A stretch of 64,000 nucleotides of DNA from Oxalobacteraceae bacterium OTU3CAMAD1 (lineage in GTDB: Bacteria > Pseudomonadota > Gammaproteobacteria > Burkholderiales > Burkholderiaceae_D). The stretch lies in NCBI GenBank assembly GCA_024123915.1, contig CP099650.1, forward strand, positions 3,038,001 through 3,102,000, given 5' to 3'. Positions 1-64,000 of this stretch are shown piece after piece. A program made the position numbers and the translations under genes. The number at the start of each line of letters is the position of its first letter. The stretch's first letter is position 1. The notes beneath the pieces are model-generated. The model saw nothing but the letters and a program-made list of their open reading frames with translations. It was not told the origin of the DNA and made no database searches.

Positions 1-1
1 C

Positions 2-553
2 CTGCCGTCCGAGCGCGAGGTATTCCTGCACAGCGAGAACGGCCTGCTGGGCATGGGACCAGCGCCCGCGCCGGGCGAAGAGGATGAAGACCTGATCAAC
101 GCCGGCAAGCAGCCGGTCACCCTGCTGACAGGGGGAGCCTACTTTCACCATGGCGATTCTTTCGCGATGATGCGTGGCGGCCATCTGGACGTCTGCGTGC
201 TGGGCGCCTTCCAGGTGTCCGAGCACGGCGACCTGGCCAACTGGCATACCGGCGCGCCGGATGCGATACCGGCCGTCGGCGGTGCGATGGATCTGGCGAT
301 CGGCGCCAAGCAGGTGTTCGTGATGATGGACCATCTGACCAAGACCGGCGAGAGCAAGATCGTCGACCAGTGCACCTATCCGCTGACGGGCGTCGCCTGC
401 GTCAACCGCATCTATACTGACATGGCCGTGCTGGATGTGACGCCCGACGGTCTGGCGGTGCGCGAGATGGCGCCCGGATTGACCTTTGAAGAGTTGCAGG
501 CCGCCACCGGCACCAAGCTGCTGCCGCCAGCCATCGCCAACAACAGAATTTAA
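2..553 (+). CDS. pcaJ: 3-oxoadipate CoA-transferase subunit B (5' end cut by window edge)
   Basis: Transfers CoA from succinyl-CoA to 3-oxoadipate, the penultimate step of the beta-ketoadipate pathway, as a complex with subunit A (PcaI). The frame is open from base 2, so the start lies outside the window. The visible part begins just before the family signature HSENGLLGMGP, whose Glu carries the CoA thioester in SCOT-type transferases. It ends with the usual LTFEELQAATGTKL region. pcaF follows 15 bp downstream on the same strand. PcaI is expected immediately to the left. The pca context favours PcaJ over acetoacetate CoA-transferase (AtoA). Confidence 0.92.
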   Translation: MPSEREVFLHSENGLLGMGPAPAPGEEDEDLINAGKQPVTLLTGGAYFHHGDSFAMMRGGHLDVCVLGAFQVSEHGDLANWHTGAPDAIPAVGGAMDLAIGAKQVFVMMDHLTKTGESKIVDQCTYPLTGVACVNRIYTDMAVLDVTPDGLAVREMAPGLTFEELQAATGTKLLPPAIANNRI

Positions 554-568
554 TACGAGGATCGAAAA

Positions 569-1771
569 ATGAACGAAGCATATATCTGCGACGCGATCCG
601 CACCCCGATCGGCCGTTACGGCGGCGCGCTGAAGGACGTGCGTGCCGACGACCTGGGCGCGGTGCCGCTGCGCGAACTGATGAAGCGCAATCCAGGCGTG
701 CAGTGGGACCAGGTGGACGACGTGATCTACGGCTGCGCCAACCAGGCGGGCGAGGATAACCGCAACGTCGCGCGCATGTCGGCGCTGCTGGCCGGGCTGC
801 CGGAGCAGGTGCCCGGCACCACCTTGAACCGTCTTTGCGGCTCCGGCATGGATGCCGTGGGCACGGCCGCGCGCGCGATCCAGGCCGGCGACGCCTGCCT
901 GATGATCGCCGGCGGCGTCGAATCGATGACGCGCGCGCCTTTCGTAATGGGCAAGGCCGATTCGGCTTTCTCGCGCAGCGCCTCGCTGCAGGATACGACG
1001 ATGGGCTGGCGCTTCGTCAACAAGAAGATAAAGGAAGCCTACGGCACCGACACGATGCCGGAGACGGCGGAAAACGTCGCCCAGGATTTCAGCGTCAGCC
1101 GCTTGGACCAGGATGCGTTCGCGTTGGCGAGCCAGGAGCGGGCCGCGACCGCGATCGCCGCTGGCGTTTTCGAGCGCGAGATCGTGCCGGTGTCGATCCC
1201 GCAGAAGAAAGGGGACCCTGTCGTCTTCGCGCAGGACGAGCATCCGCGCGCGACGACCATGGAAGCGCTGGCCAAGCTGAAAGGCGTGGTGCGTCCCGAA
1301 GGCAGCGTCACCGCCGGTAACGCCTCCGGCATCAACGACGGCGCCTGCGCGCTGTTGATCGCCAGTGGCGACGCCATGCAAAAGCACGGCCTCAAGCCGC
1401 TCGCGCGCATCGTCGGCATGGCCACCGCCGGCGTGGCGCCACGCGTGATGGGCATCGGCCCGGTACCGGCGGTGCAAAAGCTGCTGCGCCAGACCGGGCT
1501 GACCCTGGAACAGATGGACCTGATCGAATTGAACGAAGCATTCGCCGCACAAGGCCTGGCCGTGCTGCGCGAACTGGGTTTGAATGCCGACGATCCGCGT
1601 GTGAACCCCAACGGTGGCGCGATCGCCCTGGGCCATCCGCTGGGCATGAGCGGCGCGCGCCTGGTCACCACCGCCACCTATCAGCTCCATCGCAGCGGCG
1701 GCCGCTACGCGCTGTGCACCATGTGCATCGGCGTGGGGCAGGGCATCGCGATGATCATCGAAAGGGTGTAA
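569..1771 (+). CDS. pcaF: 3-oxoadipyl-CoA thiolase
   Basis: Cleaves 3-oxoadipyl-CoA with CoA into succinyl-CoA and acetyl-CoA, the last step of the beta-ketoadipate pathway. The 400-residue length is normal for the thiolase family. Visible motifs are the acyl-accepting Cys90 in [12 protein letters not shown], His356 in [16 protein letters not shown], and the C-terminal general-base Cys386 in [10 protein letters not shown]. The ATG has GAGG about 8 bp upstream. It follows pcaJ closely, so the two are presumably cotranscribed. An AtoB-type acetoacetyl-CoA thiolase is the alternative, made less likely by the linked pca genes. Confidence 0.93.
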
Positions 1772-1812
1772 AGCCGCTGTGATTTAATGTAATTCCAAGT
1801 GCAGGAGACAAA

Positions 1813-1875
1813 ATGAACAAGCAAAAAAACGGCGTCAATGAGCGCCTTGCGTATCGCCGGAGGCAGCCATGCTAG
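1813..1875 (+). other. 20-codon ORF overlapping the livH start
   Basis: A good ribosome binding site (GCAGGAGACAAA) precedes an ATG at 1813. The reading frame runs MNKQKNG... for 20 codons and stops at TAG 1873-1875, seven bases inside livH. The start resembles the Lys-rich beginning of a signal peptide. This is exactly where LIV-type operons usually carry the substrate-binding-protein gene, which is missing here. It could be a deletion scar of that gene or a leader peptide that couples translation to livH. No product function is claimed. Confidence 0.4.
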
Positions 1876-2735
1876 GAAATCTCGCCGGCGTGCTGTTTGA
1901 CGGCATCGCCTATGGCAGCCTCCTTTTCCTCATCAGCGTCGGCCTGTCGGTCACGATGGGGATGATGAACTTTATTAACCTGGCCCACGGCGCGTTCGCC
2001 ATGCTGGGCGGGTATGTCAGCGTGATGCTGCTGTCACGCCTTGGCGTGCCGTTCCTGGCGTCGCTGCCGCTGGCGTTCATCGCCTCCGCCGTGGTGGGGC
2101 TGGTGCTGGAGCGGACGCTGTATCGCCGCCTGTACAAGGCCAGTCACCTCGATCAGGTGCTGTTCTCCATCGGCCTGACCTTCATGTCCGTGGCCGCTGC
2201 CACCTTCTTCTTCGGACCAACGCAGCAGCCGGTCACCTTGCCGGCCTGGCTGCATGGACAGGTATCGCTGTTTGGCCTCGATGTGGGCGCCTACAGGCTG
2301 TTCCTGATCGGTATCGTGGTATTGATCACCATCGCGCTTGGACTGCTGATCGAGCGCACCCGCTTCGGCGCGCAGATCCGCGCTTCGGTCGACAATCAAA
2401 CCGCGTCGGCGGGCCTTGGCATCAACGTCAGCCTGGTGTTCAGCCTGACCTTCGCGCTGGGTTCCGGCCTGGCCGGCCTGGGTGGCGGCCTTGGCATCGA
2501 CGTGCTGGGCCTCGATCCGACCTTCCCGATCAAATACATGGTCTACTTCCTGCTCGTCGTGGCGGTGGGCGGCGCCGGCACCATCAAGGGGCCGTTGCTG
2601 GCAGCGCTGATACTGGGCGTGTTCGACGTCGCCGGCAAATACTATGTGCCTGAAATCGGCGCCTTCGTCATCTACGCGCTGATGGTGGTGCTGTTGATCG
2701 TCTTCCCCGCTGGCCTGGTGCGGAGGAAAGCATGA
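1869..2735 (+). CDS. livH: Branched-chain-amino-acid-type ABC transporter permease
   Basis: Inner-membrane permease of the LivH family (288 residues, about eight hydrophobic segments, family hallmark GLSVTMGMMNFINLAHG near the N-terminus). It pairs with LivM and the LivG/LivF ATPases to import a substrate across the inner membrane. Start chosen at ATG 1869 with GGAGG six bases upstream. The stop overlaps livM by 4 bp (ATGA). Location directly behind pcaJF suggests the substrate is an aromatic or dicarboxylic acid of the pathway rather than an amino acid; this is inferred from context. Confidence 0.88.
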   Translation: MLGNLAGVLFDGIAYGSLLFLISVGLSVTMGMMNFINLAHGAFAMLGGYVSVMLLSRLGVPFLASLPLAFIASAVVGLVLERTLYRRLYKASHLDQVLFSIGLTFMSVAAATFFFGPTQQPVTLPAWLHGQVSLFGLDVGAYRLFLIGIVVLITIALGLLIERTRFGAQIRASVDNQTASAGLGINVSLVFSLTFALGSGLAGLGGGLGIDVLGLDPTFPIKYMVYFLLVVAVGGAGTIKGPLLAALILGVFDVAGKYYVPEIGAFVIYALMVVLLIVFPAGLVRRKA

Positions 2736-3772
2736 ACGCCTTTACCGAAACCGCAACTGCTCCCATCGCAAAGACCGTCATGACGCCACTACAGAAACGC
2801 CAACTGAACCTGCCGAACGACCGCTGGAAGCCGCTGGAAATCGTCTTCTGGCTGATGCCGGTGGCCGCGTACTTCTTCTTCCCCGGCTATCTGGTGCTGA
2901 TCAGCCAGATCATGATCATCGGCTTGTTCGCGCTGTCGCTGGATCTGATCCTGGGCTACGCCGGCATCGTCTCGCTGGGACATGCAGCCTTCTTCGGCCT
3001 GGGCGCCTACACCGCCGGTTTGCTGGCGGTGCATGGCTGGGGCGAGCCGCTGAGCGGCCTGCTGGCCGGCGCGGTGGTGGCGGGCGTGTTCGGCTTCGTC
3101 ACATCGTTCCTCGTCGTGCGCGGCCAGGATTTGACGCGGTTGATGGTCACCATGGGCATCTGCCTGATGCTGCACGAAGCGGCCAACAAGGCGTCCTTTA
3201 TCACCGGCGGCGTCGATGGCCTGTCCGGCATGATGGTCGGTAAGCTGTTCGGTGTGTTCGAATTCGATTTGAACGGAACGGTGGCCTTCTGGTACAGCTT
3301 TGCTGTGCTGTTCATTCTGTTCGTGGTGCTCCGCCGCGTGGTCAAGTCACCGTTCGGTTTGAGCCTGATCGGCATCCGTGAAGGCGTGCGCCGCATGCCT
3401 TCGCTGGGCGTCAACGTCAATCGCCGCCTGATCGCCATCTTCACCGCCGCCGCTGCCATCGCCGGCGTGGCCGGCGCGCTGCTGGCGCAGACGACGCAGT
3501 TTGTCGGACTCGATGCGCTGGGCTTCCCGCGCTCGGCCGAACTGCTGATCATGCTGGTGCTGGGCGGGACCGGGCGCCTTTACGGCGCGCTGATCGGCGC
3601 CGCCGTGTTCATGGTGGCGCAGGACTATATCGCCGGCCTGAATCCGGCCTACTGGCAGTTCTATATCGGCCTGCTGCTGGTGCTCATCGTGCTGTTCGCG
3701 CGCGGCGGCATCCTGGGTGGCCTGGAGAAGATCGCCCAGCGTTTCAAACCATCCCGTAAGGAGCAGGCATGA
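2732..3772 (+). CDS. livM: Branched-chain-amino-acid-type ABC transporter permease
   Basis: Second permease of the LIV-type importer (346 residues, LivM family). About 50 N-terminal residues, including a polar TPLQKRQLNLPNDRW stretch, precede the first membrane span. Family features include LDLILGYAGIVSLGHAAFFGLGAY and LVLGGTGRLYGALIGA. Start overlaps livH by ATGA and the stop overlaps livG by ATGA, indicating translational coupling. Function is shared with livH, livG and livF. Confidence 0.87.
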   Translation: MNAFTETATAPIAKTVMTPLQKRQLNLPNDRWKPLEIVFWLMPVAAYFFFPGYLVLISQIMIIGLFALSLDLILGYAGIVSLGHAAFFGLGAYTAGLLAVHGWGEPLSGLLAGAVVAGVFGFVTSFLVVRGQDLTRLMVTMGICLMLHEAANKASFITGGVDGLSGMMVGKLFGVFEFDLNGTVAFWYSFAVLFILFVVLRRVVKSPFGLSLIGIREGVRRMPSLGVNVNRRLIAIFTAAAAIAGVAGALLAQTTQFVGLDALGFPRSAELLIMLVLGGTGRLYGALIGAAVFMVAQDYIAGLNPAYWQFYIGLLLVLIVLFARGGILGGLEKIAQRFKPSRKEQA

Positions 3773-4527
3773 GCCAGGACACCACACTGCGCACCGAAGG
3801 CCTGAGCAAGCGCTGGGGCGGATTCGTCGCCAACAGCGATGTGACGTTGACCTTCGAGCCGGGCGCGCGCCACGCGCTCATCGGCCCTAACGGCGCCGGC
3901 AAAACCACCTTCATCAATCTGCTGACCGGCGGCTTCATGCCCAGCAGCGGCAAGGTTTATCTGGGCGGCGAAGACATCACCAATCTGCCGCAGCACGAGC
4001 GGGTACATCGCGGCATGACGCGCACCTTCCAGCTCAACACCCTGTTCGCGGGGATGACGGTGCTGGAATCGGTGGCGCTGGCCATCAGCGAGCGTCGCGG
4101 CTTGCAGTCGGTTTGGTACAAGACGGTGGAAAACCATTCGGACGTCATCGACGAGGCGATGGAGCTGCTGGCCACCTTGAAACTGACCGACCAGGCCAAC
4201 AGCATCACCCGCAGCATGGCCTACGGCAAACAGCGGCTGGTGGAGATAGCGCTTGCGCTGGCGACCAAGCCGCGCATCCTGCTGCTGGACGAACCTGCGG
4301 CCGGCATCCCTTCGGCCGAAAGCAAGGAGCTGTTCGAAGTGCTGACGCAACTGCCGCGCGATGTGACGGTGCTCTTCATCGAACACGATATGGGGCTGGT
4401 GTTCCGCTTCGCCGACCGCATCACGGTCATGGTGGGCGGGAAGGTGCTGACCGAGGGCACGCCGGAGGAAATCGCGGCGGACCCGCGAGTGAAGGAAGTG
4501 TATCTGGGGGAGGCCGAACATGCGTGA
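3769..4527 (+). CDS. livG: LIV-type ABC transporter ATP-binding protein
   Basis: Cytoplasmic ATPase of the importer (252 residues). Walker A is GPNGAGKT (39-46), the signature loop is MAYGKQR (150-156), and Walker B is LLLDEP (171-176). LivG proteins usually have LSYG in the signature; here the first residue is Met. The C-terminal EIAADPRVKEVYLGE is the typical LivG ending. Starts in a 4-bp overlap with livM and overlaps livF by 8 bp. Confidence 0.9.
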   Translation: MSQDTTLRTEGLSKRWGGFVANSDVTLTFEPGARHALIGPNGAGKTTFINLLTGGFMPSSGKVYLGGEDITNLPQHERVHRGMTRTFQLNTLFAGMTVLESVALAISERRGLQSVWYKTVENHSDVIDEAMELLATLKLTDQANSITRSMAYGKQRLVEIALALATKPRILLLDEPAAGIPSAESKELFEVLTQLPRDVTVLFIEHDMGLVFRFADRITVMVGGKVLTEGTPEEIAADPRVKEVYLGEAEHA

Positions 4528-5221
4528 GTTACTGGCGCTCGATAAAGTCACCGCCGGCTACGGCGAGTCTATCGTGCTGGAAGATGTGTCTTTTACGATG
4601 AATGAAGGCGACAGCCTGGCGCTGTTGGGCCGCAATGGCGTGGGCAAAACCAGCCTGCTGGTGACGTTGATGGGATTGACTCGGCTGCACGGCGGCGGCA
4701 TCCGCTGGGACGGCAACGACATCGCGCGCATGCCGACGCACAAGCGCTCGCGCTCGGGCCTGGGCTGGGTGCCGCAGGAACGCCATATGTTCCCGTCGCT
4801 GACGGTGGAGGAGCACTTGACCGTGGTCGCCCGTCCGGGTCCGTGGAATTTGCAGAAGGTGTATCAGATCTTCCCGCGCCTGTTCGAGCGCCGCACCAAC
4901 ATGGGCAACCAGTTGTCCGGCGGCGAGCAACAGATGGTGGCGATCGCGCGCGCGCTGATGACCAATCCGCGCATCCTGCTGCTGGACGAGCCGATGGAGG
5001 GCCTGGCGCCGATCATCGTGCAGGAGCTGGTGCGGGTGATCCGCAAGCTGGTGGAGGAGGAGGGCATGTCAGTGATCGTGGTGGAGCAGCATGCGCGTCT
5101 GGCGCTGTCGCTGACCAAGCGCGCCATCGTGCTCGATCGCGGCCGCATCGTTCATGACTCGGACAGCGCCAGCCTGCTGGCCGACGGCGACAAGCTCGAT
5201 AAGCTGGTGTCGGTGGCCTAA
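4520..5221 (+). CDS. livF: LIV-type ABC transporter ATP-binding protein
   Basis: Second ATPase of the importer (233 residues). Walker A GRNGVGKT (37-44), signature LSGGEQQ (132-138), Walker B LLLDEP (153-158). Heterodimerises with LivG by family knowledge. Last gene of the pcaJF-livHMGF run. It is followed by a strong hairpin and a convergent gene, so the operon probably ends here. Confidence 0.9.
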   Translation: MRELLALDKVTAGYGESIVLEDVSFTMNEGDSLALLGRNGVGKTSLLVTLMGLTRLHGGGIRWDGNDIARMPTHKRSRSGLGWVPQERHMFPSLTVEEHLTVVARPGPWNLQKVYQIFPRLFERRTNMGNQLSGGEQQMVAIARALMTNPRILLLDEPMEGLAPIIVQELVRVIRKLVEEEGMSVIVVEQHARLALSLTKRAIVLDRGRIVHDSDSASLLADGDKLDKLVSVA

Positions 5222-5272
5222 AGCGAGAAGGCACCCTGTGTGCTTTCACCTATGCGCTTGCGTCACCTCTTA

Positions 5273-5300
5273 GGGGTCGGACCCGCATGGGTCCGACCCC
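5273..5300. terminator. Perfect 12-bp hairpin between convergent genes
   Basis: GGGGTCGGACCC and its exact reverse complement flank a GCAT loop, giving a 28-bp perfect palindrome in the 100-bp gap between livF (+) and the cache-protein gene (-). There is no T-run, so it is either a REP-like palindrome or a bidirectional transcription barrier. Motifs of this GGGGTC...GACCCC kind are, as far as I recall, common between genes in Oxalobacteraceae. Confidence 0.6.
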
Positions 5301-5321
5301 GGTCGGCCTTGCGGGTTATTC

Positions 5322-5783
5322 TTATTTCTTGTAGATGCCGACGCCGACGGTGTACTTGCCGGCCGCCAGTCGGATGTAGGAGGTCTTTGGTTCCAGGGCC
5401 TTGGTCACCGGATTGACCCAGGTGTAATCGACCCAACCTGGTTTGTTCGACATCGCGACGTCGAGCATATCCTTGGTGAAGCGCTTGCCGTTGGCGTCCT
5501 TCAGTTCCGACATGTCCTTGCCGTTCATTTTCGGATTGGCGGCGTGGCAGGTCATCTTCATTTTCTCGTCCTGGACGAAGACGTACAACTCGCCCTGGAT
5601 GTAGCCTCCCTTGGGATCGGCAAAGTCCTTGCAGGCTTCTTCCGCGCCCTTTTTCTCGATGTTGGCGACGGCCTTGTCGACCAGTGCGATCACTTCCGCC
5701 TTGGATGCGTTCTGCGCGAACGCCGGCAGCGCGGCGGCCAGCATGATGACCGCCAGCGAAGGGACGAGGGTGGATGATTTCAT
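5322..5783 (-). CDS. Exported small cache-domain protein
   Basis: A 153-residue protein. The N-terminal signal peptide (MKSSTLVPSLAVIMLAAALPAFA, likely cut before QNA) is followed by one domain resembling the single-cache (sCache_2) fold: an amphipathic helix KAEVIALVDKAVANIEKKG, then DPKGGYIQGELYVFVQDEKM and a C-terminal GWVDYTWVNPVTKALEPKTSY strand set. In chemoreceptors this fold binds small organic acids. Here it stands alone, presumably in the periplasm, and may be a ligand-binding accessory. The start at 5783 has AGGAG upstream; an in-frame extension further upstream lacks one. Convergent with livF. Confidence 0.72.
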   Translation of the reverse strand: MKSSTLVPSLAVIMLAAALPAFAQNASKAEVIALVDKAVANIEKKGAEEACKDFADPKGGYIQGELYVFVQDEKMKMTCHAANPKMNGKDMSELKDANGKRFTKDMLDVAMSNKPGWVDYTWVNPVTKALEPKTSYIRLAAGKYTVGVGIYKK

Positions 5784-5875
5784 GTTGTCTCCTGTCTTGT
5801 TATGGATTGTTTTCCGGTGTTCCGGTACAAACCATGTTAGCGCAACAGGTGTTTGCTTGACAGGAGGAAATGCGA

Positions 5876-6829
5876 TTAGAGGTCGAGATACAACACTGGC
5901 GTAAGCGATCGCGAAACGCACGGCATGAAGCAGGCATTGGCCTGCTTTTCCGCGTCGCTCAACACCGAGTCGAGATGTTCGGGCCGGCCGTCCAGTACAA
6001 CGGTGCGGCAGGTGCCGCAGACGCCGACTTCGCACGAGCAGTCGATCGCGATGCCGGCATCGTGCAGGCACGCGAGCGCACTGCTACCGGCGCGGACGTC
6101 TACGTCGCGCCCGGAGCGCACCAGCCGCAAGGTGAAAGGCGCCTCTCCCGCAGCCGGCGATGGAGCGCCGAACGATTCCTTGTGTACCGAATTGGCCCCG
6201 AAGCGCGCCGCGCCCAAAGCGATGACTGCGTCCATGAACGGGGCGGGACCGCATGTGTAGACTGTGGTTTCCGATACAGGTGCGGCCCGCATCATGGCCT
6301 CCATTCGGGCCGCGTTGTCCTGTGGCGTCAGGCCCGCGACCACGACGACGTGGGCGGCCAGTGGGCCGTTCTCCAATTCATCCATGAAGGCAATCGCTTC
6401 TTCGCCGCGAACGAAGTACGCCAGCTGGAAAGGCCGGCCGGCGCGCTGCAACGCGTAAGCCATCGACAGCAGTGGCGTGATGCCGATGCCGCCGGCGAAC
6501 AGCAGGTGCATGCCTGTCGAAGGCCGCAGCGAGAAGGCATTGCGCGGCTGGCCTAGCGTTAGCGTACGGCCTTCGGCAGCCTGCTGATGCAACCACTCGG
6601 AGCCGCCGCGCGAGTTCGGATCGCGCCTGACTGCAATTCGGTAGCTGTCGCTTGAGGGCTGGCGGCAGCATAGCGAGTATTGCCGTGTCATGCCATTGCC
6701 AAGGGTGACGTCGATATGTGCCCCAGCTTCGTATCGCGGGAGCATTGAGGCGTCGGCGGCGCGCAGTTCGAAGATGCGGACGTCCCCGCAGTCCTCGATC
6801 GAAGTGATGATCGCTTCCATCCTTGTCAC
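5876..6829 (-). CDS. Phthalate-dioxygenase-type reductase, VanB-like
   Basis: Electron-transfer partner of the adjacent Rieske oxygenase (317 residues). Domains in order: flavin-binding barrel with RQYSLC, NAD(P)-binding domain with GGIGITPLLSM and CGPAPFMDAV, and a C-terminal plant-type [2Fe-2S] ferredoxin domain with Cys266, Cys271, Cys274 and Cys304. The start overlaps the oxygenase stop as GTGA (GTG at 6829); an ATG three codons later (6820) is an alternative. Paralogous to VanB at 12857. Substrate of the pair is not determined by the reductase. Confidence 0.88.
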   Translation of the reverse strand: MTRMEAIITSIEDCGDVRIFELRAADASMLPRYEAGAHIDVTLGNGMTRQYSLCCRQPSSDSYRIAVRRDPNSRGGSEWLHQQAAEGRTLTLGQPRNAFSLRPSTGMHLLFAGGIGITPLLSMAYALQRAGRPFQLAYFVRGEEAIAFMDELENGPLAAHVVVVAGLTPQDNAARMEAMMRAAPVSETTVYTCGPAPFMDAVIALGAARFGANSVHKESFGAPSPAAGEAPFTLRLVRSGRDVDVRAGSSALACLHDAGIAIDCSCEVGVCGTCRTVVLDGRPEHLDSVLSDAEKQANACFMPCVSRSLTPVLYLDL

Positions 6830-7845
6830 GCCTGTTCGGCGATGTGCAGCGCGATGATGCGGCGGGCGCGATTGGCCCCGGCGTCGACATGGATGTCCAC
6901 CATCGGCGCATCGGAGAACTGCTGCATGTTGCGATACTGCGCCTCGATGATCACGCGGTCCTCCTCGAAGGTTTGCTCGGTCTGGCGGTAGACCAGTTCC
7001 GCGTTGTCCGGCTGGTCTGGATGGGCGGAGCTGGCCATGGTCCAGAAGTAGTGCGAGGTGGTGTCCGTCTCCGGCGTGATGCCGTGGAAGCCGCGCATAT
7101 GGAAACCGCCGCGCAGCGGATCGTCGAGCGGTTCGGCGCCGGCATCGACGGCGCCGGTGAAGATCTGCAAATGGCTACCTTTGAAGTCGATCTCCTGCCA
7201 ACGGTCGATCGCGCCCTTGAACGGCCAGGCGGCGGAGTAGGTGGCCGGCGGCTGCGAGGCTTTCATCCATCGCACCACGCGCACATTGTCGCCCTCGGAA
7301 GTCACCGTGGTCGGCGCTTCCATGTGGGTGCGGGCGTTGCCGCCGATGGTTTTGCCGTGCACGTAGCCGACGTGGCTGAGGTCCAGCAGGTTGTCGTGGA
7401 TTAGCTGATACGGCGCCTGGTAGTGGAAGGCGCCGCCCTTGTAGCGGTAGCGCGGATCGTCGTGCGCGGGCACCTCGGGTGGAGGGCTCGGCGGCTGGCT
7501 GTCGGCATCGGCGCCGAACCAGATCCAGATCACCTGGTTGCGTACCGCCGACGTATAGGCCTTGACCTTGGCCTTGCCGGGGATTTTCACCTGGCCCGGA
7601 ATCTCGATGCAGACGCCGCTGGGCGCATACAGCAGGCCGTGGTAGCCGCAGCGGATGCCGCCGCCGTCGATGGAACCGCAGGAGAGTGGGACGCTGCGGT
7701 GGCAGCAGCGATCCTCCAACGCGGCGATCTCGCCGGCGGCGGTGCGGAACAAAACGATGGGCTGATTGAGTAGCGTGCGCGCCAGTGGTTTGTCCTGCAA
7801 CTCCCACGCGAAGCCCGCGACGTACCATTGATTCAGAGGGAACAT
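6826..7845 (-). CDS. Rieske aromatic oxygenase, VanA-like
   Basis: Terminal oxygenase (339 residues) of the vanillate demethylase / phenoxybenzoate dioxygenase type. The Rieske [2Fe-2S] ligands are Cys47, His49, Cys66 and His69 (CxH...CGYH). The mononuclear iron site is visible as Asp155-x2-His158-x4-His163 in DLSHVGYVH. It is clearly diverged from the canonical VanA at 11808, so it probably acts on a different methoxy- or carboxy-aromatic. AGGAG precedes the ATG at 7845. Sits between its binding protein (upstream) and its reductase (4-bp overlap downstream). Confidence 0.87.
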   Translation of the reverse strand: MFPLNQWYVAGFAWELQDKPLARTLLNQPIVLFRTAAGEIAALEDRCCHRSVPLSCGSIDGGGIRCGYHGLLYAPSGVCIEIPGQVKIPGKAKVKAYTSAVRNQVIWIWFGADADSQPPSPPPEVPAHDDPRYRYKGGAFHYQAPYQLIHDNLLDLSHVGYVHGKTIGGNARTHMEAPTTVTSEGDNVRVVRWMKASQPPATYSAAWPFKGAIDRWQEIDFKGSHLQIFTGAVDAGAEPLDDPLRGGFHMRGFHGITPETDTTSHYFWTMASSAHPDQPDNAELVYRQTEQTFEEDRVIIEAQYRNMQQFSDAPMVDIHVDAGANRARRIIALHIAEQA

Positions 7846-7867
7846 GACTTTACTCCTGTGGATTGAT

Positions 7868-9046
7868 TTAGTTGGGTTTGGCGGGATCGCGCACGCCGTC
7901 GTAGCGGTCTATCTCGACGGCGCCGTAGCGGCCGTCGGCCAGCTTGTCGATGCGGCGTATGTAGATCGTCTGGACGATGTCGTTGGTTTTGTCGTCGATG
8001 CTGACCGTGCCGCGCGGGCTTGCGGCCTTATAGCCTTTTAGCGCGGCCATGAAAGTAGGGCCGTCGGCGTTGCCTTTGGTGCGGGTCAGGGTGGCAGCGA
8101 TCAAGGCCATGCCGTCATAGGCGGATGCGGCCTGGAAGTTGGGCTTGAAACGGCCGTTGACGGTCTTGGCGAATGCCGCCGTGAAGGCGGCGTTGTCGGC
8201 GCCGGGACGGAACGACGAGTAGAAACCGGCGGTGTAGATACCGTTCATCGCCTCGCCGGCGGCGTTCAACACGTCTTCGTCGGCCCAGCCTTCGCCGCCA
8301 AGGAAGCGGATACCGGCTTTATCCAGCCCTTTCTCTTTGTAAGCCTTCATGAACGAGACCATGGGCTGGCCGTTGGGCAGGAAGACGTGGATGGCGTCCG
8401 GCTTGGCGTCCTTGATGCGTTGCAGGTAGGCGCTGAAGTCGATGGTGGTCAGCGGCACTTTGACGCTGTCGACGATGGTGCCACCAAGCGCGGTGAAGCT
8501 GCTGCTGAACCAGGTGTGCGCGTCATGCCCCGGCGCGTAGTCCGCGACGATGGAGAACACGCGGCGCGAGCCGGTCTTGTAAGCCCATTCGGCCAGCGGC
8601 TTGACCGACTGTGCGATGGTGTAGGAGGTGCGCGTGATGTACGGCGATCGGGTGGTAATGGTCGACGCGGCGGCATTCATGACCACCATCGGTTTCTTTG
8701 CGCGGTCCGCCACGGCGGCCGCCGACATGGCGTTGGGCGTGAAAACGAAACCTGCGAGGATGTCGACTTTGTCGCGGCTGATTAATTCGGTCGCCAGGCG
8801 CTTGGCGACATCGGCCTGGGCGCCCGTATCGTCCTTGTAAATGACTTCCAGCTTCCTGCCGGCGACGGTGTCGCCGTTCATGCGCAGCCAGGTATCGATA
8901 CCGGCCTTCATTTGCTCGCCGCTAGGCGCTGCCACACCGCTCAGCGAGGTGATGACGCCGATGCGCACCGGCTGCGTTTCCGCCGCATGACTGTGCAAAG
9001 AGATGGATAGCAGGGCGCCCGCCAGCGCAAGTCGAATGCGATACAT
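7868..9046 (-). CDS. LIV-type ABC transporter substrate-binding protein
   Basis: Periplasmic type-1 binding protein (392 residues; signal peptide MYRIRLALAGALLSISLHSHA). Family features include VRIGVITSLSGVAAPSGEQ at the mature N-terminus and LEVIYKDDTGAQADVAKRLATEL. Start chosen at ATG 9046 with GGAGAC upstream; a longer frame upstream would bury the signal peptide. First gene of a minus-strand operon with the Rieske pair, and divergent from a LysR gene. No permease or ATPase accompanies it, so it may serve livHMGF at 1869-5221, which lacks a binding protein. Confidence 0.88.
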   Translation of the reverse strand: MYRIRLALAGALLSISLHSHAAETQPVRIGVITSLSGVAAPSGEQMKAGIDTWLRMNGDTVAGRKLEVIYKDDTGAQADVAKRLATELISRDKVDILAGFVFTPNAMSAAAVADRAKKPMVVMNAAASTITTRSPYITRTSYTIAQSVKPLAEWAYKTGSRRVFSIVADYAPGHDAHTWFSSSFTALGGTIVDSVKVPLTTIDFSAYLQRIKDAKPDAIHVFLPNGQPMVSFMKAYKEKGLDKAGIRFLGGEGWADEDVLNAAGEAMNGIYTAGFYSSFRPGADNAAFTAAFAKTVNGRFKPNFQAASAYDGMALIAATLTRTKGNADGPTFMAALKGYKAASPRGTVSIDDKTNDIVQTIYIRRIDKLADGRYGAVEIDRYDGVRDPAKPN

Positions 9047-9110
9047 GGTTGTCTCCGTTGTGGTTGTTTTACGGCTTTGTTGTGAGGCTATGATCACGCA
9101 AGTAGTCGTA

Positions 9111-9154
9111 TTTGAAAATAGAATTTACTGCATAATGTTTATGCGATTTTCAAA
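9111..9154. promoter_or_regulatory. Nested inverted repeats between binding-protein and LysR genes
   Basis: Within the 128-bp divergent gap, GCATAA-TGT-TTATGC (9130-9144) is a perfect palindrome. A second dyad has arms TTTGAAAAT (9111-9119) and ATTTTCAAA (9146-9154). LysR-type regulators bind dyads of this kind in divergent promoters, so this is the likely operator for the LysR at 9175, governing both itself and the Rieske operon. Confidence 0.55.
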
Positions 9155-9174
9155 TTGAGGTGGGAGACAAAAAC

Positions 9175-10074
9175 ATGGCGGCATTCGATCTGAACCTGTT
9201 GCCGGTGGCGCTGGCCATCCATGAGGAGCGCAGTGTCAGCGGCGCGGCGCGCAAGCTTGGTATGAGCCAGCCGGCCGTCAGCGTGGCGCTGAATAAATTG
9301 CGCAAGGCCCTTGGCGATCCTCTGTTCATCCGTACGGCGCACGGGATGGAGCCGACGCCGCGCGCACTGGCTTTGGTCAGTCCCACCAGGGATATCCTGC
9401 AGCGGCTCGAGACCGGGGTGCTGGCCAGCGTGCAGTTCGATCCCGCCACCACCGAGCGCAAATTCACGGTGGCGCTGTCGGATATCGGCGAGATGACTTT
9501 TTTACCAAGGTTGCTCGACCGCTTGAGGCGGGACGCCCCGGGCGCCAGCATCTGTTCCGTGACGATGCCGCCGCGCGAGTTGGCGCTGGCGCTGGAGCAG
9601 GGCGATGTCGACCTGGCGGTCGGCTATTTTCCGGATCTGAAGAACCGGAATTTTTTCCAGCAGCGCTTGTTCTCGCACTCATTCGTTTGTCTCCTCAGCT
9701 CCGTGCATCATCAGCGCCGCCGGACGCTGAGCATGAAGCAGTTCCTGGAGATGGGCCACGCGGTGATACGCGCCGAAGGCCGCAGCCAGGAATTGTTCGA
9801 GCAGTTCCTGATACGCCGGCGGATACGTCGCCGCGTGGTGCTGGAGACGCCGCACTTCATGTCGATTCCGTTTTTGATCTCGGCCGGCGACCTGGTGGCG
9901 ACGGTGCCGCGCGCGGTGGGGGAGAGCTTCGCGCAGTTCGCCGCCATCAAGTTGATGGAACCGCCGATGGAGATACCGCGATTCGATCTGAAGCAATATT
10001 GGCACCGCAAGTTCGCCAAGGACGGCGCCAACGCGTGGCTGCGTTCACTGATCGTGGAGCTGTTCGCCGACTAA
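9175..10074 (+). CDS. LysR-family transcriptional regulator
   Basis: 299 residues. The N-terminal winged HTH (about residues 5-63) contains SVSGAARKLGMSQPAVSVALNKLRKALGDPLF, followed by a periplasmic-binding-like effector domain. NodD/NahR-like opening (FDLNLLPVALAIHEERSVS). ATG 9175 is preferred over GTG 9160 because GGGAG lies eight bases before it. Divergent from the binding-protein/Rieske operon, so it is the expected aromatic-responsive regulator of that operon. Confidence 0.85.
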   Translation: MAAFDLNLLPVALAIHEERSVSGAARKLGMSQPAVSVALNKLRKALGDPLFIRTAHGMEPTPRALALVSPTRDILQRLETGVLASVQFDPATTERKFTVALSDIGEMTFLPRLLDRLRRDAPGASICSVTMPPRELALALEQGDVDLAVGYFPDLKNRNFFQQRLFSHSFVCLLSSVHHQRRRTLSMKQFLEMGHAVIRAEGRSQELFEQFLIRRRIRRRVVLETPHFMSIPFLISAGDLVATVPRAVGESFAQFAAIKLMEPPMEIPRFDLKQYWHRKFAKDGANAWLRSLIVELFAD

Positions 10075-10086
10075 TTGTGCAAATGC
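10073..10086. repeat. Left copy of a 14-bp direct repeat
   Basis: AATTGTGCAAATGC overlaps the LysR stop and matches AATTATGCAAATGC at 10694-10707 in 13 of 14 bases. A shorter copy (AATTATGCAA) lies at 10611-10620. The repeats bracket a low-GC segment that carries the DUF4844-like gene. Confidence 0.45.
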
Positions 10087-10198
10087 GCTTTGACCATCTG
10101 AATTTCCGAATAGAGTTTATACTTGTAAAAAAAGTAATTTTACGACTCCGGCTTGCCCAAGCCGCTACCCACCAAGAATAGAAAGTTAAAGTCCCCGT

Positions 10199-10564
10199 AT
10201 GAATTATGACCCGCTGTCCGAAGTTATTGATGCGCCTATCGAGGTTGATGAATCGACGGTGATAAAGTTACACATCTTGAAAGCGGTAGAAAAGTTTGCT
10301 TCCCTTCCCGGAGAAAATACGGCTGCAGAGAAGGCTCGCCTGTCAACGGTTCTCAACGACTTGCTGGGTCGATTGATAAGTGGGATTGAGGCCAATCCAA
10401 CAAAGCTATGGGTTCTCACCGAATTCCAACGCTCGCTAAAACTGGTTGAGGGCGAGGATACCGAAGGGCGCGAGCATTTTGGCACTGAACTGGAATCCAT
10501 AATGGACGTTTTAGATATCGAAAGTTCCGATGGTCTACTTAGTGCCCACCTCGGTGGAATTTGA
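10199..10564 (+). CDS. DUF4844-like small protein
   Basis: A 121-residue acidic protein with no signal peptide. The C-terminal half (GEDTEGREHFGTELESIMD then VLDIESSDGLL) resembles the conserved end of DUF4844 proteins as I recall it, although the usual aromatic tail after GLL is replaced by SAHLGGI. Function unknown. No convincing ribosome binding site precedes the ATG. Base composition and A/T-ending codons differ plainly from the neighbours, suggesting recent acquisition. Confidence 0.6.
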   Translation: MNYDPLSEVIDAPIEVDESTVIKLHILKAVEKFASLPGENTAAEKARLSTVLNDLLGRLISGIEANPTKLWVLTEFQRSLKLVEGEDTEGREHFGTELESIMDVLDIESSDGLLSAHLGGI

Positions 10565-10693
10565 CGGCGAACGGTCAGAAGCGGACGTCTCCTCAGCAGA
10601 AACTAGACGAAATTATGCAACTGTCATAACGTTGTCGCATGTTTGCCGTGTTTTTGCCGTAACTGATTCGTGGCGGTTTCTGAAGGTTTCAGG

Positions 10694-10707
10694 AATTATG
10701 CAAATGC
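10694..10707. repeat. Right copy of a 14-bp direct repeat
   Basis: AATTATGCAAATGC, 13 of 14 identical to 10073-10086, lies just before the XRE-DUF4177 gene. Together the two copies delimit about 620 bp of AT-richer DNA. Confidence 0.45.
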
Positions 10708-10719
10708 CTCTCATAAACA

Positions 10720-11160
10720 ATGTCCTTGAATAGCACAAAAATGAATATCAACTCCGCGTTAGTTAAGCAACTTAGGTCAGAGAAGTTCTGGTCGCAGGAG
10801 GAACTGGCAAGTAAGTCAGGTCTAAACCTGCGAACGGTGCAGCGAATCGAGAAGGAGGCCACGGCTTCGCTGCAATCGAAGAAGGCGCTGGCCGGAGCAT
10901 TTGGAGTTGCTGTCAAGAACCTTGAATACCAGGAATCGTTATCTATGCAAACTTACGAATACAAGACTCTGGACATTGAGTGGAAGCAAGGTTTTTTATC
11001 CAGCCTCAAAACGCCTCAGCTGCCCGACCTTACGCCGACCCTGAACAGAGAGGGCCTGGAGGGCTGGCGTTTGGTACAGGTCGTTTTACCTGATCTTTTA
11101 TTCGGGGGGAAATCCGTAGAGAAAGTGGTAGCAATCTTTGAACGACCGATATCTACGTGA
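10720..11160 (+). CDS. XRE-family HTH protein fused to a DUF4177-like domain
   Basis: 146 residues. An N-terminal Cro/CI-type HTH (about residues 13-63, WSQEELASKSGLNLRTVQRIEK) is joined to a C-terminal segment starting MQTYEYKTL and containing LNREGLEGWRLVQVVL and VAIFERP, the pattern of DUF4177. A likely cytoplasmic regulator with an unknown sensing domain. ATG 10720 gives the longest form; ATG 10741 is possible and neither has a strong binding site. Low GC like the gene before it. It overlaps the convergent MarR gene by 8 bp. Confidence 0.65.
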   Translation: MSLNSTKMNINSALVKQLRSEKFWSQEELASKSGLNLRTVQRIEKEATASLQSKKALAGAFGVAVKNLEYQESLSMQTYEYKTLDIEWKQGFLSSLKTPQLPDLTPTLNREGLEGWRLVQVVLPDLLFGGKSVEKVVAIFERPIST

Positions 11161-11677
11161 ACGGCAGCTCCGGGGGCGAAGCCGCCGCGCTCGATGCCGA
11201 TGCGCCGGAGGGTACAGTCAACGGCGCCCGGCTTTGCTCATTGTTCTCCTGCACCAGCTTTGTCAACAATTCCATGAACTTCAGCTGCTCCTCGCTGCTC
11301 AGCGGCGCCAGAAGACGGCGGCGCAGGCGTTGCGCGCCAGGGATCATATCGTCCAGCAGCTGTTGTCCCGCGCGGGTAATGGTCAGCGCGCGCTGGCGGC
11401 GGTTGGTCGGAATGACCTTGCGTTCCAGCAGACCTTTTTCCTCCAGCCGCGCGCACACGGTCGCACCGGTGGAGGTGTCGATGCCGCTGCTGGACGACAG
11501 CGAGACCTGGTCGATGCCCGGATTGCCGGCCAGGTTGCGCAGCATCGCGTACTGCACCGGCGTCAGTTCGCCGCCCATCTCGTCGTAGAAAATCGACACC
11601 GATATCTGCTGCGCGCGGCGCAGCAAGTGCCCGGGATGTTCGTATAAATTGGTCAAAGTGCTTTCGGTTTCTGGCAT
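11153..11677 (-). CDS. MarR-family transcriptional regulator
   Basis: 174 residues with the MarR winged-HTH core (LTPVQYAMLRNLAGNPGIDQ, SSSGIDTSTGATVCARLEEKGL, beta-wing with NRRQRALTIT) and a Pro/Ser/Ala-rich C-terminal tail. Divergent from vanA with a dyad operator in the 130-bp gap, so it probably represses vanAB and is released by vanillate or a related phenolic acid. In several betaproteobacteria vanAB repressors are GntR (VanR) or MarR members; here MarR is what the sequence shows. Confidence 0.85.
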   Translation of the reverse strand: MPETESTLTNLYEHPGHLLRRAQQISVSIFYDEMGGELTPVQYAMLRNLAGNPGIDQVSLSSSSGIDTSTGATVCARLEEKGLLERKVIPTNRRQRALTITRAGQQLLDDMIPGAQRLRRRLLAPLSSEEQLKFMELLTKLVQENNEQSRAPLTVPSGASASSAAASPPELPFT

Positions 11678-11727
11678 GGCGTATCTCTGCTTGTGCGGCG
11701 CAATACGAAAAGAATTGGGCCTGGGTG

Positions 11728-11778
11728 TTTACTTCCGCGTTTTCCGGTCTATACTTTACGATATTCAGTACACTGAAT
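11728..11778 (+). promoter_or_regulatory. vanA promoter with overlapping dyad operator
   Basis: A sigma-70-like TTTACT (11728-11733), 16-bp spacer and TATACT (11750-11755) precede vanA. A perfect dyad ATTCAG-TACA-CTGAAT (11763-11778) starts eight bases after the -10, over the expected transcription start. That is the geometry of a repressor site and fits the divergent MarR gene. Confidence 0.6.
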
Positions 11779-11807
11779 GTTAAGCTGAAAACCAACAAGG
11801 AGACAAG

Positions 11808-12860
11808 ATGTACCCAAAAAACACCTGGTACGTGGCTTGCACGCCCGACGAGATTGAAACCAAACCCTTGGGCCGCCAGATCTGCGGCGAAAAAATCGTT
11901 TTCTACCGTGGCGCCGAGGGCAAAGTGGCGGCGGTGGAGGATTTTTGTCCGCATCGCGGCGCGCCGCTGTCGCTGGGCTTCGTGCGCGAGGGGCAGCTGG
12001 TGTGCGGCTACCACGGCCTGGAGATGGGCTGCGACGGTAAGGTCATCAGCATGCCCGGCCAGCGTGTGCGCGGCTTCCCCTGCATCCGCAGCTATCCGGT
12101 GGAGGAGCGCTATGGCTTCATCTGGGTCTGGACCGGCGACAAGGAACTGGCCGATCCGGCCCTGATCCACCATCTGGAATGGGCTGACAATCCGGAATGG
12201 GCTTACGGCGGTGGCTTGTATCACATCCAATGCGAATACCGCCTGATGATCGACAACCTGATGGACCTGACGCACGAGACCTATGTGCACGCGTCGAGCA
12301 TCGGCCAGAAGGAGATCGACGAGGCGCCGGTCAACACCCGCGTCGAGGGCGAGGAAGTCATCACCAGCCGCTATATGGAAAACATCATGGCGCCGCCGTT
12401 CTGGCGCGCGGCCCTGCGCGGCAACGGCCTGGCCGACGATGTGCCGGTCGACCGCTGGCAGGTTTGCCGCTTCACGCCGCCGTCGCACGTGATGATCGAG
12501 GTGGGCGTGGCACACGCCGGCAATGGCGGCTACGACGCCGATCCGAAGTTCAAGGCGTCCAGCATCGTGGTCGACTTCATCACGCCGGAGACGGAAACGT
12601 CGCACTGGTACTTCTGGGGCATGGCGCGCAACTTCAAGCCGGAGGACAAGGAATTGACGGCGACCATACGCGAAGGGCAGGGCAAGATCTTCGCCGAAGA
12701 CCAGGAGATGCTGGAGCTGCAGCAGCAGAACATCCTGCGCCATCCCGATCGCAAGCTGCTGATGCTGAATATCGACGCCGGCGGCGTGCAGTCGCGCCGT
12801 CTTCTGGATCAGTGGATGGAGAAGGAGAATGCGCCACGGACGCCGGAGCAGGCGGCATGA
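11808..12860 (+). CDS. vanA: Vanillate O-demethylase, oxygenase subunit
   Basis: Converts vanillate to protocatechuate plus formaldehyde, with electrons from VanB. 350 residues, close to Pseudomonas VanA throughout (MYPKNTWYVACTPDEI start, GQRVRGFPC, THETYVHASSIGQKEIDEAP). Rieske ligands Cys47, His49, Cys66 and His69; iron site Asp153-x2-His156-x4-His161. AAGGAG precedes the ATG. Overlaps vanB by ATGA. Protocatechuate produced here feeds pcaGH at 21181-22406. Confidence 0.96.
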   Translation: MYPKNTWYVACTPDEIETKPLGRQICGEKIVFYRGAEGKVAAVEDFCPHRGAPLSLGFVREGQLVCGYHGLEMGCDGKVISMPGQRVRGFPCIRSYPVEERYGFIWVWTGDKELADPALIHHLEWADNPEWAYGGGLYHIQCEYRLMIDNLMDLTHETYVHASSIGQKEIDEAPVNTRVEGEEVITSRYMENIMAPPFWRAALRGNGLADDVPVDRWQVCRFTPPSHVMIEVGVAHAGNGGYDADPKFKASSIVVDFITPETETSHWYFWGMARNFKPEDKELTATIREGQGKIFAEDQEMLELQQQNILRHPDRKLLMLNIDAGGVQSRRLLDQWMEKENAPRTPEQAA

Positions 12861-13819
12861 GCGCCGGCTTGCTGAACGTCCGTGTCGAGCGCCGCATCAG
12901 CGAGGCGGAGGATATTTGCAGCTATGAGCTGGTCAGCGCGGATGGATCGCCGCTGCCGGCCTTCAGCGCCGGTTCGCACATCGACGTGCATGTGGGGCCG
13001 AATCTGGTGCGTCAGTACTCGCTGTGCAATCCGCCGCACGAAACCCACCGCTACCTGATCGGCGTGTTGCGCGATCCGGCGTCGCGCGGCGGATCGCAAG
13101 GCATGCACGAGAATATCCATGCCGGGGCGGCGCTGACCATCAGCGCGCCGAAAAATCACTTCCCGCTGGTGGAGGCCAAACGCAGCCTGCTGCTGGCCGG
13201 CGGCATCGGCGTGACACCGGTGCTGGCGATGGCGGAAGCGCTGTCGGCCCAAGGTGCGGACTTCGAGATGCACTACTGCGCGCGTTCGCCCGAGCGTACG
13301 GCCTTCCGCGAGCGCATCGCCGCTTCACCCTTCGCCGAGCTGGTGCACTTTCACTACGATAGCGGCGCGTCCGAGCAAAAGCTGGATCTGGCCGCGCTGC
13401 TGGCAGGATTGGATCGCGACACCCACATCTATTTTTGCGGTCCGGCAGGCTTTATCGACTACGTGAAGGCGACTGCCGCTGCGCAGAAGTGGCCTGAGGC
13501 GCAGCTGCACCTTGAGTACTTCGGCGCGGCAGCCGTTGATACCGGTGGCGACCAGGCCTTCGAAGTCAAGCTATCGTCCACCGGCGCGAGTTACACTGTT
13601 CCCGCCGGGATCACCGTGATGCAGGTGCTGCGCGACGCCGGCGTGTTTGTGGCGGCTTCCTGCGAGCAGGGCGTGTGCGGCACTTGCCTGACACGCGTGA
13701 TCGAAGGCGTGCCGGATCATCGCGATTTGTATTTGACCGAAGAAGAACAGGCGGCCAACGACCAGTTCACCCCTTGCTGTTCCCGTTCCAAAAGCCCCAC
13801 CCTCGTGCTCGACCTATAA
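12857..13819 (+). CDS. vanB: Vanillate O-demethylase, reductase subunit
   Basis: 320 residues: flavin domain (RQYSLCNPP), NAD domain (GGIGVTPVLAMAEAL, FCGPAGFIDYV), and C-terminal [2Fe-2S] domain with Cys269, Cys274, Cys277 and Cys307. Passes electrons from NAD(P)H to VanA. The start at 12857 lies in a 4-bp ATGA overlap with vanA; the open frame continues further upstream inside vanA but has no reason to be used. Confidence 0.95.
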   Translation: MSAGLLNVRVERRISEAEDICSYELVSADGSPLPAFSAGSHIDVHVGPNLVRQYSLCNPPHETHRYLIGVLRDPASRGGSQGMHENIHAGAALTISAPKNHFPLVEAKRSLLLAGGIGVTPVLAMAEALSAQGADFEMHYCARSPERTAFRERIAASPFAELVHFHYDSGASEQKLDLAALLAGLDRDTHIYFCGPAGFIDYVKATAAAQKWPEAQLHLEYFGAAAVDTGGDQAFEVKLSSTGASYTVPAGITVMQVLRDAGVFVAASCEQGVCGTCLTRVIEGVPDHRDLYLTEEEQAANDQFTPCCSRSKSPTLVLDL

Positions 13820-13838
13820 AAAACAAGAAGGAGACACC

Positions 13839-15023
13839 ATGTCAGAGAATATCAATACGCATCGCCGTCACATCCTGCTGGGCGCTGCCGCCTTGTCCGC
13901 CGGCGTGCTGCCGGCCGTCGCCGCAGCCGCCGAGCCGTTGAAGGTGGGTCTGATCGTGCCGATGTCCGGACCGTTCGCTTCCACCGGCCGCCAGATCGAG
14001 GCGGCCGTCAAGCTGTTCATGCAGCAGAACGGCTCCACCGTCGCCGGGCGGCAGATCGAAATCATCCTCAAGGACGACGGCGGGGTGGCGCCGGATGTCA
14101 CCAAGCGTTTGGCACAGGAACTGGTCTCGCGCGACAAGGTGCAGGTGCTGGCCGGCTTCGGCCTGACGCCGCTGGCCTTCGCCGCCGCGCCGGTGGCGAC
14201 GCAGGCCAAGGTGCCGATGATCGTGATGGCCGCCGCGACGTCGGTCATTCCGCAACACTCGCCGTATATCGTGCGCACCGGATTCACGCTCGCGCAGGTG
14301 ACCGCGCCGATGGCGCAGTGGGCCGCCAAGAACAAGATGAAGACCGTGGTGACCCTGGTGAGCGACTACGGTCCCGGGCTGGACGCCGAGAAGGTATTCG
14401 TCAAGGACTTCAACGAGGGTGGCGGCAAAGTGGTCGAGAGCCTGCGCGCGCCGTTGCGCAATCCCGATTACGCGCCGTTCCTGGCCAAGGTGAAGGACTT
14501 GAAGCCGGACGCGTTGTTTGTGTTCGTGCCTTCGGGCGAGGGCGCGGCCGTGCTCAAGCAGTTCACCGAGCGCGGTCTGGCCGGCGCCGGCATTCGTTTG
14601 ATCTGCACCGGGGATGTATTGGACGACGACCTGATGGCCAGCATCGGACCGGCCGCGGCGGGTGTGGTCAGCAGCCATCATTATTCGGCCGCGCATCCGT
14701 CTGCGGAGAACAAGGCGTATGTCGAGGCGTTCGGCAAGGCGAACAAGGGGATGCGGCCCAACTTCCATTCGGTCGGCGCGTATGACGGCATGCATCTGCT
14801 GTATGCGGCGCTCAAGAAGACCGCGGGCGACAGCAACGGTGACAAGCTGCTGGCGGCGATGAAGGGCATGGAGTGGACCAGCGTGCGCGGTCCGGTCAGC
14901 ATCGATGCCGGCACCCGTGATATTGTGCAAACGGTTTATATCCGCAAGGCCGAGGCCACCGGCGGCTCCTTCTTCAACGTGGAGTTCGACAAGGTCGATA
15001 AAGTGCGCGACCCGGGCGTGTGA
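13839..15023 (+). CDS. LIV-type ABC transporter substrate-binding protein
   Basis: 394 residues, type-1 periplasmic binding protein (PLKVGLIVPMSGPFASTGRQ, IEIILKDDGGVAPDVTKRL), with an RR-containing leader (THRRHILLGAAALSAG) that could be a Tat or Sec signal. Paralogous to the protein at 7868-9046. Starts 19 bp after vanB with AAGGAG, so it belongs to the vanAB operon and probably binds vanillate or a related acid for livHMGF. No transporter subunits are adjacent. Confidence 0.88.
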   Translation: MSENINTHRRHILLGAAALSAGVLPAVAAAAEPLKVGLIVPMSGPFASTGRQIEAAVKLFMQQNGSTVAGRQIEIILKDDGGVAPDVTKRLAQELVSRDKVQVLAGFGLTPLAFAAAPVATQAKVPMIVMAAATSVIPQHSPYIVRTGFTLAQVTAPMAQWAAKNKMKTVVTLVSDYGPGLDAEKVFVKDFNEGGGKVVESLRAPLRNPDYAPFLAKVKDLKPDALFVFVPSGEGAAVLKQFTERGLAGAGIRLICTGDVLDDDLMASIGPAAAGVVSSHHYSAAHPSAENKAYVEAFGKANKGMRPNFHSVGAYDGMHLLYAALKKTAGDSNGDKLLAAMKGMEWTSVRGPVSIDAGTRDIVQTVYIRKAEATGGSFFNVEFDKVDKVRDPGV

Positions 15024-15038
15024 TTCGTTGCTGATCCA

Positions 15039-15069
15039 CGTAGGGCGGATTAGCGCAGCGTAATCCGCC
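15039..15069. repeat. REP-like palindrome, single unit
   Basis: GGCGGATTA (15044-15052) and TAATCCGCC (15061-15069) form a 9-bp stem with an 8-nt loop, preceded by CGTAG. The same unit appears as inverted pairs at 30871-30967 and 55950-56044. It lies between the convergent binding-protein and RpiR genes. Confidence 0.75.
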
Positions 15070-15086
15070 AAGAGCCGCCACGAGGG

Positions 15087-15950
15087 TCACAATTCGTTCA
15101 GTTGCGCATGCAGCTCTTCGATCTTAATGAGGCGCTGGCGGCCGGCCTGGCCGGTCTTGTCGATCAATTGCGACGCCAGCACATGGCACAGCGCCATCAC
15201 CGCCGCATGATTATCCAGCGGGGTGGCGCTGACCGTATCGCACTTCAACACCCAGGTGGCGCCAAGGTCGCTGTGATTCGACGAATCGGTGATCAGCACC
15301 GTCTTCACGCCTGCCCGCCCCACGGCGGCGATCAGCGCTCCCAGTCCGGGCGTGCGCCTGCGTAGTCCGAACACGATGAAAATATCGTTCGGCTGCAGCC
15401 CAACCAGATACTCCGCCATCGTTTCCCCTGATACCGGAAGTAGATACACGTTGCTGCGAAACTGGATGAACTGCCAGCGCAGATACGCGGCAAAAAAATA
15501 GTTGTTTCGTTGGCCGAACACGCGCACCTGCCGCGCCTTGGCGATCGCGGTGCCGACTTCGCCCACCTGTGTCGCCGACATGCCCGCGAAAGTGCGCTGG
15601 ATGTTTTGCACGCTGGCCGACACATGGCGGTCGAACGGACCGCCATCCTTTCCTCCCTCGTCCGATTCGCGGCGATCCATCAGATACAGCGGCGAACCCC
15701 AGTCCTTGCCTTCGCGCGCCAGGCGGCGCATCTGGTCGTAATTTTCATAGCCCAGCCGATGGACCAGTCGCGTCATCGTCGCGTTGGATACCCCCGCCAT
15801 ACGCGTCACCTCAGAAGCCGAATAGCTGGCCAGCTGGCCGGGCGACTCCAATATCACATTCGCCAGGCGCTTTTCGGCCTGCGGCAGCTGATCCAGATGC
15901 TGCTTGATCGTCGTCGAGAGGCTGTCTATGAAAGGAGTTTTTTTTGTCAT
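15087..15950 (-). CDS. RpiR-family transcriptional regulator
   Basis: 287 residues: N-terminal HTH_6 (residues about 15-80, ASYSASEVTRMAGVSNATMTRLVHRLGYENYDQMRRL) and a C-terminal SIS sugar-isomerase-like domain (VRVFGQRNNYF, FIVFGLRRRTPGL, VLITDSSNHSDL). ATG 15950 is chosen because CTGGA lies nine bases before it; ATG 15959 is an alternative. Divergent from the DctA-like symporter and porin, with two dyad repeats in between, so it likely controls that uptake pair. Confidence 0.85.
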   Translation of the reverse strand: MTKKTPFIDSLSTTIKQHLDQLPQAEKRLANVILESPGQLASYSASEVTRMAGVSNATMTRLVHRLGYENYDQMRRLAREGKDWGSPLYLMDRRESDEGGKDGGPFDRHVSASVQNIQRTFAGMSATQVGEVGTAIAKARQVRVFGQRNNYFFAAYLRWQFIQFRSNVYLLPVSGETMAEYLVGLQPNDIFIVFGLRRRTPGLGALIAAVGRAGVKTVLITDSSNHSDLGATWVLKCDTVSATPLDNHAAVMALCHVLASQLIDKTGQAGRQRLIKIEELHAQLNEL

Positions 15951-16091
15951 TGATCGCATTCCAGGGATAAGCGCGTAAGGATCACCCGCCGCAGCGCCAA
16001 TATACACCGCCACGGCGTTTGCGGTTGTCGGCGGAATGCGACTACGCCGCGCATATTTCGATGCAAGCGACAGGAAAATGTTGACGCTGGA

Positions 16092-16136
16092 TGAAAAACA
16101 ATTTTCAATGAATTAAGAAGTGAAAAACAATTATCA
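16092..16136. promoter_or_regulatory. Two tandem dyads, likely RpiR operators
   Basis: TGAAAAACAATTTTCA (16092-16107) is a perfect TGAAAA-N4-TTTTCA inverted repeat. TGAAAAACAATTATCA (16121-16136) repeats it with one change, 29 bp further on. Both lie in the 259-bp gap between the divergent RpiR and symporter genes. Confidence 0.6.
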
Positions 16137-16209
16137 GAGATCGAACGGGCTTGAGAAAAGAAACCAAAGGTATTTTTTGTGCGTGTTGAATAACTAGGGA
16201 GGGATTGCA

Positions 16210-17475
16210 ATGCGGTTTTTCAAATCACTGTTTGGCCAGATCATCGTCGCAATGTGCGCGGGCATATTGCTGGCGGTGTTCTACCCGGATATCGGTCGGA
16301 GTCTCAAGCCGCTGGGCGATGGGTTCATCAAATTAATCAAGATGATCGTGCCGATGATCGTGTTTTGTGTGGTGGTGCAGGGCATCCACGGCGCGGGCGA
16401 ATTACGCAAGGTCGGACGGGTGGGACTGAAGGCCCTGATCTATTTCGAAGTGGTGACGACGATCGCCCTGTTGCTGGGCATCGTGCTGGCTTATGTCTTC
16501 CACCCGGGAGCGGGCATGAACATCGATGCCACCACGCTCGACGCCAGCTCGCTGACCAGCTATGTCGATAACGCGGAAGGCGTGCGCAAGGCCGGTCTGG
16601 CCGAATTCATGCTCAAGCTGATTCCCACCACCGTTGTCAGCGCCTTCACTTCCGGCGACGTGCTGCAGGTGCTGTTGTTCTCCATTATATTCGGCTGCGC
16701 GCTGTCGCTCATTGGCGAGAAGGCGCAGCCGGTGGCGACCTTGATCGACGGCCTGGCCACCGCCTTCTTCAAGTGCATGTCCTTCATCATCAAGCTGGCG
16801 CCGATCGGCGTGTTCGGCGCGATCGCCTTCACGGTCGGCAAATACGGCATCGGCTCGCTCAAGCAGCTGGCCATGCTGGTGCTGCTGTTCTACGGGGCAG
16901 TGATCATCTTCGTGTTCGTCATCCTCGGTGCCATTTTGCGGGCGGCCGGTTTCAACATCTTCAAGTTGATCGGCTACCTGCGCGAGGAACTGCTGATCGT
17001 GCTGGGCACCGCTTCCTCCGACAGCGTGCTGCCGCAGGTGATGCGCAAACTGAAGTTCATGGGCATCAAGGATTCCACCGTGGGACTGGTTATCCCCACC
17101 GGCTACTCCTTCAACCTGGATGCGTTCTCGATCTACCTGACGCTGGCCGCCGTTTTCATCGCGCAGGCCACCAACACGCCGCTGGCGACGGGTGACCTGG
17201 TGTCCATCCTGGCGATCGCGTTGATCACTTCCAAAGGCGCGCATGGCGTACCCGGTTCCGCCATCGTGATCCTGGCCGCCACGCTGACGGCGATACCCGC
17301 CATTCCGGTGGTCGGCCTGGTGCTGGTGCTGTCGGTCGATTGGTTCATCGGCATCGCGCGCGCAGCCGGTAATTTGATCGGCAATTGCGTGGCGACGGTG
17401 GTGGTGGCGGTATGGGAGAAGGATATCGATCGCGAGCGGGCGCACGCGGTTTTAAATGGAAAGGAAAAAGCATGA
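16210..17475 (+). CDS. DctA-family dicarboxylate:cation symporter
   Basis: 421 residues, glutamate-transporter fold with about eight membrane spans and two re-entrant hairpins. Family elements: FIKLIKMIVPMIVFCVVVQG, hairpin-1 GTASSDSVLP (266-275), GYSFNLDAFSIYL (298-310), and ARAAGNLIGN (383-392), where Arg384 corresponds to the carboxylate-binding Arg of the family. The usual NxDGT motif reads NLDAF here (302-306). GGGAGG precedes the ATG. Overlaps the porin gene by ATGA. It imports an organic acid, but the changed motif leaves the substrate open. Confidence 0.87.
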   Translation: MRFFKSLFGQIIVAMCAGILLAVFYPDIGRSLKPLGDGFIKLIKMIVPMIVFCVVVQGIHGAGELRKVGRVGLKALIYFEVVTTIALLLGIVLAYVFHPGAGMNIDATTLDASSLTSYVDNAEGVRKAGLAEFMLKLIPTTVVSAFTSGDVLQVLLFSIIFGCALSLIGEKAQPVATLIDGLATAFFKCMSFIIKLAPIGVFGAIAFTVGKYGIGSLKQLAMLVLLFYGAVIIFVFVILGAILRAAGFNIFKLIGYLREELLIVLGTASSDSVLPQVMRKLKFMGIKDSTVGLVIPTGYSFNLDAFSIYLTLAAVFIAQATNTPLATGDLVSILAIALITSKGAHGVPGSAIVILAATLTAIPAIPVVGLVLVLSVDWFIGIARAAGNLIGNCVATVVVAVWEKDIDRERAHAVLNGKEKA

Positions 17476-18494
17476 AGAAATCGTTTTTTGCGCTGGCGAT
17501 GTTGGCGGCTGGCGGCGCTGCGCAGGCACAGTCCGGGGTTACCGTGTATGGCAACATCGATCTGGGCGTGTCGAAGAAGACCGGCGGCGCGTTGACCGAG
17601 GGACGGCGCGATAACAACCGGCTTGGTTTCAGGGGCGTGGAGGATCTGGGCAACGGCTTGAAAGCTTTGTTCCAGCTGGAGATACGCTACGATCCGGATA
17701 TCGGGACCGTCGAAGGGGTATCGCGTCCGCTGTTCCAGGGGCAGAGCCGCGTCGGTCTTCAGGGCGATTTCGGTACGGTGCGGATCGGGCGCGGCTTGAC
17801 CGCTTACCAGGACTCGAACGTTGCATTCGAGCCGTTTCGCGGCACGCCCAGCACCGCCGGCTTTGAGACCGACTTGATGGTGGCGGGCTACAACAGCCAG
17901 CCGCTCGATCCGGCCGGGTCGTCGGCGAATCGTTTTTCAAATGCGGTGTTCTATAATTCGCCGGTTTTGGCGGGGTTGCAGCTCAATGTCACCGTCGCCA
18001 GCAAGGAGGCGCTTGGCAATCCGGTGCTGATCGGGCGCGGAACGGCAGCGGCTCCGCAGTATCCTGCCAATTCGAAATTGAACAGCAATCCATATTCGGC
18101 CACGTTGGTGTACAAGGCGGGCATGTTCGGGGCGATGCTGGCATCGGAACGGAATGCCGCCGAAACCCGTTTGTGGTCGGTGGCGGCCTCGGTTCAGCCA
18201 AGGCGCGATCTGAAGCTGATGGCTTCTTATCAGAGCCAGGACCAGGATCGCACCGTGGCTTTTAATTCGGTGACCAAGGCTTGGGTGGTGGGGGCGAATC
18301 TGGATATCGGCCCTGGAACGCTGTTGGCCGGTTATGGCCGCAAGACGCCCGATGGCGTCGTGCCGACCAAACAGATCGGGGTCGGGTATGAGTACAACCT
18401 GTCGACGCGGACGTTCCTGTATGCCGATGCGTCGCAGCGCAAGGCTGCGACGTCGGTGAATTTTTATGGTGTCGGGATACACCATAGATTCTAA
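17472..18494 (+). CDS. Outer-membrane general porin (Porin_4 type)
   Basis: 340 residues with signal peptide (MKKSFFALAMLAAGGAAQA), mature start QSGVTVYGNIDLGVS, internal NRLGFRGVEDLGNGLKALFQLE and terminal strand NFYGVGIHHRF ending in Phe, all typical of betaproteobacterial 16-strand porins. The start overlaps the symporter stop (ATGA), so the two are coupled and probably form an outer- and inner-membrane uptake pair under the divergent RpiR regulator. Confidence 0.9.
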   Translation: MKKSFFALAMLAAGGAAQAQSGVTVYGNIDLGVSKKTGGALTEGRRDNNRLGFRGVEDLGNGLKALFQLEIRYDPDIGTVEGVSRPLFQGQSRVGLQGDFGTVRIGRGLTAYQDSNVAFEPFRGTPSTAGFETDLMVAGYNSQPLDPAGSSANRFSNAVFYNSPVLAGLQLNVTVASKEALGNPVLIGRGTAAAPQYPANSKLNSNPYSATLVYKAGMFGAMLASERNAAETRLWSVAASVQPRRDLKLMASYQSQDQDRTVAFNSVTKAWVVGANLDIGPGTLLAGYGRKTPDGVVPTKQIGVGYEYNLSTRTFLYADASQRKAATSVNFYGVGIHHRF

Positions 18495-18512
18495 GGCGCC
18501 TCCCCGGTCAGT

Positions 18513-19775
18513 CTAGAGGTCCGCGATGAACGAGCGGACCGTTTGGCTGAACGCTTGCGGTTGCTCGATGTAGCTTAGGTGCGAGGCTTCCTTCAGTATC
18601 TCCAGCTTCGCGCCTGCGATGCCGTCCACCAGCGTTTGCGACATGTCGATCGGCGTTCCCTGATCCAGCTCGCCCGCGATCACCAGGGTTGGAGCCTGGA
18701 TCGCCGCCAGACGCGCGGTCGTGTCGACCGTGCCGACCGCGTTGCAGCAGCCGGTGTAGCCGACCGTGTCGGTCGAGACCACGCGGCGGCGGAAGCGGGC
18801 GACGGTCGCCGCATGATCGGCGCGGAAGCCATCGTGGAAGTAGCGCCCCATGACGGCATCGGCTATCGCTTCGATGCCGCTCTCGTTCACGGTGGCGATG
18901 CGCTGCTTCCAGGCGTCGCGCGCGGCTTGCGGATAACCCGACGTGGTATTGGCCAGCACCAGCGAGCGCACCAGCGAAGGATGGCGCAACGCCAGCTCCT
19001 GGCCGACCATGCCGCCCATCGACAAACCCACCCACACAACAGGCCCCGTATCGAGCTCGCGCAGTAGCGCGGCCGCGTCGTCGGCCAGATCGGCCATGGT
19101 GTACGCGCCCGCCGGCGACTCCGAGCTGCCATGGCCACGGTGATCGTAGGCGATGACGCGGCTATCTTCCGCCAGCTGGTTCGCCAGCCCGTCCCACATC
19201 GTCAGGTCGCAGCCGATGGCGTGGCTCAGCACCACGGTGTGGCGCGGCGCCTTGCCGTTGCGCGGTTCGCGCACGGTGTAGTGCAGCGATGGCTTGGCTT
19301 GGGTGCTACCTTCGCGGCCGACGCCGGGGTGGCTGGCGTTGGTGGGCGCGGCAGGTTCGAGTTCGTAGCCGATCTGCGGGCCGACTTCGCGCAGGATCAC
19401 CAGCGCGTGCGTGAAGGCGGTGTTCGCGGCAGGCACACCCGCGTAAATGGCCGATTGAATCAGCACTTCCTTCAATTCGTCCGGCGTCAGGCGATTGGCT
19501 TCGTCGCCCAGCAGCGCGGCGCGCACGTGCAGGTCGAACTCCTCCCAGCGCCCCAGGGCGATGGTGATGGAGAGGACGATGGCGCGGCGGGTTTTCTGTT
19601 CCAGGCCCGGACGTCCCCAAATCTCGTTCCAGGCGAAGCGCGTGATCAGGTTCTGGAAATCGGCGTTGAAGTTGTTGGCGTTGCCGAGGGACCGGTCCAC
19701 CCACGCGTCGCCCAGGATGGCGCGGCGGTTGTTCAGGCCACGTTCGAAGTCGTGGTCGATGGGATCGTAGCTCAT
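18513..19775 (-). CDS. pcaL: Fused 4-carboxymuconolactone decarboxylase / 3-oxoadipate enol-lactonase
   Basis: 420 residues carrying two pathway steps. Residues 1-137 are a PcaC-type decarboxylase (ITRFAWNEIWGRPGL, and His83 in DLHVRAALLGDE). A Pro/Ala-rich linker (about 138-165) joins it to a PcaD-type alpha/beta hydrolase with nucleophile Ser252 in VGLSMGGMVGQ, acid near GELDQGTP and His in SHLSYIEQP. It decarboxylates 4-carboxymuconolactone and hydrolyses the enol-lactone to 3-oxoadipate. Domain order is decarboxylase first, opposite to the actinobacterial PcaL I know of. Start at 19775, seven bases after the pcaB stop, with a weak GAAG binding site. Last gene of the operon. Confidence 0.9.
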   Translation of the reverse strand: MSYDPIDHDFERGLNNRRAILGDAWVDRSLGNANNFNADFQNLITRFAWNEIWGRPGLEQKTRRAIVLSITIALGRWEEFDLHVRAALLGDEANRLTPDELKEVLIQSAIYAGVPAANTAFTHALVILREVGPQIGYELEPAAPTNASHPGVGREGSTQAKPSLHYTVREPRNGKAPRHTVVLSHAIGCDLTMWDGLANQLAEDSRVIAYDHRGHGSSESPAGAYTMADLADDAAALLRELDTGPVVWVGLSMGGMVGQELALRHPSLVRSLVLANTTSGYPQAARDAWKQRIATVNESGIEAIADAVMGRYFHDGFRADHAATVARFRRRVVSTDTVGYTGCCNAVGTVDTTARLAAIQAPTLVIAGELDQGTPIDMSQTLVDGIAGAKLEILKEASHLSYIEQPQAFSQTVRSFIADL

Positions 19776-19782
19776 GGTGTCT

Positions 19783-21162
19783 TCACTTTTGGTTGAGCGT
19801 GGCGATATCGCCACGCAGGCTTTGCAGCTGTCGTTGCGCAAGCCGCTGTGCGGGCGCGGTGGCGGCGACAGGATCGAACAGCGTGCGCAGATGCGCCGCA
19901 TCGACGTTGGCGCGCAGCTTGTCGTCCTGTTTCACCGCTTCCTCCAGTACGTCGGCGAGGTGGCGCTGGCTGGACAGCGCCTCGCCGGTCATTTTTTCCA
20001 GCAGCGTGTGGGCCGCCTGCTTGCCGATGGTGGCCGCCAGATAGACAGATGCCGCCTCGGCGAACACCAATCCTTGCAGCGAATCGATATTGCGCAGCAT
20101 GCGCGCGCCGTCGATGTGCAGGCCGGCGAAGGCGTCGTTCAGTGCTTGCAGCGCGCCGTGGGCGCTCAGGAACAGGTTGGGCCACTCGGCGAGTTCCGCC
20201 TGCCAGTTACCCAGGCCCCGCTCATGTTGCTGACCCATGCTGGCCAACAGCGCCGCCGCGTGCTGCGGCGTGCGCGTGGCGGCGGCCAGCGCGATCATCG
20301 CCGATACCGGGTTGCGCTTGTGCGGCATGGCCGACGATCCGCCGCGTCCATTGCCGGACGGTTCGGCCATTTCGGCGATTTCGCCTTGCGCCATCAGGCT
20401 CAGGTCCGTGGCGATCTTGCCCAGGCTACCGGACAACACCGCCACCTCCAGCCCCAAACGTACCCACTCGTCGCGCTGGGTGTGCCAGGCCGCATCGGCC
20501 ACCTTGAGTTTCAGCGCGGCGGCGACACGGTTGGCGACAGCAGGACCTTGTTCTCCCATCACCGCCAGCGTGCCGACGGCGCCGCCCAATTGCAGTTGCA
20601 GCGCGCGCGACGCGCTTTCGCGCAGGCGCAGGCGCGCACGCACTAGGGGGGCCAGCCAGCCGGTCAGTTTGAAGCCGAAGCTGGTCACCTGGGCCGGCTG
20701 CATCAGGGTGCGGGCCAGCACCGGCGTCGCCAGATGCCGCTCCGCCAGTTCCAGCAGATGGCCGGTCAGGTCGTGCAGGCCGTCGTCCAGCAGTTGCAGC
20801 GCGTCCCGTGTGGCCAGCACCATGGCGGTGTCGATGACGTCCTGGCTGGTGCTGCCCCAATGGACCTTGCCGGCGGCCTCCGCGTCGTATAGCGCCACTG
20901 TCTTGGTCAGTTCCTTGACCAGCGGGATGGCAAGGCTGCCGGCGCGGCGGCCGGCGTTGATGATGGCGGGGATGTCATAGAGCTGCGCGTTGCAGACGCC
21001 GGCAATGGCGCGCGCCGCCGACGGATCCATCATGCCTTCATCGGCCTGGGCCTGCGCCAGCGCTTCCTCGAAACGGAACATCGCCTGCACGATGGCCGCG
21101 TCGTCGAACACGGCGATCATGTCGGTGGTGGTCAGGAAGCTGTCGAAAATCGATACACTCAC
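19783..21162 (-). CDS. pcaB: 3-carboxy-cis,cis-muconate cycloisomerase
   Basis: 459 residues, fumarase/aspartase superfamily. Converts 3-carboxymuconate to 4-carboxymuconolactone. Signature GSSAMPHKRNP at 275-285 and HWGSTSQD at 101-108 are visible. It lies 18 bp after pcaG and 7 bp before pcaL in the minus-strand pca operon. Adenylosuccinate lyase is a distant relative but lacks this context. Confidence 0.93.
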   Translation of the reverse strand: MSVSIFDSFLTTTDMIAVFDDAAIVQAMFRFEEALAQAQADEGMMDPSAARAIAGVCNAQLYDIPAIINAGRRAGSLAIPLVKELTKTVALYDAEAAGKVHWGSTSQDVIDTAMVLATRDALQLLDDGLHDLTGHLLELAERHLATPVLARTLMQPAQVTSFGFKLTGWLAPLVRARLRLRESASRALQLQLGGAVGTLAVMGEQGPAVANRVAAALKLKVADAAWHTQRDEWVRLGLEVAVLSGSLGKIATDLSLMAQGEIAEMAEPSGNGRGGSSAMPHKRNPVSAMIALAAATRTPQHAAALLASMGQQHERGLGNWQAELAEWPNLFLSAHGALQALNDAFAGLHIDGARMLRNIDSLQGLVFAEAASVYLAATIGKQAAHTLLEKMTGEALSSQRHLADVLEEAVKQDDKLRANVDAAHLRTLFDPVAATAPAQRLAQRQLQSLRGDIATLNQK

Positions 21163-21180
21163 TGCTGCTCCAGTTCTGGT

Positions 21181-21702
21181 TCAAACATAGTCGAAGAAGG
21201 CGGTTTCCTGCGCGCCCTGCATGTGGATGTTCCAGCGGTACTGGCCATCGGCGGTTTTGACCGCGAGCAGGGTGGGGCGGCGCGCCGCCGGAATTTGCTC
21301 AAGTATCGCCGATTCCGCGATTCCGGCGTCGTCTTCCAGGAAAACGGCGGTGAACTGGTGCTTAACCAAACCGCGCGCGAACACGGTGATATAGGCCAGC
21401 GGCAGGCCCGGCGCCTGCGGGATGGCCGACAGGCGCAAAGTAAACTCGCCCTGTTCGCCGCTTGGCACGCGGCGGAAGCCGGCCAACGGCTGAGATGCTT
21501 CCGCGTCGGTTGCCGCTGGCTGCCATGCTTCGATCTGCGCGTCGTTGATCGCCACGCCGTCGCCATCGTAGATGGTGCCGCTGATGGTGATGACGTCGAC
21601 CGGTTTGGCGGCGTCGCTGAGGTCCACCGCCCATTGCCATGCCGCGTGCGAAAACGGGCCGATGGTCTGCGATGTGGTGATAGGTTTTGCTGGATTGGTC
21701 AT
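21181..21702 (-). CDS. pcaG: Protocatechuate 3,4-dioxygenase alpha subunit
   Basis: 173 residues, intradiol dioxygenase fold (TTSQTIGPFSHAAW start, ISGTIYDGDGVAINDAQIEAWQP, LAYITVFARGLVKHQFT). The alpha subunit has no iron ligands of its own and pairs with PcaH. It is somewhat shorter than the roughly 190-200 residues usual for PcaG. Located 11 bp after pcaH. Confidence 0.93.
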   Translation of the reverse strand: MTNPAKPITTSQTIGPFSHAAWQWAVDLSDAAKPVDVITISGTIYDGDGVAINDAQIEAWQPAATDAEASQPLAGFRRVPSGEQGEFTLRLSAIPQAPGLPLAYITVFARGLVKHQFTAVFLEDDAGIAESAILEQIPAARRPTLLAVKTADGQYRWNIHMQGAQETAFFDYV

Positions 21703-21713
21703 GTCGGTTCCCC

Positions 21714-22406
21714 TCAGATGCCGGTTGGCGTGGCGTCGCGGCCGCGCAGCACGATGTCGAATTCATAGCCCAGCATTTCGGCGCCGACCGTGTGCTCAAG
21801 GCTGAAGCGCGAGATCAGTCGCTGGCGCGCGGCCAGGTCCGGAATGCTCTGGAAGATCGGATCGTAGTCGAACAGCGGATCGCTGGGGAAGTACATCTGC
21901 GTGACCAGGCGCTGTGCGTACACGTTCCCGAACAGCGAGAAGTGGATGTGCGCCGGGCGCCAGGCCTTGTCGTGGTTACCCCATGGGTACGGGCCCGGTT
22001 TGATGGTGACGAAGCGGTAGCGGCCATCGTCGTCGGTCATCATCTTGCCCCAGCCGTTGAAGTTGGGGTCCAGCGGCGCGTCGTGCTGATCGCGCTTGTG
22101 GCGATAGCGGCCGGCCGCGTTGCACTGCCAGACTTCCAGCAGTGAGTTGCGTACCGGTTTGCCGTCTTCATCGAGCACGCGGCCGGTGACGACGATCTTC
22201 TCGCCCAGCGGTTCCGATTCGCCGTGCGCGGTCAGGTCCATATCGTTCGGCAGCAGGATGCGCGGCGACGGTGCGATGTTTTGCGTTACCGGGACCGGCG
22301 CGACGATGCGCAGTGCGGGCTGCACCGGGCCGCGTTTAAGGGTGGATTTATATTCCGGGTAAATCAGCTCCGGATAGACGCCGGGCGCGATAGCATCGAA
22401 TTTCAC
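21714..22406 (-). CDS. pcaH: Protocatechuate 3,4-dioxygenase beta subunit
   Basis: Ring-cleaves protocatechuate to 3-carboxy-cis,cis-muconate. 230 residues from a GTG start at 22406, chosen because AGGAG lies seven bases upstream and the product begins MKFDAIAPGVYPELIYP; the open frame continues upstream without a better signal. Iron(III) ligands of the family map to Tyr101 (GRYRHKRDQH), Tyr140 (GPYPWGNH), His153 and His155 (RPAHIHFSLFG). First gene of pcaHGBL, divergent from the IclR regulator. Confidence 0.94.
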   Translation of the reverse strand: MKFDAIAPGVYPELIYPEYKSTLKRGPVQPALRIVAPVPVTQNIAPSPRILLPNDMDLTAHGESEPLGEKIVVTGRVLDEDGKPVRNSLLEVWQCNAAGRYRHKRDQHDAPLDPNFNGWGKMMTDDDGRYRFVTIKPGPYPWGNHDKAWRPAHIHFSLFGNVYAQRLVTQMYFPSDPLFDYDPIFQSIPDLAARQRLISRFSLEHTVGAEMLGYEFDIVLRGRDATPTGI

Positions 22407-22489
22407 TGCAGGTCTCCTGAAGTAGGTTTGTTCTGCAGCTGATGGTACGAAAGCGGGCCTGCCATCACAAGCCACCATGGGCGTGTTAT

Positions 22490-22519
22490 ATTCGCTATAC
22501 GCACAATTTGTGCGAATAT
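22490..22519. promoter_or_regulatory. Palindromic operator between pcaH and IclR gene
   Basis: A perfect CGCACAA-T-TTGTGCG dyad (22500-22514) is flanked by ATTCGC (22490-22495) and GCGAAT (22512-22517). As I recall them, sites of the PcaU/PobR group of IclR regulators have a similar centre and flanking repeats. Located in the 139-bp gap between the divergent pcaH and regulator starts. Confidence 0.65.
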
Positions 22520-22545
22520 CGCCCAAATCCACATTTTTCTCTGTC

Positions 22546-23319
22546 ATGAGCACCGAAAACGACGTTCCAGCCAAGCGCGATATGATCGCCGGCCTCGAAA
22601 AAGGCTTGCAGGTGATCGAGGCGTTCGACCAGGAGCGCGGCCGCCTGAGCATCGCCGAAGTGGCCGAGCGCACCGGCCTGACACGCGCCGCGGCGCGTCG
22701 CTACCTGATCACGCTCACGCATTTGGGTTATATGCGGCATGAAAACAAGCTGTTCTCGCTGACGCCGATGGTGCTGCGGCTCGGCCAGTCCTACCTGCAT
22801 TCGGCGCGCCTTCCGCGTCTGGCGCAGCCGCTGTTGTACCGGCTTGCGTATTCGGTGGGGGAGGCCGCATCGGTCGGCGTGCTCGATCACGATCAATTGG
22901 TGTGCGTGGCGGCGGTCAGCGCCGGACAGTTGGTGTCCGCCACCCTGCAGCCCGGGACCCGGGTGCCGGCTTGGTGCACCGCGAATGGCCGCGTGCTGTT
23001 GGCCAGCCTGCCGCAGGACCAGCTGGACGCTTTTCTGGCCCGCGTGCGGCCGGAGCAGATCACCGAGCATACGATCGTCAGCAAGGAGCGGTTGGCGCTG
23101 GAAATCGCGCGCGCCCGGGCGCAGGGCTACGCGCTGGTGGACCAGGAGCTGGAGCTGGGACTGCGCACGATGGCCGTCCCGTTGAAAAATTTTCGCGGCG
23201 ACGTGGTGGCGGCCATGAACATCAGCGTCCACGCGGCGCGCATGCCGCTCGACCAGATGGTGGAACGCTGCCTGCCGGCGCTGATCAAGATGCAGGTGGA
23301 GTTAAACGCCTTGCTTTAG
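22546..23319 (+). CDS. IclR-family regulator of the pca genes (PcaR/PcaU type)
   Basis: 257 residues. N-terminal winged HTH (about 12-75, LSIAEVAERTGLTRAAARRYLITLTHLGYM) and a C-terminal IclR effector domain (SVGVLDHDQLVCVAAV, GTRVPAWCTANGRVLLA, RTMAVPLKNFRGDVVAAMNISV). ATG 22546 fits the family start (residues MIAGLEKGLQVIEAF follow) but no clear binding site precedes it; a frame from 22477 would run through the operator. Divergent from pcaHGBL, so it is the likely protocatechuate- or oxoadipate-responsive regulator. Confidence 0.85.
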   Translation: MSTENDVPAKRDMIAGLEKGLQVIEAFDQERGRLSIAEVAERTGLTRAAARRYLITLTHLGYMRHENKLFSLTPMVLRLGQSYLHSARLPRLAQPLLYRLAYSVGEAASVGVLDHDQLVCVAAVSAGQLVSATLQPGTRVPAWCTANGRVLLASLPQDQLDAFLARVRPEQITEHTIVSKERLALEIARARAQGYALVDQELELGLRTMAVPLKNFRGDVVAAMNISVHAARMPLDQMVERCLPALIKMQVELNALL

Positions 23320-24209
23320 TCATTCTTGCGGAATTCCTTGGGCGTGAGGCCCATGCGTTTTTTGAACAGGCGGCTGAAGTACGCCGGATCCTGAAAGCCC
23401 AGCTCATAGGCGATGCTGGCGATGCTGGCCGGGACGTAGGTCAGCTTGCGGCACGCCTCCAGCATCAACCTGTCCTGCGTGATGTCGAACGCGGATTTGC
23501 CGGACAGCTTGAGGCACAGGCGGTTCAGGCGCACCGGCGACGCCTTGAGCACGTCGGCATACTGGCCAACCTGCCACTGCTCCTTGAAATGACGTTCCAC
23601 TTCCGCCCTGAAGCGGCTGAACAACTCAAAGTCGCCCCGGCCCGACTGGTCGGCGAAGCGGTGGTCGGCCTGCACGCGCACCAGCAACAGCAGGGCGGCG
23701 CGCGCCAGCCACTCCAGCATCAGCGTGTGGCCGTATTGCGGCCAGGCCGCCTCCGCCAGCAATTGCTGAAGCAGCGCCTCCAGGCGCGTGCGCACCTCCG
23801 GCAGCTCCGCCAGATCGATGGCCAGCGGCTCGACGAACAGGGTGGAATACAAATCGCCCTGGTTGTCGGCCCCCGAGAAAATCACATTCTGGTCCACCGT
23901 CAGCACGTAACCCTGCGCCTCGGGCGAAAAGTCGAAGCCGTGCACCACCGACGGATGGATGGTCAGCACGGCCGGGCCGCGCCGCTCCCACAACGCGTCG
24001 TTGACGCTGGCGCGCACTTCGCCGCCGAATAAAAAAAGTACCTGAAACATCCCGGGATGGGTGTGGTTATCGATATGCCAGTCGTACATGCGGCTGCGCG
24101 TCTCGATCAGCTCTATGTGGACGAATTCAGCGTTCTCCGTGCGGGTTTGCTCGCCGTAGAGGGCAAACTTTGGTATCTCGGCGAGTGGTTCTTTGGCTGG
24201 GGAGGGCAT
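23316..24209 (-). CDS. AraC-family regulator (PobC-like)
   Basis: 297 residues: N-terminal cupin-like sensing domain (DNHTHPGMFQVLFLFGG) and two C-terminal HTH units ending DPAYFSRLFKKRMGLTPKEFRK. Divergent from pobA, where AraC/XylS-type PobC/PobR activators are known in pseudomonads, so it probably activates pobA in response to 4-hydroxybenzoate. ATG 24209 is chosen; a start at 24260 is possible. Its stop overlaps the convergent IclR gene by 4 bp. Confidence 0.85.
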   Translation of the reverse strand: MPSPAKEPLAEIPKFALYGEQTRTENAEFVHIELIETRSRMYDWHIDNHTHPGMFQVLFLFGGEVRASVNDALWERRGPAVLTIHPSVVHGFDFSPEAQGYVLTVDQNVIFSGADNQGDLYSTLFVEPLAIDLAELPEVRTRLEALLQQLLAEAAWPQYGHTLMLEWLARAALLLLVRVQADHRFADQSGRGDFELFSRFRAEVERHFKEQWQVGQYADVLKASPVRLNRLCLKLSGKSAFDITQDRLMLEACRKLTYVPASIASIAYELGFQDPAYFSRLFKKRMGLTPKEFRKND

Positions 24210-24273
24210 GGTCTGGAATCCGATGTTTGTCGAAATAGTACAAGTTTTATGCCGTTTCATCCATTTTTTTTAG

Positions 24274-25497
<1,224 letters not shown>

Positions 25498-25683
25498 ACC
25501 CCACTTGGGGCAGGGTAGGAATACAAGAGAGACTGCGTAGGACTGGGATGACAAAGTGCTATGTTCCTAGCCTACATATGCTTCCTACGCGCTCCTATGA
25601 GCTAGCGCACATAGCGGGGATATAGTGTATCCATCAGGTCGGCAACGATCTACCGGAATAAAACACACTATAAGAGGCTCGCC

Positions 25684-26442
25684 ATGCAACAAGCTACTCA
25701 CAACACCGCTACCGGCAACGCAGTACTGGCAATGCACGCAGTTACCCCTGCCGCTGCCCCGTCGCCTGCCATCAGCATCGTCGGCGCACAGCAGAACGAA
25801 CTGCTGCGGGCCCTGTCGCGTGAGGAGCTGGTTAGCCTGTTCGACCACCTCGAACTGGTGCCTCTGACCGCCGGCAAACACTTGTTCGACTTCGGCGACA
25901 AGATGGAATACGCCTTCTTCCCGACCAACGCCATCGTCTCGCTGCAATATGTGACCGAAGACGGCGGCGCGACCGAGATCGCGGTCGTTGGCCGTGAAGG
26001 CGTGGTTGGCGTGTCGATGTACGAAACCGAACGCGCCAACTGCTCGGCGGTGGTGCAGAGCGCCGGTTACGGCTACCGCATCAAATCGGCCGTGCTGCGC
26101 GAAGCCTTCTTCAGCGGTGGCGCCCTTGCGCAGCAGCTGATGCGCCATACCAGCGCGCTGTTCGCCCAACTGGCGCAAACGGTGGCCGGTGTTCGTCACG
26201 GCAGCATCGAGCAGCGCCTGTGCCGCTGGCTGCTGGAACGCCTGGACCGCTCCACTTCCAATGAACTGAAAGTGACGCAGGAGATGATCGCCAATATGCT
26301 GGGCGTGCGCCGCGAGAGCATCACCTGCTCGGCGGGCAAGCTGCAGGAAGAAGGTTTGATCGAATACCGTCGCGGCACCGTGACCGTTCTGGATCGCGGC
26401 GGCATGGAACGTCGTGCCGGCGGTTGCTACGTCGCCGCGTAA
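25684..26442 (+). CDS. Crp/Fnr-family transcriptional regulator
   Basis: 252 residues: a low-complexity Ala/Pro-rich start, a cyclic-nucleotide-binding-like domain (about 50-165, HLFDFGDKMEYAFFPTNAIVSL) and a C-terminal Crp-type HTH (VTQEMIANMLGVRRESITCSAGKLQEEGLI). No N-terminal cysteine cluster, so not an Fnr-type oxygen sensor. GAGG precedes the ATG. The 186-bp upstream gap has an 8-bp inverted repeat TATAGTGT/ACACTATA with 36 bp between arms. No operon partner, so the target is unknown. Confidence 0.85.
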   Translation: MQQATHNTATGNAVLAMHAVTPAAAPSPAISIVGAQQNELLRALSREELVSLFDHLELVPLTAGKHLFDFGDKMEYAFFPTNAIVSLQYVTEDGGATEIAVVGREGVVGVSMYETERANCSAVVQSAGYGYRIKSAVLREAFFSGGALAQQLMRHTSALFAQLAQTVAGVRHGSIEQRLCRWLLERLDRSTSNELKVTQEMIANMLGVRRESITCSAGKLQEEGLIEYRRGTVTVLDRGGMERRAGGCYVAA

Positions 26443-26478
26443 CAGCTTCTCTATCCGTACTTCTTCGCTTCAAACTTC

Positions 26479-26673
26479 TTAGTGCAGGTACCTCGGCGCA
26501 TGCTGGAGTTGATCCAGCTTGCGCTGCACCAGAGAGTACCAGGCCATCGCCCATTTGGACGCCAGCATCGATTCCTCCACCGTCGGCGCGGACATGGTTC
26601 GCTGAACCGCCATCATCTGGCGATGTAGGGCGCGCGCGGCGGGCGTATGTTTGGGGGCTTTTGAAGTATCCAT
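26479..26673 (-). CDS. Small hypothetical protein (64 residues)
   Basis: A basic helical peptide with a Trp-rich segment SKWAMAWYSLVQRKLDQL and no signal peptide. It fills part of the 402-bp gap between the Crp-like gene and the TonB receptor, on the opposite strand. No strong ribosome binding site is seen. Not recognised; could be spurious. Confidence 0.35.
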   Translation of the reverse strand: MDTSKAPKHTPAARALHRQMMAVQRTMSAPTVEESMLASKWAMAWYSLVQRKLDQLQHAPRYLH

Positions 26674-26844
26674 GGGTCTTATTGTGGCCTCGCCACAAAA
26701 CTCCGGCTGTGCGGTGTACCACGTTGGCGCACAGCTACTTTCTTTTCCAATTTTCTTCTAAGCAAGCTCGTTTATCTTCCTTTCCCAGTCTTTTTAGGGT
26801 CTATATACTGTTTTCTCATGGTATAGCCTGCTTAAAAAGGAAAA

Positions 26845-29121
26845 ATGATGGGGAAGAGGGATTATCGGGTCGCGGCCGTGTTGTCGGTTGGCGTCATCGC
26901 TGGCGCTCAGGCGCAGACATCAGCGCCGCCGCAGGATGGCGACCGGATAGAAAAAGTGGAGGTCACCGCGACGCGTTCCGCCAGCGCGGTCGACGTGCAG
27001 CAGGTGCCGGCGGCGATCACGGTGCTCAAGCCGGACAATCTGACCAAATATGGCCTCGGTAATCTGACAGATATCGCCAGCCTGGTGCCGGCGATGTCGG
27101 TCCAGGAGCAGGGGCCGGGCATCAACAACATCACAATGCGCGGCTTGGTCGTGCGGGGCATCGTCCCATCCGAGGTGCAGGATGCGTCGCTGGTCGCGGT
27201 GTACATCGACGACATGCCGGTGACACTGAAATCGTCCAATCCGGACCTGAAGGTGCTGGACCTGGAGCGCATCGAGGTGTTGCAAGGCCCGCAGGGAACA
27301 CTGTTCGGCGCCGGCGCGATGGCGGGCGCGGTCCGCCAGATCACCCAGAAACCCGATTTGACCGACTTATTCGGCTCTGTGGAGGCGGTGGGCTCCAGTA
27401 CCTCCAAATTTGGTGGTGCAAATCACAACCTGCGCGGCATGGTCAACCTGCCACTGAAAAGCGATGTGCTGGCACTTCGCCTGACCGCCTATACGGGCAA
27501 CGACTCCGGCTATATCCGCAACCAATATAACGGTGCCATCACCAACGCGGTCTCCACCAACCAGGGCAGGGCCGCAGTGCGCTTGAAGGCCTCGCGCGAC
27601 CTGGTGATCGACGCCAGCGTCACCGCCTCCAATGTCAAGGCTGGCGTCAACGACGCCTACGGCGATCTGGCGCCTTACACCACCTTTGCCCTCATCCCGC
27701 AGACCAGCAACGACAAACTGCAGCTGTATAACGTCGGCGTCAATTACGATTTGGGCGGCGCGCAGCTGGTTTCCTCGACTTCCTACCTGCATCGCGACAC
27801 GCTGTACGTGACATCGGCCCAGTATCCGGCGACAGCGTTCATCTTCGGCGGACAAAATCCGCTGATGCAGGCCGCCTACACGATCGGTAACAAGGTCGAG
27901 GACTTTGCGCAGGAGTTCCGCGTCAATTCCAAGGGCGAAGGGCCGTTCAAGTGGACCGCCGGCGCCTTCTTCGAGAAGGGCAAACGAAATACGCTGCAGG
28001 ATGAGCCGACGGTCGGTTTCGATGCGCGTTACGCCGCGACCCGCAACTTCCCGGGCTATAACTCGCAGATCAATGAACTGGCTTTCAATCCGGACGATTT
28101 CTTCTCGGGTGCGCAGAACACCAAATCGCGCCAGGCGGCGTTGTTCGCCGAAGCGACTTACACCGTCTGGGAAAAGCTGGACTTGACGGCCGGTGTTCGG
28201 CTGTTCCGTGGCACGCAGGACTTCGATCTGCGTTTCAGCGGCCTGTTCGGGAATTTGGTCGGCGCCACGCCGGCCGCGCCGGTCGGGCAGCCGACACTCA
28301 GCAACAGCAGCGCGACGTCGAAAGGTGCCAATCCGCGCTTCGTTGCCGCCTACCGTCTCGACCCGGACCACACACTCTACGCCTCGGCGGGCAAGGGCTT
28401 CCGCTATGGCGGCAACAACCAGCCGGTGCCTTTCAACTTCTGCGGCATCAACGCGCCGACCACTTTTGAACCGGATAGCCTCTGGAACTACGAGGTCGGC
28501 TCGAAAAACACGCTGCTCAACCACCGCATGACCTTCAACGCCAGCGCCTATGTGATCGAATGGAAGGACGTGCAGGTCTTCAACCGCCTGCCTTGCACCT
28601 ACTACTTCACGCAAAACGCCGGAAAGATCCGTAGCGAAGGCCTGGAGCTGGAAACAGCCTTCAAGCTGACGCGCCGCGCATCGGTGGGGTTGAGCGCTGC
28701 GTACAACCAAGCCTACGCCACGCGGACCGTGGTCACCGGCATCGCGGCGCAGAACATCCCCGAAGGTAGCCGCGTGCCGTACGCGCCTCGCTTGTCGGCC
28801 ACCGCGACCGCCAGCTACAGCATTCCCGTGCGCGGTTCGGACGAAGTGGGCATCTCCGCCAGCTATGCGTATCGCGGCGACGCCTACACCAACTTCGCGC
28901 CGGAGCAGGGCAGTTATGCGCGCATTCCGTCGTCGAACACGGTCAACGCCACGGTAACGTACAAGACCGGCGCCTACGAGGTCGGCCTGTTCGGCACCAA
29001 CCTGACCAACGGCGCCAAGGTGAGCGACGTCGTACCCAACAACATCGCCATCCAACCCGGCAATCTGGTGTACATGGCGCGTCCCCGCACCGTGGGACTG
29101 CGCGTAAAAGCGAGATTCTGA
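26845..29121 (+). CDS. TonB-dependent outer-membrane receptor
   Basis: 758 residues. A short signal peptide ends near AGAQAQT. The plug domain (EKVEVTATRSASAVDVQQVPAAITVL, IEVLQGPQGTLFGAGAMAGAV) is followed by a 22-strand barrel with a terminal Phe (LRVKARF). The FGAGAMAG version of the plug motif resembles receptors for organic ligands more than classical siderophore ones. AAAGGA precedes the tandem ATG. Overlaps the desaturase start by one base, forming a three-gene operon. Confidence 0.88.
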   Translation: MMGKRDYRVAAVLSVGVIAGAQAQTSAPPQDGDRIEKVEVTATRSASAVDVQQVPAAITVLKPDNLTKYGLGNLTDIASLVPAMSVQEQGPGINNITMRGLVVRGIVPSEVQDASLVAVYIDDMPVTLKSSNPDLKVLDLERIEVLQGPQGTLFGAGAMAGAVRQITQKPDLTDLFGSVEAVGSSTSKFGGANHNLRGMVNLPLKSDVLALRLTAYTGNDSGYIRNQYNGAITNAVSTNQGRAAVRLKASRDLVIDASVTASNVKAGVNDAYGDLAPYTTFALIPQTSNDKLQLYNVGVNYDLGGAQLVSSTSYLHRDTLYVTSAQYPATAFIFGGQNPLMQAAYTIGNKVEDFAQEFRVNSKGEGPFKWTAGAFFEKGKRNTLQDEPTVGFDARYAATRNFPGYNSQINELAFNPDDFFSGAQNTKSRQAALFAEATYTVWEKLDLTAGVRLFRGTQDFDLRFSGLFGNLVGATPAAPVGQPTLSNSSATSKGANPRFVAAYRLDPDHTLYASAGKGFRYGGNNQPVPFNFCGINAPTTFEPDSLWNYEVGSKNTLLNHRMTFNASAYVIEWKDVQVFNRLPCTYYFTQNAGKIRSEGLELETAFKLTRRASVGLSAAYNQAYATRTVVTGIAAQNIPEGSRVPYAPRLSATATASYSIPVRGSDEVGISASYAYRGDAYTNFAPEQGSYARIPSSNTVNATVTYKTGAYEVGLFGTNLTNGAKVSDVVPNNIAIQPGNLVYMARPRTVGLRVKARF

Positions 29122-30083
29122 TGTTGAAGCAGCGGCCCTCCGAGTATATCGATGCGCGTCAGCGCGGCGAGGTCGCTGCGGAACGGGGCCGCTTGCTATG
29201 GCTGGGCGAGTGGCCGACCTGGATGCTGATCGCCGTCATCCACGGCGGCTGGTTGCTGACGCTTGCATTTTGGCGTGAAATCGGCGCGGTGCCCGCCACG
29301 CTGCTGATGATCTGGTGGTGCGCCTGGTACATGTCGTTGCAGCACGAGCTGATACACGGCCATCCCACCCGTTGGCCGGCGGTGAACCGCCTGTTCGGCT
29401 ATCTGCCGCTGGCGGTCTGGTATCCGTATGGGTTGTACCGGGATAGCCATCTTCGCCACCACAACGACTTTCATTTGACGATGCCGGCGCTGGACACCGA
29501 GAGCAATTACGTCGCCCCCGCGCGGTGGGCGGCCATGAGCAAGCCTTTGCGCGCGCTGCACTGGTTTAACAAGACCTTTTGGGGACGAATGCTCGTCGGA
29601 CCCGCGCTGGCTGTCACCGGCGCTTGGGTCGAGGCGGTGCGCGAGCCGTTGCGCGGCGACTGGCGCAACGTGCCGATGTGGCTCGGGCATCTCGTCATGC
29701 TGGCGGCGATGTTGTGGTGGGTGCGGTCGGCCTTCGGCGTCGAGCCGCTGTACTATTTGTTGGCGATCTCGTATCCGGCACAATCGCTGGCGATGGTGCG
29801 TTCCTACTATGAACACCGGCCGGCGGCGGATCACAAGCAGCGCATCGTGCTCAACGAAGCCGGCTTTGTTTGGCGCGTGCTGTTCCTGAATAATAACCTG
29901 CACCTGGTTCATCACGACCTGCCTTCAGTGCCGTGGTATTTGCTGCCGCGTGTCTACAAGGCGCGGCAACTGGCTTACAATACGCGCAGTGGCGGCTTTC
30001 ATGTCCAGGGTTACGGACGGTTGATGCGCCGCTTTGGTTTCGGCGCGATCGACGCGCCGGTTCATCCCCATATGCCGGATTAG
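29121..30083 (+). CDS. Membrane fatty-acid-desaturase-type di-iron enzyme
   Basis: 320 residues with hydrophobic spans and three histidine clusters: HELIHGH (75-81), HLRHH (110-114) and HLVHH (261-265), as in acyl desaturases and related membrane hydroxylases. ATG overlaps the receptor stop (TGATG). Operon position between a TonB receptor and a PhnD-like protein is unusual for lipid metabolism; it may oxidise the imported compound. Confidence 0.8.
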   Translation: MLKQRPSEYIDARQRGEVAAERGRLLWLGEWPTWMLIAVIHGGWLLTLAFWREIGAVPATLLMIWWCAWYMSLQHELIHGHPTRWPAVNRLFGYLPLAVWYPYGLYRDSHLRHHNDFHLTMPALDTESNYVAPARWAAMSKPLRALHWFNKTFWGRMLVGPALAVTGAWVEAVREPLRGDWRNVPMWLGHLVMLAAMLWWVRSAFGVEPLYYLLAISYPAQSLAMVRSYYEHRPAADHKQRIVLNEAGFVWRVLFLNNNLHLVHHDLPSVPWYLLPRVYKARQLAYNTRSGGFHVQGYGRLMRRFGFGAIDAPVHPHMPD

Positions 30084-30087
30084 CCAA

Positions 30088-30876
30088 ATGACCTGGATAG
30101 CCGCTCTGCCGATGTACAACGTCTCCGCGCGGCTTGGGCAGGCGTATGAGGACTTGCTGGTGACCCTTGCGGAGGAGACCGGGCAGGCGGTGTCGCTGGA
30201 ATCGCCTTCGGACTTGCCGGCGTTTTGGCGGCGGCGTGATCTGCTGCTTAGCCAGACTTGCGGTTATCCCTATATGACCCAGTTGCGCGGCGAGGTGACA
30301 TTGGTCGCCACGCCTTGCTACGATTTCGCCGGGTGTTCGGGTAGCGATTATTCGAGCGTGATCGTGGTGCGCGAGGGGGCGGAGGTCGATGTGCTGGCCG
30401 ATGCGGTCGGGATGGTCGCGGTGGTCAATGATTTGAACTCCAATAGCGGGATGAATGTGCTGCGCCATGCGGTGGCGCCGCTGGCGCGGGGCGGGCGGTT
30501 TTTCGGCAGGGTGATTCAGTCGGGTAGCCATGCCGCCAGCGTGCGCATGGTGCGCCAGGGCGCGGCCGATATCGCGGCGGTCGATTGTGTCACCTGGGGG
30601 TATCTGACGCGGGAGGATTCCGGGGCGATGAGGGGGCTGAAGGTGTTGCGGTATTCGGTGGCGTCGCCTGGGTTGCCTTTGGTTGCGGGTGGCGCTGTGG
30701 AGCAGGAGTTGGTGCTGCGGCTGCGCGGGGCTTTGTTGCGGCCCGGTGCGAGGTTGCGGGAGTTGATGGAAGTGTTGAGTATCAGCGGCTTTGAATATCG
30801 TGGCGATGCCGATTACGAACGCATTCTTCAGCTTCAAACGGAGGCAGAGGCGGCGGGTTATCCGGGGATCACGTAG
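30088..30876 (+). CDS. PhnD/SsuA-family binding-protein-like protein without signal peptide
   Basis: 262 residues resembling PhnD-type binding proteins (DLLLSQTCGYPYMTQL, LVATPCYDFAGCSGSDYSSVIVV, VNDLNSNSGMNVLRHAV, QGAADIAAVDCVTWGYL). It starts MTWIAALPMYN with no leader, so it should be cytoplasmic. It begins 5 bp after the desaturase. The last codons (ACG TAG) are the first bases of a REP-like element, so the C-terminus has been set by the repeat. Confidence 0.72.
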   Translation: MTWIAALPMYNVSARLGQAYEDLLVTLAEETGQAVSLESPSDLPAFWRRRDLLLSQTCGYPYMTQLRGEVTLVATPCYDFAGCSGSDYSSVIVVREGAEVDVLADAVGMVAVVNDLNSNSGMNVLRHAVAPLARGGRFFGRVIQSGSHAASVRMVRQGAADIAAVDCVTWGYLTREDSGAMRGLKVLRYSVASPGLPLVAGGAVEQELVLRLRGALLRPGARLRELMEVLSISGFEYRGDADYERILQLQTEAEAAGYPGIT

Positions 30877-30967
30877 GGCGGATTAGCGAAGCGTAATCGG
30901 CCAATGCGTGCGCCGTCGACGGCCCACAGATGGCCGATTACGGCGTTCCGCCTAATCCGCCCTACGT
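30871..30967. repeat. REP/BIME-like inverted pair
   Basis: ACGTAGGGCGGATTAG (30871-30886) and its exact complement (30952-30967) enclose an inner pair TAATCGGCCA / TGGCCGATTA. The element sits between convergent genes and supplies the stop codon of the PhnD-like gene. The same element in opposite orientation is at 55950-56044. Confidence 0.8.
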
Positions 30968-30976
30968 GTCTCCGCG

Positions 30977-31942
30977 CTATTTAGCGCCGCGCCACAGCGG
31001 CACGGCCGTCGCATCCAGCTTGCGCGGCAGCAGGCTCTCGCCGTAAAACGCATCCGCAATCCGCTGCTGCTCCCCCAGCGCATCCTTCTGCACCAGCCGC
31101 ACATCGTAGCTGCGCCGGCTATTGGCCAGTTCCACCGTCTTCGCATCCAAGCCCCACGCCGGCGCCAGGAGCTCGGACGCCTCCTTCGGCGACTGCTTGA
31201 CCCACTTCCCGGTCTTGCGCAAGGCCTCAAAAACCACCGCCAGAACATCCGAACGCGCCTCCGCATAGCTGGTCGCGGCCAGATAGTAGCGCTGGTAGTC
31301 GGCGATATTGCGGCCGTCCGCCAAAATCTTCACCGACGACTGCCGCTGCACGCCGGCCAGGTACGGGTCCCAGGTCACCCACGCTGCGACACTGCCACGC
31401 TCGAACGCCGCGCGGCCATCGGCCGGTGTCAGATACGCAGGTTCGATATCCTTGAAACGCAAGCCCGCCTTGTCCAGCGCCGCGATCAGCAGATAGTGGC
31501 TGCCGGCCGCCTTAGTCAGCGCGATCTTCTTCCCCTTTAAATCAGCCACCGTCGCATACGGCGCGTCGGCGCGCACGACGATCGCCTGTGCAGATGGTGA
31601 CGGCGACTCCTGCGCAAAATAGGTTAGCTGCGCGCCGGCCGCCTGCGCAAAGACGGGCACGGTGTCCGCCACGTCCGCGCTCAAATCCACGCCGCCGACA
31701 TTGAGCGCCTCCAGCAGCGGCAGGCCGCTGGAGAACTCATGCCAACTGACTTTGACGCCCAGCGGCGCGAGATCCTGTTCCAGTTGGCCGCGCACCTTGA
31801 GGATGGTGAGCAGGGTGGATGACTTCTGATAGCCGATGCGCAGCGTCGACGGTTTTTGCGCCATCGCAGGCAAGGAAGCCAGTGGCAGCAAGGATGTCAG
31901 CGCAAACAGGGATAGCACGGTACGGCGGCGCGGGGTGAACAT
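30977..31942 (-). CDS. Aliphatic-sulfonate-type ABC substrate-binding protein (SsuA-like)
   Basis: 321 residues. An RR-containing leader ends at PAMA; the mature protein begins QKPSTLRIGYQKSSTLLTILKVRG as in SsuA. Further features are VSWHEFSSGLPLLEALNVGGVDLS and AAWVTWDPYLAGVQR. GGAG precedes the ATG. Its transporter partners are probably ssuC and ssuB, 6 kb away at 37819-39542. Divergent from the amine oxidase operon across a shared promoter region. Confidence 0.85.
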   Translation of the reverse strand: MFTPRRRTVLSLFALTSLLPLASLPAMAQKPSTLRIGYQKSSTLLTILKVRGQLEQDLAPLGVKVSWHEFSSGLPLLEALNVGGVDLSADVADTVPVFAQAAGAQLTYFAQESPSPSAQAIVVRADAPYATVADLKGKKIALTKAAGSHYLLIAALDKAGLRFKDIEPAYLTPADGRAAFERGSVAAWVTWDPYLAGVQRQSSVKILADGRNIADYQRYYLAATSYAEARSDVLAVVFEALRKTGKWVKQSPKEASELLAPAWGLDAKTVELANSRRSYDVRLVQKDALGEQQRIADAFYGESLLPRKLDATAVPLWRGAK

Positions 31943-32054
31943 GAAGGCTCCGGAAGTTGGTTATCTTTCGATTGTAGGTCGCCTGTGGCAGGCGCCGGAA
32001 CGAATGGTTTCGCGTTTGGATATAGTGCCAGCAGATATCGTCCGCGTAAATACA

Positions 32055-32109
32055 TTATTCTCAAAATTCATATTTGAATATGATAAACAATTAGTTTCTA
32101 CATAATTAT
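32055..32109. promoter_or_regulatory. AT-rich promoter element, copy A
   Basis: A 55-bp block in the divergent gap between the SsuA-like and amine oxidase genes. It matches 37697-37751 at 42 of 55 positions, with identical core AAACAATTAGTTT (32085-32097) and ACATAAT (32100-32106). A weak -35/-10 pair follows toward the oxidase. Probably an activator site for sulfur-responsive control. Confidence 0.6.
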
Positions 32110-32156
32110 CCGCGTCATAAGATCGCTCCAACTTGACCAATTTGTGGAGCTGATTT

Positions 32157-33746
32157 ATGACAGTATCGCGTCGGACCTTCCTCGTGCAACTTGCTGCGAC
32201 CAGCGGCTACGCCGCCGCAACCGCCGCGATGACGACCCTGGGATTGGGCGCGCCGGCGATCGCGGCTGCCCGCCAAACCGCCGGCTTGCAGTTGACGCCC
32301 GGCTCGGGAAAAGGCTTGCGCGTCCTTGTGCTGGGTGCGGGCATCGCCGGCCTGGTGTCGGCCTACGAATTGCGTAAAGCGGGCTACGAGGTGCAGGTGG
32401 TGGAAGCGCGTGACCGCGTCGGCGGCCGTAATTGGACCATCCGTAACGGCACCCGCATCGAGTACGATGATGGTACCGCGCAGACCGCCGAATTCGAGCC
32501 GGACCACTATTTCAACGCGGGGCCGGCGCGTTTGCCCAGCCATCACCAGACCATCCTCGGATACTGCCGCGAGTTCGGCGTCGAGCTGGAGGCGGAGGTC
32601 AACACCAGCCGCAGCGCCTATTTTCTGCCCGATGCGGCCAAAGGCGGCCAGCCGATCCAGCTGCGGCGCGCCATCAACGACGCGCGCGGCCATATCTCCG
32701 AGCTGTTGGCCAAGTCGGTCAATCGCGGCGCGCTGGATCAGGAGCTGAGTACAGACGACCGCGCGCGGCTGGTCGAATTCCTCAAGGTCTATGGCGACCT
32801 GACGCCGAAGGCGGAGTTCAAGGGCACCGAGCGTTCCGGCTATAAGGTCTTTCCGGGATCGGCGGAGCAGGTGGGCGAACGCCAGGAACCGCTATCGCTG
32901 GAGGCCTTGCTCGACCCGGATCTGTGGACGTCGCTGATTTTCGACGAACTGCTGATCTTCCAACCGACGATGCTGCAACCGGTCGGCGGCATGGACCGCA
33001 TCCCGCATGCGTTCCACGAACGGCTGAAGGATGTCGTGAGGCTGAACACCGAGGTCAAGGCCATTCGCAACAAGCCGACCGGCGTCGATGTCACGGTGCG
33101 CGACCGCGCCAGCGGCAAGGCGCAGGTATTGTCGGCCGATTTCGCCATCACGACTTTCCCTTTGCCGGTGCTGGCGCTGGTCGACACCAACTTCTCGCCG
33201 GAGGTGAAAGCCGCGATCTCCGGCGTCCACTACGACACCGCCAGCAAGATCGCCTGGCAGTCGCGCCGCTTCTGGGAGACGGATACCCATATCTACGGCG
33301 GCATTTCCATCGTCAAGCACGAGACAGGGCTGATCTGGTATCCCAGCGGCGGTTTTCATAAGGCCAGCGGCGTGCTGGTTGGTTGCTACAACATCGGCCA
33401 GGCCGCGCGCGACTTTACCGCCAAAACCCTTGCGGCGCAATTCGCTTCTTCGCGCGGCGTTATCGACCGCGTGCATCCGGGACGGGGCGCCGAACTGCAG
33501 CGCCCCGTCAGCGTGGCCTGGCACAAGGTGCCGTACAGCCTCGGGTCGTGGGTGCATTGGGCCACGCCGGCGGAAAAGGAATACACATTGCTGAATAAGC
33601 CGGAAGGGCGCGTCCACTTCGCCGGCGAGTACCTGAGCCAGATTGGCGCCTGGCAGGAGGGTGCCGCGCTGTCGGCCCACCATGCGATCGCCGCCATCGC
33701 ACACCGCGTAGCCGCCGGCGCCACCGTCGCCAAGCGCGCAGCCTGA
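32157..33746 (+). CDS. Tat-exported FAD amine oxidase
   Basis: 529 residues. Twin-arginine leader (SRRTFLVQLAATSG) ends near APAIAA. An FAD-binding motif follows (VLVLGAGIAGLVSAYELRKAG, then VEARDRVGGR), and a C-terminal FAD segment FAGEYLSQIGAWQEGAALS typical of the monoamine / L-amino-acid oxidase family. It would oxidise an amine or amino acid in the periplasm, releasing an imine, H2O2 and ammonia. GGAG precedes the ATG. The next gene encodes an exported RidA, which deals with reactive imines. Confidence 0.85.
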   Translation: MTVSRRTFLVQLAATSGYAAATAAMTTLGLGAPAIAAARQTAGLQLTPGSGKGLRVLVLGAGIAGLVSAYELRKAGYEVQVVEARDRVGGRNWTIRNGTRIEYDDGTAQTAEFEPDHYFNAGPARLPSHHQTILGYCREFGVELEAEVNTSRSAYFLPDAAKGGQPIQLRRAINDARGHISELLAKSVNRGALDQELSTDDRARLVEFLKVYGDLTPKAEFKGTERSGYKVFPGSAEQVGERQEPLSLEALLDPDLWTSLIFDELLIFQPTMLQPVGGMDRIPHAFHERLKDVVRLNTEVKAIRNKPTGVDVTVRDRASGKAQVLSADFAITTFPLPVLALVDTNFSPEVKAAISGVHYDTASKIAWQSRRFWETDTHIYGGISIVKHETGLIWYPSGGFHKASGVLVGCYNIGQAARDFTAKTLAAQFASSRGVIDRVHPGRGAELQRPVSVAWHKVPYSLGSWVHWATPAEKEYTLLNKPEGRVHFAGEYLSQIGAWQEGAALSAHHAIAAIAHRVAAGATVAKRAA

Positions 33747-33771
33747 TTTTTTTCACTAGAGAGAGCACACC

Positions 33772-34272
33772 ATGAAAACCACCGCAAAAGTACTATTCGC
33801 AAGCCTGTTGTTGTCCAGCGCCGCCGCGCAAGCGCAGCAGATCAAGCGCACGCCCATCCCCAATTCCAATTTCCCTATCTCGGTCGCCGTCACGGTGCCG
33901 GCAAACGCGGAAACCATCTATTTCAGCGGCGTGCTGCCGGACGTCGCCGACACCGCCGCGCCGAAGGGAACGCCGGCCGCCTATGGCAGTACCGAGACGC
34001 AGACCGCGTCGGTGCTGCGCAAGCTGCAGGCCGCGCTGGCGGCAGAAGGCCTGACCTTCGGCGATGTCGTCTCGCTGCGGGTGTTCCTTGTGGGCGATCC
34101 GAAGCTGGATAACAAGCTCGATTTCAACGGCTTGAATACCTCCTTCGGCCAATTCTTCGGTACCGCCGCGCAGCCGGCCAAGCCGGCCCGTACCGCCTTG
34201 CAGGTCGCCGCGCTGCCGCTGCCTGGCGCCCTGGTGGAGATCGACCTGGTCGCCGCCCGCGTCAAGCCATAA
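33772..34272 (+). CDS. Exported RidA-family enamine/imine deaminase
   Basis: 166 residues with signal peptide (MKTTAKVLFASLLLSSAAAQA) and one YjgF/RidA domain. The family Arg that holds the substrate carboxylate is Arg140 in PARTALQVAALP, and the conserved acid is Glu156 in LVEIDLVA. It likely hydrolyses imine products of the upstream oxidase outside the cytoplasm. Most RidA proteins are cytosolic, so the leader is notable. Located 25 bp after the oxidase. Confidence 0.85.
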   Translation: MKTTAKVLFASLLLSSAAAQAQQIKRTPIPNSNFPISVAVTVPANAETIYFSGVLPDVADTAAPKGTPAAYGSTETQTASVLRKLQAALAAEGLTFGDVVSLRVFLVGDPKLDNKLDFNGLNTSFGQFFGTAAQPAKPARTALQVAALPLPGALVEIDLVAARVKP

Positions 34273-34301
34273 CTTTTTATATCCTCCAGGAGCTGAACCG
34301 C

Positions 34302-36689
34302 ATGAATCAACCGTCATCGATCCGACCACGCCTTCGTCCCGTAGCATTGGCCATTTCGTTGTTGTACGCGGCCGCGTCACCCGCCATGGCAGCCGAAGCC
34401 CAACCCGAAACGGCGGCGCTGGCCGCCGCCATCGTGCAGGATGTCGTCGTCACCGGCACCCGCGATATTCAAAGGTCGGCCGGGGAAAGCCTCAGTCCCA
34501 TCGATGTGATCAGCGCCAAGGATTTGCAGCGCACCGGCCAGACCGATCTACGCGACGCGCTGGTCAAGCTGCTGCCGTCGATCAACCGGCTGGCCCAAAC
34601 CGGCGACGCCGCCAACCTGACCAGCGCGTTGACCTTGCGCGGCCTCAGTCCCAATCACGTTCTGCTGCTGGTGAACGGTAAGCGCCGCCACACGTCGGCC
34701 AACATCACGGCGGATGCCGGCTCGCAGCAGGGCGCCACGCCGGTCGATATCGACCTGATACCGGTCAGCGCCGTCGACCATATCGAGGTGCTGCGTGACG
34801 GCGCGGCGGCGCAATACGGCTCGGACGCCATCGCCGGCGTGATCAACGTCATACTCAAGTCGTCAAGCCAGGGTGGCAGCGTGACCGCCACGGCCGGCGA
34901 ATACTACAAACATGACGGCTTCACACTGGGCGGCGCGGCCGATATCGGTTTGCCGCTTGGCGCGGACGGCTTCTTGCACCTAAGCGCGGAATACCGGCGG
35001 CATGAACACAGCATGCGCAGCGGCGCCGACGAGCGCACCGGCACCTTCGTCAACCGCACACTTGGCGATCCGCAGATCCGCCGCGAATCGTTTGGCGCCA
35101 ACGCCGGCGTCGTGGTCAACAAGGATGTCGAGCTGTATGCCTTCGGTACCGCCGCCCACCGCACGGGCGGCAGCTATCAGAACTACCGGCTGCCATCGCG
35201 CTTGCCGCAGGTGTATCCCAACGGTTTCAGTCCCATCGAAACCAGCAACGAGACCGATGCCGCGCTGACCGCCGGTATCAAAGGTACCGATCTGGCGGGG
35301 TGGCGCTGGGACCTGAGCGCCAGCTACGGCATCGACAACGTCAAAATCAACATGGTCGATTCCGCCAACACCGATTTATACGCTGCCACCGGCGCCACGC
35401 CCACCAGCTTCCATCTGGCGCAGTACAAGAATAGCCAGCAAAGCGTCAACGCGGATCTGGCGCGCTCGCTGGATACCGGTTTTCTGCCTTCGACGTTGAG
35501 CGTGGCGCTGGGCGCCGAGTTTCGCCGGGAGACTTACGAGGTGGGGGCGGGCGACGAGGCGTCCTACTTCGGCAGCGGCTCGCAGGCTTTGCCCGGGCTC
35601 TCTCCTGTCAGTGCCGGCAAGCACTCACGCAATATCGGCGCCGCCTATGTCGATTTTTCGACCAAGCTGACCAGCCAGTGGGAGGCCGAACTGGCCGGCC
35701 GCTATGAACACTACAGCGACGCCGGCAGCACCCGCAACGCCAAGGTCTCGACGCGCTATGAGTTCAATCCGCGCTTCGCGGTGCGGGGTACCGCCAGCAC
35801 CGGCTTCCGTGCGCCATCGCTGGCGCAGGCTAATTACACCAGCCTGGCCGTCTCGCCCACCACGGCCGGCGGCCAGTTGGCTGTCAATTCGGAGGCGGCC
35901 CGCAAACTGGGCGCTTTGGCGCTGCGTCCGGAAAAGTCGCGCAGTTTTAATCTGGGCCTGGTCGCCGAGCCGATAGAAAATCTGCATGTGACGGTCGATG
36001 CCTACCGCATCCTGATCCGCGACCGTATCGTCCAGGGTGGCACGTACACCGGCCAAGCGGCCATTGACGCGCTAACGGCGGCCGGCATCAGCTTACCGAG
36101 TGGCTTGTCGTCGGTGAGCGCCAGCTACTACGCGAACGGTGTCGATACCCGCACTCAAGGAGTGGACTTCGTCGCGGGCTATCCAACCAACCTGGGAAGC
36201 CTGGGCCGCGTCGACTGGGACTTCAGCGCCAACATCAACACCAGTAAGGTGACCAAGGTCGCCAACGACGGCAATGGACAGACCTTGCTCAACGCCCAGC
36301 AGGTCGGCTACCTGACCACGGCCACGCCCAAGAACAAGCTGATTATCGGCGGCGTCTGGACACTGGACGACTGGAGCGTGAGCCTGCACGCCACCCGTTA
36401 CGGCAAGACCGCGACCGAGGCGACATTCTATTCTGGACCGAATATCTACTCGACGACGGTGTTCAACCATATAGAAAACAAGCCGAAGACGCTGACAGAC
36501 CTGGAAGTCCGCTACGCGGTGACGAAAAAACTACAACTGGCCGCCGGCGCGACCAATTTGTTCGACGTGTATCCGACCAAGGTGCCACCCGCTAGCCGTT
36601 ATCTGGGCGTCTACCAGTACGATACGGCGGCCGCGCAGATACCGTTCAATGGCGGCTATTACTATGTCAGGGCGAACTACAAGTTCTGA
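34302..36689 (+). CDS. TonB-dependent outer-membrane receptor
   Basis: 795 residues with signal peptide (ending near PAMAAEA), a plug domain (QDVVVTGTRDIQRSAGESLS, LLLVNGKRRHTSANI, IEVLRDGAAAQYGSDAIAG) and a terminal strand YYYVRANYKF. Same subfamily as the receptor at 46893. CAGGAG precedes the ATG. Third gene of the oxidase-RidA-receptor operon, presumably importing the organosulfur or amine substrate. Confidence 0.9.
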   Translation: MNQPSSIRPRLRPVALAISLLYAAASPAMAAEAQPETAALAAAIVQDVVVTGTRDIQRSAGESLSPIDVISAKDLQRTGQTDLRDALVKLLPSINRLAQTGDAANLTSALTLRGLSPNHVLLLVNGKRRHTSANITADAGSQQGATPVDIDLIPVSAVDHIEVLRDGAAAQYGSDAIAGVINVILKSSSQGGSVTATAGEYYKHDGFTLGGAADIGLPLGADGFLHLSAEYRRHEHSMRSGADERTGTFVNRTLGDPQIRRESFGANAGVVVNKDVELYAFGTAAHRTGGSYQNYRLPSRLPQVYPNGFSPIETSNETDAALTAGIKGTDLAGWRWDLSASYGIDNVKINMVDSANTDLYAATGATPTSFHLAQYKNSQQSVNADLARSLDTGFLPSTLSVALGAEFRRETYEVGAGDEASYFGSGSQALPGLSPVSAGKHSRNIGAAYVDFSTKLTSQWEAELAGRYEHYSDAGSTRNAKVSTRYEFNPRFAVRGTASTGFRAPSLAQANYTSLAVSPTTAGGQLAVNSEAARKLGALALRPEKSRSFNLGLVAEPIENLHVTVDAYRILIRDRIVQGGTYTGQAAIDALTAAGISLPSGLSSVSASYYANGVDTRTQGVDFVAGYPTNLGSLGRVDWDFSANINTSKVTKVANDGNGQTLLNAQQVGYLTTATPKNKLIIGGVWTLDDWSVSLHATRYGKTATEATFYSGPNIYSTTVFNHIENKPKTLTDLEVRYAVTKKLQLAAGATNLFDVYPTKVPPASRYLGVYQYDTAAAQIPFNGGYYYVRANYKF

Positions 36690-36728
36690 TTAGGGGTTAA
36701 TATGGCGTCTGTTTTTGCAGGGCTAATT

Positions 36729-36764
36729 CGATACTTACATCGATACTTACGCCAATACTTACAT
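36729..36764 (+). repeat. Three tandem 12-bp repeats at the LysR start
   Basis: CGATACTTACAT, CGATACTTACGC and CAATACTTACAT run head to tail. The last repeat ends in the first two bases of the LysR ATG. There is no Shine-Dalgarno sequence in this stretch. Confidence 0.8.
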
Positions 36765-37689
36765 GAAAATAGATGACATCAGTGCGTTCGTGGCGGTGGT
36801 GCGCAGCCAATCGGTCAGCGCCGCCGCCGAAACGTTGGGGTTGACCCAGTCGGCGGTCACGCGCCGCGTGCAGAACCTGGAACAGGAGCTGGGCGTGGAG
36901 CTGCTCGACCGCAGCGTCAAGCCGCCCAAACCCAGCCTGATGGGCAAACAGGTGTTCGAGCAGTGCGGCAAAGTGCTGCTGGAAGTCGACCGCCTGCGCG
37001 ACCTGGTGCAGGTGGACCAGGCGCCCACCGGCGTGTTCCGCATCGGCGTCATTCAAACCATCGGCGACGTAGTGCTGCTCGATACTCTGCAAAAGCTTAA
37101 CCGCACCTTCGACGGCTTACATACGGAGGTGACGTCGGGGTGGGGTTCACAACTGGTCGAACGGGTCGCCAACGCGGAGATCGACGCCGCCGTGGCGCTG
37201 TTCCCGGCCACGAAGGTGTTGCCCGAAGGGCTGCGCGGGCGTACGCTTGGCCGCATCGAGCTGGTGATCGTCGCGCAGAAGGGCGCCATGCCCAAGCGCA
37301 GTTACAAGCTGCGCGACATTTTCAGTACCGGCTGGGTGCTCAATCCGGACGGTTGCGGCTTCCGTGCCGGGCTGGCGCGCGCGTTGATGGAGCAGGGGCT
37401 GTCGTTCAAGATCAATCTCGAGACCTTCGGCACCGATCTGCAACTCGGACTGGCGGCCAGCGGACTGGGACTGGGGCTGATGCCGCGCCCCATACTGGAG
37501 CGCAGCCGCCACCGATCGCAGCTCGATATCGTCAACGTGGTGGACTTCAAGCCGGTGCTGGATATCTGGCTGGTGCAGCCTTTGCAGCCAGGCCCGGTGC
37601 AGCATGCGATCGATTTCTTCGCGCAGGCGGTGCAGCACGCGTTCGCCGAGGCGCCGCTGAAGGCGGTACCCAAGGTGGCCGCGCGCTAG
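36763..37689 (+). CDS. LysR-family transcriptional regulator
   Basis: 308 residues: N-terminal HTH (VRSQSVSAAAETLGLTQSAVTRRVQNLEQELGVELLDRS) and a substrate-binding-like effector domain (FRIGVIQTIGDVVLLDTL, GTDLQLGLAASGLGLGLMP). Not CysB-like in its N-terminus. No ribosome binding site is visible before the ATG, which sits at the edge of a triple 12-bp repeat. It lies between the receptor and the ssuC operon and is the best local candidate to act at the shared element 32055/37697. Confidence 0.85.
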   Translation: MKIDDISAFVAVVRSQSVSAAAETLGLTQSAVTRRVQNLEQELGVELLDRSVKPPKPSLMGKQVFEQCGKVLLEVDRLRDLVQVDQAPTGVFRIGVIQTIGDVVLLDTLQKLNRTFDGLHTEVTSGWGSQLVERVANAEIDAAVALFPATKVLPEGLRGRTLGRIELVIVAQKGAMPKRSYKLRDIFSTGWVLNPDGCGFRAGLARALMEQGLSFKINLETFGTDLQLGLAASGLGLGLMPRPILERSRHRSQLDIVNVVDFKPVLDIWLVQPLQPGPVQHAIDFFAQAVQHAFAEAPLKAVPKVAAR

Positions 37690-37696
37690 TTTGTAA

Positions 37697-37765
37697 TTAT
37701 TCCTGAAAATCATATATCAATAGTCGAAACAATTAGTTTTGACATAATCATTTGCTACCTATACT
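37697..37765 (+). promoter_or_regulatory. ssuC operon promoter with AT-rich element, copy B
   Basis: Positions 37697-37751 repeat the 32055-32109 block (core AAACAATTAGTTT at 37727-37739). Directly after the core comes TTGACA (37739-37744), a short 15-bp spacer and TATACT (37760-37765). The short spacer and the upstream box suggest an activator-dependent promoter for the 15-gene run that follows. Confidence 0.6.
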
Positions 37766-37818
37766 AGATTTCAACGGCTCGCAAAGCCTTCGAATCCTCA
37801 GCATAGGGACGCAAAGAC

Positions 37819-38676
37819 ATGTCGGTTTCAACTCCTGCCTACGGCGGCGCGACAGCACCAGTATCGGCGCCCGCATCAGCTCCTGATGCGGCGCCTGCCA
37901 AAACCAAGCCTTCCGTTCTGCTCTCCGTGTTGCGGCGCGCGGCCAGCCCGCTGGTGCTGCTCGCGCTGTGGGAAGTGGCTTCGCGCACCGGCTTCCTGCC
38001 GGAGCGGGTGCTGGCGGCGCCGTCGCAGATCTTTGTCACGCTGGGCGAGTTGATCGCATCCGGTGAAATGGGCAGCAACGTGTGGGTGTCGCTGCACCGC
38101 GTTCTCACCGGCCTGTCGGTGTCGCTCACCTTGGGCACCGCGCTGGCGCTGATCGCCGGCCTGTCGCGCCAGGGCGAGGTGGCGGTCGATTCGACGATGC
38201 AGATGGCGCGCACCTTGCCGTTCCTCGGCCTGGTCCCGCTGTTCATCCTGTGGTTCGGCATCGGAGAGTTCACCAAGATCGCGCTGATCGCCTTCGCCAC
38301 CACCTTCCCGATGTACTTGACGCTGTACAGCGGCATACGCGGCATCGATTCCAAGCTGGTGGAGGCGGCGCGCCTGTTCGGCCTGAGCTACCCGCAACTG
38401 ATCGTCCATGTGATCCTGCCCGGCGCCTTGCCATCCTTCCTGGTAGGCCTGCGCTACTCGCTGGGTGTCAGCTGGCTGTCGCTGGTGGCGGTGGAGCAGA
38501 TCAACGCTACGGCGGGCCTGGGCTACCTGATTAACAACGCCCGCGACTTCATGCGCACCGACGTCATCGTCGTCTGCCTGCTGGTCTATAGCCTGCTGGG
38601 CCTCGCCACCGATCTGCTGGTGCGCGCCATCGAACACTATGCGCTGGCCTGGCGTCCGACCTTCATCAAGGACTGA
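37819..38676 (+). CDS. ssuC: Sulfonate/nitrate/taurine-type ABC permease
   Basis: 285 residues of the SsuC/TauC family. An Ala/Pro-rich cytoplasmic start precedes about six membrane spans with the EAA loop EAARLFGLSYPQLIVHVILPGALP and FILWFGIGEFTKIALIAFATTFPMYL. First gene of a long operon, with a promoter element upstream. Forms an importer with ssuB and one or more of the SsuA-like binding proteins nearby. Confidence 0.87.
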   Translation: MSVSTPAYGGATAPVSAPASAPDAAPAKTKPSVLLSVLRRAASPLVLLALWEVASRTGFLPERVLAAPSQIFVTLGELIASGEMGSNVWVSLHRVLTGLSVSLTLGTALALIAGLSRQGEVAVDSTMQMARTLPFLGLVPLFILWFGIGEFTKIALIAFATTFPMYLTLYSGIRGIDSKLVEAARLFGLSYPQLIVHVILPGALPSFLVGLRYSLGVSWLSLVAVEQINATAGLGYLINNARDFMRTDVIVVCLLVYSLLGLATDLLVRAIEHYALAWRPTFIKD

Positions 38677-38678
38677 GC

Positions 38679-39542
38679 ATGCAAACCATACAACTCGACC
38701 GCCCCGGCGCGGGGATCGCCGCACGCAACGACGGCGCCTCCAGCTTCCGTCCGGAAGCGCCGGTCCCGCCGCGCACTCCGGTGCAGGCACGCCTGCTGAG
38801 CAAGCACTTCGGCCCCAACGTCATCCTCGACCAGCTCAATCTCGACATCCGCGCCGGCGAGTTCGTCGCGCTGCTGGGCCGCAGCGGCTCCGGCAAGACC
38901 ACGCTGCTGCGGGCACTGGCCGGACTGGATCGGATCACCTCCGGCACACTGGAGGTTCCGCAAGCACGGGCCGCCGTGTTCCAGGAGCCGCGCCTGATGC
39001 CGTGGAAGCGCGCCTGGCGCAACGTCACATTGGGACTGAAGATCGACCAGCCGCGCGAACGCGCACGCCGGGCGCTGGCCGAGGTTGGACTGGACCATCG
39101 GGAGAACGCCTGGCCGGCGACGCTGTCCGGCGGCGAAGCGCAGCGCGTGGCGCTGGCACGGGCGCTGGTGCGCGAACCGCAGTTGCTGCTGCTCGACGAG
39201 CCGTTTGCCGCGCTGGACGCGTTGACCCGCATCCGGATGCACCAGCTGATCCTGGCGCTGTGGCGCCAGCACCGGCCGTCGGTGCTGCTGGTGACGCACG
39301 ACGTCGACGAGGCGGTGTTGCTGGCCGACCGCGTGCTGGTACTGGAAAAGGGCCGCATCGTCTCCGACATCGCGATCACCCAGCCGCGTCCCCGCAGCGC
39401 CGAGCGGCCGGAATTCCAGCGGGTTCGCGCCCAGCTGCTGCAATTGCTGGGCGTGGAAACCGATGCTCCATCGCCGGTGCGCGAGCCGGAGCTGCAGGTA
39501 CCGGTCCACACTCCGTTCAACTTCAGTAACTTCTCGATCTGA
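38679..39542 (+). CDS. ssuB: Sulfonate-type ABC transporter ATP-binding protein
   Basis: 287 residues. Walker A GRSGSGKT (67-74), signature LSGGEAQRV (149-157), Walker B LLLLDEP (169-175), and FQEPRLMPWKRAWRNV, the SsuB/TauB Q-loop region. Starts 3 bp after ssuC. Energises the SsuC permease. Confidence 0.88.
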   Translation: MQTIQLDRPGAGIAARNDGASSFRPEAPVPPRTPVQARLLSKHFGPNVILDQLNLDIRAGEFVALLGRSGSGKTTLLRALAGLDRITSGTLEVPQARAAVFQEPRLMPWKRAWRNVTLGLKIDQPRERARRALAEVGLDHRENAWPATLSGGEAQRVALARALVREPQLLLLDEPFAALDALTRIRMHQLILALWRQHRPSVLLVTHDVDEAVLLADRVLVLEKGRIVSDIAITQPRPRSAERPEFQRVRAQLLQLLGVETDAPSPVREPELQVPVHTPFNFSNFSI

Positions 39543-39544
39543 TC

Positions 39545-40783
39545 ATGACCACATCCGTCCTCCGCCTGCCAGTCATCGATCCCGCCCATCAGCTGGATAG
39601 CCCCGAATTCGCCGCGCTGCTGGAGGGCCTGAGCGCCGAATTCGCGGCCACCGCCGAACGGCATGATCGCGACGCCAGCTTCCCGCACCAAAATTTCGAA
39701 CGCCTGCACGAACTTGGTTTGCTCGGCCTGACAGTGCCGCGCGCCCTCGGCGGCCTTGGCGCCAACCTTGCGCAGACCGCGCGCGTGGTGGCCGCCGTGG
39801 CGCGCGGCGAGCCATCCACAGCGCTGGTGCTGACGATGCAGTATCTGCACCATGCGTCGGGCCGGCAGTCGAAGTGGCCCCCGCACCTGCTGCAGCGTGT
39901 CGTCGAAGAGACCCTGCGCGATGGCGCGCTGATTAACGCGCTGCGCGTGGAGCCGGAACTGGGCACGCCCGCGCGCGGCGGCCTGCCCGCGACCACCGCG
40001 CGGCGCACGCCGGAGGGCTGGCGCATCAGCGGCCGCAAAATCTATTCGACCGGAATACCGCGCCTGACCTGGCTGGGCGTTTGGGCCCGTAGCGACGATC
40101 CGGAGCCGCTGGTCGGCAGCTGGCTGGTGCGGCGCGACACGCCGGGCATCACCGTCATCGAAAACTGGGATCACCTGGGCATGCGCGCCACCGGCAGCCA
40201 TGAGGTGGTGTTCGACGATGTGCTGGTGCCGCTCGATCATGCGGTGGAAGTGGCGCCGGCCGGCGCCGCCCCGGATCTGGATGCCTCGCTGCTGCTGTGG
40301 ATGTCGGTGCTGCTGTCGGCCATCTACGATGCGGTCGCCCGCGCGGCCCGCGACTGGCTGGCAACCTGGCTGGAAGAACGCGTTCCGGCCAACCTTGGCG
40401 CGCCGCTTTCGACCTTGCCGCGCTTCCAGGAGGCGTTGGGACAGCTGGATGCCTGGCTGTTCTCCAACCGCGTGCTGATTGAGGCCGCCGCCAACGGCGC
40501 GGTGCCGGCATCGGATGCCTTCCGCATCAAATACCTGGTCACCAACCAGGCGATCCAGGTGGTGGAAAAAGCGATTGAGTTGAGCGGAAACCCCGGCCTG
40601 TCGCGCGCCAACGCGCTGCAGCGCCACTACCGCGATGTGCTGTGCAGCCGTATCCACACGCCGCAGAACGACACCATTTTAGTCAACAGCGGCAAGGCGG
40701 CTTTCGCCGCCCACGCCGCAAAGAAAACCTCCTCGTCCGGCGTGGCCGGTATTTCATCCATCACTGCAAAGGAAGCATCATGA
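39545..40783 (+). CDS. Acyl-CoA-dehydrogenase-fold flavin monooxygenase (SfnB/DszC-like)
   Basis: 412 residues with the acyl-CoA dehydrogenase fold (FERLHELGLLGLTVPRALGGLGA, DHLGMRATGSHEVVFDDVLVP, GNPGLSRANALQRHYRDVLCSRIHTPQN). Members linked to sulfonate transporters (SfnB, DszC types) use FMNH2 to oxygenate sulfur compounds rather than CoA esters. It sits between ssuB and an SsuD-like monooxygenase, which supports that role. Starts 2 bp after ssuB and overlaps the next gene by ATGA. Confidence 0.8.
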   Translation: MTTSVLRLPVIDPAHQLDSPEFAALLEGLSAEFAATAERHDRDASFPHQNFERLHELGLLGLTVPRALGGLGANLAQTARVVAAVARGEPSTALVLTMQYLHHASGRQSKWPPHLLQRVVEETLRDGALINALRVEPELGTPARGGLPATTARRTPEGWRISGRKIYSTGIPRLTWLGVWARSDDPEPLVGSWLVRRDTPGITVIENWDHLGMRATGSHEVVFDDVLVPLDHAVEVAPAGAAPDLDASLLLWMSVLLSAIYDAVARAARDWLATWLEERVPANLGAPLSTLPRFQEALGQLDAWLFSNRVLIEAAANGAVPASDAFRIKYLVTNQAIQVVEKAIELSGNPGLSRANALQRHYRDVLCSRIHTPQNDTILVNSGKAAFAAHAAKKTSSSGVAGISSITAKEAS

Positions 40784-41895
40784 GCATCGAATTCATCGGC
40801 TTTAGCGCCACCCAGGAAGTCTCCGAAACCGTGCTGCCGCAGGGTTCCGTTGTCAACAAGAGCTTCCTGGGAGCGGTGGCCCGCGCCCACGAATACGCCG
40901 GTTTCGACCGCGTGCTGGTGGCCCACAGCAGCGCGTCGGTGGACGGCTTCCAGGTCGCCTCCTATATCGCTTCTCAGACGCAGAAACTGGGCATCCTGCT
41001 GGCCCATCGCCCCGGCTTCGTGTCGCCGACCCTGGCGGCGCGCCAGTTCGCGACGCTGGACCACTTCAGCGACGGCCGCCTGGCGGTACACGTCATCAGC
41101 GGCGGCGACGACACCGAACAACAGCGCGACGGCGACTTCCTCGATCACGACCAGCGCTACCAGCGCACCGACGAATACCTGGACGTGGTCCGCAAAACCT
41201 GGACCTCGGAGGGACCGTTCGACCATGAAGGCCCGATCTACCGCTTCAAAGGCCAAAACGCCGGCGTGCGTCCACTGAACAACCAGCACATCCCGGTCTA
41301 CTTCGGCGGATCGTCCGAGGCGGCCATCGAGGTCGCCGGCAAGCACGCCGACGTCTATGCGCTGTGGGGCGAATCGCTGGCCCAGGTGGCGGAGACTATC
41401 GCACGGGTGCGAGCCGCCGCCGCCAAGCATGGCCGCGCCGACAAGATCCGTTTCAGCCTGTCGCTGCGCCCCGTGCTGGCCGCGACCGAGGACCAGGCCT
41501 GGGCCAAGGCGGACGCGATCCTGGCCACCGCCACGGAGCGGGTCAAAGGCAATACCTTCTTCAGCCAGCGCCCGCAGCAGCCGCAGAACGCAGGCTCCCA
41601 GCGCCTGCTCGACACCGCCGCGCAGGGCAGGGTGGTCGACGAGCGCCTGTGGACCGGCATCGCGGCGCTGACCAAGGCGGCCGGCAATTCCACCGGCTTG
41701 GTGGGTACGCCGGAACAGGTGCGCGATGCGTTGCTCAAGTACTGGGAACTGGGCGTGACCACTTTCCTGATCCGTGGCTTCGATCCGATCCAGGACGCCC
41801 TGCAGTACGGCCGCGAGTTGATTCCCCTGGTGCGCGCGGCGGTCGCCGGGCGCGAAGCGCAGCAAGCCGGCCAGCCTTCCCGCCTGGCCGCCTGA
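40780..41895 (+). CDS. LLM-class flavin monooxygenase, SsuD-like
   Basis: 371 residues, alkanesulfonate-monooxygenase-like TIM barrel (LGILLAHRPGFVSPTLAARQ, HFSDGRLAVHVISGGDD, DGDFLDHDQRYQRTDEYLDV, PVYFGGSSEAA). Would cleave C-S bonds of a sulfonate with FMNH2 and O2, giving sulfite and an aldehyde. ATG 40780 is chosen for its GGA site and ATGA overlap. No SsuE-type flavin reductase is found in the window. Confidence 0.87.
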   Translation: MSIEFIGFSATQEVSETVLPQGSVVNKSFLGAVARAHEYAGFDRVLVAHSSASVDGFQVASYIASQTQKLGILLAHRPGFVSPTLAARQFATLDHFSDGRLAVHVISGGDDTEQQRDGDFLDHDQRYQRTDEYLDVVRKTWTSEGPFDHEGPIYRFKGQNAGVRPLNNQHIPVYFGGSSEAAIEVAGKHADVYALWGESLAQVAETIARVRAAAAKHGRADKIRFSLSLRPVLAATEDQAWAKADAILATATERVKGNTFFSQRPQQPQNAGSQRLLDTAAQGRVVDERLWTGIAALTKAAGNSTGLVGTPEQVRDALLKYWELGVTTFLIRGFDPIQDALQYGRELIPLVRAAVAGREAQQAGQPSRLAA

Positions 41896-41908
41896 TACGG
41901 AGTAGTCG

Positions 41909-42877
41909 ATGAGCCAAACGACCAGCTTGAAGAACGGCGACATTATCGTCGCCAGCCAGTTCGACCCCAAGGTCAACGCGCTGCTGGCCCAGCGTACCGG
42001 CCTCGCCGTGCGCGATGTGCCGCCCGGTCCGCTGACCGCGCTGCCGCAGGGCGCGGACGTCCTGTTCGCGCTGCCCGCGCCGAAAGGCCAGACGCTGTTG
42101 CAAACACCAGCGCCGGCGGGGTGGAGCGAGGTGCGCTGGGTGCAACTGGCGTCGGTCGGCATCGACTACTACCCCGATTGGCTGTTCGACGGACCTGTGG
42201 TCACCTCGGCGCGCGGCACCGCCTCGGTGGCGATCGCGGAATACGTGCTGGCGGCGATCTTCACGGCCGCCAAGCAGATTCCGGATATCTGGCTGGAGCA
42301 GGCCAGCGACTGGCGCCGCCTGTCGCTTGGCCTGGTGCAGGGGACCACGTTGGGCCTCTACGGCTTCGGTTCGATCGGCCGGGCGCTGGCGCAGCGGGCG
42401 CTCGCGCTGGGCATCAAGGTGGTGGCGCTGCGCCGCTCCGACGCGGCATTCGGTGTCGAAGGCGTCGAGCGGGTCGACTCGCTGGATCAACTGCTGGCGC
42501 GTTCGGACCACCTGGTGCTGGCGGCGCCATCGACCGCCGAAACGCGCCACGCCATCAGCCGCGCCGCGCTGGCCCATGCCAGGCCCGGTCTGCATCTGAT
42601 TAATATCGCGCGCGGCAATCTGGTCGACCACCAGGCGCTGCTCGACGCGCTCAACGAAGGCAAGGTGGCGCTGGCGACGCTGGACGTCACCGATCCCGAG
42701 CCGCTGCCGGCCGGCCACGCGTTCTACGGCCATCCGCGCGTGCGCCTGTCGCCTCATATTTCGCCCAGCACCGACCAGATCGTGCCGGCGCTGATCGACA
42801 AGTTCGTGCTGAACCTGGACCGCTTCCGCAGCGGCGAACCATTGACCGACGTGGTCGACACCGCGCGCGGCTACTGA
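41909..42877 (+). CDS. D-2-hydroxyacid dehydrogenase family protein
   Basis: 322 residues with NAD-binding GLYGFGSIGRALAQRA and active-site elements NIARGNLVDHQAL (Arg), DPEPLP (Glu) and LSPHISPS (His). It reduces a 2-oxoacid or oxidises a D-2-hydroxyacid, possibly the carbon product released by the monooxygenases. Spacing to both neighbours is under 20 bp. Confidence 0.85.
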   Translation: MSQTTSLKNGDIIVASQFDPKVNALLAQRTGLAVRDVPPGPLTALPQGADVLFALPAPKGQTLLQTPAPAGWSEVRWVQLASVGIDYYPDWLFDGPVVTSARGTASVAIAEYVLAAIFTAAKQIPDIWLEQASDWRRLSLGLVQGTTLGLYGFGSIGRALAQRALALGIKVVALRRSDAAFGVEGVERVDSLDQLLARSDHLVLAAPSTAETRHAISRAALAHARPGLHLINIARGNLVDHQALLDALNEGKVALATLDVTDPEPLPAGHAFYGHPRVRLSPHISPSTDQIVPALIDKFVLNLDRFRSGEPLTDVVDTARGY

Positions 42878-42894
42878 ACCTACAAGGAACCATC

Positions 42895-43764
42895 ATGAGC
42901 AGCTCATCACCACTGTACTCGGCGCCGCTGTCGCGGCCCCACCTGCGCCAGGTCGGCAAAAACACACCGCGTCCGGCGATCTACGCCGCGCCGCGCGACG
43001 CGAATGGGGCCATCATCTTCGCCGAGCCGCCGCCGCCACCGACCATCGAGGCCCAGCGACAGTATCGCAAGGAGCGGCTGGCCGTCTCCTTCCGCCTGTT
43101 CGCGCGCTATGGCTACGACATGGGCGGCGCGGGACACATCACCGCGCGCGACCCGGAATTTCCGGACCACTTCTGGGTCAATCCGGCCGGCGTCTACTTC
43201 GGCCACATACGCGTATCGGACCTGATCCTGGTCAGCCACGACGGCAAGGTGGTCGAGGGCGACGGCCTGCTGAACCGCGCCGCGTTCGCGATCCACTCGG
43301 AGCTGCACAAGGCGCGGCCGGACGTCATCGCCGCCGCCCATTCGCACGGCCTGTATGGCAAGGCGTTCGCCGCGCAGGGCAGGTTGCTCGACCCGCTGAC
43401 CCAGGATTCCTGCGCGTTCTACCAGGACCACGCGATCTTTTCGGACTTCAGCGGCGTGGTGCTCGATTCGAGTGAGGGCGAACGCATCGCCGCCACCTTG
43501 GGCCAGCGCAAGGCGGTGATCCTGCAGAACCATGGCTTGCTGACGGTTGGCGCGTCCGTGGAGTCGGCTGTGTGGCGCTACATCGCGTTCGAGAATGCCG
43601 CCCAGGCGCAGTTGTTGTCCGAGGCGGCCGGGCCGACCAAGCCGATCCCGCACGAGGTGGCGCTGCACACGGCCGGCCAGATCGGTTCCGACGCCGGGGG
43701 CTGGTTCAGCTTCCAGCCGCTGTGGGACGTGATCACCCGCGAAGAGCCGGACCTGTTCGACTAA
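42895..43764 (+). CDS. Class II aldolase/adducin-family protein
   Basis: 289 residues. Zinc ligands of the fold are visible as His149 and His151 (AAAHSHGLYGK) and His213 (LQNHGLLTVG). The position that carries the catalytic Glu in fuculose aldolase lies in an adducin-like LLNRAAFAIHSELH segment, so the reaction may not be a classical aldol cleavage. Precedes the tonB gene by 15 bp. Probably handles a carbon product of desulfonation; inferred from context. Confidence 0.78.
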   Translation: MSSSSPLYSAPLSRPHLRQVGKNTPRPAIYAAPRDANGAIIFAEPPPPPTIEAQRQYRKERLAVSFRLFARYGYDMGGAGHITARDPEFPDHFWVNPAGVYFGHIRVSDLILVSHDGKVVEGDGLLNRAAFAIHSELHKARPDVIAAAHSHGLYGKAFAAQGRLLDPLTQDSCAFYQDHAIFSDFSGVVLDSSEGERIAATLGQRKAVILQNHGLLTVGASVESAVWRYIAFENAAQAQLLSEAAGPTKPIPHEVALHTAGQIGSDAGGWFSFQPLWDVITREEPDLFD

Positions 43765-43779
43765 TCAAGGAGGACCATC

Positions 43780-44583
43780 ATGTCTAGCGCCACATTGTCA
43801 TTGAACGACGCATACCGGGCGGACCAAGGGGGTGCAGATTCGCCGAGTGTGGGATTCGCCACGTCCTATCTGCACACGGCGGCCGCGAAACCGGCGGGTT
43901 GGCTGCGCAGTCCCGGCGCCGCCGGCACGGTGCTGGTGCATGGTGCGGCGCTGCTGGCCATCTGGAGCTTTTCCAGCGCTGTCGTCAAACCTCCGGTGGC
44001 GCCGCCGGTGGTGGAGCTGATTCGGTTGCAGCCGGAGCCCAAGAAGGAACTGGCGCCGCCCAAACCGGAGCCGGTGAAGGAAAAACCGGTGCAACTGGCG
44101 CCGCCCAAACCGGTGGCCCAGCCTTTGCCGACGCCGAAGACGGTGGAGACATCCGCCGACAAAGCCGAGACCTATACGCCGCCCGCGCCGCCGGTGCAGG
44201 CCGCGCCCATAGGCCCGGTGAAACCGGTGGAGCCGGCACCGCCACAACCGCCGGCTCCGGCGCCGGTGGCCGCCGCACCGAAGCAGATCAGCACCGAAGG
44301 CATTCCGACCGATTATGTGAACCAGGTCTACGCCCGTATCAACAGCAACACCGATTATCCGCGCGAGGCGAAGATGCGCCGCCAGCAGGGCAAGGTCGCT
44401 TACCGCCTGACCCTCAACCCGCAGGGCGCGCTGATCTCCTTCGATATCCAGTCGTCCGGCGTGGAAGCGCTGGACGAGGCGGCGCGCGACGCGATTCGGC
44501 GCGCGGCGCCATTCCCCCGGTTGCCCGATCTGGGTGGCAGCACGTATCTGCTGGCCGGGAACATCGTCTTCAAAATTAACTAG
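43780..44583 (+). CDS. tonB: TonB energy transducer
   Basis: 267 residues: a cytoplasmic start, one membrane span (about 47-66, GTVLVHGAALLAIWSF), a long Pro/Lys/Glu-rich periplasmic spacer (EPKKELAPPKPEPVKEKP), and a C-terminal TonB domain (DYPREAKMRRQQGKVAYRLTLNPQG). Transmits proton-motive force to outer-membrane receptors. Followed by exbB and exbD and then a receptor gene, so it is probably a dedicated system. Confidence 0.9.
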   Translation: MSSATLSLNDAYRADQGGADSPSVGFATSYLHTAAAKPAGWLRSPGAAGTVLVHGAALLAIWSFSSAVVKPPVAPPVVELIRLQPEPKKELAPPKPEPVKEKPVQLAPPKPVAQPLPTPKTVETSADKAETYTPPAPPVQAAPIGPVKPVEPAPPQPPAPAPVAAAPKQISTEGIPTDYVNQVYARINSNTDYPREAKMRRQQGKVAYRLTLNPQGALISFDIQSSGVEALDEAARDAIRRAAPFPRLPDLGGSTYLLAGNIVFKIN

Positions 44584-44597
44584 TCAAGGAAAACGCC

Positions 44598-45395
44598 ATG
44601 AGTGCTACCCAAGTTGTCGCCCAGTCTGTTGCTCATCTGTCGCCGTTGCAGCTGTTCGAACAGGCAGACTTTATCGTTAAATCCATCATGGTGGTGCTGG
44701 TGCTGGCGTCGCTCGCCAGCTGGGGCGTCATCATCGACAAGCTGCTGCGCTTTTCGCGTCTGCGCCGCAATGCCATCGCCTGGACCGGCGCATTGGCCGG
44801 ACAGCGCTCGCTAACACGGCTGGCGCAGGAGCTCAAACAGAATACGCAGGACCCGTTCGCCCGCATCTATCACGCCATCGTCGACGAGTGGAACACCAGC
44901 CATCGCCAGCATCTGCATGTCGATGCGGCGGGACGCGACAGCCTGAAGGAGCGCATCAACCGCGTGGGGCAGATCAGCAGCAACGTCGAGGTGGAGGAGC
45001 TGCAAAAGGGCTTGTCGATACTGGCGACAGTCGGTTCGGTCGCGCCTTTCGTCGGCCTGTTCGGCACCGTCTGGGGCATCATGAACGCGTTCCAGGGCAT
45101 CGCCGCCAGTAACAGCACCAGCCTGGCCGTGGTGGCGCCGGGGATCGCCGAGGCCTTGTTCGCCACCGCGCTAGGCCTGGTGGCCGCGATTCCCGCCGTC
45201 GTCGCCTACAACCGCGCATCCGGTGACTTGAACAGTTACGCCGCACGCCTTTCCACCCTGGTCGGACTGGTGGAGGTGCAGCTGTCGCGCCAACTGGAAG
45301 CGGGGGAGGCACTGGTGGAGACTATCGACGCGGCGCCGGCCAAGGCTGACCGCGCCGCGCGCAACGTCACGCCGCTGGCGGCGCAGGGAGCCTGA
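44598..45395 (+). CDS. exbB: ExbB/TolQ-type proton channel protein
   Basis: 265 residues with three membrane segments (IMVVLVLASLASWGVIIDKLL, LSILATVGSVAPFVGLFGTVWGIM, and EALFATALGLVAAIPAVVAYN). Works with ExbD and TonB in the inner membrane. 14 bp after tonB. Confidence 0.92.
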   Translation: MSATQVVAQSVAHLSPLQLFEQADFIVKSIMVVLVLASLASWGVIIDKLLRFSRLRRNAIAWTGALAGQRSLTRLAQELKQNTQDPFARIYHAIVDEWNTSHRQHLHVDAAGRDSLKERINRVGQISSNVEVEELQKGLSILATVGSVAPFVGLFGTVWGIMNAFQGIAASNSTSLAVVAPGIAEALFATALGLVAAIPAVVAYNRASGDLNSYAARLSTLVGLVEVQLSRQLEAGEALVETIDAAPAKADRAARNVTPLAAQGA

Positions 45396-45396
45396 T

Positions 45397-45819
45397 ATGG
45401 GCGTCCGTTTATCCTCAGGCCCGGCCCACCGCCCTGGTCCGGTCAGCGACATCAACGTCACGCCGCTGGTCGATGTCATGCTGGTGCTGCTGATCGTGTT
45501 CATGGTGGCGGCGCCGATGATGACGGCCGGCGTCAAGGTCGATCTGCCGACTTCGAGCGCCAAGCCGCTGGAGGAGCCCAAGCCGCCGATCGTCGTCAGC
45601 ATCGACGCCAGCGGCACGGTCTTCGTCAACCAGACCGCCGCCACGCCGGACACGCTGCTGCAGCTGATGGCGCAGGAAGCGGCCGGCGACAAGGAACGCC
45701 GCATCCACCTGCGCGGCGACCAGGCGCTGGCTTACGGCCGCATCGTCAAGACGATGGGAGCGCTGAACGATGCCGGATATGCCCGCATCGCGCTGGTCTC
45801 GGAAGCGCCCGCGCCCTAA
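45397..45819 (+). CDS. exbD: ExbD biopolymer transport protein
   Basis: 140 residues, one membrane span with the proton-carrying Asp26 in TPLVDVMLVLLIVFMV and a periplasmic domain. Starts one base after exbB. Confidence 0.92.
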   Translation: MGVRLSSGPAHRPGPVSDINVTPLVDVMLVLLIVFMVAAPMMTAGVKVDLPTSSAKPLEEPKPPIVVSIDASGTVFVNQTAATPDTLLQLMAQEAAGDKERRIHLRGDQALAYGRIVKTMGALNDAGYARIALVSEAPAP

Positions 45820-45844
45820 ACACACACATTACAGAGGCTGAAAA

Positions 45845-46858
45845 ATGGATTCGATCACTTCGAAGGGCGACACTCGCCGTCAATTTCTGCGCCGGAGCGC
45901 GCGATTGGGCGCCGGCGCCGGACTGGCCGCGCTGCTGGGCGGCTGGAGCAACGCCACCCGCGCTGCGGCCGCGCAACTGCGCGATACCACGCTGCGGGTA
46001 GGTACGTACAAGGGTGGCGACTCCTACTACTTCAACGAGGCGGGCGTGGCCGCCATCCCGTACAAGACGGCGTTGGCCGAATTCGCGGCCGGGAACCTTA
46101 TCGTCGAAGCATTGGCGTCGGGCTCCCTGGATTTCGGCTCCATGAGCGAAATCCCGCCGATCTTCGCCGCCGCCAGCGGCACGCCGCTGAAGGTGATCGC
46201 CGTGCTGCGCGGGGACGTCAACAACCAGGTGGTGCTGGTGCCGAAAAACTCGTCCATCACCGATCCGGCCCAATTCAAGGGCAAGCGCATCGGCTATGCG
46301 CGGTCGACCACCTCGCACTACTTCCTGCTGCAGCTGTTGAAAGAAAACGGCCTTGGGTTCAAGGACATCCAGCCGGTGGCGCTGCCGCCTCAGGACGCCT
46401 TCGCGGCCTTTAAAAGCGGGCAGCTCGATGCGTGGGTGATCTATGGCCTGGTGGTGGAACTGGCCAAAAGCCAGGAGGGCGCGCGCGTGCTGCGCACCGC
46501 CGACGGCTACCTGTCAGGTAACTATGTCATCAGTACGTCGCCGCAGGCGATCGCCGATCCGCTCAAGCACGCCGCCATCGGCGACTACCTTCAGCGCTTG
46601 GCCAAGGTCTATGAATGGATCAACCGCAATCCAAAGCCTTGGGCGGCCAAGAGCGGGCGGATCGCCGGCGTGTCGCCGCAGGTCTTCCTCAACCAGGCCA
46701 CCCAGCGCAGCCAGCCCTACAAGCTTGTGGGCGTGGACGACGCGGCGATCAAGTCGCAGCAGCAGGTGGCCGATGTGTTTTCCGATGCCGGCCTGCTGGC
46801 GCGCCGCATCGACGTCAAACCAATCTGGGACCGCAGCTTTGCCAAGTACCTGGCCTGA
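45845..46858 (+). CDS. ABC substrate-binding protein, SsuA/NMT1 type
   Basis: 337 residues with a Tat-like leader (DTRRQFLRRSARLGAGAG). Binding-protein features include TLRVGTYKGGDSYYFNEAGV, LVEALASGSLDFGSMSEIPP-like content and GKRIGYARSTTSHYFLLQLL. One of three SsuA-type binding proteins in this region. It may give SsuBC a second ligand specificity. AGAGG precedes the ATG. Confidence 0.85.
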   Translation: MDSITSKGDTRRQFLRRSARLGAGAGLAALLGGWSNATRAAAAQLRDTTLRVGTYKGGDSYYFNEAGVAAIPYKTALAEFAAGNLIVEALASGSLDFGSMSEIPPIFAAASGTPLKVIAVLRGDVNNQVVLVPKNSSITDPAQFKGKRIGYARSTTSHYFLLQLLKENGLGFKDIQPVALPPQDAFAAFKSGQLDAWVIYGLVVELAKSQEGARVLRTADGYLSGNYVISTSPQAIADPLKHAAIGDYLQRLAKVYEWINRNPKPWAAKSGRIAGVSPQVFLNQATQRSQPYKLVGVDDAAIKSQQQVADVFSDAGLLARRIDVKPIWDRSFAKYLA

Positions 46859-46892
46859 CCAAAATAACCGCAACGACATAGGGAATCAACGC

Positions 46893-49397
46893 ATGCAGCA
46901 CTATAAGAACAATCAACCAAAACTGAAGGCTCTGCGCCTGGCGCTGCTGACGACCGGCCTGCTGGGAGGCGCCGGCGCGTTGGCGCAGACCAGCGTGGGG
47001 CAGGTGCAGGACGTGGTGGTCACCACCGGCGTGCGCGGCGAGGCGCGCACCGTGGCGGACAGCCCGGCGCCGATCGACGTGATCAGCGGCGAGCAATTGA
47101 TCCACACCGGCCGCGCGGAGCTGGCCGAGGCGCTGGGACGGCTACTGCCGTCGTTTAACTTCGGGACCAACCAGGCGGGCGTCAACTCGGTGGTGCGGCC
47201 GGTCAGCAACCGTGGCCTGGGACCGGCCTACACGCTGGTACTGGTCAACGGCAAACGTCGTCACAACTCGGCGCTGCTGACCAACGGCGGCGGCGACACC
47301 AGCGGTGTGAACGCGATCGATCTCGATACCATTCCACTCAGCGCCATCGACCATATCGAAGTGCTCAAGGACAGCGCTGCCGCACAATACGGCTCGGACG
47401 CGGTCGCCGGGGTGGTCAACGTCATCCTTAAGACGGGTAACCACGGCGGCCAGATTTCGGCCAGCTATGGAGAGTTGAAGAGCGGCGCTGGCGACCTGTC
47501 CAACAAAAAACTGGAGGGCGGCGTCGGCTTCGCGTTGGGCGACGACGGTTTTGTCCACATCGCGACCGCGCTGCGCAAGCGCGGCCAGTCCTGGAACAAC
47601 TTCCCGTCGAAGAACCTGGTCGCTTATTCACCCGCGTCGAATCCCAAGAACGCGACCTGGAACCGCGACGGCGCGCACAACGGCGATCCGGGAATCGAAG
47701 CCTACGATCTGGCCTTCAACGCCGAGAAGCCGTTCAACAAGGACATCACGCTGTACGCGTTCGGTACTGCCGGCACACGCAACACGGTGGCGGGCAATAA
47801 CTTCCGTCGTCCAAACGGGCTGGCGACGATAGCGCAGGTCTACCCGGACGGCTACTTCGCGCTGAATAATATGAGCGCCTTCGACTTCCAGTTGAACGCC
47901 GGCGCGCGCGGGCGAACCGCCGGCTGGAACTGGGATATCAGCACCGGCTACGGCAAGAACCGCGCCCGCCAATACAGCAACCTGACCTTGAATCCCTCGT
48001 TGGGGCCGACGTCGCCGACCAGCTTCGATAACCTGGCCGTCTATCAGTTCGAACAATGGACCACCAACGAGGACTTCACGCGCGCATTCGACATCGGCCT
48101 GAAAAAGCCGTTGCAGTGGTCGTGGGGCCTGGAACAGCGCGTCGAGCGCTTCACCACCTATGCCGGCGATCCGCTGGGGTACATCAACGGCGGCTACATC
48201 TTCAAACCCGGCGACCAGGAGGGCAATCCGAATGTCGGCAAGCCGGCCGCCGTCGGTGCGCAGGCCGGCGTGGCGTTGTCGCCTGCCGACGCGACCAGCA
48301 TCCAGCGCACGGTGCTGGCGATCTACAACGACATCGGTTTCTATCCGATAGAGAACCTGTTCGTCGATGGCGCGGTGCGCGCGGAGCATTACAACGACAG
48401 CGCGGGCAACACCGCCAGCGGCAAGATCAACAGCCGCTACGACTTCTCGCCGACGTTCGCGGTACGCGGCACGGTTGGTTCCGGGTTTCGCGCGCCTTCG
48501 CTGACGCAATCGGGCTACTCGCAGACAGACAACCGCACCAACATCAACCCGGTCACCGGGGTGGTGGAACCCAGCTTGTCCAAGCTGCTACGCAACGATT
48601 CGGCTTTGGCCCGCCAGTTCGGCGCGCGCGATCTCGATCCCGAGAAGTCGGTCAACTTCGGCATCGGCCTGGTACTCAAGCCTGCCGATAACATCAACAT
48701 CACACTGGATGGCTACCAGGTCAAGGTCAAGGATCGCATCATCCGCACCGGCTACATGTTCGGACCCGCCTTCGCGCCGACCCTGGTGGCCGGTGGGCTG
48801 ACCGGCACCGAGTGGGTGCAGTACTTCGCCAACGGCGTCGATACCCGCACGCGCGGCACCGACCTGGTAGCCGACATCACCAGCGACTACGGCAGCTATG
48901 GCCTGGTGCGTTGGGGCGCGGCGGTCAACTGGAATCGCACCAAGATTACCAATATCAAGGCTACGCCATCGGAGATCACGGGACTGGGCGCCAATCCGGG
49001 CGGCAGCTCGGTGTGGTTCGGCTACTCGGCCGGCGGCGGCATCGGCGACCTGACCGCAACCCCCAAGACCAAGCTGATATTGTCGGCGCGCTGGTTCATC
49101 GGGCCGGTGGAGGCGAACCTGCAAACCACCCGCTACGATTCCTCCACGTGGCAGACCACCGCCGATCGAACCAAGGACTATCACTTCGGCGCCAAATGGC
49201 TGACCGACCTCGATGTCAGCTATGCCGTCACCAAGCGCGCCAAGCTGGTGGTCGGCGCGGCCAACCTATTCGACACCAAACCGGATCGCAACGGCCCGGG
49301 CGACGCCAATTCCGGCAGCAGCGGCTTTGTCTACGGCCCCGCGCCATTCGCGCCGAGCGGCGCCTACTACTATGGCAAGGTCACTTATGACTTCTGA
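46893..49397 (+). CDS. TonB-dependent outer-membrane receptor
   Basis: 834 residues with signal peptide ending near AGALAQ, plug (VQDVVVTTGVRGEARTVADS, LVLVNGKRRHNSALL, IEVLKDSAAAQYGSDAVAG) and terminal strand YYYGKVTYDF. ATG 46893 is preferred: it has GGGA upstream and starts the signal peptide, whereas the open frame extends far back through the previous gene. Paralogue of the receptor at 34302. Clustered with tonB-exbBD, it is probably the main port for the operon's substrate. Confidence 0.9.
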   Translation: MQHYKNNQPKLKALRLALLTTGLLGGAGALAQTSVGQVQDVVVTTGVRGEARTVADSPAPIDVISGEQLIHTGRAELAEALGRLLPSFNFGTNQAGVNSVVRPVSNRGLGPAYTLVLVNGKRRHNSALLTNGGGDTSGVNAIDLDTIPLSAIDHIEVLKDSAAAQYGSDAVAGVVNVILKTGNHGGQISASYGELKSGAGDLSNKKLEGGVGFALGDDGFVHIATALRKRGQSWNNFPSKNLVAYSPASNPKNATWNRDGAHNGDPGIEAYDLAFNAEKPFNKDITLYAFGTAGTRNTVAGNNFRRPNGLATIAQVYPDGYFALNNMSAFDFQLNAGARGRTAGWNWDISTGYGKNRARQYSNLTLNPSLGPTSPTSFDNLAVYQFEQWTTNEDFTRAFDIGLKKPLQWSWGLEQRVERFTTYAGDPLGYINGGYIFKPGDQEGNPNVGKPAAVGAQAGVALSPADATSIQRTVLAIYNDIGFYPIENLFVDGAVRAEHYNDSAGNTASGKINSRYDFSPTFAVRGTVGSGFRAPSLTQSGYSQTDNRTNINPVTGVVEPSLSKLLRNDSALARQFGARDLDPEKSVNFGIGLVLKPADNINITLDGYQVKVKDRIIRTGYMFGPAFAPTLVAGGLTGTEWVQYFANGVDTRTRGTDLVADITSDYGSYGLVRWGAAVNWNRTKITNIKATPSEITGLGANPGGSSVWFGYSAGGGIGDLTATPKTKLILSARWFIGPVEANLQTTRYDSSTWQTTADRTKDYHFGAKWLTDLDVSYAVTKRAKLVVGAANLFDTKPDRNGPGDANSGSSGFVYGPAPFAPSGAYYYGKVTYDF

Positions 49398-50388
49398 TCC
49401 CAATCGCATCCGGCGTTTGCTGGCGATGCTGCCGGCGGCGGCGCTGCTGGGCGCCTGCGGCAAGGCAGGCGATGCCGGCGAAGCGGCAAGCACCGGCGCT
49501 CCCGTCGACCTGTCCAAAGTGACTGTGGTGTTGGGCGACCAGGTCAAGCTGCTGCGCACCAAGGCGGAAGCGGCCGGGGTGCTCACCGACGTGCCTTACA
49601 AGATCCAGTGGGCCAGCTTCCAGGGCGCCGCGCCGCTGTTCGAGGCGGTGGTGTCGGGCGATGTCGATACGGCGATGGCGGCCGACACGCCAGCCCTTGC
49701 GGCGGCGGCGGGAGGTGCGCGCGTCAAGGTGGTCGCGGCCAGCGTGTCGTCGCCGACCGGTGTGGCGATACTGGTACCCGCCGGATCGCCTATCAAGTCG
49801 GTGGCCGATCTTAAAGGCCGCAACGTCATTGTCTCTTCGGCGCGCGGCAGCGTCGCGCATTATCTGCTGTTTGGCGCGCTTCGCGAGGCGGGCCTCAAGC
49901 CGGACGATGTCACCACTGGCTTTCTGCTGCCGAGCGACGCCGCCGTCGCCTTCTCCAGCGGGAAGATCGAAGCCTGGGCCACCTTCGGCACCTACCAGGC
50001 CAACGCCGAGATTCATGGCGCGCGGGTGTTGCGCGATGGCGTGGGCATCAATTCCGGCATCGGCGTGATCGCCGCGTCGAATGCCGCGCTGGCCGATCCG
50101 GGCAAGCGCGCCGCGTTGGCCGACGTGCTGCGTCGCCTGGCGCTCTCCAACACCTGGGCCAACGCGCACCCCAAGGAGTACGCTGAAGTGTTCCAGCGCT
50201 TGACCGGTTTGCCGGCCGATGTGGTCAAGTTGGTGGTCGATCGCGACCGCCCGCAGCTACGCCCGGTCGATCAGCAGATCATCACGCAGCTGCAGCAGGT
50301 GGCCGATACATTTTTTGAAGCGAAGCTGTTCCCGCGCCGGGTCGATGCCAGCCGGCTGGTCGACAACACACTTTTCCGGCCGGCTTAA
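49387..50388 (+). CDS. Lipoprotein ABC substrate-binding protein, SsuA/NMT1 type
   Basis: 333 residues with a lipobox LLGAC (Cys about residue 24), so it is membrane-anchored. Binding-protein features include LFEAVVSGDVDTAMAADTPAL and DLKGRNVIVSSARGSVAHYLL. The start at 49387 overlaps the receptor end by 11 bp, with AAGG eight bases upstream, indicating coupled translation. A lipidated binding protein is unusual among SsuA relatives. Confidence 0.85.
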   Translation: MTSDPNRIRRLLAMLPAAALLGACGKAGDAGEAASTGAPVDLSKVTVVLGDQVKLLRTKAEAAGVLTDVPYKIQWASFQGAAPLFEAVVSGDVDTAMAADTPALAAAAGGARVKVVAASVSSPTGVAILVPAGSPIKSVADLKGRNVIVSSARGSVAHYLLFGALREAGLKPDDVTTGFLLPSDAAVAFSSGKIEAWATFGTYQANAEIHGARVLRDGVGINSGIGVIAASNAALADPGKRAALADVLRRLALSNTWANAHPKEYAEVFQRLTGLPADVVKLVVDRDRPQLRPVDQQIITQLQQVADTFFEAKLFPRRVDASRLVDNTLFRPA

Positions 50389-50421
50389 CTCCCTTTTTCA
50401 TCCCATATCAGGAGCACCGTC

Positions 50422-51762
50422 ATGACTACATCCCAACCATCGCGTCAACTCAAACTCGGATTCATCCTGCACGGCGTCGGCCCAGGTTGGGGCGACTGGC
50501 GCCATCCCGATGCCGATCCGACCGCCAGCACCAATATCGATTTCTACCTGCGCCAGGCCAAGCTGGCGGAGGAGGGCAAGTTCGATTTCCTGTTCGTGGC
50601 CGACAGCGTCCACATCACCGAGAAATCCAGCCCGCACTACCTGAACCGCTTCGAGCCGCTGACCATCCTCTCGGCGCTGGCAACCGCCACGAAGAACATC
50701 GGCCTGGTGGGCACGCTGACGGTCAGCTACAGCGAGCCATACACGGTCGCCCGCCAGTTCGCGTCGCTGGACCATATCAGCAAGGGTCGCGCCGGCTGGA
50801 ACGTGGTCACGTCCTGGCTATCGGGCAGCGCCGAGAACTACGGCAAGCCTACGCACCCGCCGCACGAGGTGCGCTACCGCATCGCCGCCGAGCATCTGCA
50901 AACCGTGCAGGGGCTGTGGGATTCGTGGGAGGATGACGCGCTGGTGCACGACAAGGCCAGCGGCCAATTCATCGATCCCGAAAAATTGCACACGCTGCAC
51001 CACCAGGGCGAGTTCTTCTCGGTGCGCGGTCCTTTGAACATCAGCCGTTCGCCGCAAGGGCAGCCTGTGATTTTCCAGGCCGGCGCTTCCGAGGACGGAC
51101 GCAATTTCTCGGCGCGTCACGCGGAGGCCTTCTTCACCGAGGGATCGAACTTCGAATCGTCGCAGGCCTACTACGCGGACATCAAGAAGCGCGCCGCCGC
51201 CTTCGGCCGTCCGGCCGGCAAGCTGGCGGTGTTGCCGGCGCTGCGCGCCATCGTCGGCAAAACCGAGGAGGATGCGCAACGCCTCTACCAGGAAGCGGTG
51301 GCGCTGGTCCGCATCGAGGATGCGCTGGTGGCGCTGGCGCGCTCGTTTAACGAACACGACCTGACGCAGTACCCGCTCGACGGACCATTCCCGGACATCG
51401 CCCAATACGGCGCTGAGAGCAATCGCAGCGCTTCCGAGCGCATCATCCGCACCGCGCGCGACGAAAACCTGACTTTGCGCGAGACCGCGCTGCGCTACGC
51501 CAGCCCGCGCAAGGAGTTTGTCGGCACCGGCGTACAGGTGGCCAACGCGATCCAGCACTGGTTCGATGGCGGCGCCGCCGACGGGTTTATACTGTTTGAA
51601 TCGCTGCCACGCCAGCTCGACGCGTTTGTCGCCGAGGTGGTGCCGGTGCTGCAGCAGCGCGGCCTGTTCCGCCTGGACTACGGGCACACCACCTTGCGCG
51701 GCAACCTCGGGCTGGACGTTCCGGAAAACCGCAACACCGCCGCACGCCGCCAGGCCGCCTGA
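50422..51762 (+). CDS. LLM-class monooxygenase of the NtaA/SnaA/DszA family
   Basis: 446 residues ([76 protein letters not shown]). The family oxidises sulfones, sulfonates or aminopolycarboxylates with FMNH2. Operon context favours a sulfur compound. CAGGAG precedes the ATG. The second LLM enzyme in the operon, distinct from the SsuD-like one at 40780. Confidence 0.87.
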
Positions 51763-51790
51763 CAGGGGTGACTTAGATGAGGAGACTTAA

Positions 51791-52372
51791 ATGAGTGCAT
51801 CACCAGGTTTTGAAACGCCGGCCCGCCTGCGGCATTTCGTCGAGGCGCTGGACTCCCTGCTGGGGCAGGGCTACGAAACGGACGAAACGCGCATCGTCGC
51901 GCAGGGCTCCAAACTGCTGCGCGAACTGATCGCCCATGACGATTGGCTGCCGCAGCAGGCCGCGCTGCCCGACCCGCAGTACTACCGCCAATATCTGCTG
52001 TATCGAGATCCGGCGGCGCGGTTCTCGGTGGTGAGCTTCGTCTGGGGACCGGGCCAGTCGACGCCGATCCACAACCACACGGTATGGGGCCTGATCGGCC
52101 TGCTGCGCGGCGCCGAGATCTCGCAGGACTACCGCCGCCGCGCCGACGGCCTGCTCGAAAAAGTGGGCGAGCCGCAGCGGCTCGAAACGGGCGTGGTGAC
52201 GGCCGTATCGCCAACGCTGGGCGACATCCACCAGGTCTTCAACGCCTACGACGACCGCATCTCGATCGGCATCCACGTCTACGGCGCCGACATCGGCGCA
52301 GTCGATCGCAGCGTGTTCACGCCGGAGGGCGCGGTCAAGCCTTTCCGCTCCGGCTACGCCAATGCCGCCTGA
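51791..52372 (+). CDS. Thiol dioxygenase, 3-mercaptopropionate dioxygenase type
   Basis: 193-residue cupin of the cysteine dioxygenase family. Iron ligands are His94 and His96 (TPIHNHT) and His147 (GDIHQVF). The residue that is Arg in cysteine dioxygenases is Gln67 here (YYRQYLLY), as in bacterial 3-mercaptopropionate dioxygenases. It would oxidise a small thiol to its sulfinate. GGAG precedes the ATG. It sits directly before a rhodanese and after a desulfurising monooxygenase. Confidence 0.82.
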   Translation: MSASPGFETPARLRHFVEALDSLLGQGYETDETRIVAQGSKLLRELIAHDDWLPQQAALPDPQYYRQYLLYRDPAARFSVVSFVWGPGQSTPIHNHTVWGLIGLLRGAEISQDYRRRADGLLEKVGEPQRLETGVVTAVSPTLGDIHQVFNAYDDRISIGIHVYGADIGAVDRSVFTPEGAVKPFRSGYANAA

Positions 52373-52404
52373 TCGCCACACACAATCCAAGGAATTCGAA
52401 AGCC

Positions 52405-54024
52405 ATGACTAAAAACCTGCTTCAAACCGGCCTGCTTGGCTTCCCTTACCGCAGCCCGCAGCAAGTGCGCGAAGACCTGCTGGCGCGACGCGAGATCGCG
52501 CTGCTCGACGTGCGTGAGGAGGATCCGCACGCGCAGGCGCACCCGCTGTTCGCCGCCAACCTGCCGTACGGCCGCATCGAGCTGGATGCCTACGCCAAGC
52601 TGCCGCGCCGCGATGTGCACATCGTCGTGCTGGATGGCGGCGAGGGCCTGGCCGTATCCGCCGCCAGCCGTCTGCGCCAATTGGGCTACACCGACGTTTC
52701 GCTGCTCGCCGGCGGCGTCGCCGGCTGGCAGGCCGCCGGCGGCGAGTTGTTCCGCGACGTGAATGTGCCCAGCAAAGCCTTCGGCGAGTTGGTGGAGGCC
52801 AGGAACCACACGCCATCGCTGTCGGCGCCGGAGGTGAAGGCGCTGATCGACGGCGGTAAAGATATCGTCATCCTCGATGCGCGCCGCTACGACGAGTACC
52901 AGACCATGAGCATCCCGGGCAGTTTCAGCGTTCCAGGCGCCGAGCTGGCGCTGCGCGCGCGCGAGCTGGCGCCGAACCCGAAGACACAAATTATCGTCAA
53001 CTGCGCCGGCCGGACCCGCAGCATCATCGGTACACAATCGCTAATCAACGCCGGAATTCCGAATCCGGTTGCTGCACTGCGCAACGGCACCATCGGCTGG
53101 ACATTGGCCCGCCAAAAACTGGAACACGGCCAGTCGCGAAGCTATCCGCCGGCGTCCGATACGAACCGGCTGACGGCCGCCGACGACGCCAGATCGCTGG
53201 CCGACCGCACAGGTGTGCGCCGCCTCGATCGCGCGGGGCTCGATCAACTGCGGGCCGACGCCACCCGCACCACCTATCTGTTCGACGTGCGCGGTCCGGC
53301 GGAATTCCGCGACGGCCGCCTGCCTGGCTTTCGCTCCGCACCGGGCGGTCAACTGGTGCAGGAGACCGAACAGTTTGCGCCGGTGCGCGGCGCCCGCATC
53401 GTGCTGGCCGACAGCGACGGCGTGCGCGCCAACCTCACCGCGCACTGGCTGGCGCAGATGAACCACGAGGTCTATGTGATCGACGGTCTGCAAGCCACCG
53501 ACTTCAACGTGACGGAGGCGTGGACCGACGAACTTCCGCCACATCCCGAAGTACGCGAAATCGGCGCGGAGGCGCTTGCGCAATGGCTCGCCGACGCGCC
53601 GGAGGAGACGGTGCTGCTCGACTTTACGTCCGGGGTCAATTATCAAAAGCGTCATATTCCCGGCGCATGGTTCGCGCTGCGCTCCGAATTGCCGGCTGTC
53701 GTAGCGAAGCTTTCGCCCGGCGCCAAACGCTATGTGCTCACCTGCGGCAGCAGCCTGCTGGCGCGCTACGTGGCCGGCGACGTCCGCGCGATGACCGATC
53801 TGCCGGTGTATGTACTTACCGGCGGGACGACGGCATGGGCAGCCGCCGGGCTGCCGCTGGAGGAGGGGCCGACGCGCCTGGCGTCGCCGCTGATCGACCG
53901 CTATCGCCGCCCCTACGAGGGCACAGACAATCAGGACGAGGCGATGCAGGCCTATCTCGATTGGGAGTTCGGGCTGGTCGAACAGCTCGGACGCGACGGC
54001 ACGCACGGGTTTGTGGTTTTCTGA
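52405..54024 (+). CDS. Four-domain rhodanese-like sulfurtransferase
   Basis: 539 residues with four rhodanese repeats: about 15-117, 135-242, 275-375 and 385-487. Only domain 2 (Cys200, VNCAGRTRS) and domain 4 (Cys447, LTCGSSLLAR) carry the catalytic Cys. Domains 1 and 3 have GGEG and SDGV in place of the active loop. No signal peptide. Moves sulfane sulfur in the cytoplasm. ATG 52405 follows AAGGAA; the frame is open further upstream inside the dioxygenase gene. Last gene of the operon, followed by a terminator. Confidence 0.85.
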   Translation: MTKNLLQTGLLGFPYRSPQQVREDLLARREIALLDVREEDPHAQAHPLFAANLPYGRIELDAYAKLPRRDVHIVVLDGGEGLAVSAASRLRQLGYTDVSLLAGGVAGWQAAGGELFRDVNVPSKAFGELVEARNHTPSLSAPEVKALIDGGKDIVILDARRYDEYQTMSIPGSFSVPGAELALRARELAPNPKTQIIVNCAGRTRSIIGTQSLINAGIPNPVAALRNGTIGWTLARQKLEHGQSRSYPPASDTNRLTAADDARSLADRTGVRRLDRAGLDQLRADATRTTYLFDVRGPAEFRDGRLPGFRSAPGGQLVQETEQFAPVRGARIVLADSDGVRANLTAHWLAQMNHEVYVIDGLQATDFNVTEAWTDELPPHPEVREIGAEALAQWLADAPEETVLLDFTSGVNYQKRHIPGAWFALRSELPAVVAKLSPGAKRYVLTCGSSLLARYVAGDVRAMTDLPVYVLTGGTTAWAAAGLPLEEGPTRLASPLIDRYRRPYEGTDNQDEAMQAYLDWEFGLVEQLGRDGTHGFVVF

Positions 54025-54044
54025 CTAATCTTCCTTGCAACAAG

Positions 54045-54087
54045 CGCAACGCAATGCGTCACTTAATGGATGCATGCGTTGCGTTTT
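54045..54087 (+). terminator. Rho-independent terminator after the sulfur operon
   Basis: CGCAACGCA (54045-54053) pairs with TGCGTTGCG (54075-54083) and is followed by TTTT. It lies 20 bp after the rhodanese stop and would close the 37819-54024 transcription unit. Confidence 0.65.
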
Positions 54088-54203
54088 GGTTGCGGCGCAG
54101 CGTAAATTTCCTCATTGTTGTCGTGTGGTAATAGGGTTCCGGTATACTTGAATGTAGCCGAGCAACAATCGAATCTTTTAACACTTCTATGAGAAAAGTC
54201 ACC

Positions 54204-55922
54204 ATGACTATTACCAAGCGCTTGATTCTGACCCTGTCATTGGCGCTACTGGCGCTGATCTTTGTCGGCTTCACCGGCCTGAATCAATTGTCGCGCGCCC
54301 AAGCGCGGCTGGACCTGGTGCAAACCCGTTTAGTCCCCAGCATCGCGGGCCTGAACGAAGCCAAAGGCTACCTCGCCGATAGCCGGCTGGCCGGCTACCG
54401 TCTCTCCGTGTTCTCGAATCTTCCGGATAAAACGGCGCTGGACAAGGCGTACAACGACGCCCACGCGAAGTTCGACACGGTCATCGCGACCTACGAAAAA
54501 GAGCGCATCTTCGATGAAACCGACCGCAAACTGCTCGAGGCGGACAAGGCCAACATGGCCGCCTACCGCCAGGCGCTGATTCCGTTCCTGGCCGGCGCCC
54601 ACTCCGGCGACATGGATGCGGTGCGCGCCACGCTGATGCCCGGCACGCCGCTGGCTTTGACGGCCGGCGCACTGAAAAAAGGATTCGACGACCACATCGC
54701 CTATAACAACAAGCTGAGTGACGATATCCGCACCGAGAGCACCGCCGCCTACACCTTCGCGTTCCGCCTGATGCTGTCGGTGATCGTGCTTGGCCTGCTG
54801 GTGACAGGCGCGCTCGCGTGGCAACTGTACAGCATCATCAGGAACAGCCTTGAAAGCATCCGCAGCACCCTGGTCAACGTCAGCCAGTCGCTGGACCTGA
54901 CCCAGAAAATCCCGGTCCAGCGCATGGATGAAATCGGCCACACCGCCGTCGCCTTCAACAAGCTGCTGGAGCAGATCGCCGGCGTGATCGACACCGTGCG
55001 CGCCGCCACCAGCGCGGTCGGTACGGCCTCGCAGCAGATCGCGTCGGGTACCGGCGACCTGTCGAACCGCACCTCGTCGCAGGCGGCCTCGCTCGAGGAA
55101 ACAGCAGCCAGCATGGAGCAATTGACGTCCACCGTCGGCCAGAACGCCGACAACGCGCGCCAGGCCAACCAGCTGGCACGTTCTGCCTCCGACGTCGCGG
55201 CGCAGGGCGGCAGCGTGGTCGAACAAGTCGTCGTGACCATGGGCTCGATCAACGAATCGTCGCGCAAGATCGTCGACATCATCTCGGTCATCGACGGCAT
55301 CGCCTTCCAGACCAATATCCTGGCGCTGAACGCGGCGGTCGAAGCGGCGCGCGCCGGTGAACAGGGCCGTGGTTTCGCGGTCGTTGCCACCGAAGTGCGC
55401 AATCTGGCGCAGCGCTCGGCGGCGGCGGCAAAAGAGATCAAGGCGCTGATCGACGACTCGGTCGAGAAAGTCGGTTCCGGCACCAAGCTGGTCGAGCAGG
55501 CCGGTTCGACGATGAACGAAGTCGTCTCCAGCATCAAGCAGGTGACCGACATCGTCGGCGAAATCAGCGCCGCCACGCAGGAACAGAACGACGGCATCGC
55601 CCAGGTGCACCAGTCGATCACGCAGATGGACGAGACCACGCAGCAGAATTCGGCCCTGGTCGAGCAGACCGCCGCCGCCGCGCAGACCCTGCGCGATCAG
55701 GCGGATGCACTGGAACGTGTGGTCAGCGCGTTCACGATCGGCGCGCAGCAGGTTGGCTACACGCCGCCGCCGGCACGTCCTGTCGCGCGCAGCGCGCCAG
55801 TGGCGAAGAAGCTGCCTCCGAAGCCGGTTGTGAAGGCGGCCGCCAAGCCATTGGCATCGCCGACGCAGAAGGCCAAGACCACCGCCGCCGCGACGTCGAG
55901 CGGGGAGTGGGAAGAGTTCTGA
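54204..55922 (+). CDS. Methyl-accepting chemotaxis protein
   Basis: 572 residues: membrane span about 5-27, a periplasmic four-helix-bundle domain, second span near 185-208, HAMP, and the signalling coiled coil with hairpin region TEVRNLAQRSAAAAKEIKALI. The C-terminus ends in EWEEF after a Pro/Ala/Lys linker, matching the CheR/CheB-tethering pentapeptide pattern. ATG 54204 is chosen (GAGA upstream); ATG 54189 is an alternative. Ligand unknown. Confidence 0.92.
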   Translation: MTITKRLILTLSLALLALIFVGFTGLNQLSRAQARLDLVQTRLVPSIAGLNEAKGYLADSRLAGYRLSVFSNLPDKTALDKAYNDAHAKFDTVIATYEKERIFDETDRKLLEADKANMAAYRQALIPFLAGAHSGDMDAVRATLMPGTPLALTAGALKKGFDDHIAYNNKLSDDIRTESTAAYTFAFRLMLSVIVLGLLVTGALAWQLYSIIRNSLESIRSTLVNVSQSLDLTQKIPVQRMDEIGHTAVAFNKLLEQIAGVIDTVRAATSAVGTASQQIASGTGDLSNRTSSQAASLEETAASMEQLTSTVGQNADNARQANQLARSASDVAAQGGSVVEQVVVTMGSINESSRKIVDIISVIDGIAFQTNILALNAAVEAARAGEQGRGFAVVATEVRNLAQRSAAAAKEIKALIDDSVEKVGSGTKLVEQAGSTMNEVVSSIKQVTDIVGEISAATQEQNDGIAQVHQSITQMDETTQQNSALVEQTAAAAQTLRDQADALERVVSAFTIGAQQVGYTPPPARPVARSAPVAKKLPPKPVVKAAAKPLASPTQKAKTTAAATSSGEWEEF

Positions 55923-55949
55923 CCGTAGAAGTGGCTTGACCGTATAACC

Positions 55950-56050
55950 ACGTAGGGCGGATTAGGCGGAACGCCGTAATCGGCCATGCATGCGTCAACG
56001 TGGCGCATGCATGGCCGATTACGCTACGCTAATCCGCCCTACGTGTTTTT
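55950..56050. repeat. REP/BIME-like inverted pair with T-run
   Basis: ACGTAGGGCGGATTAG (55950-55965) and its complement (56029-56044) enclose a further 20-bp perfect inner stem beginning CGTAATCGGCC. The outer arm is followed by GTTTTTTTT, so the element can also terminate transcription from the chemoreceptor gene. It is the 30871-30967 element in reverse orientation. Confidence 0.8.
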
Positions 56051-56094
56051 TTTGTACGGGCTACAATCGAGAACCAATGTTCTGGAGGGTAGCC

Positions 56095-57120
56095 ATGAAT
56101 CACAATCGTTTGGGAAAATCAGGTTTGCGCGTGCCGGAGCTCAGTTTTGGCACGGCGACTTTTGGAGGCGGCAACGACTTCTTCAAAGCCTGGGGCAACA
56201 CCGATGCCGGCGGCGCTTCGCGCCTGATCGATGTATGCCTTGAACACGGCGTGTCGATGTTCGATACCGCCGACGTCTATTCCGACGGCCTGGCGGAGGA
56301 AGTGCTCGGGCAAGCCATCAAGGGCAAGCGCAACCGCCTGCTCATCTCCACCAAAGTCACTTTCCCCGCCGGCGATGGCGCCAATGATTTCGGCTCCTCC
56401 CGCCAGCATCTGATCGATTCCGTCGACAAGTGCCTGCAACGCCTTGGCGTCGAGCACATCGACCTGCTGCAGCTGCACGGCCAGGACAACAACACCCCGG
56501 TCGAAGAGACGCTGTCCACCCTGGACCAACTGGTCCGCGAAGGCAAGGTGCGTTACATCGGCGGCTCCAATTTCTCCGGCTGGCACATGATGAAATCGCT
56601 GGCGGTGTCGGACCGCTATGGCTATCCGCGCCACGTCGCGCACCAGATCTACTACTCGCTGCTGAATCGCGACTATGAATGGGAGCTGATGCCACTGGCC
56701 GAAGACCAGGGCCTCGGCGCGATGGTCTGGAGCCCGCTGGGCTGGGGCAAGCTGACCGGGAAGATCCGGCGCGGACAGCCGGCAAGGCCGGGCACCCGCG
56801 CGCACGACATCGCCGGCACCGGCCCGCATTTCGAGGAAGAGCGCCTGTTCCGCATTGTCGACGCGCTGGACGTGGTGGCCGAACAAACCGGCAAGACGGT
56901 GCCGCAGGTGGCGCTGAACTGGCTGTTGGGGAAGAAGACCATCTCCAGCGTCATCATCGGCGCCCGCGACGAGCAGCAATTGATCGATAACATCGGCGCC
57001 ACCGGCTGGCGTTTGAGCGCGGAGCAGAACGCGTTGCTGGAAGCGGCCAGCGAGGTCTCGCCAGCCTATCCGGTGTGGCACCAGCGCGGATTCCCGATGC
57101 TGAACGAACGCGCGGGCTGA
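56095..57120 (+). CDS. Aldo/keto reductase
   Basis: 341 residues, AKR barrel with tetrad Asp57 and Tyr62 (FDTADVYSDG), Lys87 (ISTKVTF) and His128 (LLQLHGQD). C-terminal NADPH-binding segment VIIGARDEQQLIDNIGA. Reduces aldehydes or ketones; the substrate is not indicated. GGAGGG precedes the ATG. Stop codon abuts the convergent receptor gene. Confidence 0.9.
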   Translation: MNHNRLGKSGLRVPELSFGTATFGGGNDFFKAWGNTDAGGASRLIDVCLEHGVSMFDTADVYSDGLAEEVLGQAIKGKRNRLLISTKVTFPAGDGANDFGSSRQHLIDSVDKCLQRLGVEHIDLLQLHGQDNNTPVEETLSTLDQLVREGKVRYIGGSNFSGWHMMKSLAVSDRYGYPRHVAHQIYYSLLNRDYEWELMPLAEDQGLGAMVWSPLGWGKLTGKIRRGQPARPGTRAHDIAGTGPHFEEERLFRIVDALDVVAEQTGKTVPQVALNWLLGKKTISSVIIGARDEQQLIDNIGATGWRLSAEQNALLEAASEVSPAYPVWHQRGFPMLNERAG

Positions 57121-59208
57121 TTAGAACGTCTTGATCAGTGTCGCCCGCAGCGAGCGCGATTCGATGGGGTGGAAGTGGATGTCGGTCACCGGCTCCGCTT
57201 CGCCCTTCAATTGCGACGCGTAGTAGTAGTCGATGGCGGAATCGCGGCGGTTGGTCAGGTTGAACGCCTCAAGTTCCAGCGACAGGTCCTTGTCGATCTT
57301 CCAGCCGATCCGGCCGTTCAGGGTCATGCTGGAATTGGAACGTACGCTGTTGTCCTCGATCAGCGGACGTGGACCGAAATAGCGCAGCTTCAGCGAGCCG
57401 GAAAACGGCCCGCCGTCGTCGACCGTCACCGCCAACTGGCCGGTGCCTTCGATCGCACCGGCGATGCCGTTGCCGTCCGGCGCGTCGCCGCGCGTGCGCG
57501 CCCGTGCATAGGCCAAATCCAGATCGACCGACAGCCATTTCAGCGGCTTGTAGTAGTTCGAGAATTCCACGCCGTAGCGGCGGCTCGGCGGACCCGCCTC
57601 GGTGGTGCCGGCGTCGCCGACAAAGGTCAGCTCGGAATCGAAATCCAGACGATACAGCGACAGCGACGATTGCAGGCCTGGCAGCCAGGTGGTGCGCGCG
57701 CCCAGTTCCATGCCCCGCGAACGCACCAGCGGCGAGACCTTGCCGGTCGCCAGTCCGGTCTTCGGATCGATGGTGATGGTGGCGCCGCGCGCGTCGTTGC
57801 TGTGGAAGCCAGTGCCGATATTGGCGTACAGCTCGGCCGTTTTCCAAGGCCCATAGATAACGCTCAAGCTGGGGCTCACCAAGTGGTCGTTCGCGGTGCC
57901 GGAATTGGCCGCCAGGTCGCTGGAGACATCGAAGCGGTAGCCGTCGATACGCGCGCCGGCCACGGTGCGCCATGCGTCGTTCCAGCGCGTGCTGTTCTCG
58001 ACGAACAGCCCGGCGCTGGACTCGACGATGTGGTCCTGGCGCGTGGTGGAAACGCGTTGGCGCGCCTGCGTGTTATACAAACCGTTGAAGATATTGTCGT
58101 TTTGCAGTTGCAGGCCGATGGTGGTTTCGCTGTTCCAGCCATCGCCGTGCTGGTGCCAGCTATGGCTCGCATTCAGGCCGCTGGTGACGCGCTTGTCCGG
58201 CTGCGCGAACTGGTCGCCCCGCACCGGATCGTCCATGAAGTAGGTGAAGTTGGAGAACAGATCCAGCTGATTGGCGATGACGTAGGCGTTGACCTTGGAG
58301 GAGCTGTCCTGCGTCGTACGGCGCCACGCGCCCGAGAGGCTGTAGCGGTGCGCCTCGCCGCCGTCGGTGGGATCGATGGCGCCGTAGCGGCCAATGTGGC
58401 CATCCCGCACCGCGCGCTGCGGAATCTGGTCGGTGGCGCTCCAGTCAGTGCGGTAGGCCATCAGGCTGACGTTGAAGCCGTTATTGGCGTAGCCTTCGCT
58501 GTAGCGCAGCACCGCGTTGAGCTTTTGGTAGTTATCCGGGTTTTCGTACGGGCCGTCGTTGTGCAGCACTTCCAGCGCGTACAGCAGGCTGCCGCGCGGC
58601 AGTTCGACGGAGTCGGCGAGCAGCGCGCGGCCATAGCCGTTCTGGCCGGCCGACACGCTGGCCAGGCCTTGCGTCAGCCGGTTGGCGTACACCACGGACG
58701 CCGTGCCTGCGGAAGCGAAGTCGCCTTCCTCGGCGGAGTAGGGGCCTTTTTTGTAATCGAGCCGCACCGCCAGTTCCGGTATCAGGAAATTGAGATCGGT
58801 CCAGCCCTGGCCATGCGCGTGGCTGCGCTGGTTGACGGGCATGTCGTCGACCGTGGTGCGCAGGTCGGTGCCGTGATCCAGATTGAAGCCGCGCAGGTAG
58901 AACTGATTGGCCTTGCCTTCGCCGCTATGCTGGCTGACGATCAGGCCGGGCATCGCTTCCAGCAGTTCGCCGGGGCGGTAGACGGTGCGCGCGGCCAGCT
59001 CCTTTTGCGACACGCTGCCCGAGCTGGCGGCATCGGCCAGGCCAAGCTGGTTGGCGCGCGAGCCGTCGATGGTCACCCTTTGCAGCAGGTCGTCGGCGTG
59101 GACGGGTGAGTGGAAGGCGATCGCCGCCAGCGCCAGGGGCATGAGCCGCTTAACGGGCGGTTTGATCGATGCTGTCTTGATCGAAAATGAGGGTTTGGAT
59201 GACGCCAT
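57121..59208 (-). CDS. TonB-dependent outer-membrane receptor
   Basis: 695 residues: leader with basic n-region (KPPVKRLMPLALAAIAF) cut near VHA, a plug (ELLEAMPGLIVSQHSGEGKANQFYLRGFNLDHGTD-type content) and a terminal strand LRATLIKTF. This plug type with HGQGWTD is seen in receptors often annotated without a ligand. The start at 59208 overlaps the DUF6702 gene by 59 bp; ATG 59142 would leave a 7-bp gap but a poor signal peptide. Third gene of the peptidase-DUF6702-receptor cluster. Confidence 0.87.
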   Translation of the reverse strand: MASSKPSFSIKTASIKPPVKRLMPLALAAIAFHSPVHADDLLQRVTIDGSRANQLGLADAASSGSVSQKELAARTVYRPGELLEAMPGLIVSQHSGEGKANQFYLRGFNLDHGTDLRTTVDDMPVNQRSHAHGQGWTDLNFLIPELAVRLDYKKGPYSAEEGDFASAGTASVVYANRLTQGLASVSAGQNGYGRALLADSVELPRGSLLYALEVLHNDGPYENPDNYQKLNAVLRYSEGYANNGFNVSLMAYRTDWSATDQIPQRAVRDGHIGRYGAIDPTDGGEAHRYSLSGAWRRTTQDSSSKVNAYVIANQLDLFSNFTYFMDDPVRGDQFAQPDKRVTSGLNASHSWHQHGDGWNSETTIGLQLQNDNIFNGLYNTQARQRVSTTRQDHIVESSAGLFVENSTRWNDAWRTVAGARIDGYRFDVSSDLAANSGTANDHLVSPSLSVIYGPWKTAELYANIGTGFHSNDARGATITIDPKTGLATGKVSPLVRSRGMELGARTTWLPGLQSSLSLYRLDFDSELTFVGDAGTTEAGPPSRRYGVEFSNYYKPLKWLSVDLDLAYARARTRGDAPDGNGIAGAIEGTGQLAVTVDDGGPFSGSLKLRYFGPRPLIEDNSVRSNSSMTLNGRIGWKIDKDLSLELEAFNLTNRRDSAIDYYYASQLKGEAEPVTDIHFHPIESRSLRATLIKTF

Positions 59209-59644
59209 CTGTTTGCAGGTTCACTGTGTTCTTTTGCGAAGGCAGGAAGTCTATCAGCAGGGCGTTGTGAATGCGAGTGCGGGGTTTGAGTTTCGTGCCG
59301 GCGATTTCCTGGAGGATGACGACGCTGTCGGCGTCGGCCTTCACGCCCACCCATTGCAGCGGCAGGCGTTTGTTATCCGGACCGGCGAGCTGGAACTGCT
59401 TTTCGACGTAGCGGCGCAGCGGCTGTTCGCTGTCCGCCTGGCCCAGGTCGAAACTGCGGCCGTACAGATTGGCGAGCAAGGTGGAAACATCGTGCGACGT
59501 GTAGGTGTGCACGATCTCCGTGTTGCCGGTACGGTCGTTGTAGCTGATATCGGCTATGCCCATGTGAAAATTATGGGCGCCGGCCGCCGTGCAGGCGAGT
59601 GCCATCACGGCGGCGGCCAACGTGCGTAAGGCGCGCAGCGTCAT
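59150..59644 (-). CDS. DUF6702-family exported protein
   Basis: 164 residues with signal peptide ending AAGA, then HNFHMGIADISYNDRTGNTEIVHTY, the AHxFHxS/G opening typical of DUF6702 proteins. Function unknown. Start overlaps the M1 peptidase stop by ATGA, so expression is coupled. Confidence 0.75.
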   Translation of the reverse strand: MTLRALRTLAAAVMALACTAAGAHNFHMGIADISYNDRTGNTEIVHTYTSHDVSTLLANLYGRSFDLGQADSEQPLRRYVEKQFQLAGPDNKRLPLQWVGVKADADSVVILQEIAGTKLKPRTRIHNALLIDFLPSQKNTVNLQTDGVIQTLIFDQDSIDQTAR

Positions 59645-62025
59645 TCGCCCGCCGCGTCCTTGTCGCCGGTTTCCTTGCCCGACTTGTCGTCCTTGCCCTT
59701 GAGCGGCGTATTAAAGTCGCGCATCAGGTTATTGCGGTCACGTTCGGTCTTGAACAGCTCCACGCGCGACTGCGTCGGCTTGCGCGGCCAGGCGTTGTTG
59801 CTGGTGTCGATGTCGGCGGTTTCCCAATACGGGTCCTGCACCAGACCGACCATCGGCTCGTCGGTGACGATCAACTTGGTGATCTTCTTCGGCGAGAAGC
59901 GCCACACTTCGGCGGGAACGCGCTCGATGTACTTCTTGCCGCTCTTGAGTTCAATCTCCAGCACCAGCGGCATCACCAGGCCGCCGATGTTCGAGAAGTC
60001 CACCAGATACAGGTGCTTGCCCTGGTCCAGCAGCTTCTTCTCCCACGGCTCCAGCTTCTCGATCGCTTCCGCGTAGCTGTTGCGGTCCTTGTTGGTGACG
60101 GTGAACTCGTCATGCTCGTTGTAGAAATCCTTCAGCTCCGGATGGCTGTCCAGCCGCTTGGGCATGGCCTTGTTCAAGCGCTGCGACACCGAAACCGGCT
60201 CCGCCTCCTTCTGCGCCTTCTTCCAGGCCTTTTCCTTTTCCGGGTCCTTGGTGCTCACACCGTATTCGCTGATGCCGTCGACACTGATGTCGACCGCGTC
60301 GGTGGTGTAGAACCAGCCGCGCCAGAACCAGTCAAGGTCGGTGCCGGAGGCGTCTTCCATCGTGCGGAAGAAATCGGCCGGGGTGGGGCGCTTGAACTTC
60401 CAGCGGTTGGCGTACTCCTTGAAGGCGTAGTCGAACAATTCACGTCCCAGGATGGTCTCGCGCAGGATGTTGAGCGCGGTGGCAGGCTTGGCGTAGGCGT
60501 TGTTCCCGAACTGCAGCAGCGACTCCGAGTTGGTCATGATCGGCACCTGGTTCTGGCTGCGCATGTAGTCAACGATGTTGCGCGGCTCGCCGCGGCGCGA
60601 CGGATAGTCCTGCTCCCACGCCTGTTCGGCCAGGTATTGCACGAAGGTGTTCAGGCCTTCATCCATCCAGGTCCACTGGCGCTCGTCCGAGTTGATGATC
60701 ATCGGGTAGTAGTTGTGGCCCACCTCGTGGATGATCACGCCGATCAGGCCATACTTGGTCTGCTGCGACCAGGTCAGCGCGCCGGTCTTCTTGTCCTTGG
60801 TCGGACGCGGACCGTTGAACGAGATCATTGGGTATTCCATGCCGCCCACCGGGCCGTTGACCGAGATCGCCGTTGGATACGGGTAGTCGAAGCTGTACTT
60901 GTTGTACTGCTCGATGGTGTGGATGATGGCCTGGGTGCTGTACTGGCCCCACAACGGATTGCCTTCCTTCGGATAGTAGGACATCGCCATCACGTTGCTG
61001 CCGTCCTTTTTGTAGCCCTGCGCGTCCCAGATGAATTTGCGGCTAGACGCCCACGCGAAGTCGCGCACGTTGGCGGCCTTGTAGTGCCAGGTCTTGGTGG
61101 CGGTGCTGACCGATTTCTCCGCCTTCTCCGCTTCTTCCTGGGTGACGATGAGTACCGGCTTGGTGGCGGTCTTCGCCTTGGACAGGCGGTCGCGCTGTGC
61201 CGCGCTCAGTACCTCGCCGGGATTTTGCAGGTCGCCGGTGGAGGCGACCACGTGGTCGGCCGGGACGGTCAACTGGACGTCGTAGTCGCCGAATTCCAGC
61301 GTGAACTCGCCGGCGCCGAGGAACTGTTTGTGCTGCCAGCCCGTCACGTCGTAATAGGCCGCCATGCGCGGGAACCATTGGGCGATTTCGAACAGGTCGT
61401 TCTTGTCTTCCTCGAAGCTCTCGTAGCCGGAACGGCCGCCGAGCACTTTTTGCTCGTTGATGTTGTAGGACCAGTCGATATTGAAGGCGTAGCTCTGACC
61501 CGGTTTCAATGGCGTTGGCAGGTCGATGCGCATCATCGTGCGGTTGATCACGTACTTCAGCGGCTGGCCGCCGGCGCTCACGCTCTTGATCTTGAAGCCG
61601 CCGTCGAAGTCACGGCCCGCCAGCACACCGCGCAAACCTTCGAACTTGTAGCCGTCGTCCGGCGTCGGCGGCTTGGTCCACGCTTCGCGCGACGGCTGCG
61701 TCATCATCATGCGCGCATCGGAGTCTTTTTTGTAGATGTTCTGGTCCAGCTGCACCCACAGGTAGCTGAGCGTATCGGGGGACTTGTTGTGGTAGCGGAT
61801 TTGCTCGCTGCCGGTGAGCGAACGTTTGGCTTCGTCCAGGGTGGCGCGGATGGTGTAGTCCGCGCGCTGCTGCCAGTAGGCGGCGCCGGGGGCGCCGGAG
61901 GCGGTGCGGTAGGTGTTGGCGCTGGGGAGAACCTCGTCCAGCTGGCGGAACTTGTCATCGAAAGGTTCCGCCGCGAATGCGGACACCGTCAAGCAAATGG
62001 CGACGAAGCCGAATGTTTTGCGCAT
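59641..62025 (-). CDS. Exported M1-family zinc metallopeptidase
   Basis: 794 residues with signal peptide (MRKTFGFVAICLTVSAFA). The gluzincin site HEVGH (433-437) and Glu456 (WMDEGLN, 18 residues later) bind zinc. GGMEYP is the exopeptidase-motif equivalent of GAMEN. An aminopeptidase in the periplasm is likely. AGGAA precedes the ATG. First gene of the cluster with DUF6702 and a TonB receptor, suggesting peptide or metal uptake. Confidence 0.9.
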   Translation of the reverse strand: MRKTFGFVAICLTVSAFAAEPFDDKFRQLDEVLPSANTYRTASGAPGAAYWQQRADYTIRATLDEAKRSLTGSEQIRYHNKSPDTLSYLWVQLDQNIYKKDSDARMMMTQPSREAWTKPPTPDDGYKFEGLRGVLAGRDFDGGFKIKSVSAGGQPLKYVINRTMMRIDLPTPLKPGQSYAFNIDWSYNINEQKVLGGRSGYESFEEDKNDLFEIAQWFPRMAAYYDVTGWQHKQFLGAGEFTLEFGDYDVQLTVPADHVVASTGDLQNPGEVLSAAQRDRLSKAKTATKPVLIVTQEEAEKAEKSVSTATKTWHYKAANVRDFAWASSRKFIWDAQGYKKDGSNVMAMSYYPKEGNPLWGQYSTQAIIHTIEQYNKYSFDYPYPTAISVNGPVGGMEYPMISFNGPRPTKDKKTGALTWSQQTKYGLIGVIIHEVGHNYYPMIINSDERQWTWMDEGLNTFVQYLAEQAWEQDYPSRRGEPRNIVDYMRSQNQVPIMTNSESLLQFGNNAYAKPATALNILRETILGRELFDYAFKEYANRWKFKRPTPADFFRTMEDASGTDLDWFWRGWFYTTDAVDISVDGISEYGVSTKDPEKEKAWKKAQKEAEPVSVSQRLNKAMPKRLDSHPELKDFYNEHDEFTVTNKDRNSYAEAIEKLEPWEKKLLDQGKHLYLVDFSNIGGLVMPLVLEIELKSGKKYIERVPAEVWRFSPKKITKLIVTDEPMVGLVQDPYWETADIDTSNNAWPRKPTQSRVELFKTERDRNNLMRDFNTPLKGKDDKSGKETGDKDAAGE

Positions 62026-62169
62026 ATTCTGTGTTCCTGATCTTTGTCAGAAGAAAAGGAACTAGTGTATAGCAAGTTTTCAAAGTATCACCGGCAGATA
62101 CAATAAAATACAATCGATGATACGGTTTATATTATTTACGTGAACCGTGCTCGCCGCCGCCTGTTTTGG

Positions 62170-63702
62170 TCAGTGTTTTTTTTGCATCTGGGCGTCCTGG
62201 AACTGGAAGCGGGCGTCGTCGTTGGCGGTGACGGCGCGCGATGTCGCGTCCAGGTGCATCACGCGGGAACCCGCGCCGCTGCTGGCTTGAGGCCATTCCG
62301 GCAGGCCCGCGCCATTCGGATTGCCGGTCTTGATGAAGTTGGCGAAGTAGCCTTGCATCACGGTCGACAGTGCGCGGTCTTCGTCGGTCCACGCATATAC
62401 TTTATTCAGGTTCAGGTTACCCATGGCGTATTCGATTTCGGCCGAGTGGGCTGCGCCCTGGTCGCCGGGACGTGGGCGGCTGTAGTAATAACGATACACA
62501 GGCTTGCCGCTGGTGCGGGCGTGCGTGTCGATCCACTTCCAGGTACCGTAGTTGATGAAGCGGTCGCTTGCCAGCGCGGTTGCCGCTTGGGCGACGTCGC
62601 CGCTGTAGGCCTGCTGCGCGGCCGCCGCTTGGTCGCCGTAGAGTTTTTGCAGCGCGGCGGCGAAGTTCTCGGTCGTCGGCTCGCTATCGCCCAGGATCTG
62701 CTTGTAGTGGCCTTCTTGCGAATTCCAGCCTGCCAGCAGCGGTATGCGCGCCTGTTTGCCGTCGGCGTACAAGGAAGTAGGGAGATTCGGCAGCACATAG
62801 CCGTCTTGCACCGCGAAGAACCATGTTCCCGGTTTTTTTGTCGCATCCAGCAGCTGCTGTGCGGGCATGGCGCGCAAGGCGGCCAGCGTCGGCGCGCCTG
62901 CCGATTCCGCAAAGGCGGCGCCAATCTTCTCGGCCATCGCCAGCGGCTGCGGCGCCGCGCCAAGCAGGGCGCCGCTCTCGCCGATCGCGCCGGCGATCAA
63001 ATCCTTGGCCATAGGGTTGATCATCTGCGCGCTGACCGAGAATGAGCCGGCCGATTCGCCGGCGATGGTCACGCGCGACGGGTCGCCGCCGAAGGCCGAG
63101 ATATTATCCTTCACCCATTTCAGCGCCGCCGCCTGGTCCATCAAGCCGTAATTGCCCGATGCCTTGTTCGGCGATTCCGCAGTTAGTTCGGGATGCGCCA
63201 GGAAGCCGAACACGTTGAGGCGGTAGTTGACGGTCAAGGTGACGATGCCTTTGGCCGCCATGCTCTCGCCGTCATAACGGGGCTCGGAGCCGTCGCCGGT
63301 GGCGAAACCACCGCCGTAGAAGTACACCAGCACCGGCAGCTTTTCTTTCGCGGATTTGGCAGGTGTCCAGACGTTCAGGTACAGGCAGTCCTCGCCCATG
63401 CCGTCGGAGCGGAACACCATGTCGCTATACAGCGGCAGCTGCATGCCGCGCGGGCCGAAATGGTCGGCCTTGCGCACGCCTTTCCACTTTTGCGCCGGCT
63501 GCGGCGCCTTCCAGCGCAAATCGCCCACCGGCGGCGCGGCGAACGGGATGCCTTTATAGGATGCCACGCCGGAGGCCTCCAGCGTGCCTTGCACCACGCC
63601 CGTGGCGGTGGTGGCGCGCGGCGCGCTGGCCGCCGCAGCGTAGGCGGTGAGGGAAGAGGTGAAAACGCCGGAGGCGACCAGCAGCAAACCGAATTTATTC
63701 AT
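62170..63702 (-). CDS. Exported type-B carboxylesterase
   Basis: 510 residues with signal peptide (ending near AYAAAA). Carboxylesterase/lipase type-B fold: nucleophile Ser217 in IAGESAGSFSVSAQ, oxyanion loop YFYGGGFATGD, His in AAHSAEIEYAMGNL, and EDCLYLNVWTP. Hydrolyses carboxylic esters outside the cytoplasm. ATG 63702 is chosen because it starts the leader; the frame is open further upstream. No strong ribosome binding site is seen. Confidence 0.9.
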   Translation of the reverse strand: MNKFGLLLVASGVFTSSLTAYAAAASAPRATTATGVVQGTLEASGVASYKGIPFAAPPVGDLRWKAPQPAQKWKGVRKADHFGPRGMQLPLYSDMVFRSDGMGEDCLYLNVWTPAKSAKEKLPVLVYFYGGGFATGDGSEPRYDGESMAAKGIVTLTVNYRLNVFGFLAHPELTAESPNKASGNYGLMDQAAALKWVKDNISAFGGDPSRVTIAGESAGSFSVSAQMINPMAKDLIAGAIGESGALLGAAPQPLAMAEKIGAAFAESAGAPTLAALRAMPAQQLLDATKKPGTWFFAVQDGYVLPNLPTSLYADGKQARIPLLAGWNSQEGHYKQILGDSEPTTENFAAALQKLYGDQAAAAQQAYSGDVAQAATALASDRFINYGTWKWIDTHARTSGKPVYRYYYSRPRPGDQGAAHSAEIEYAMGNLNLNKVYAWTDEDRALSTVMQGYFANFIKTGNPNGAGLPEWPQASSGAGSRVMHLDATSRAVTANDDARFQFQDAQMQKKH

Positions 63703-63868
63703 GTCTTTTTTGGCCAAAAAGGAAGGAGTGGCAACTATAGCTGGAAGCCCTTCCATTGGCGACCGATTTTCGATTTCGCGGCCGTTCGGCGAGGGTGTGA
63801 TAGCGAACATACATTGCGTTTAGGCATTGTTAGGATGGCTCATCGAACTCATCAATAACGAGGCAAAC

Positions 63869-64000
63869 ATGGCAAACGCAAATCAAGTACTGGTCGTCGA
63901 CGACAATATCGACGTGGTGGAGTCGTTATCGGCGCTGCTACAGTGCCACGGCTACGAGACGTCGGCCGCGCACAATGGTTACGAGGCGTGCGACTCGGTG
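63869..64000 (+). CDS. Response regulator receiver domain (3' end beyond window)
   Basis: 44 codons are visible: MANANQVLVVDDNIDVVESLSALLQ..., with the acidic DD pair of CheY-like receivers. The phosphoacceptor Asp would lie just past the edge. CGAGG precedes the ATG. Output domain unknown. Divergent from the carboxylesterase. Confidence 0.85.
   Translation, partial: MANANQVLVVDDNIDVVESLSALLQCHGYETSAAHNGYEACDSV

Follow-up and report, generated by a model that had tools for sequence, protein, structure and literature searches.

To our knowledge, the passage of less simple organic sulfur across the outer membrane of Gram-negative bacteria is poorly known, and a gene block in a soil Duganella bacterium raises the question of whether one locus could serve this passage together with import and desulfuration. 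Organic compounds hold more than 95% of the sulfur in soil (PMC4267179). The block lies in a 64,000-nucleotide stretch of contig CP099650.1, hereafter the window, and a sequence-only reading had described it as a candidate self-contained organosulfur system with its own TonB motor. It comprises 15 genes on the + strand, from a first ATG at 37819 to a last stop at 54024, and the gene content and common orientation were confirmed. Gaps range from -11 to +34 bp with analyst-picked starts for LLM1 (40780), the receptor (46893), sbp2 (49387) and the rhodanese (52405). As described, the block encodes two binding proteins, of which one is a lipoprotein, and three flavin monooxygenases of different families (acad, LLM1 and LLM2). 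The picture of a single conserved block for organosulfur, in which an outer-membrane receptor and an importer are joined by several flavin enzymes and TonB-ExbB-ExbD, was supported; self-containment, a substrate too large for porins and the generality of the motor were not. No cognate flavin reductase was found among the scanned genes of the cluster and its surroundings, and the regulon probably reaches upstream to take in an amine oxidase-RidA pair and another receptor. The bacterium carries a conserved set of about 20 genes under probable joint control (Table 1).

Table 1. Genes and signals of the organosulfur locus, in window coordinates.
Feature	Position	Strand	Basis or remark
sbp0: SsuA-like periplasmic binding protein	30977..31942	-	Pfam NMT1; divergent from amine oxidase gene
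Operator-like element A	32054..32106	+	upstream of amine oxidase gene
L-amino-acid-oxidase-like flavoprotein, RR (Tat-like) signal	32157..33746	+	similarity to 2jae
RidA-family protein, Sec-like signal peptide	33772..34272	+	Pfam Ribonuc_L-PSP, N-terminus
TBDT0: TonB-dependent receptor	34302..36689	+	Pfam plug + barrel
LysR-type regulator	36763..37689	+	Pfam
Operator-like element B	37696..37748	+	upstream of ssuC
SsuC-like ABC permease	37819..38676	+	profile matches
SsuB-like ABC ATPase	38679..39542	+	profile matches
acad: acyl-CoA-dehydrogenase-fold (group D type) flavin monooxygenase	39545..40783	+	SfnB model, solved relatives
LLM1: SsuD/MsuD-superfamily luciferase-like monooxygenase, divergent binding site	40780..41895	+	profiles, alignments
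hadh: 2-hydroxyacid dehydrogenase	41909..42877	+	profile matches
ald2: class II aldolase / NovR-type family protein	42895..43764	+	PRK06208, 4xxf, NovR 9ryg
TonB	43780..44583	+	TonB_C 49.2 bits
ExbB/TolQ-type motor subunit	44598..45395	+	profiles, cluster-ExbB identities
ExbD/TolR-type motor subunit	45397..45819	+	profile matches
sbp1: SsuA-like binding protein, RR (Tat-like) signal	45845..46858	+	profiles, N-terminus
TonB-dependent receptor	46893..49397	+	profile matches
sbp2: SsuA-like lipoprotein, lipobox LLGAC	49387..50388	+	profiles, lipobox
LLM2: NtaA/DmoA-type monooxygenase, CmoJ-like	50422..51762	+	TIGR03860, YtnJ/MoxC
cdo: 3-mercaptopropionate-dioxygenase-type thiol dioxygenase	51791..52372	+	4qma, 6xb9, 3uss/4tlf, 4wvz
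Four-domain rhodanese	52405..54024	+	profiles, active loops judged by eye
Terminator-like hairpin	54036..54092	+	-28.9 kcal/mol, z -4.15; 3' of rhodanese gene

Sixteen genes, LysR included, recur in identical order in Undibacterium, Janthinobacterium, Pseudoduganella, a Rugamonas MAG and Duganella species, which argues that the arrangement is not due to chance. Of the 85 loci examined, 43 hold six or more of the nine core genes; 40 of these 43 encode a TonB-dependent receptor and 16 a TonB. The view that known sulfonate clusters hold a subset of these genes was broadly right, but near-complete equivalents occur in Pseudomonas, Phenylobacterium, Sphingomonas and others, and no description of them was found in the literature searched. 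In genome G112 the gene set is retained though split. Two divergent arms, ssuC-ssuB-LLM1-ald2-tonB-exbB-exbD-receptor and acad-hadh-sbp1-ridA-TBDT0-amine oxidase-LLM2, each bear an operator-like element, and the sole LysR match at E<=1e-30 lies on a separate contig, together with an sbp2-like gene, a dioxygenase and a rhodanese.

Elements A and B, of about 53 bp each, are identical at 43 of 56 bases. A search of the 7.48-Mb genome with a 20-base pattern of the element found no further site within 2 mismatches. Element B precedes ssuC in 17 genomes, the window included, and a reversed-pattern control for this search gave 0 matches in 2.03 Mb. Element A is also present in relatives: a second element was found in all five genomes that have the amine oxidase and an available upstream region, and in one of the four available LysR-upstream regions without amine oxidase. 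Because the element is shared by the ssuC and amine oxidase units and found nowhere else in the genome, the block is probably one half of a LysR regulon that probably also includes the amine oxidase, exported RidA, the second receptor and LysR itself. The cluster LysR would control both units; its orthologue in G112 is retained although it is unlinked from the operators. Its short gaps and kept gene order, together with the operator-like element and the hairpin, make the 15-gene block a candidate single transcription unit. A sigma-70 promoter scan of positions 36600-54300 gave nothing above chance (1 site versus 2.6 expected). The divergent sbp0, with counterparts in G089, G166, G188 and L073, may also belong to the regulon.

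The amine oxidase matches the Rhodococcus opacus L-amino-acid oxidase 2jae with 281 bits over residues 55-520. It keeps the Arg of GATRIP and the Trp of AWQ, which we take to be substrate-site residues of the R. opacus-type enzymes, and is a putative member of that type. Its N-terminus, MTVSRRTFLVQ, predicts Tat export. Export signals are predicted for both amine oxidase and RidA in the window and in P. protegens, and for the amine oxidase in G112. Both genes adjoin the core in G112, where the amine oxidase and the sbp2-like protein are only 40% and 38% identical to the window proteins, and in 10 Pseudomonas loci, in which an M19 dipeptidase gene adjoins them. No amine oxidase, RidA or TBDT0 gene lies beside the core in Undibacterium (L064), the Rugamonas MAG (L068) or Duganella sp. 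1224 (L073), so the core can do without deamination.

The importer resembles SsuBC without reaching the NCBIfam equivalog cut-offs, although these models are the best matches (SsuC 235.7, cut-off 347; SsuB 261.2, cut-off 395). Against the SsuA family TIGR01728 (cut-off 163.5), sbp1 scores 163.6, sbp2 157.5 and sbp0 178.9 bits. This SsuA-like appearance would fit sulfonates.

The monooxygenase acad scores 118 bits against the SfnB model (cut-off 430.9), and its solved relatives are 5z8t/5gj7 and nitrososynthase-type flavoproteins. LLM1 reaches 233 bits against the SsuD model (cut-off 518.2), whereas a full SsuD elsewhere in the genome reaches 624 bits. Passages of PMC8234197 give W195, R225, R296 and A/S299 as the sulfonate-binding residues of MsuD. 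Cluster-type LLM1 proteins carry FSxSxRP in place of FGIRLHV, with Ser at the R225 site (MsuD numbering); the R296 site holds Lys, Gly, Asn or Arg and thus mostly lacks an equivalent, while the Trp (W195) is kept in a pairwise alignment. LLM1 was rejected as an SsuD/MsuD alkanesulfonate monooxygenase because it lacks a counterpart of R225, which MsuD needs for sulfonates. LLM2 scores 531.3 bits against TIGR03860 (cut-off 279.7), and its nearest solved relative is YtnJ/MoxC (535 bits), which makes it a candidate for the CmoJ branch; we take YtnJ to be CmoJ. Of 28 core loci outside Oxalobacteraceae, just three have LLM2 within their 10-kb flanks, and LLM1 is absent from these flanks in all 10 Pseudomonas loci.

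The aldolase-family protein ald2 matches PRK06208 (412.5 bits, cut-off 255), 4xxf (244 bits) and NovR 9ryg (231 bits). The thiol dioxygenase falls just under the Pfam CDO_I cut-off (22 bits versus 23); its four solved relatives (214-227 bits) and metal His-x-His motif mark it as a putative 3-mercaptopropionate dioxygenase. Such enzymes use a Ser-His-Tyr catalytic triad. The presumed triad Ser is Gly in all 14 aligned complete-cluster-type dioxygenases (the window and 13 close orthologues), and is kept in the other aligned dioxygenases and in the G112 copy. Judged by eye, only domains 2 and 4 of the rhodanese carry a Cys at the expected active loop.

We propose, with confidence evenly balanced, a LysR-controlled, two-promoter organosulfur scavenging regulon with periplasmic deamination and cytoplasmic C-S cleavage. 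We favour an amino-acid- or peptide-type substrate; cysteine S-conjugates and other thioethers are the likeliest candidates, ahead of sulfonated amino acids. Two TonB-dependent receptors, powered mainly by the cluster TonB-ExbB-ExbD, would import the scarce compound into the periplasm; such receptors can serve scarcity of a substrate, and not just the large size first suggested. In Pseudomonas, the dipeptidase may first release the amino acid. The exported oxidase and RidA would convert the amino acid to a 2-oxo acid, which the SsuA-like proteins would hand to SsuBC. In the cytoplasm, acad and LLM2 would oxidise the sulfur and cleave the C-S bond, LLM1 would contribute an additional flavin oxidation, and the dehydrogenase and aldolase would handle the oxo-acid carbon. 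The dioxygenase and rhodanese may turn the released thiol or sulfane sulfur into sulfite or sulfide for assimilation. We count in favour of this scheme the shared locus-specific element, the G112 set kept though split, the oxidase similarity, export signals and dipeptidase neighbour, the CmoJ likeness of LLM2, the altered LLM1 site beside a full SsuD elsewhere, and the ExbB identities given below. Against it we count the cores without amine oxidase, the SsuA-like binding proteins, the rarity of LLM2 outside Oxalobacteraceae and the absence of LLM1 from the Pseudomonas flanks, the low G112 identities, the Ser to Gly change, and the missing exbB and exbD in D. flavida and unsettled ExbB tree described next.

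The TonB C-terminal domain gene and two motor-subunit genes form one gene string, which could hold housekeeping copies placed in the operon by chance, with any TonB driving the receptors. We consider this unlikely: the three genes directly follow ald2 in Oxalobacteraceae clusters, Amantichitinum, G112, G250 and G562, and the cluster ExbB shares 59-67% identity with cluster ExbBs of other families and at most 42% with its five alignable paralogues, which argues for a dedicated motor. Furthermore, among 368 other genomes sampled from the class, a single one has an ExbB relative at E<=1e-45, and the 20 kb around that gene contain none of the core. The chance explanation gains from the 8 TonB_C and 10 MotA_ExbB matches in the genome, from the unsettled branch position of the genome's own paralogues in the ExbB tree, and from subunit scores that reach the TolQ (223.9, cut-off 221) and TolR (127.3, counted as over a cut-off of 127.3) models and miss ExbB (201.2, cut-off 206.2) and ExbD (124.0, cut-off 152.95). 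D. flavida keeps tonB and lacks exbB and exbD, and alpha-proteobacterial and Pseudomonas loci retain the core together with a receptor but show no tonB within 10-kb flanks. The motor accompanies the cluster across families but is therefore not general to the system.

It is also possible, though rather doubtful, that the block is a broad sulfonate and sulfone operon that scavenges several unrelated small compounds under sulfur starvation, with amine oxidase and RidA as unrelated neighbours. The SsuBC/SsuA similarity, the three binding proteins and the differing types of the three monooxygenases would suit such breadth, as would the core without amine oxidase and RidA in the Undibacterium, Rugamonas and Duganella sp. 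1224 loci and in alpha-proteobacterial loci. However, the operator-like element links amine oxidase, ridA and TBDT0 to the block, the first two accompany the core in the Pseudomonas loci and G112, and LLM1 lacks the R225 equivalent. That missing arginine, with the mostly missing R296, also weighs against a third and quite improbable route, in which cysteate, homocysteate or their peptides would yield, on deamination, periplasmic sulfopyruvate, which would pass through SsuABC, be converted to sulfolactate by the 2-hydroxyacid dehydrogenase and be desulfonated by LLM1, the aldolase taking the carbon product. By inferred pathway logic this accommodates the oxidase, RidA, SsuA-like proteins, dehydrogenase and SsuD-type fold, but leaves LLM2, dioxygenase and rhodanese unexplained.

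The locus might tentatively represent an undescribed, widespread proteobacterial, periplasm-first route for amino-acid- or peptide-type organosulfur, with receptor uptake, dipeptidase action and oxidative deamination in the periplasm aided by exported RidA, oxo-acid import by a repurposed SsuABC, cytoplasmic cutting of the C-S bond by a novel subfamily of SsuD-like flavin enzymes, and a motor that accompanies this single nutrient system across three or more families of the order. The operator-like element, receptors, motor and named enzymes make outer-membrane organosulfur uptake testable, and the element or the cluster can serve as a sequence tag for finding further members. Labels such as 'SsuD' and 'sulfonate transporter' on such clusters may mislead.

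The cluster shares the SsuBC importer, SsuA-like proteins and an SsuD/MsuD-superfamily monooxygenase with ssuEADCB and msu alkanesulfonate systems, but has no SsuE-type reductase among the scanned genes and no R225 equivalent in LLM1, and adds receptor, TonB motor, dehydrogenase, aldolase, thiol dioxygenase and rhodanese. An SsuABC-type transporter, a TonB-dependent receptor (SftP) and a LysR regulator also occur in the ats-sft sulfate-ester cluster of Pseudomonas sp. UW4, whose seven listed genes include an arylsulfatase and an alkylsulfatase, and whose list contains neither TonB-ExbBD nor the Duganella enzyme set (PMC3596284). A sulfate-ester system of this kind was rejected, as no arylsulfatase or AtsK-type alkylsulfatase was found among the scanned genes. 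In Dickeya dadantii, entries for sftP, atsR, ExbB, ExbD and astB (ABF-0019117, -0019118, -0019122, -0019124 and -0019125) suggest, by their close feature numbering, a motor already annotated beside an organosulfur transporter; the table passages list no such enzyme set, and that text contains no word beginning with 'sulfur' or 'sulfonate' (PMC4079955). Sphingomonad TonB-dependent transporters had earlier been tied to sulfonate by gene context, in a table entry whose accompanying passages give no cluster, motor or enzyme set (PMC7142613). Bacillus CmoO/CmoJ S-alkylcysteine salvage, to which LLM2 points, is likewise a soil-bacterial salvage of organosulfur amino acids through flavin C-S cleavage (PMC10863075); the Duganella cluster differs in its exported oxidase, RidA and TonB route, and its scanned genes include neither an acetyltransferase nor a deacetylase. 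Finally, a thiol dioxygenase followed by a sulfurtransferase recalls 3mdo-tst of P. protegens CHA0 and PA2602-PA2603, for which the passages cover the pair and 3-mercaptopropionate only (PMC12947264), whereas the Duganella pair sits inside a candidate operon and its dioxygenase has Gly for Ser. In P. protegens FD6, a dioxygenase-sulfurtransferase pair of this sort adjoins the same core.

The cluster is real, conserved and coherent. It lies in a one-contig genome of 7.48 Mb, of which the window covers positions 3,038,001–3,102,000. The sequence-only reading had described fifteen co-directional, tightly spaced genes, and this was confirmed, the gaps ranging between −11 and +34 bp; the gene families that it listed were borne out by Pfam and NCBIfam. 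A hairpin is located 3′ of the rhodanese gene. The mcp and akr genes were considered as further cluster parts and rejected, as they are separated from it by the hairpin and both are absent from the Undibacterium flank. A promoter scan gave one site against 2.6 expected, which is not above chance, and the viral contigs compared gave zero matches.

Coordinates of the features in the window
Feature	Position	Strand
TonB-dependent receptor gene and overlapping fatty-acid-desaturase-fold gene, upstream	26845–30083	
Operator-like element, before amine oxidase gene	32054	
Amine oxidase, RidA, TBDT0 and LysR genes	32157–37689	
Operator-like element, before ssuC	37696	
Fifteen-gene block	37819–54024	+
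Motor subunit genes	44598–45819	+
3-Mercaptopropionate-type dioxygenase gene	51791–52372	+
Methyl-accepting chemotaxis protein gene (mcp)	54189–55922	
mcp and akr genes	54189–57120	

A search of genomes for the same gene set, as the sequence-only reading had asked, used an aldolase-alignment scan that confirmed 463 loci, of which the 80 best were retained; Duganella species are the nearest named relatives among these. Adding L147, L148, L149, L047 and L048 gave 85 loci, of which 43 carry six or more of the nine genes taken as the core: ssuC, ssuB, acad (an acyl-CoA-dehydrogenase-fold flavoprotein), LLM1 (an SsuD/MsuD-superfamily enzyme), hadh (2-hydroxyacid dehydrogenase), ald2 (class II aldolase), sbp1 (an SsuA-like binding protein), the dioxygenase and the rhodanese. 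This sample was picked by aldolase similarity, so its counts are not population frequencies, and flanks reached at most 10 kb, so absences should be read as lower bounds. Below the six-gene threshold are genome G250 (L147), which has tonB-exbBD but five core genes, and two pieces of genome G112. A receptor of any of the three types searched is present in 40 of the 43 core loci, and none of these types was found in L074, L094 or L112. TonB is encoded in 16 core loci, and exbB together with exbD in 15; in one of these 15 (L096, a Caulobacter MAG) the two genes lie on the other strand and tonB is lacking. The aldolase was detected at E ≤ 1e-95 in just 6 of 399 genomes drawn evenly across the order, its own included; among 194 other genomes sampled within the family, 5 contain receptor orthologues (74–98%). 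Solved structures include nothing close to the receptor; as its best match among them scores 60 bits, its substrate is unreadable from structures.

The 129 bp gap between LysR and ssuC contains an operator-like element conserved in orthologues, and the copy before the amine oxidase gene is identical to it at 43 of 56 bases. In its own genome, a 20-base pattern recovered both sites at 0 and 2 mismatches and four others at 3 mismatches; the reversed pattern gave none. A wider pattern (38 fixed positions, up to nine substitutions) placed the element before ssuC in 17 genomes, each counted once (the window, L061–L074, L076 and the ssuC arm of G112), with no match to its reversed control in 2.03 Mb. 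With the same pattern, six genomes showed a second site. It precedes the amine oxidase gene in the window, G089, G166 and G188, LysR in Undibacterium (G187, locus L064), and the acad arm in G112, there at nine substitutions. The LysR-upstream regions of L068 (Rugamonas MAG), L073 (Duganella sp. 1224) and L074 (Herbaspirillum) contain no second element, even at 14 substitutions, and amine oxidase is also missing there; at the remaining loci, the available flank stops inside the amine oxidase gene or 3′ of it. In five relatives, a strict pattern gave six matches, all at this locus, and its control none. With up to nine of 38 substitutions allowed, the Pseudomonas, alpha-proteobacterial and Amantichitinum loci gave no match to the element, nor did G250 and G562; it therefore marks members of the Oxalobacteraceae alone.

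Because the element is shared by both sites, the amine oxidase, RidA, second TonB-dependent receptor (TBDT0) and LysR genes very probably belong to one regulon with the block; we infer that LysR regulates the set. By eye, the LysR–ssuC interval of Pseudomonas loci L083, L086–L089, L091, L093, L095 and L099 carries a different upstream stretch, alike among these loci, TATATTAGxTTAGAA...CGAATTTCACG.

In G112 the arrangement is split into two divergent arms, ssuC-ssuB-LLM1-ald2-tonB-exbB-exbD-receptor and acad-hadh-sbp1-ridA-TBDT0-amine oxidase-LLM2 (LLM2 being an NtaA/DmoA-type enzyme), and the region between them carries two elements. Its sole LysR match at E ≤ 1e-30 (68%) is on another contig, adjoining an sbp2-like gene (38%), a dioxygenase (61%) and a rhodanese (64%). 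That G112 keeps the parts despite the broken linkage speaks for one common function.

The tonB, exbB and exbD genes come immediately after the aldolase gene in the clusters of the Oxalobacteraceae, and equally in Amantichitinum, G112, G250 and G562. The cluster ExbB shares 72–79% identity with its counterparts in other genera of its family and 59–67% with the ones in Amantichitinum, G250 and G562; its identity to the five alignable paralogues of its own genome does not exceed 42%. In an ExbB tree, most forks are open and the branching place of these paralogues is not settled. Just one of 368 further genomes sampled from the class has a relative at E ≤ 1e-45, and the 20 kb around it contain no core gene. 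From the gene order, these identities and the scarcity elsewhere, we read the motor as one that would travel with the system. The private TonB motor of the sequence-only reading therefore stands in that the TonB-ExbB-ExbD set goes with the cluster, but the motor is not general to the system: tonB was not found, within flanks of at most 10 kb, in Pseudomonas and alpha-proteobacterial loci or in Herbaspirillum L074. Duganella flavida (L069) has tonB (approximately 10800–11750), but neither exbB nor exbD was matched there, the cluster being complete in other respects. The genome of the window totals 112 receptor, 8 TonB and 10 MotA/ExbB matches. The motor subunits score over the NCBIfam cut-offs as TolQ/TolR and under them as ExbB/ExbD, and their partner is TonB, suggesting a Tol-type origin.

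In all resolved cluster-type rows of the LLM1 alignment, FSxSxRP replaces the FGIRLHV of SsuD/MsuD, and RGF(D/E) replaces SGY; five rows (L100, L101, L131, L140) fall outside the cluster type, and that of L068 could not be resolved. In the accessible part of PMC8234197, the MsuD mutations R225A, R296A and W195A left sulfite not measurable. Judged by its sequence, LLM1 is different from the standard alkanesulfonate monooxygenase, and a full SsuD (624 bits) is encoded elsewhere in the genome. Amantichitinum (L080) and G562 (L148) each carry a tandem LLM1 pair, a hint that substrates diverge within the subfamily. The nearest solved relative of LLM2 is YtnJ/MoxC (535 bits), and LLM2 is CmoJ-like; CmoJ cuts the C–S bond of N-acetyl-S-alkylcysteine sulfoxide, according to the available portion of PMC10863075.

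The nearest solved relatives of acad are 5z8t/5gj7 and nitrososynthase-type flavoproteins, and those of the aldolase are 4xxf and NovR. Solved structures (214–227 bits) place the dioxygenase in the 3-mercaptopropionate type; two residues before the His of IHVYG, the window protein and 13 close orthologues have Gly, and the other aligned rows and G112 have Ser. The genes scanned yielded no flavin reductase, and the three flavin enzymes therefore depend on one from elsewhere. A dibenzothiophene-type Dsz pathway was rejected, with the DszC model at 39.8 against a cut-off of 850. Similarly, no SsuA-like protein fits a DszB-type cytoplasmic desulfinase, as these proteins bear export or lipoprotein signals.

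The amine oxidase resembles the L-amino acid oxidase of R. opacus (281 bits) and carries an RR signal, and RidA a Sec-like signal; the same export signals are predicted for both in P. protegens. An RR signal is likewise predicted for the G112 amine oxidase, which is 40% identical to that of the window and may be a different member. An M19 dipeptidase gene accompanies the amine oxidase and RidA genes in 10 Pseudomonas loci. A GST gene follows the rhodanese in five alpha-proteobacterial loci (L078, L079, L081, L084, L085). The divergence of LLM1, the CmoJ-like LLM2, the predicted export of the oxidase and RidA, the dipeptidase and the GST together suggest a substrate of the amino-acid or peptide type, which would be worked on first in the periplasm. 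Against this reading, L064, L068 and L073 retain the core without amine oxidase and RidA. Of the 28 core loci that lie outside Oxalobacteraceae, moreover, just 3 have LLM2 within flanks of at most 10 kb, and over that range LLM1 was not found in any of the 10 Pseudomonas loci.

The cluster is a variant form of organosulfur acquisition and not a separate category; its description was not found in the open-access literature searched, outside which most subscription papers lie. According to the accessible part of PMC3596284, the ats cluster has a TonB-dependent receptor, SftP, as the window cluster also has a receptor. The available text of PMC7142613 assigns sphingomonad TonB-dependent receptors to sulfonates by gene context, and that of PMC12947264 describes a 3mdo-tst pair in P. 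protegens CHA0, where 3-mercaptopropionate rises when 3mdo is lost. Because SftP, AtsR, ExbB, ExbD and a sulfonate permease of Dickeya have close-lying feature numbers in the accessible tables of PMC4079955, a motor adjoining an organosulfur transporter may not be entirely without precedent.

Directly past the hairpin is the methyl-accepting chemotaxis protein gene, likewise in G089, G166 and G188, and its product could be a sensor for the same compounds as the cluster. The TonB-dependent receptor gene upstream of the amine oxidase gene overlaps a fatty-acid-desaturase-fold gene by 1 bp, and in G089 and G188, too, both lie close to the cluster.
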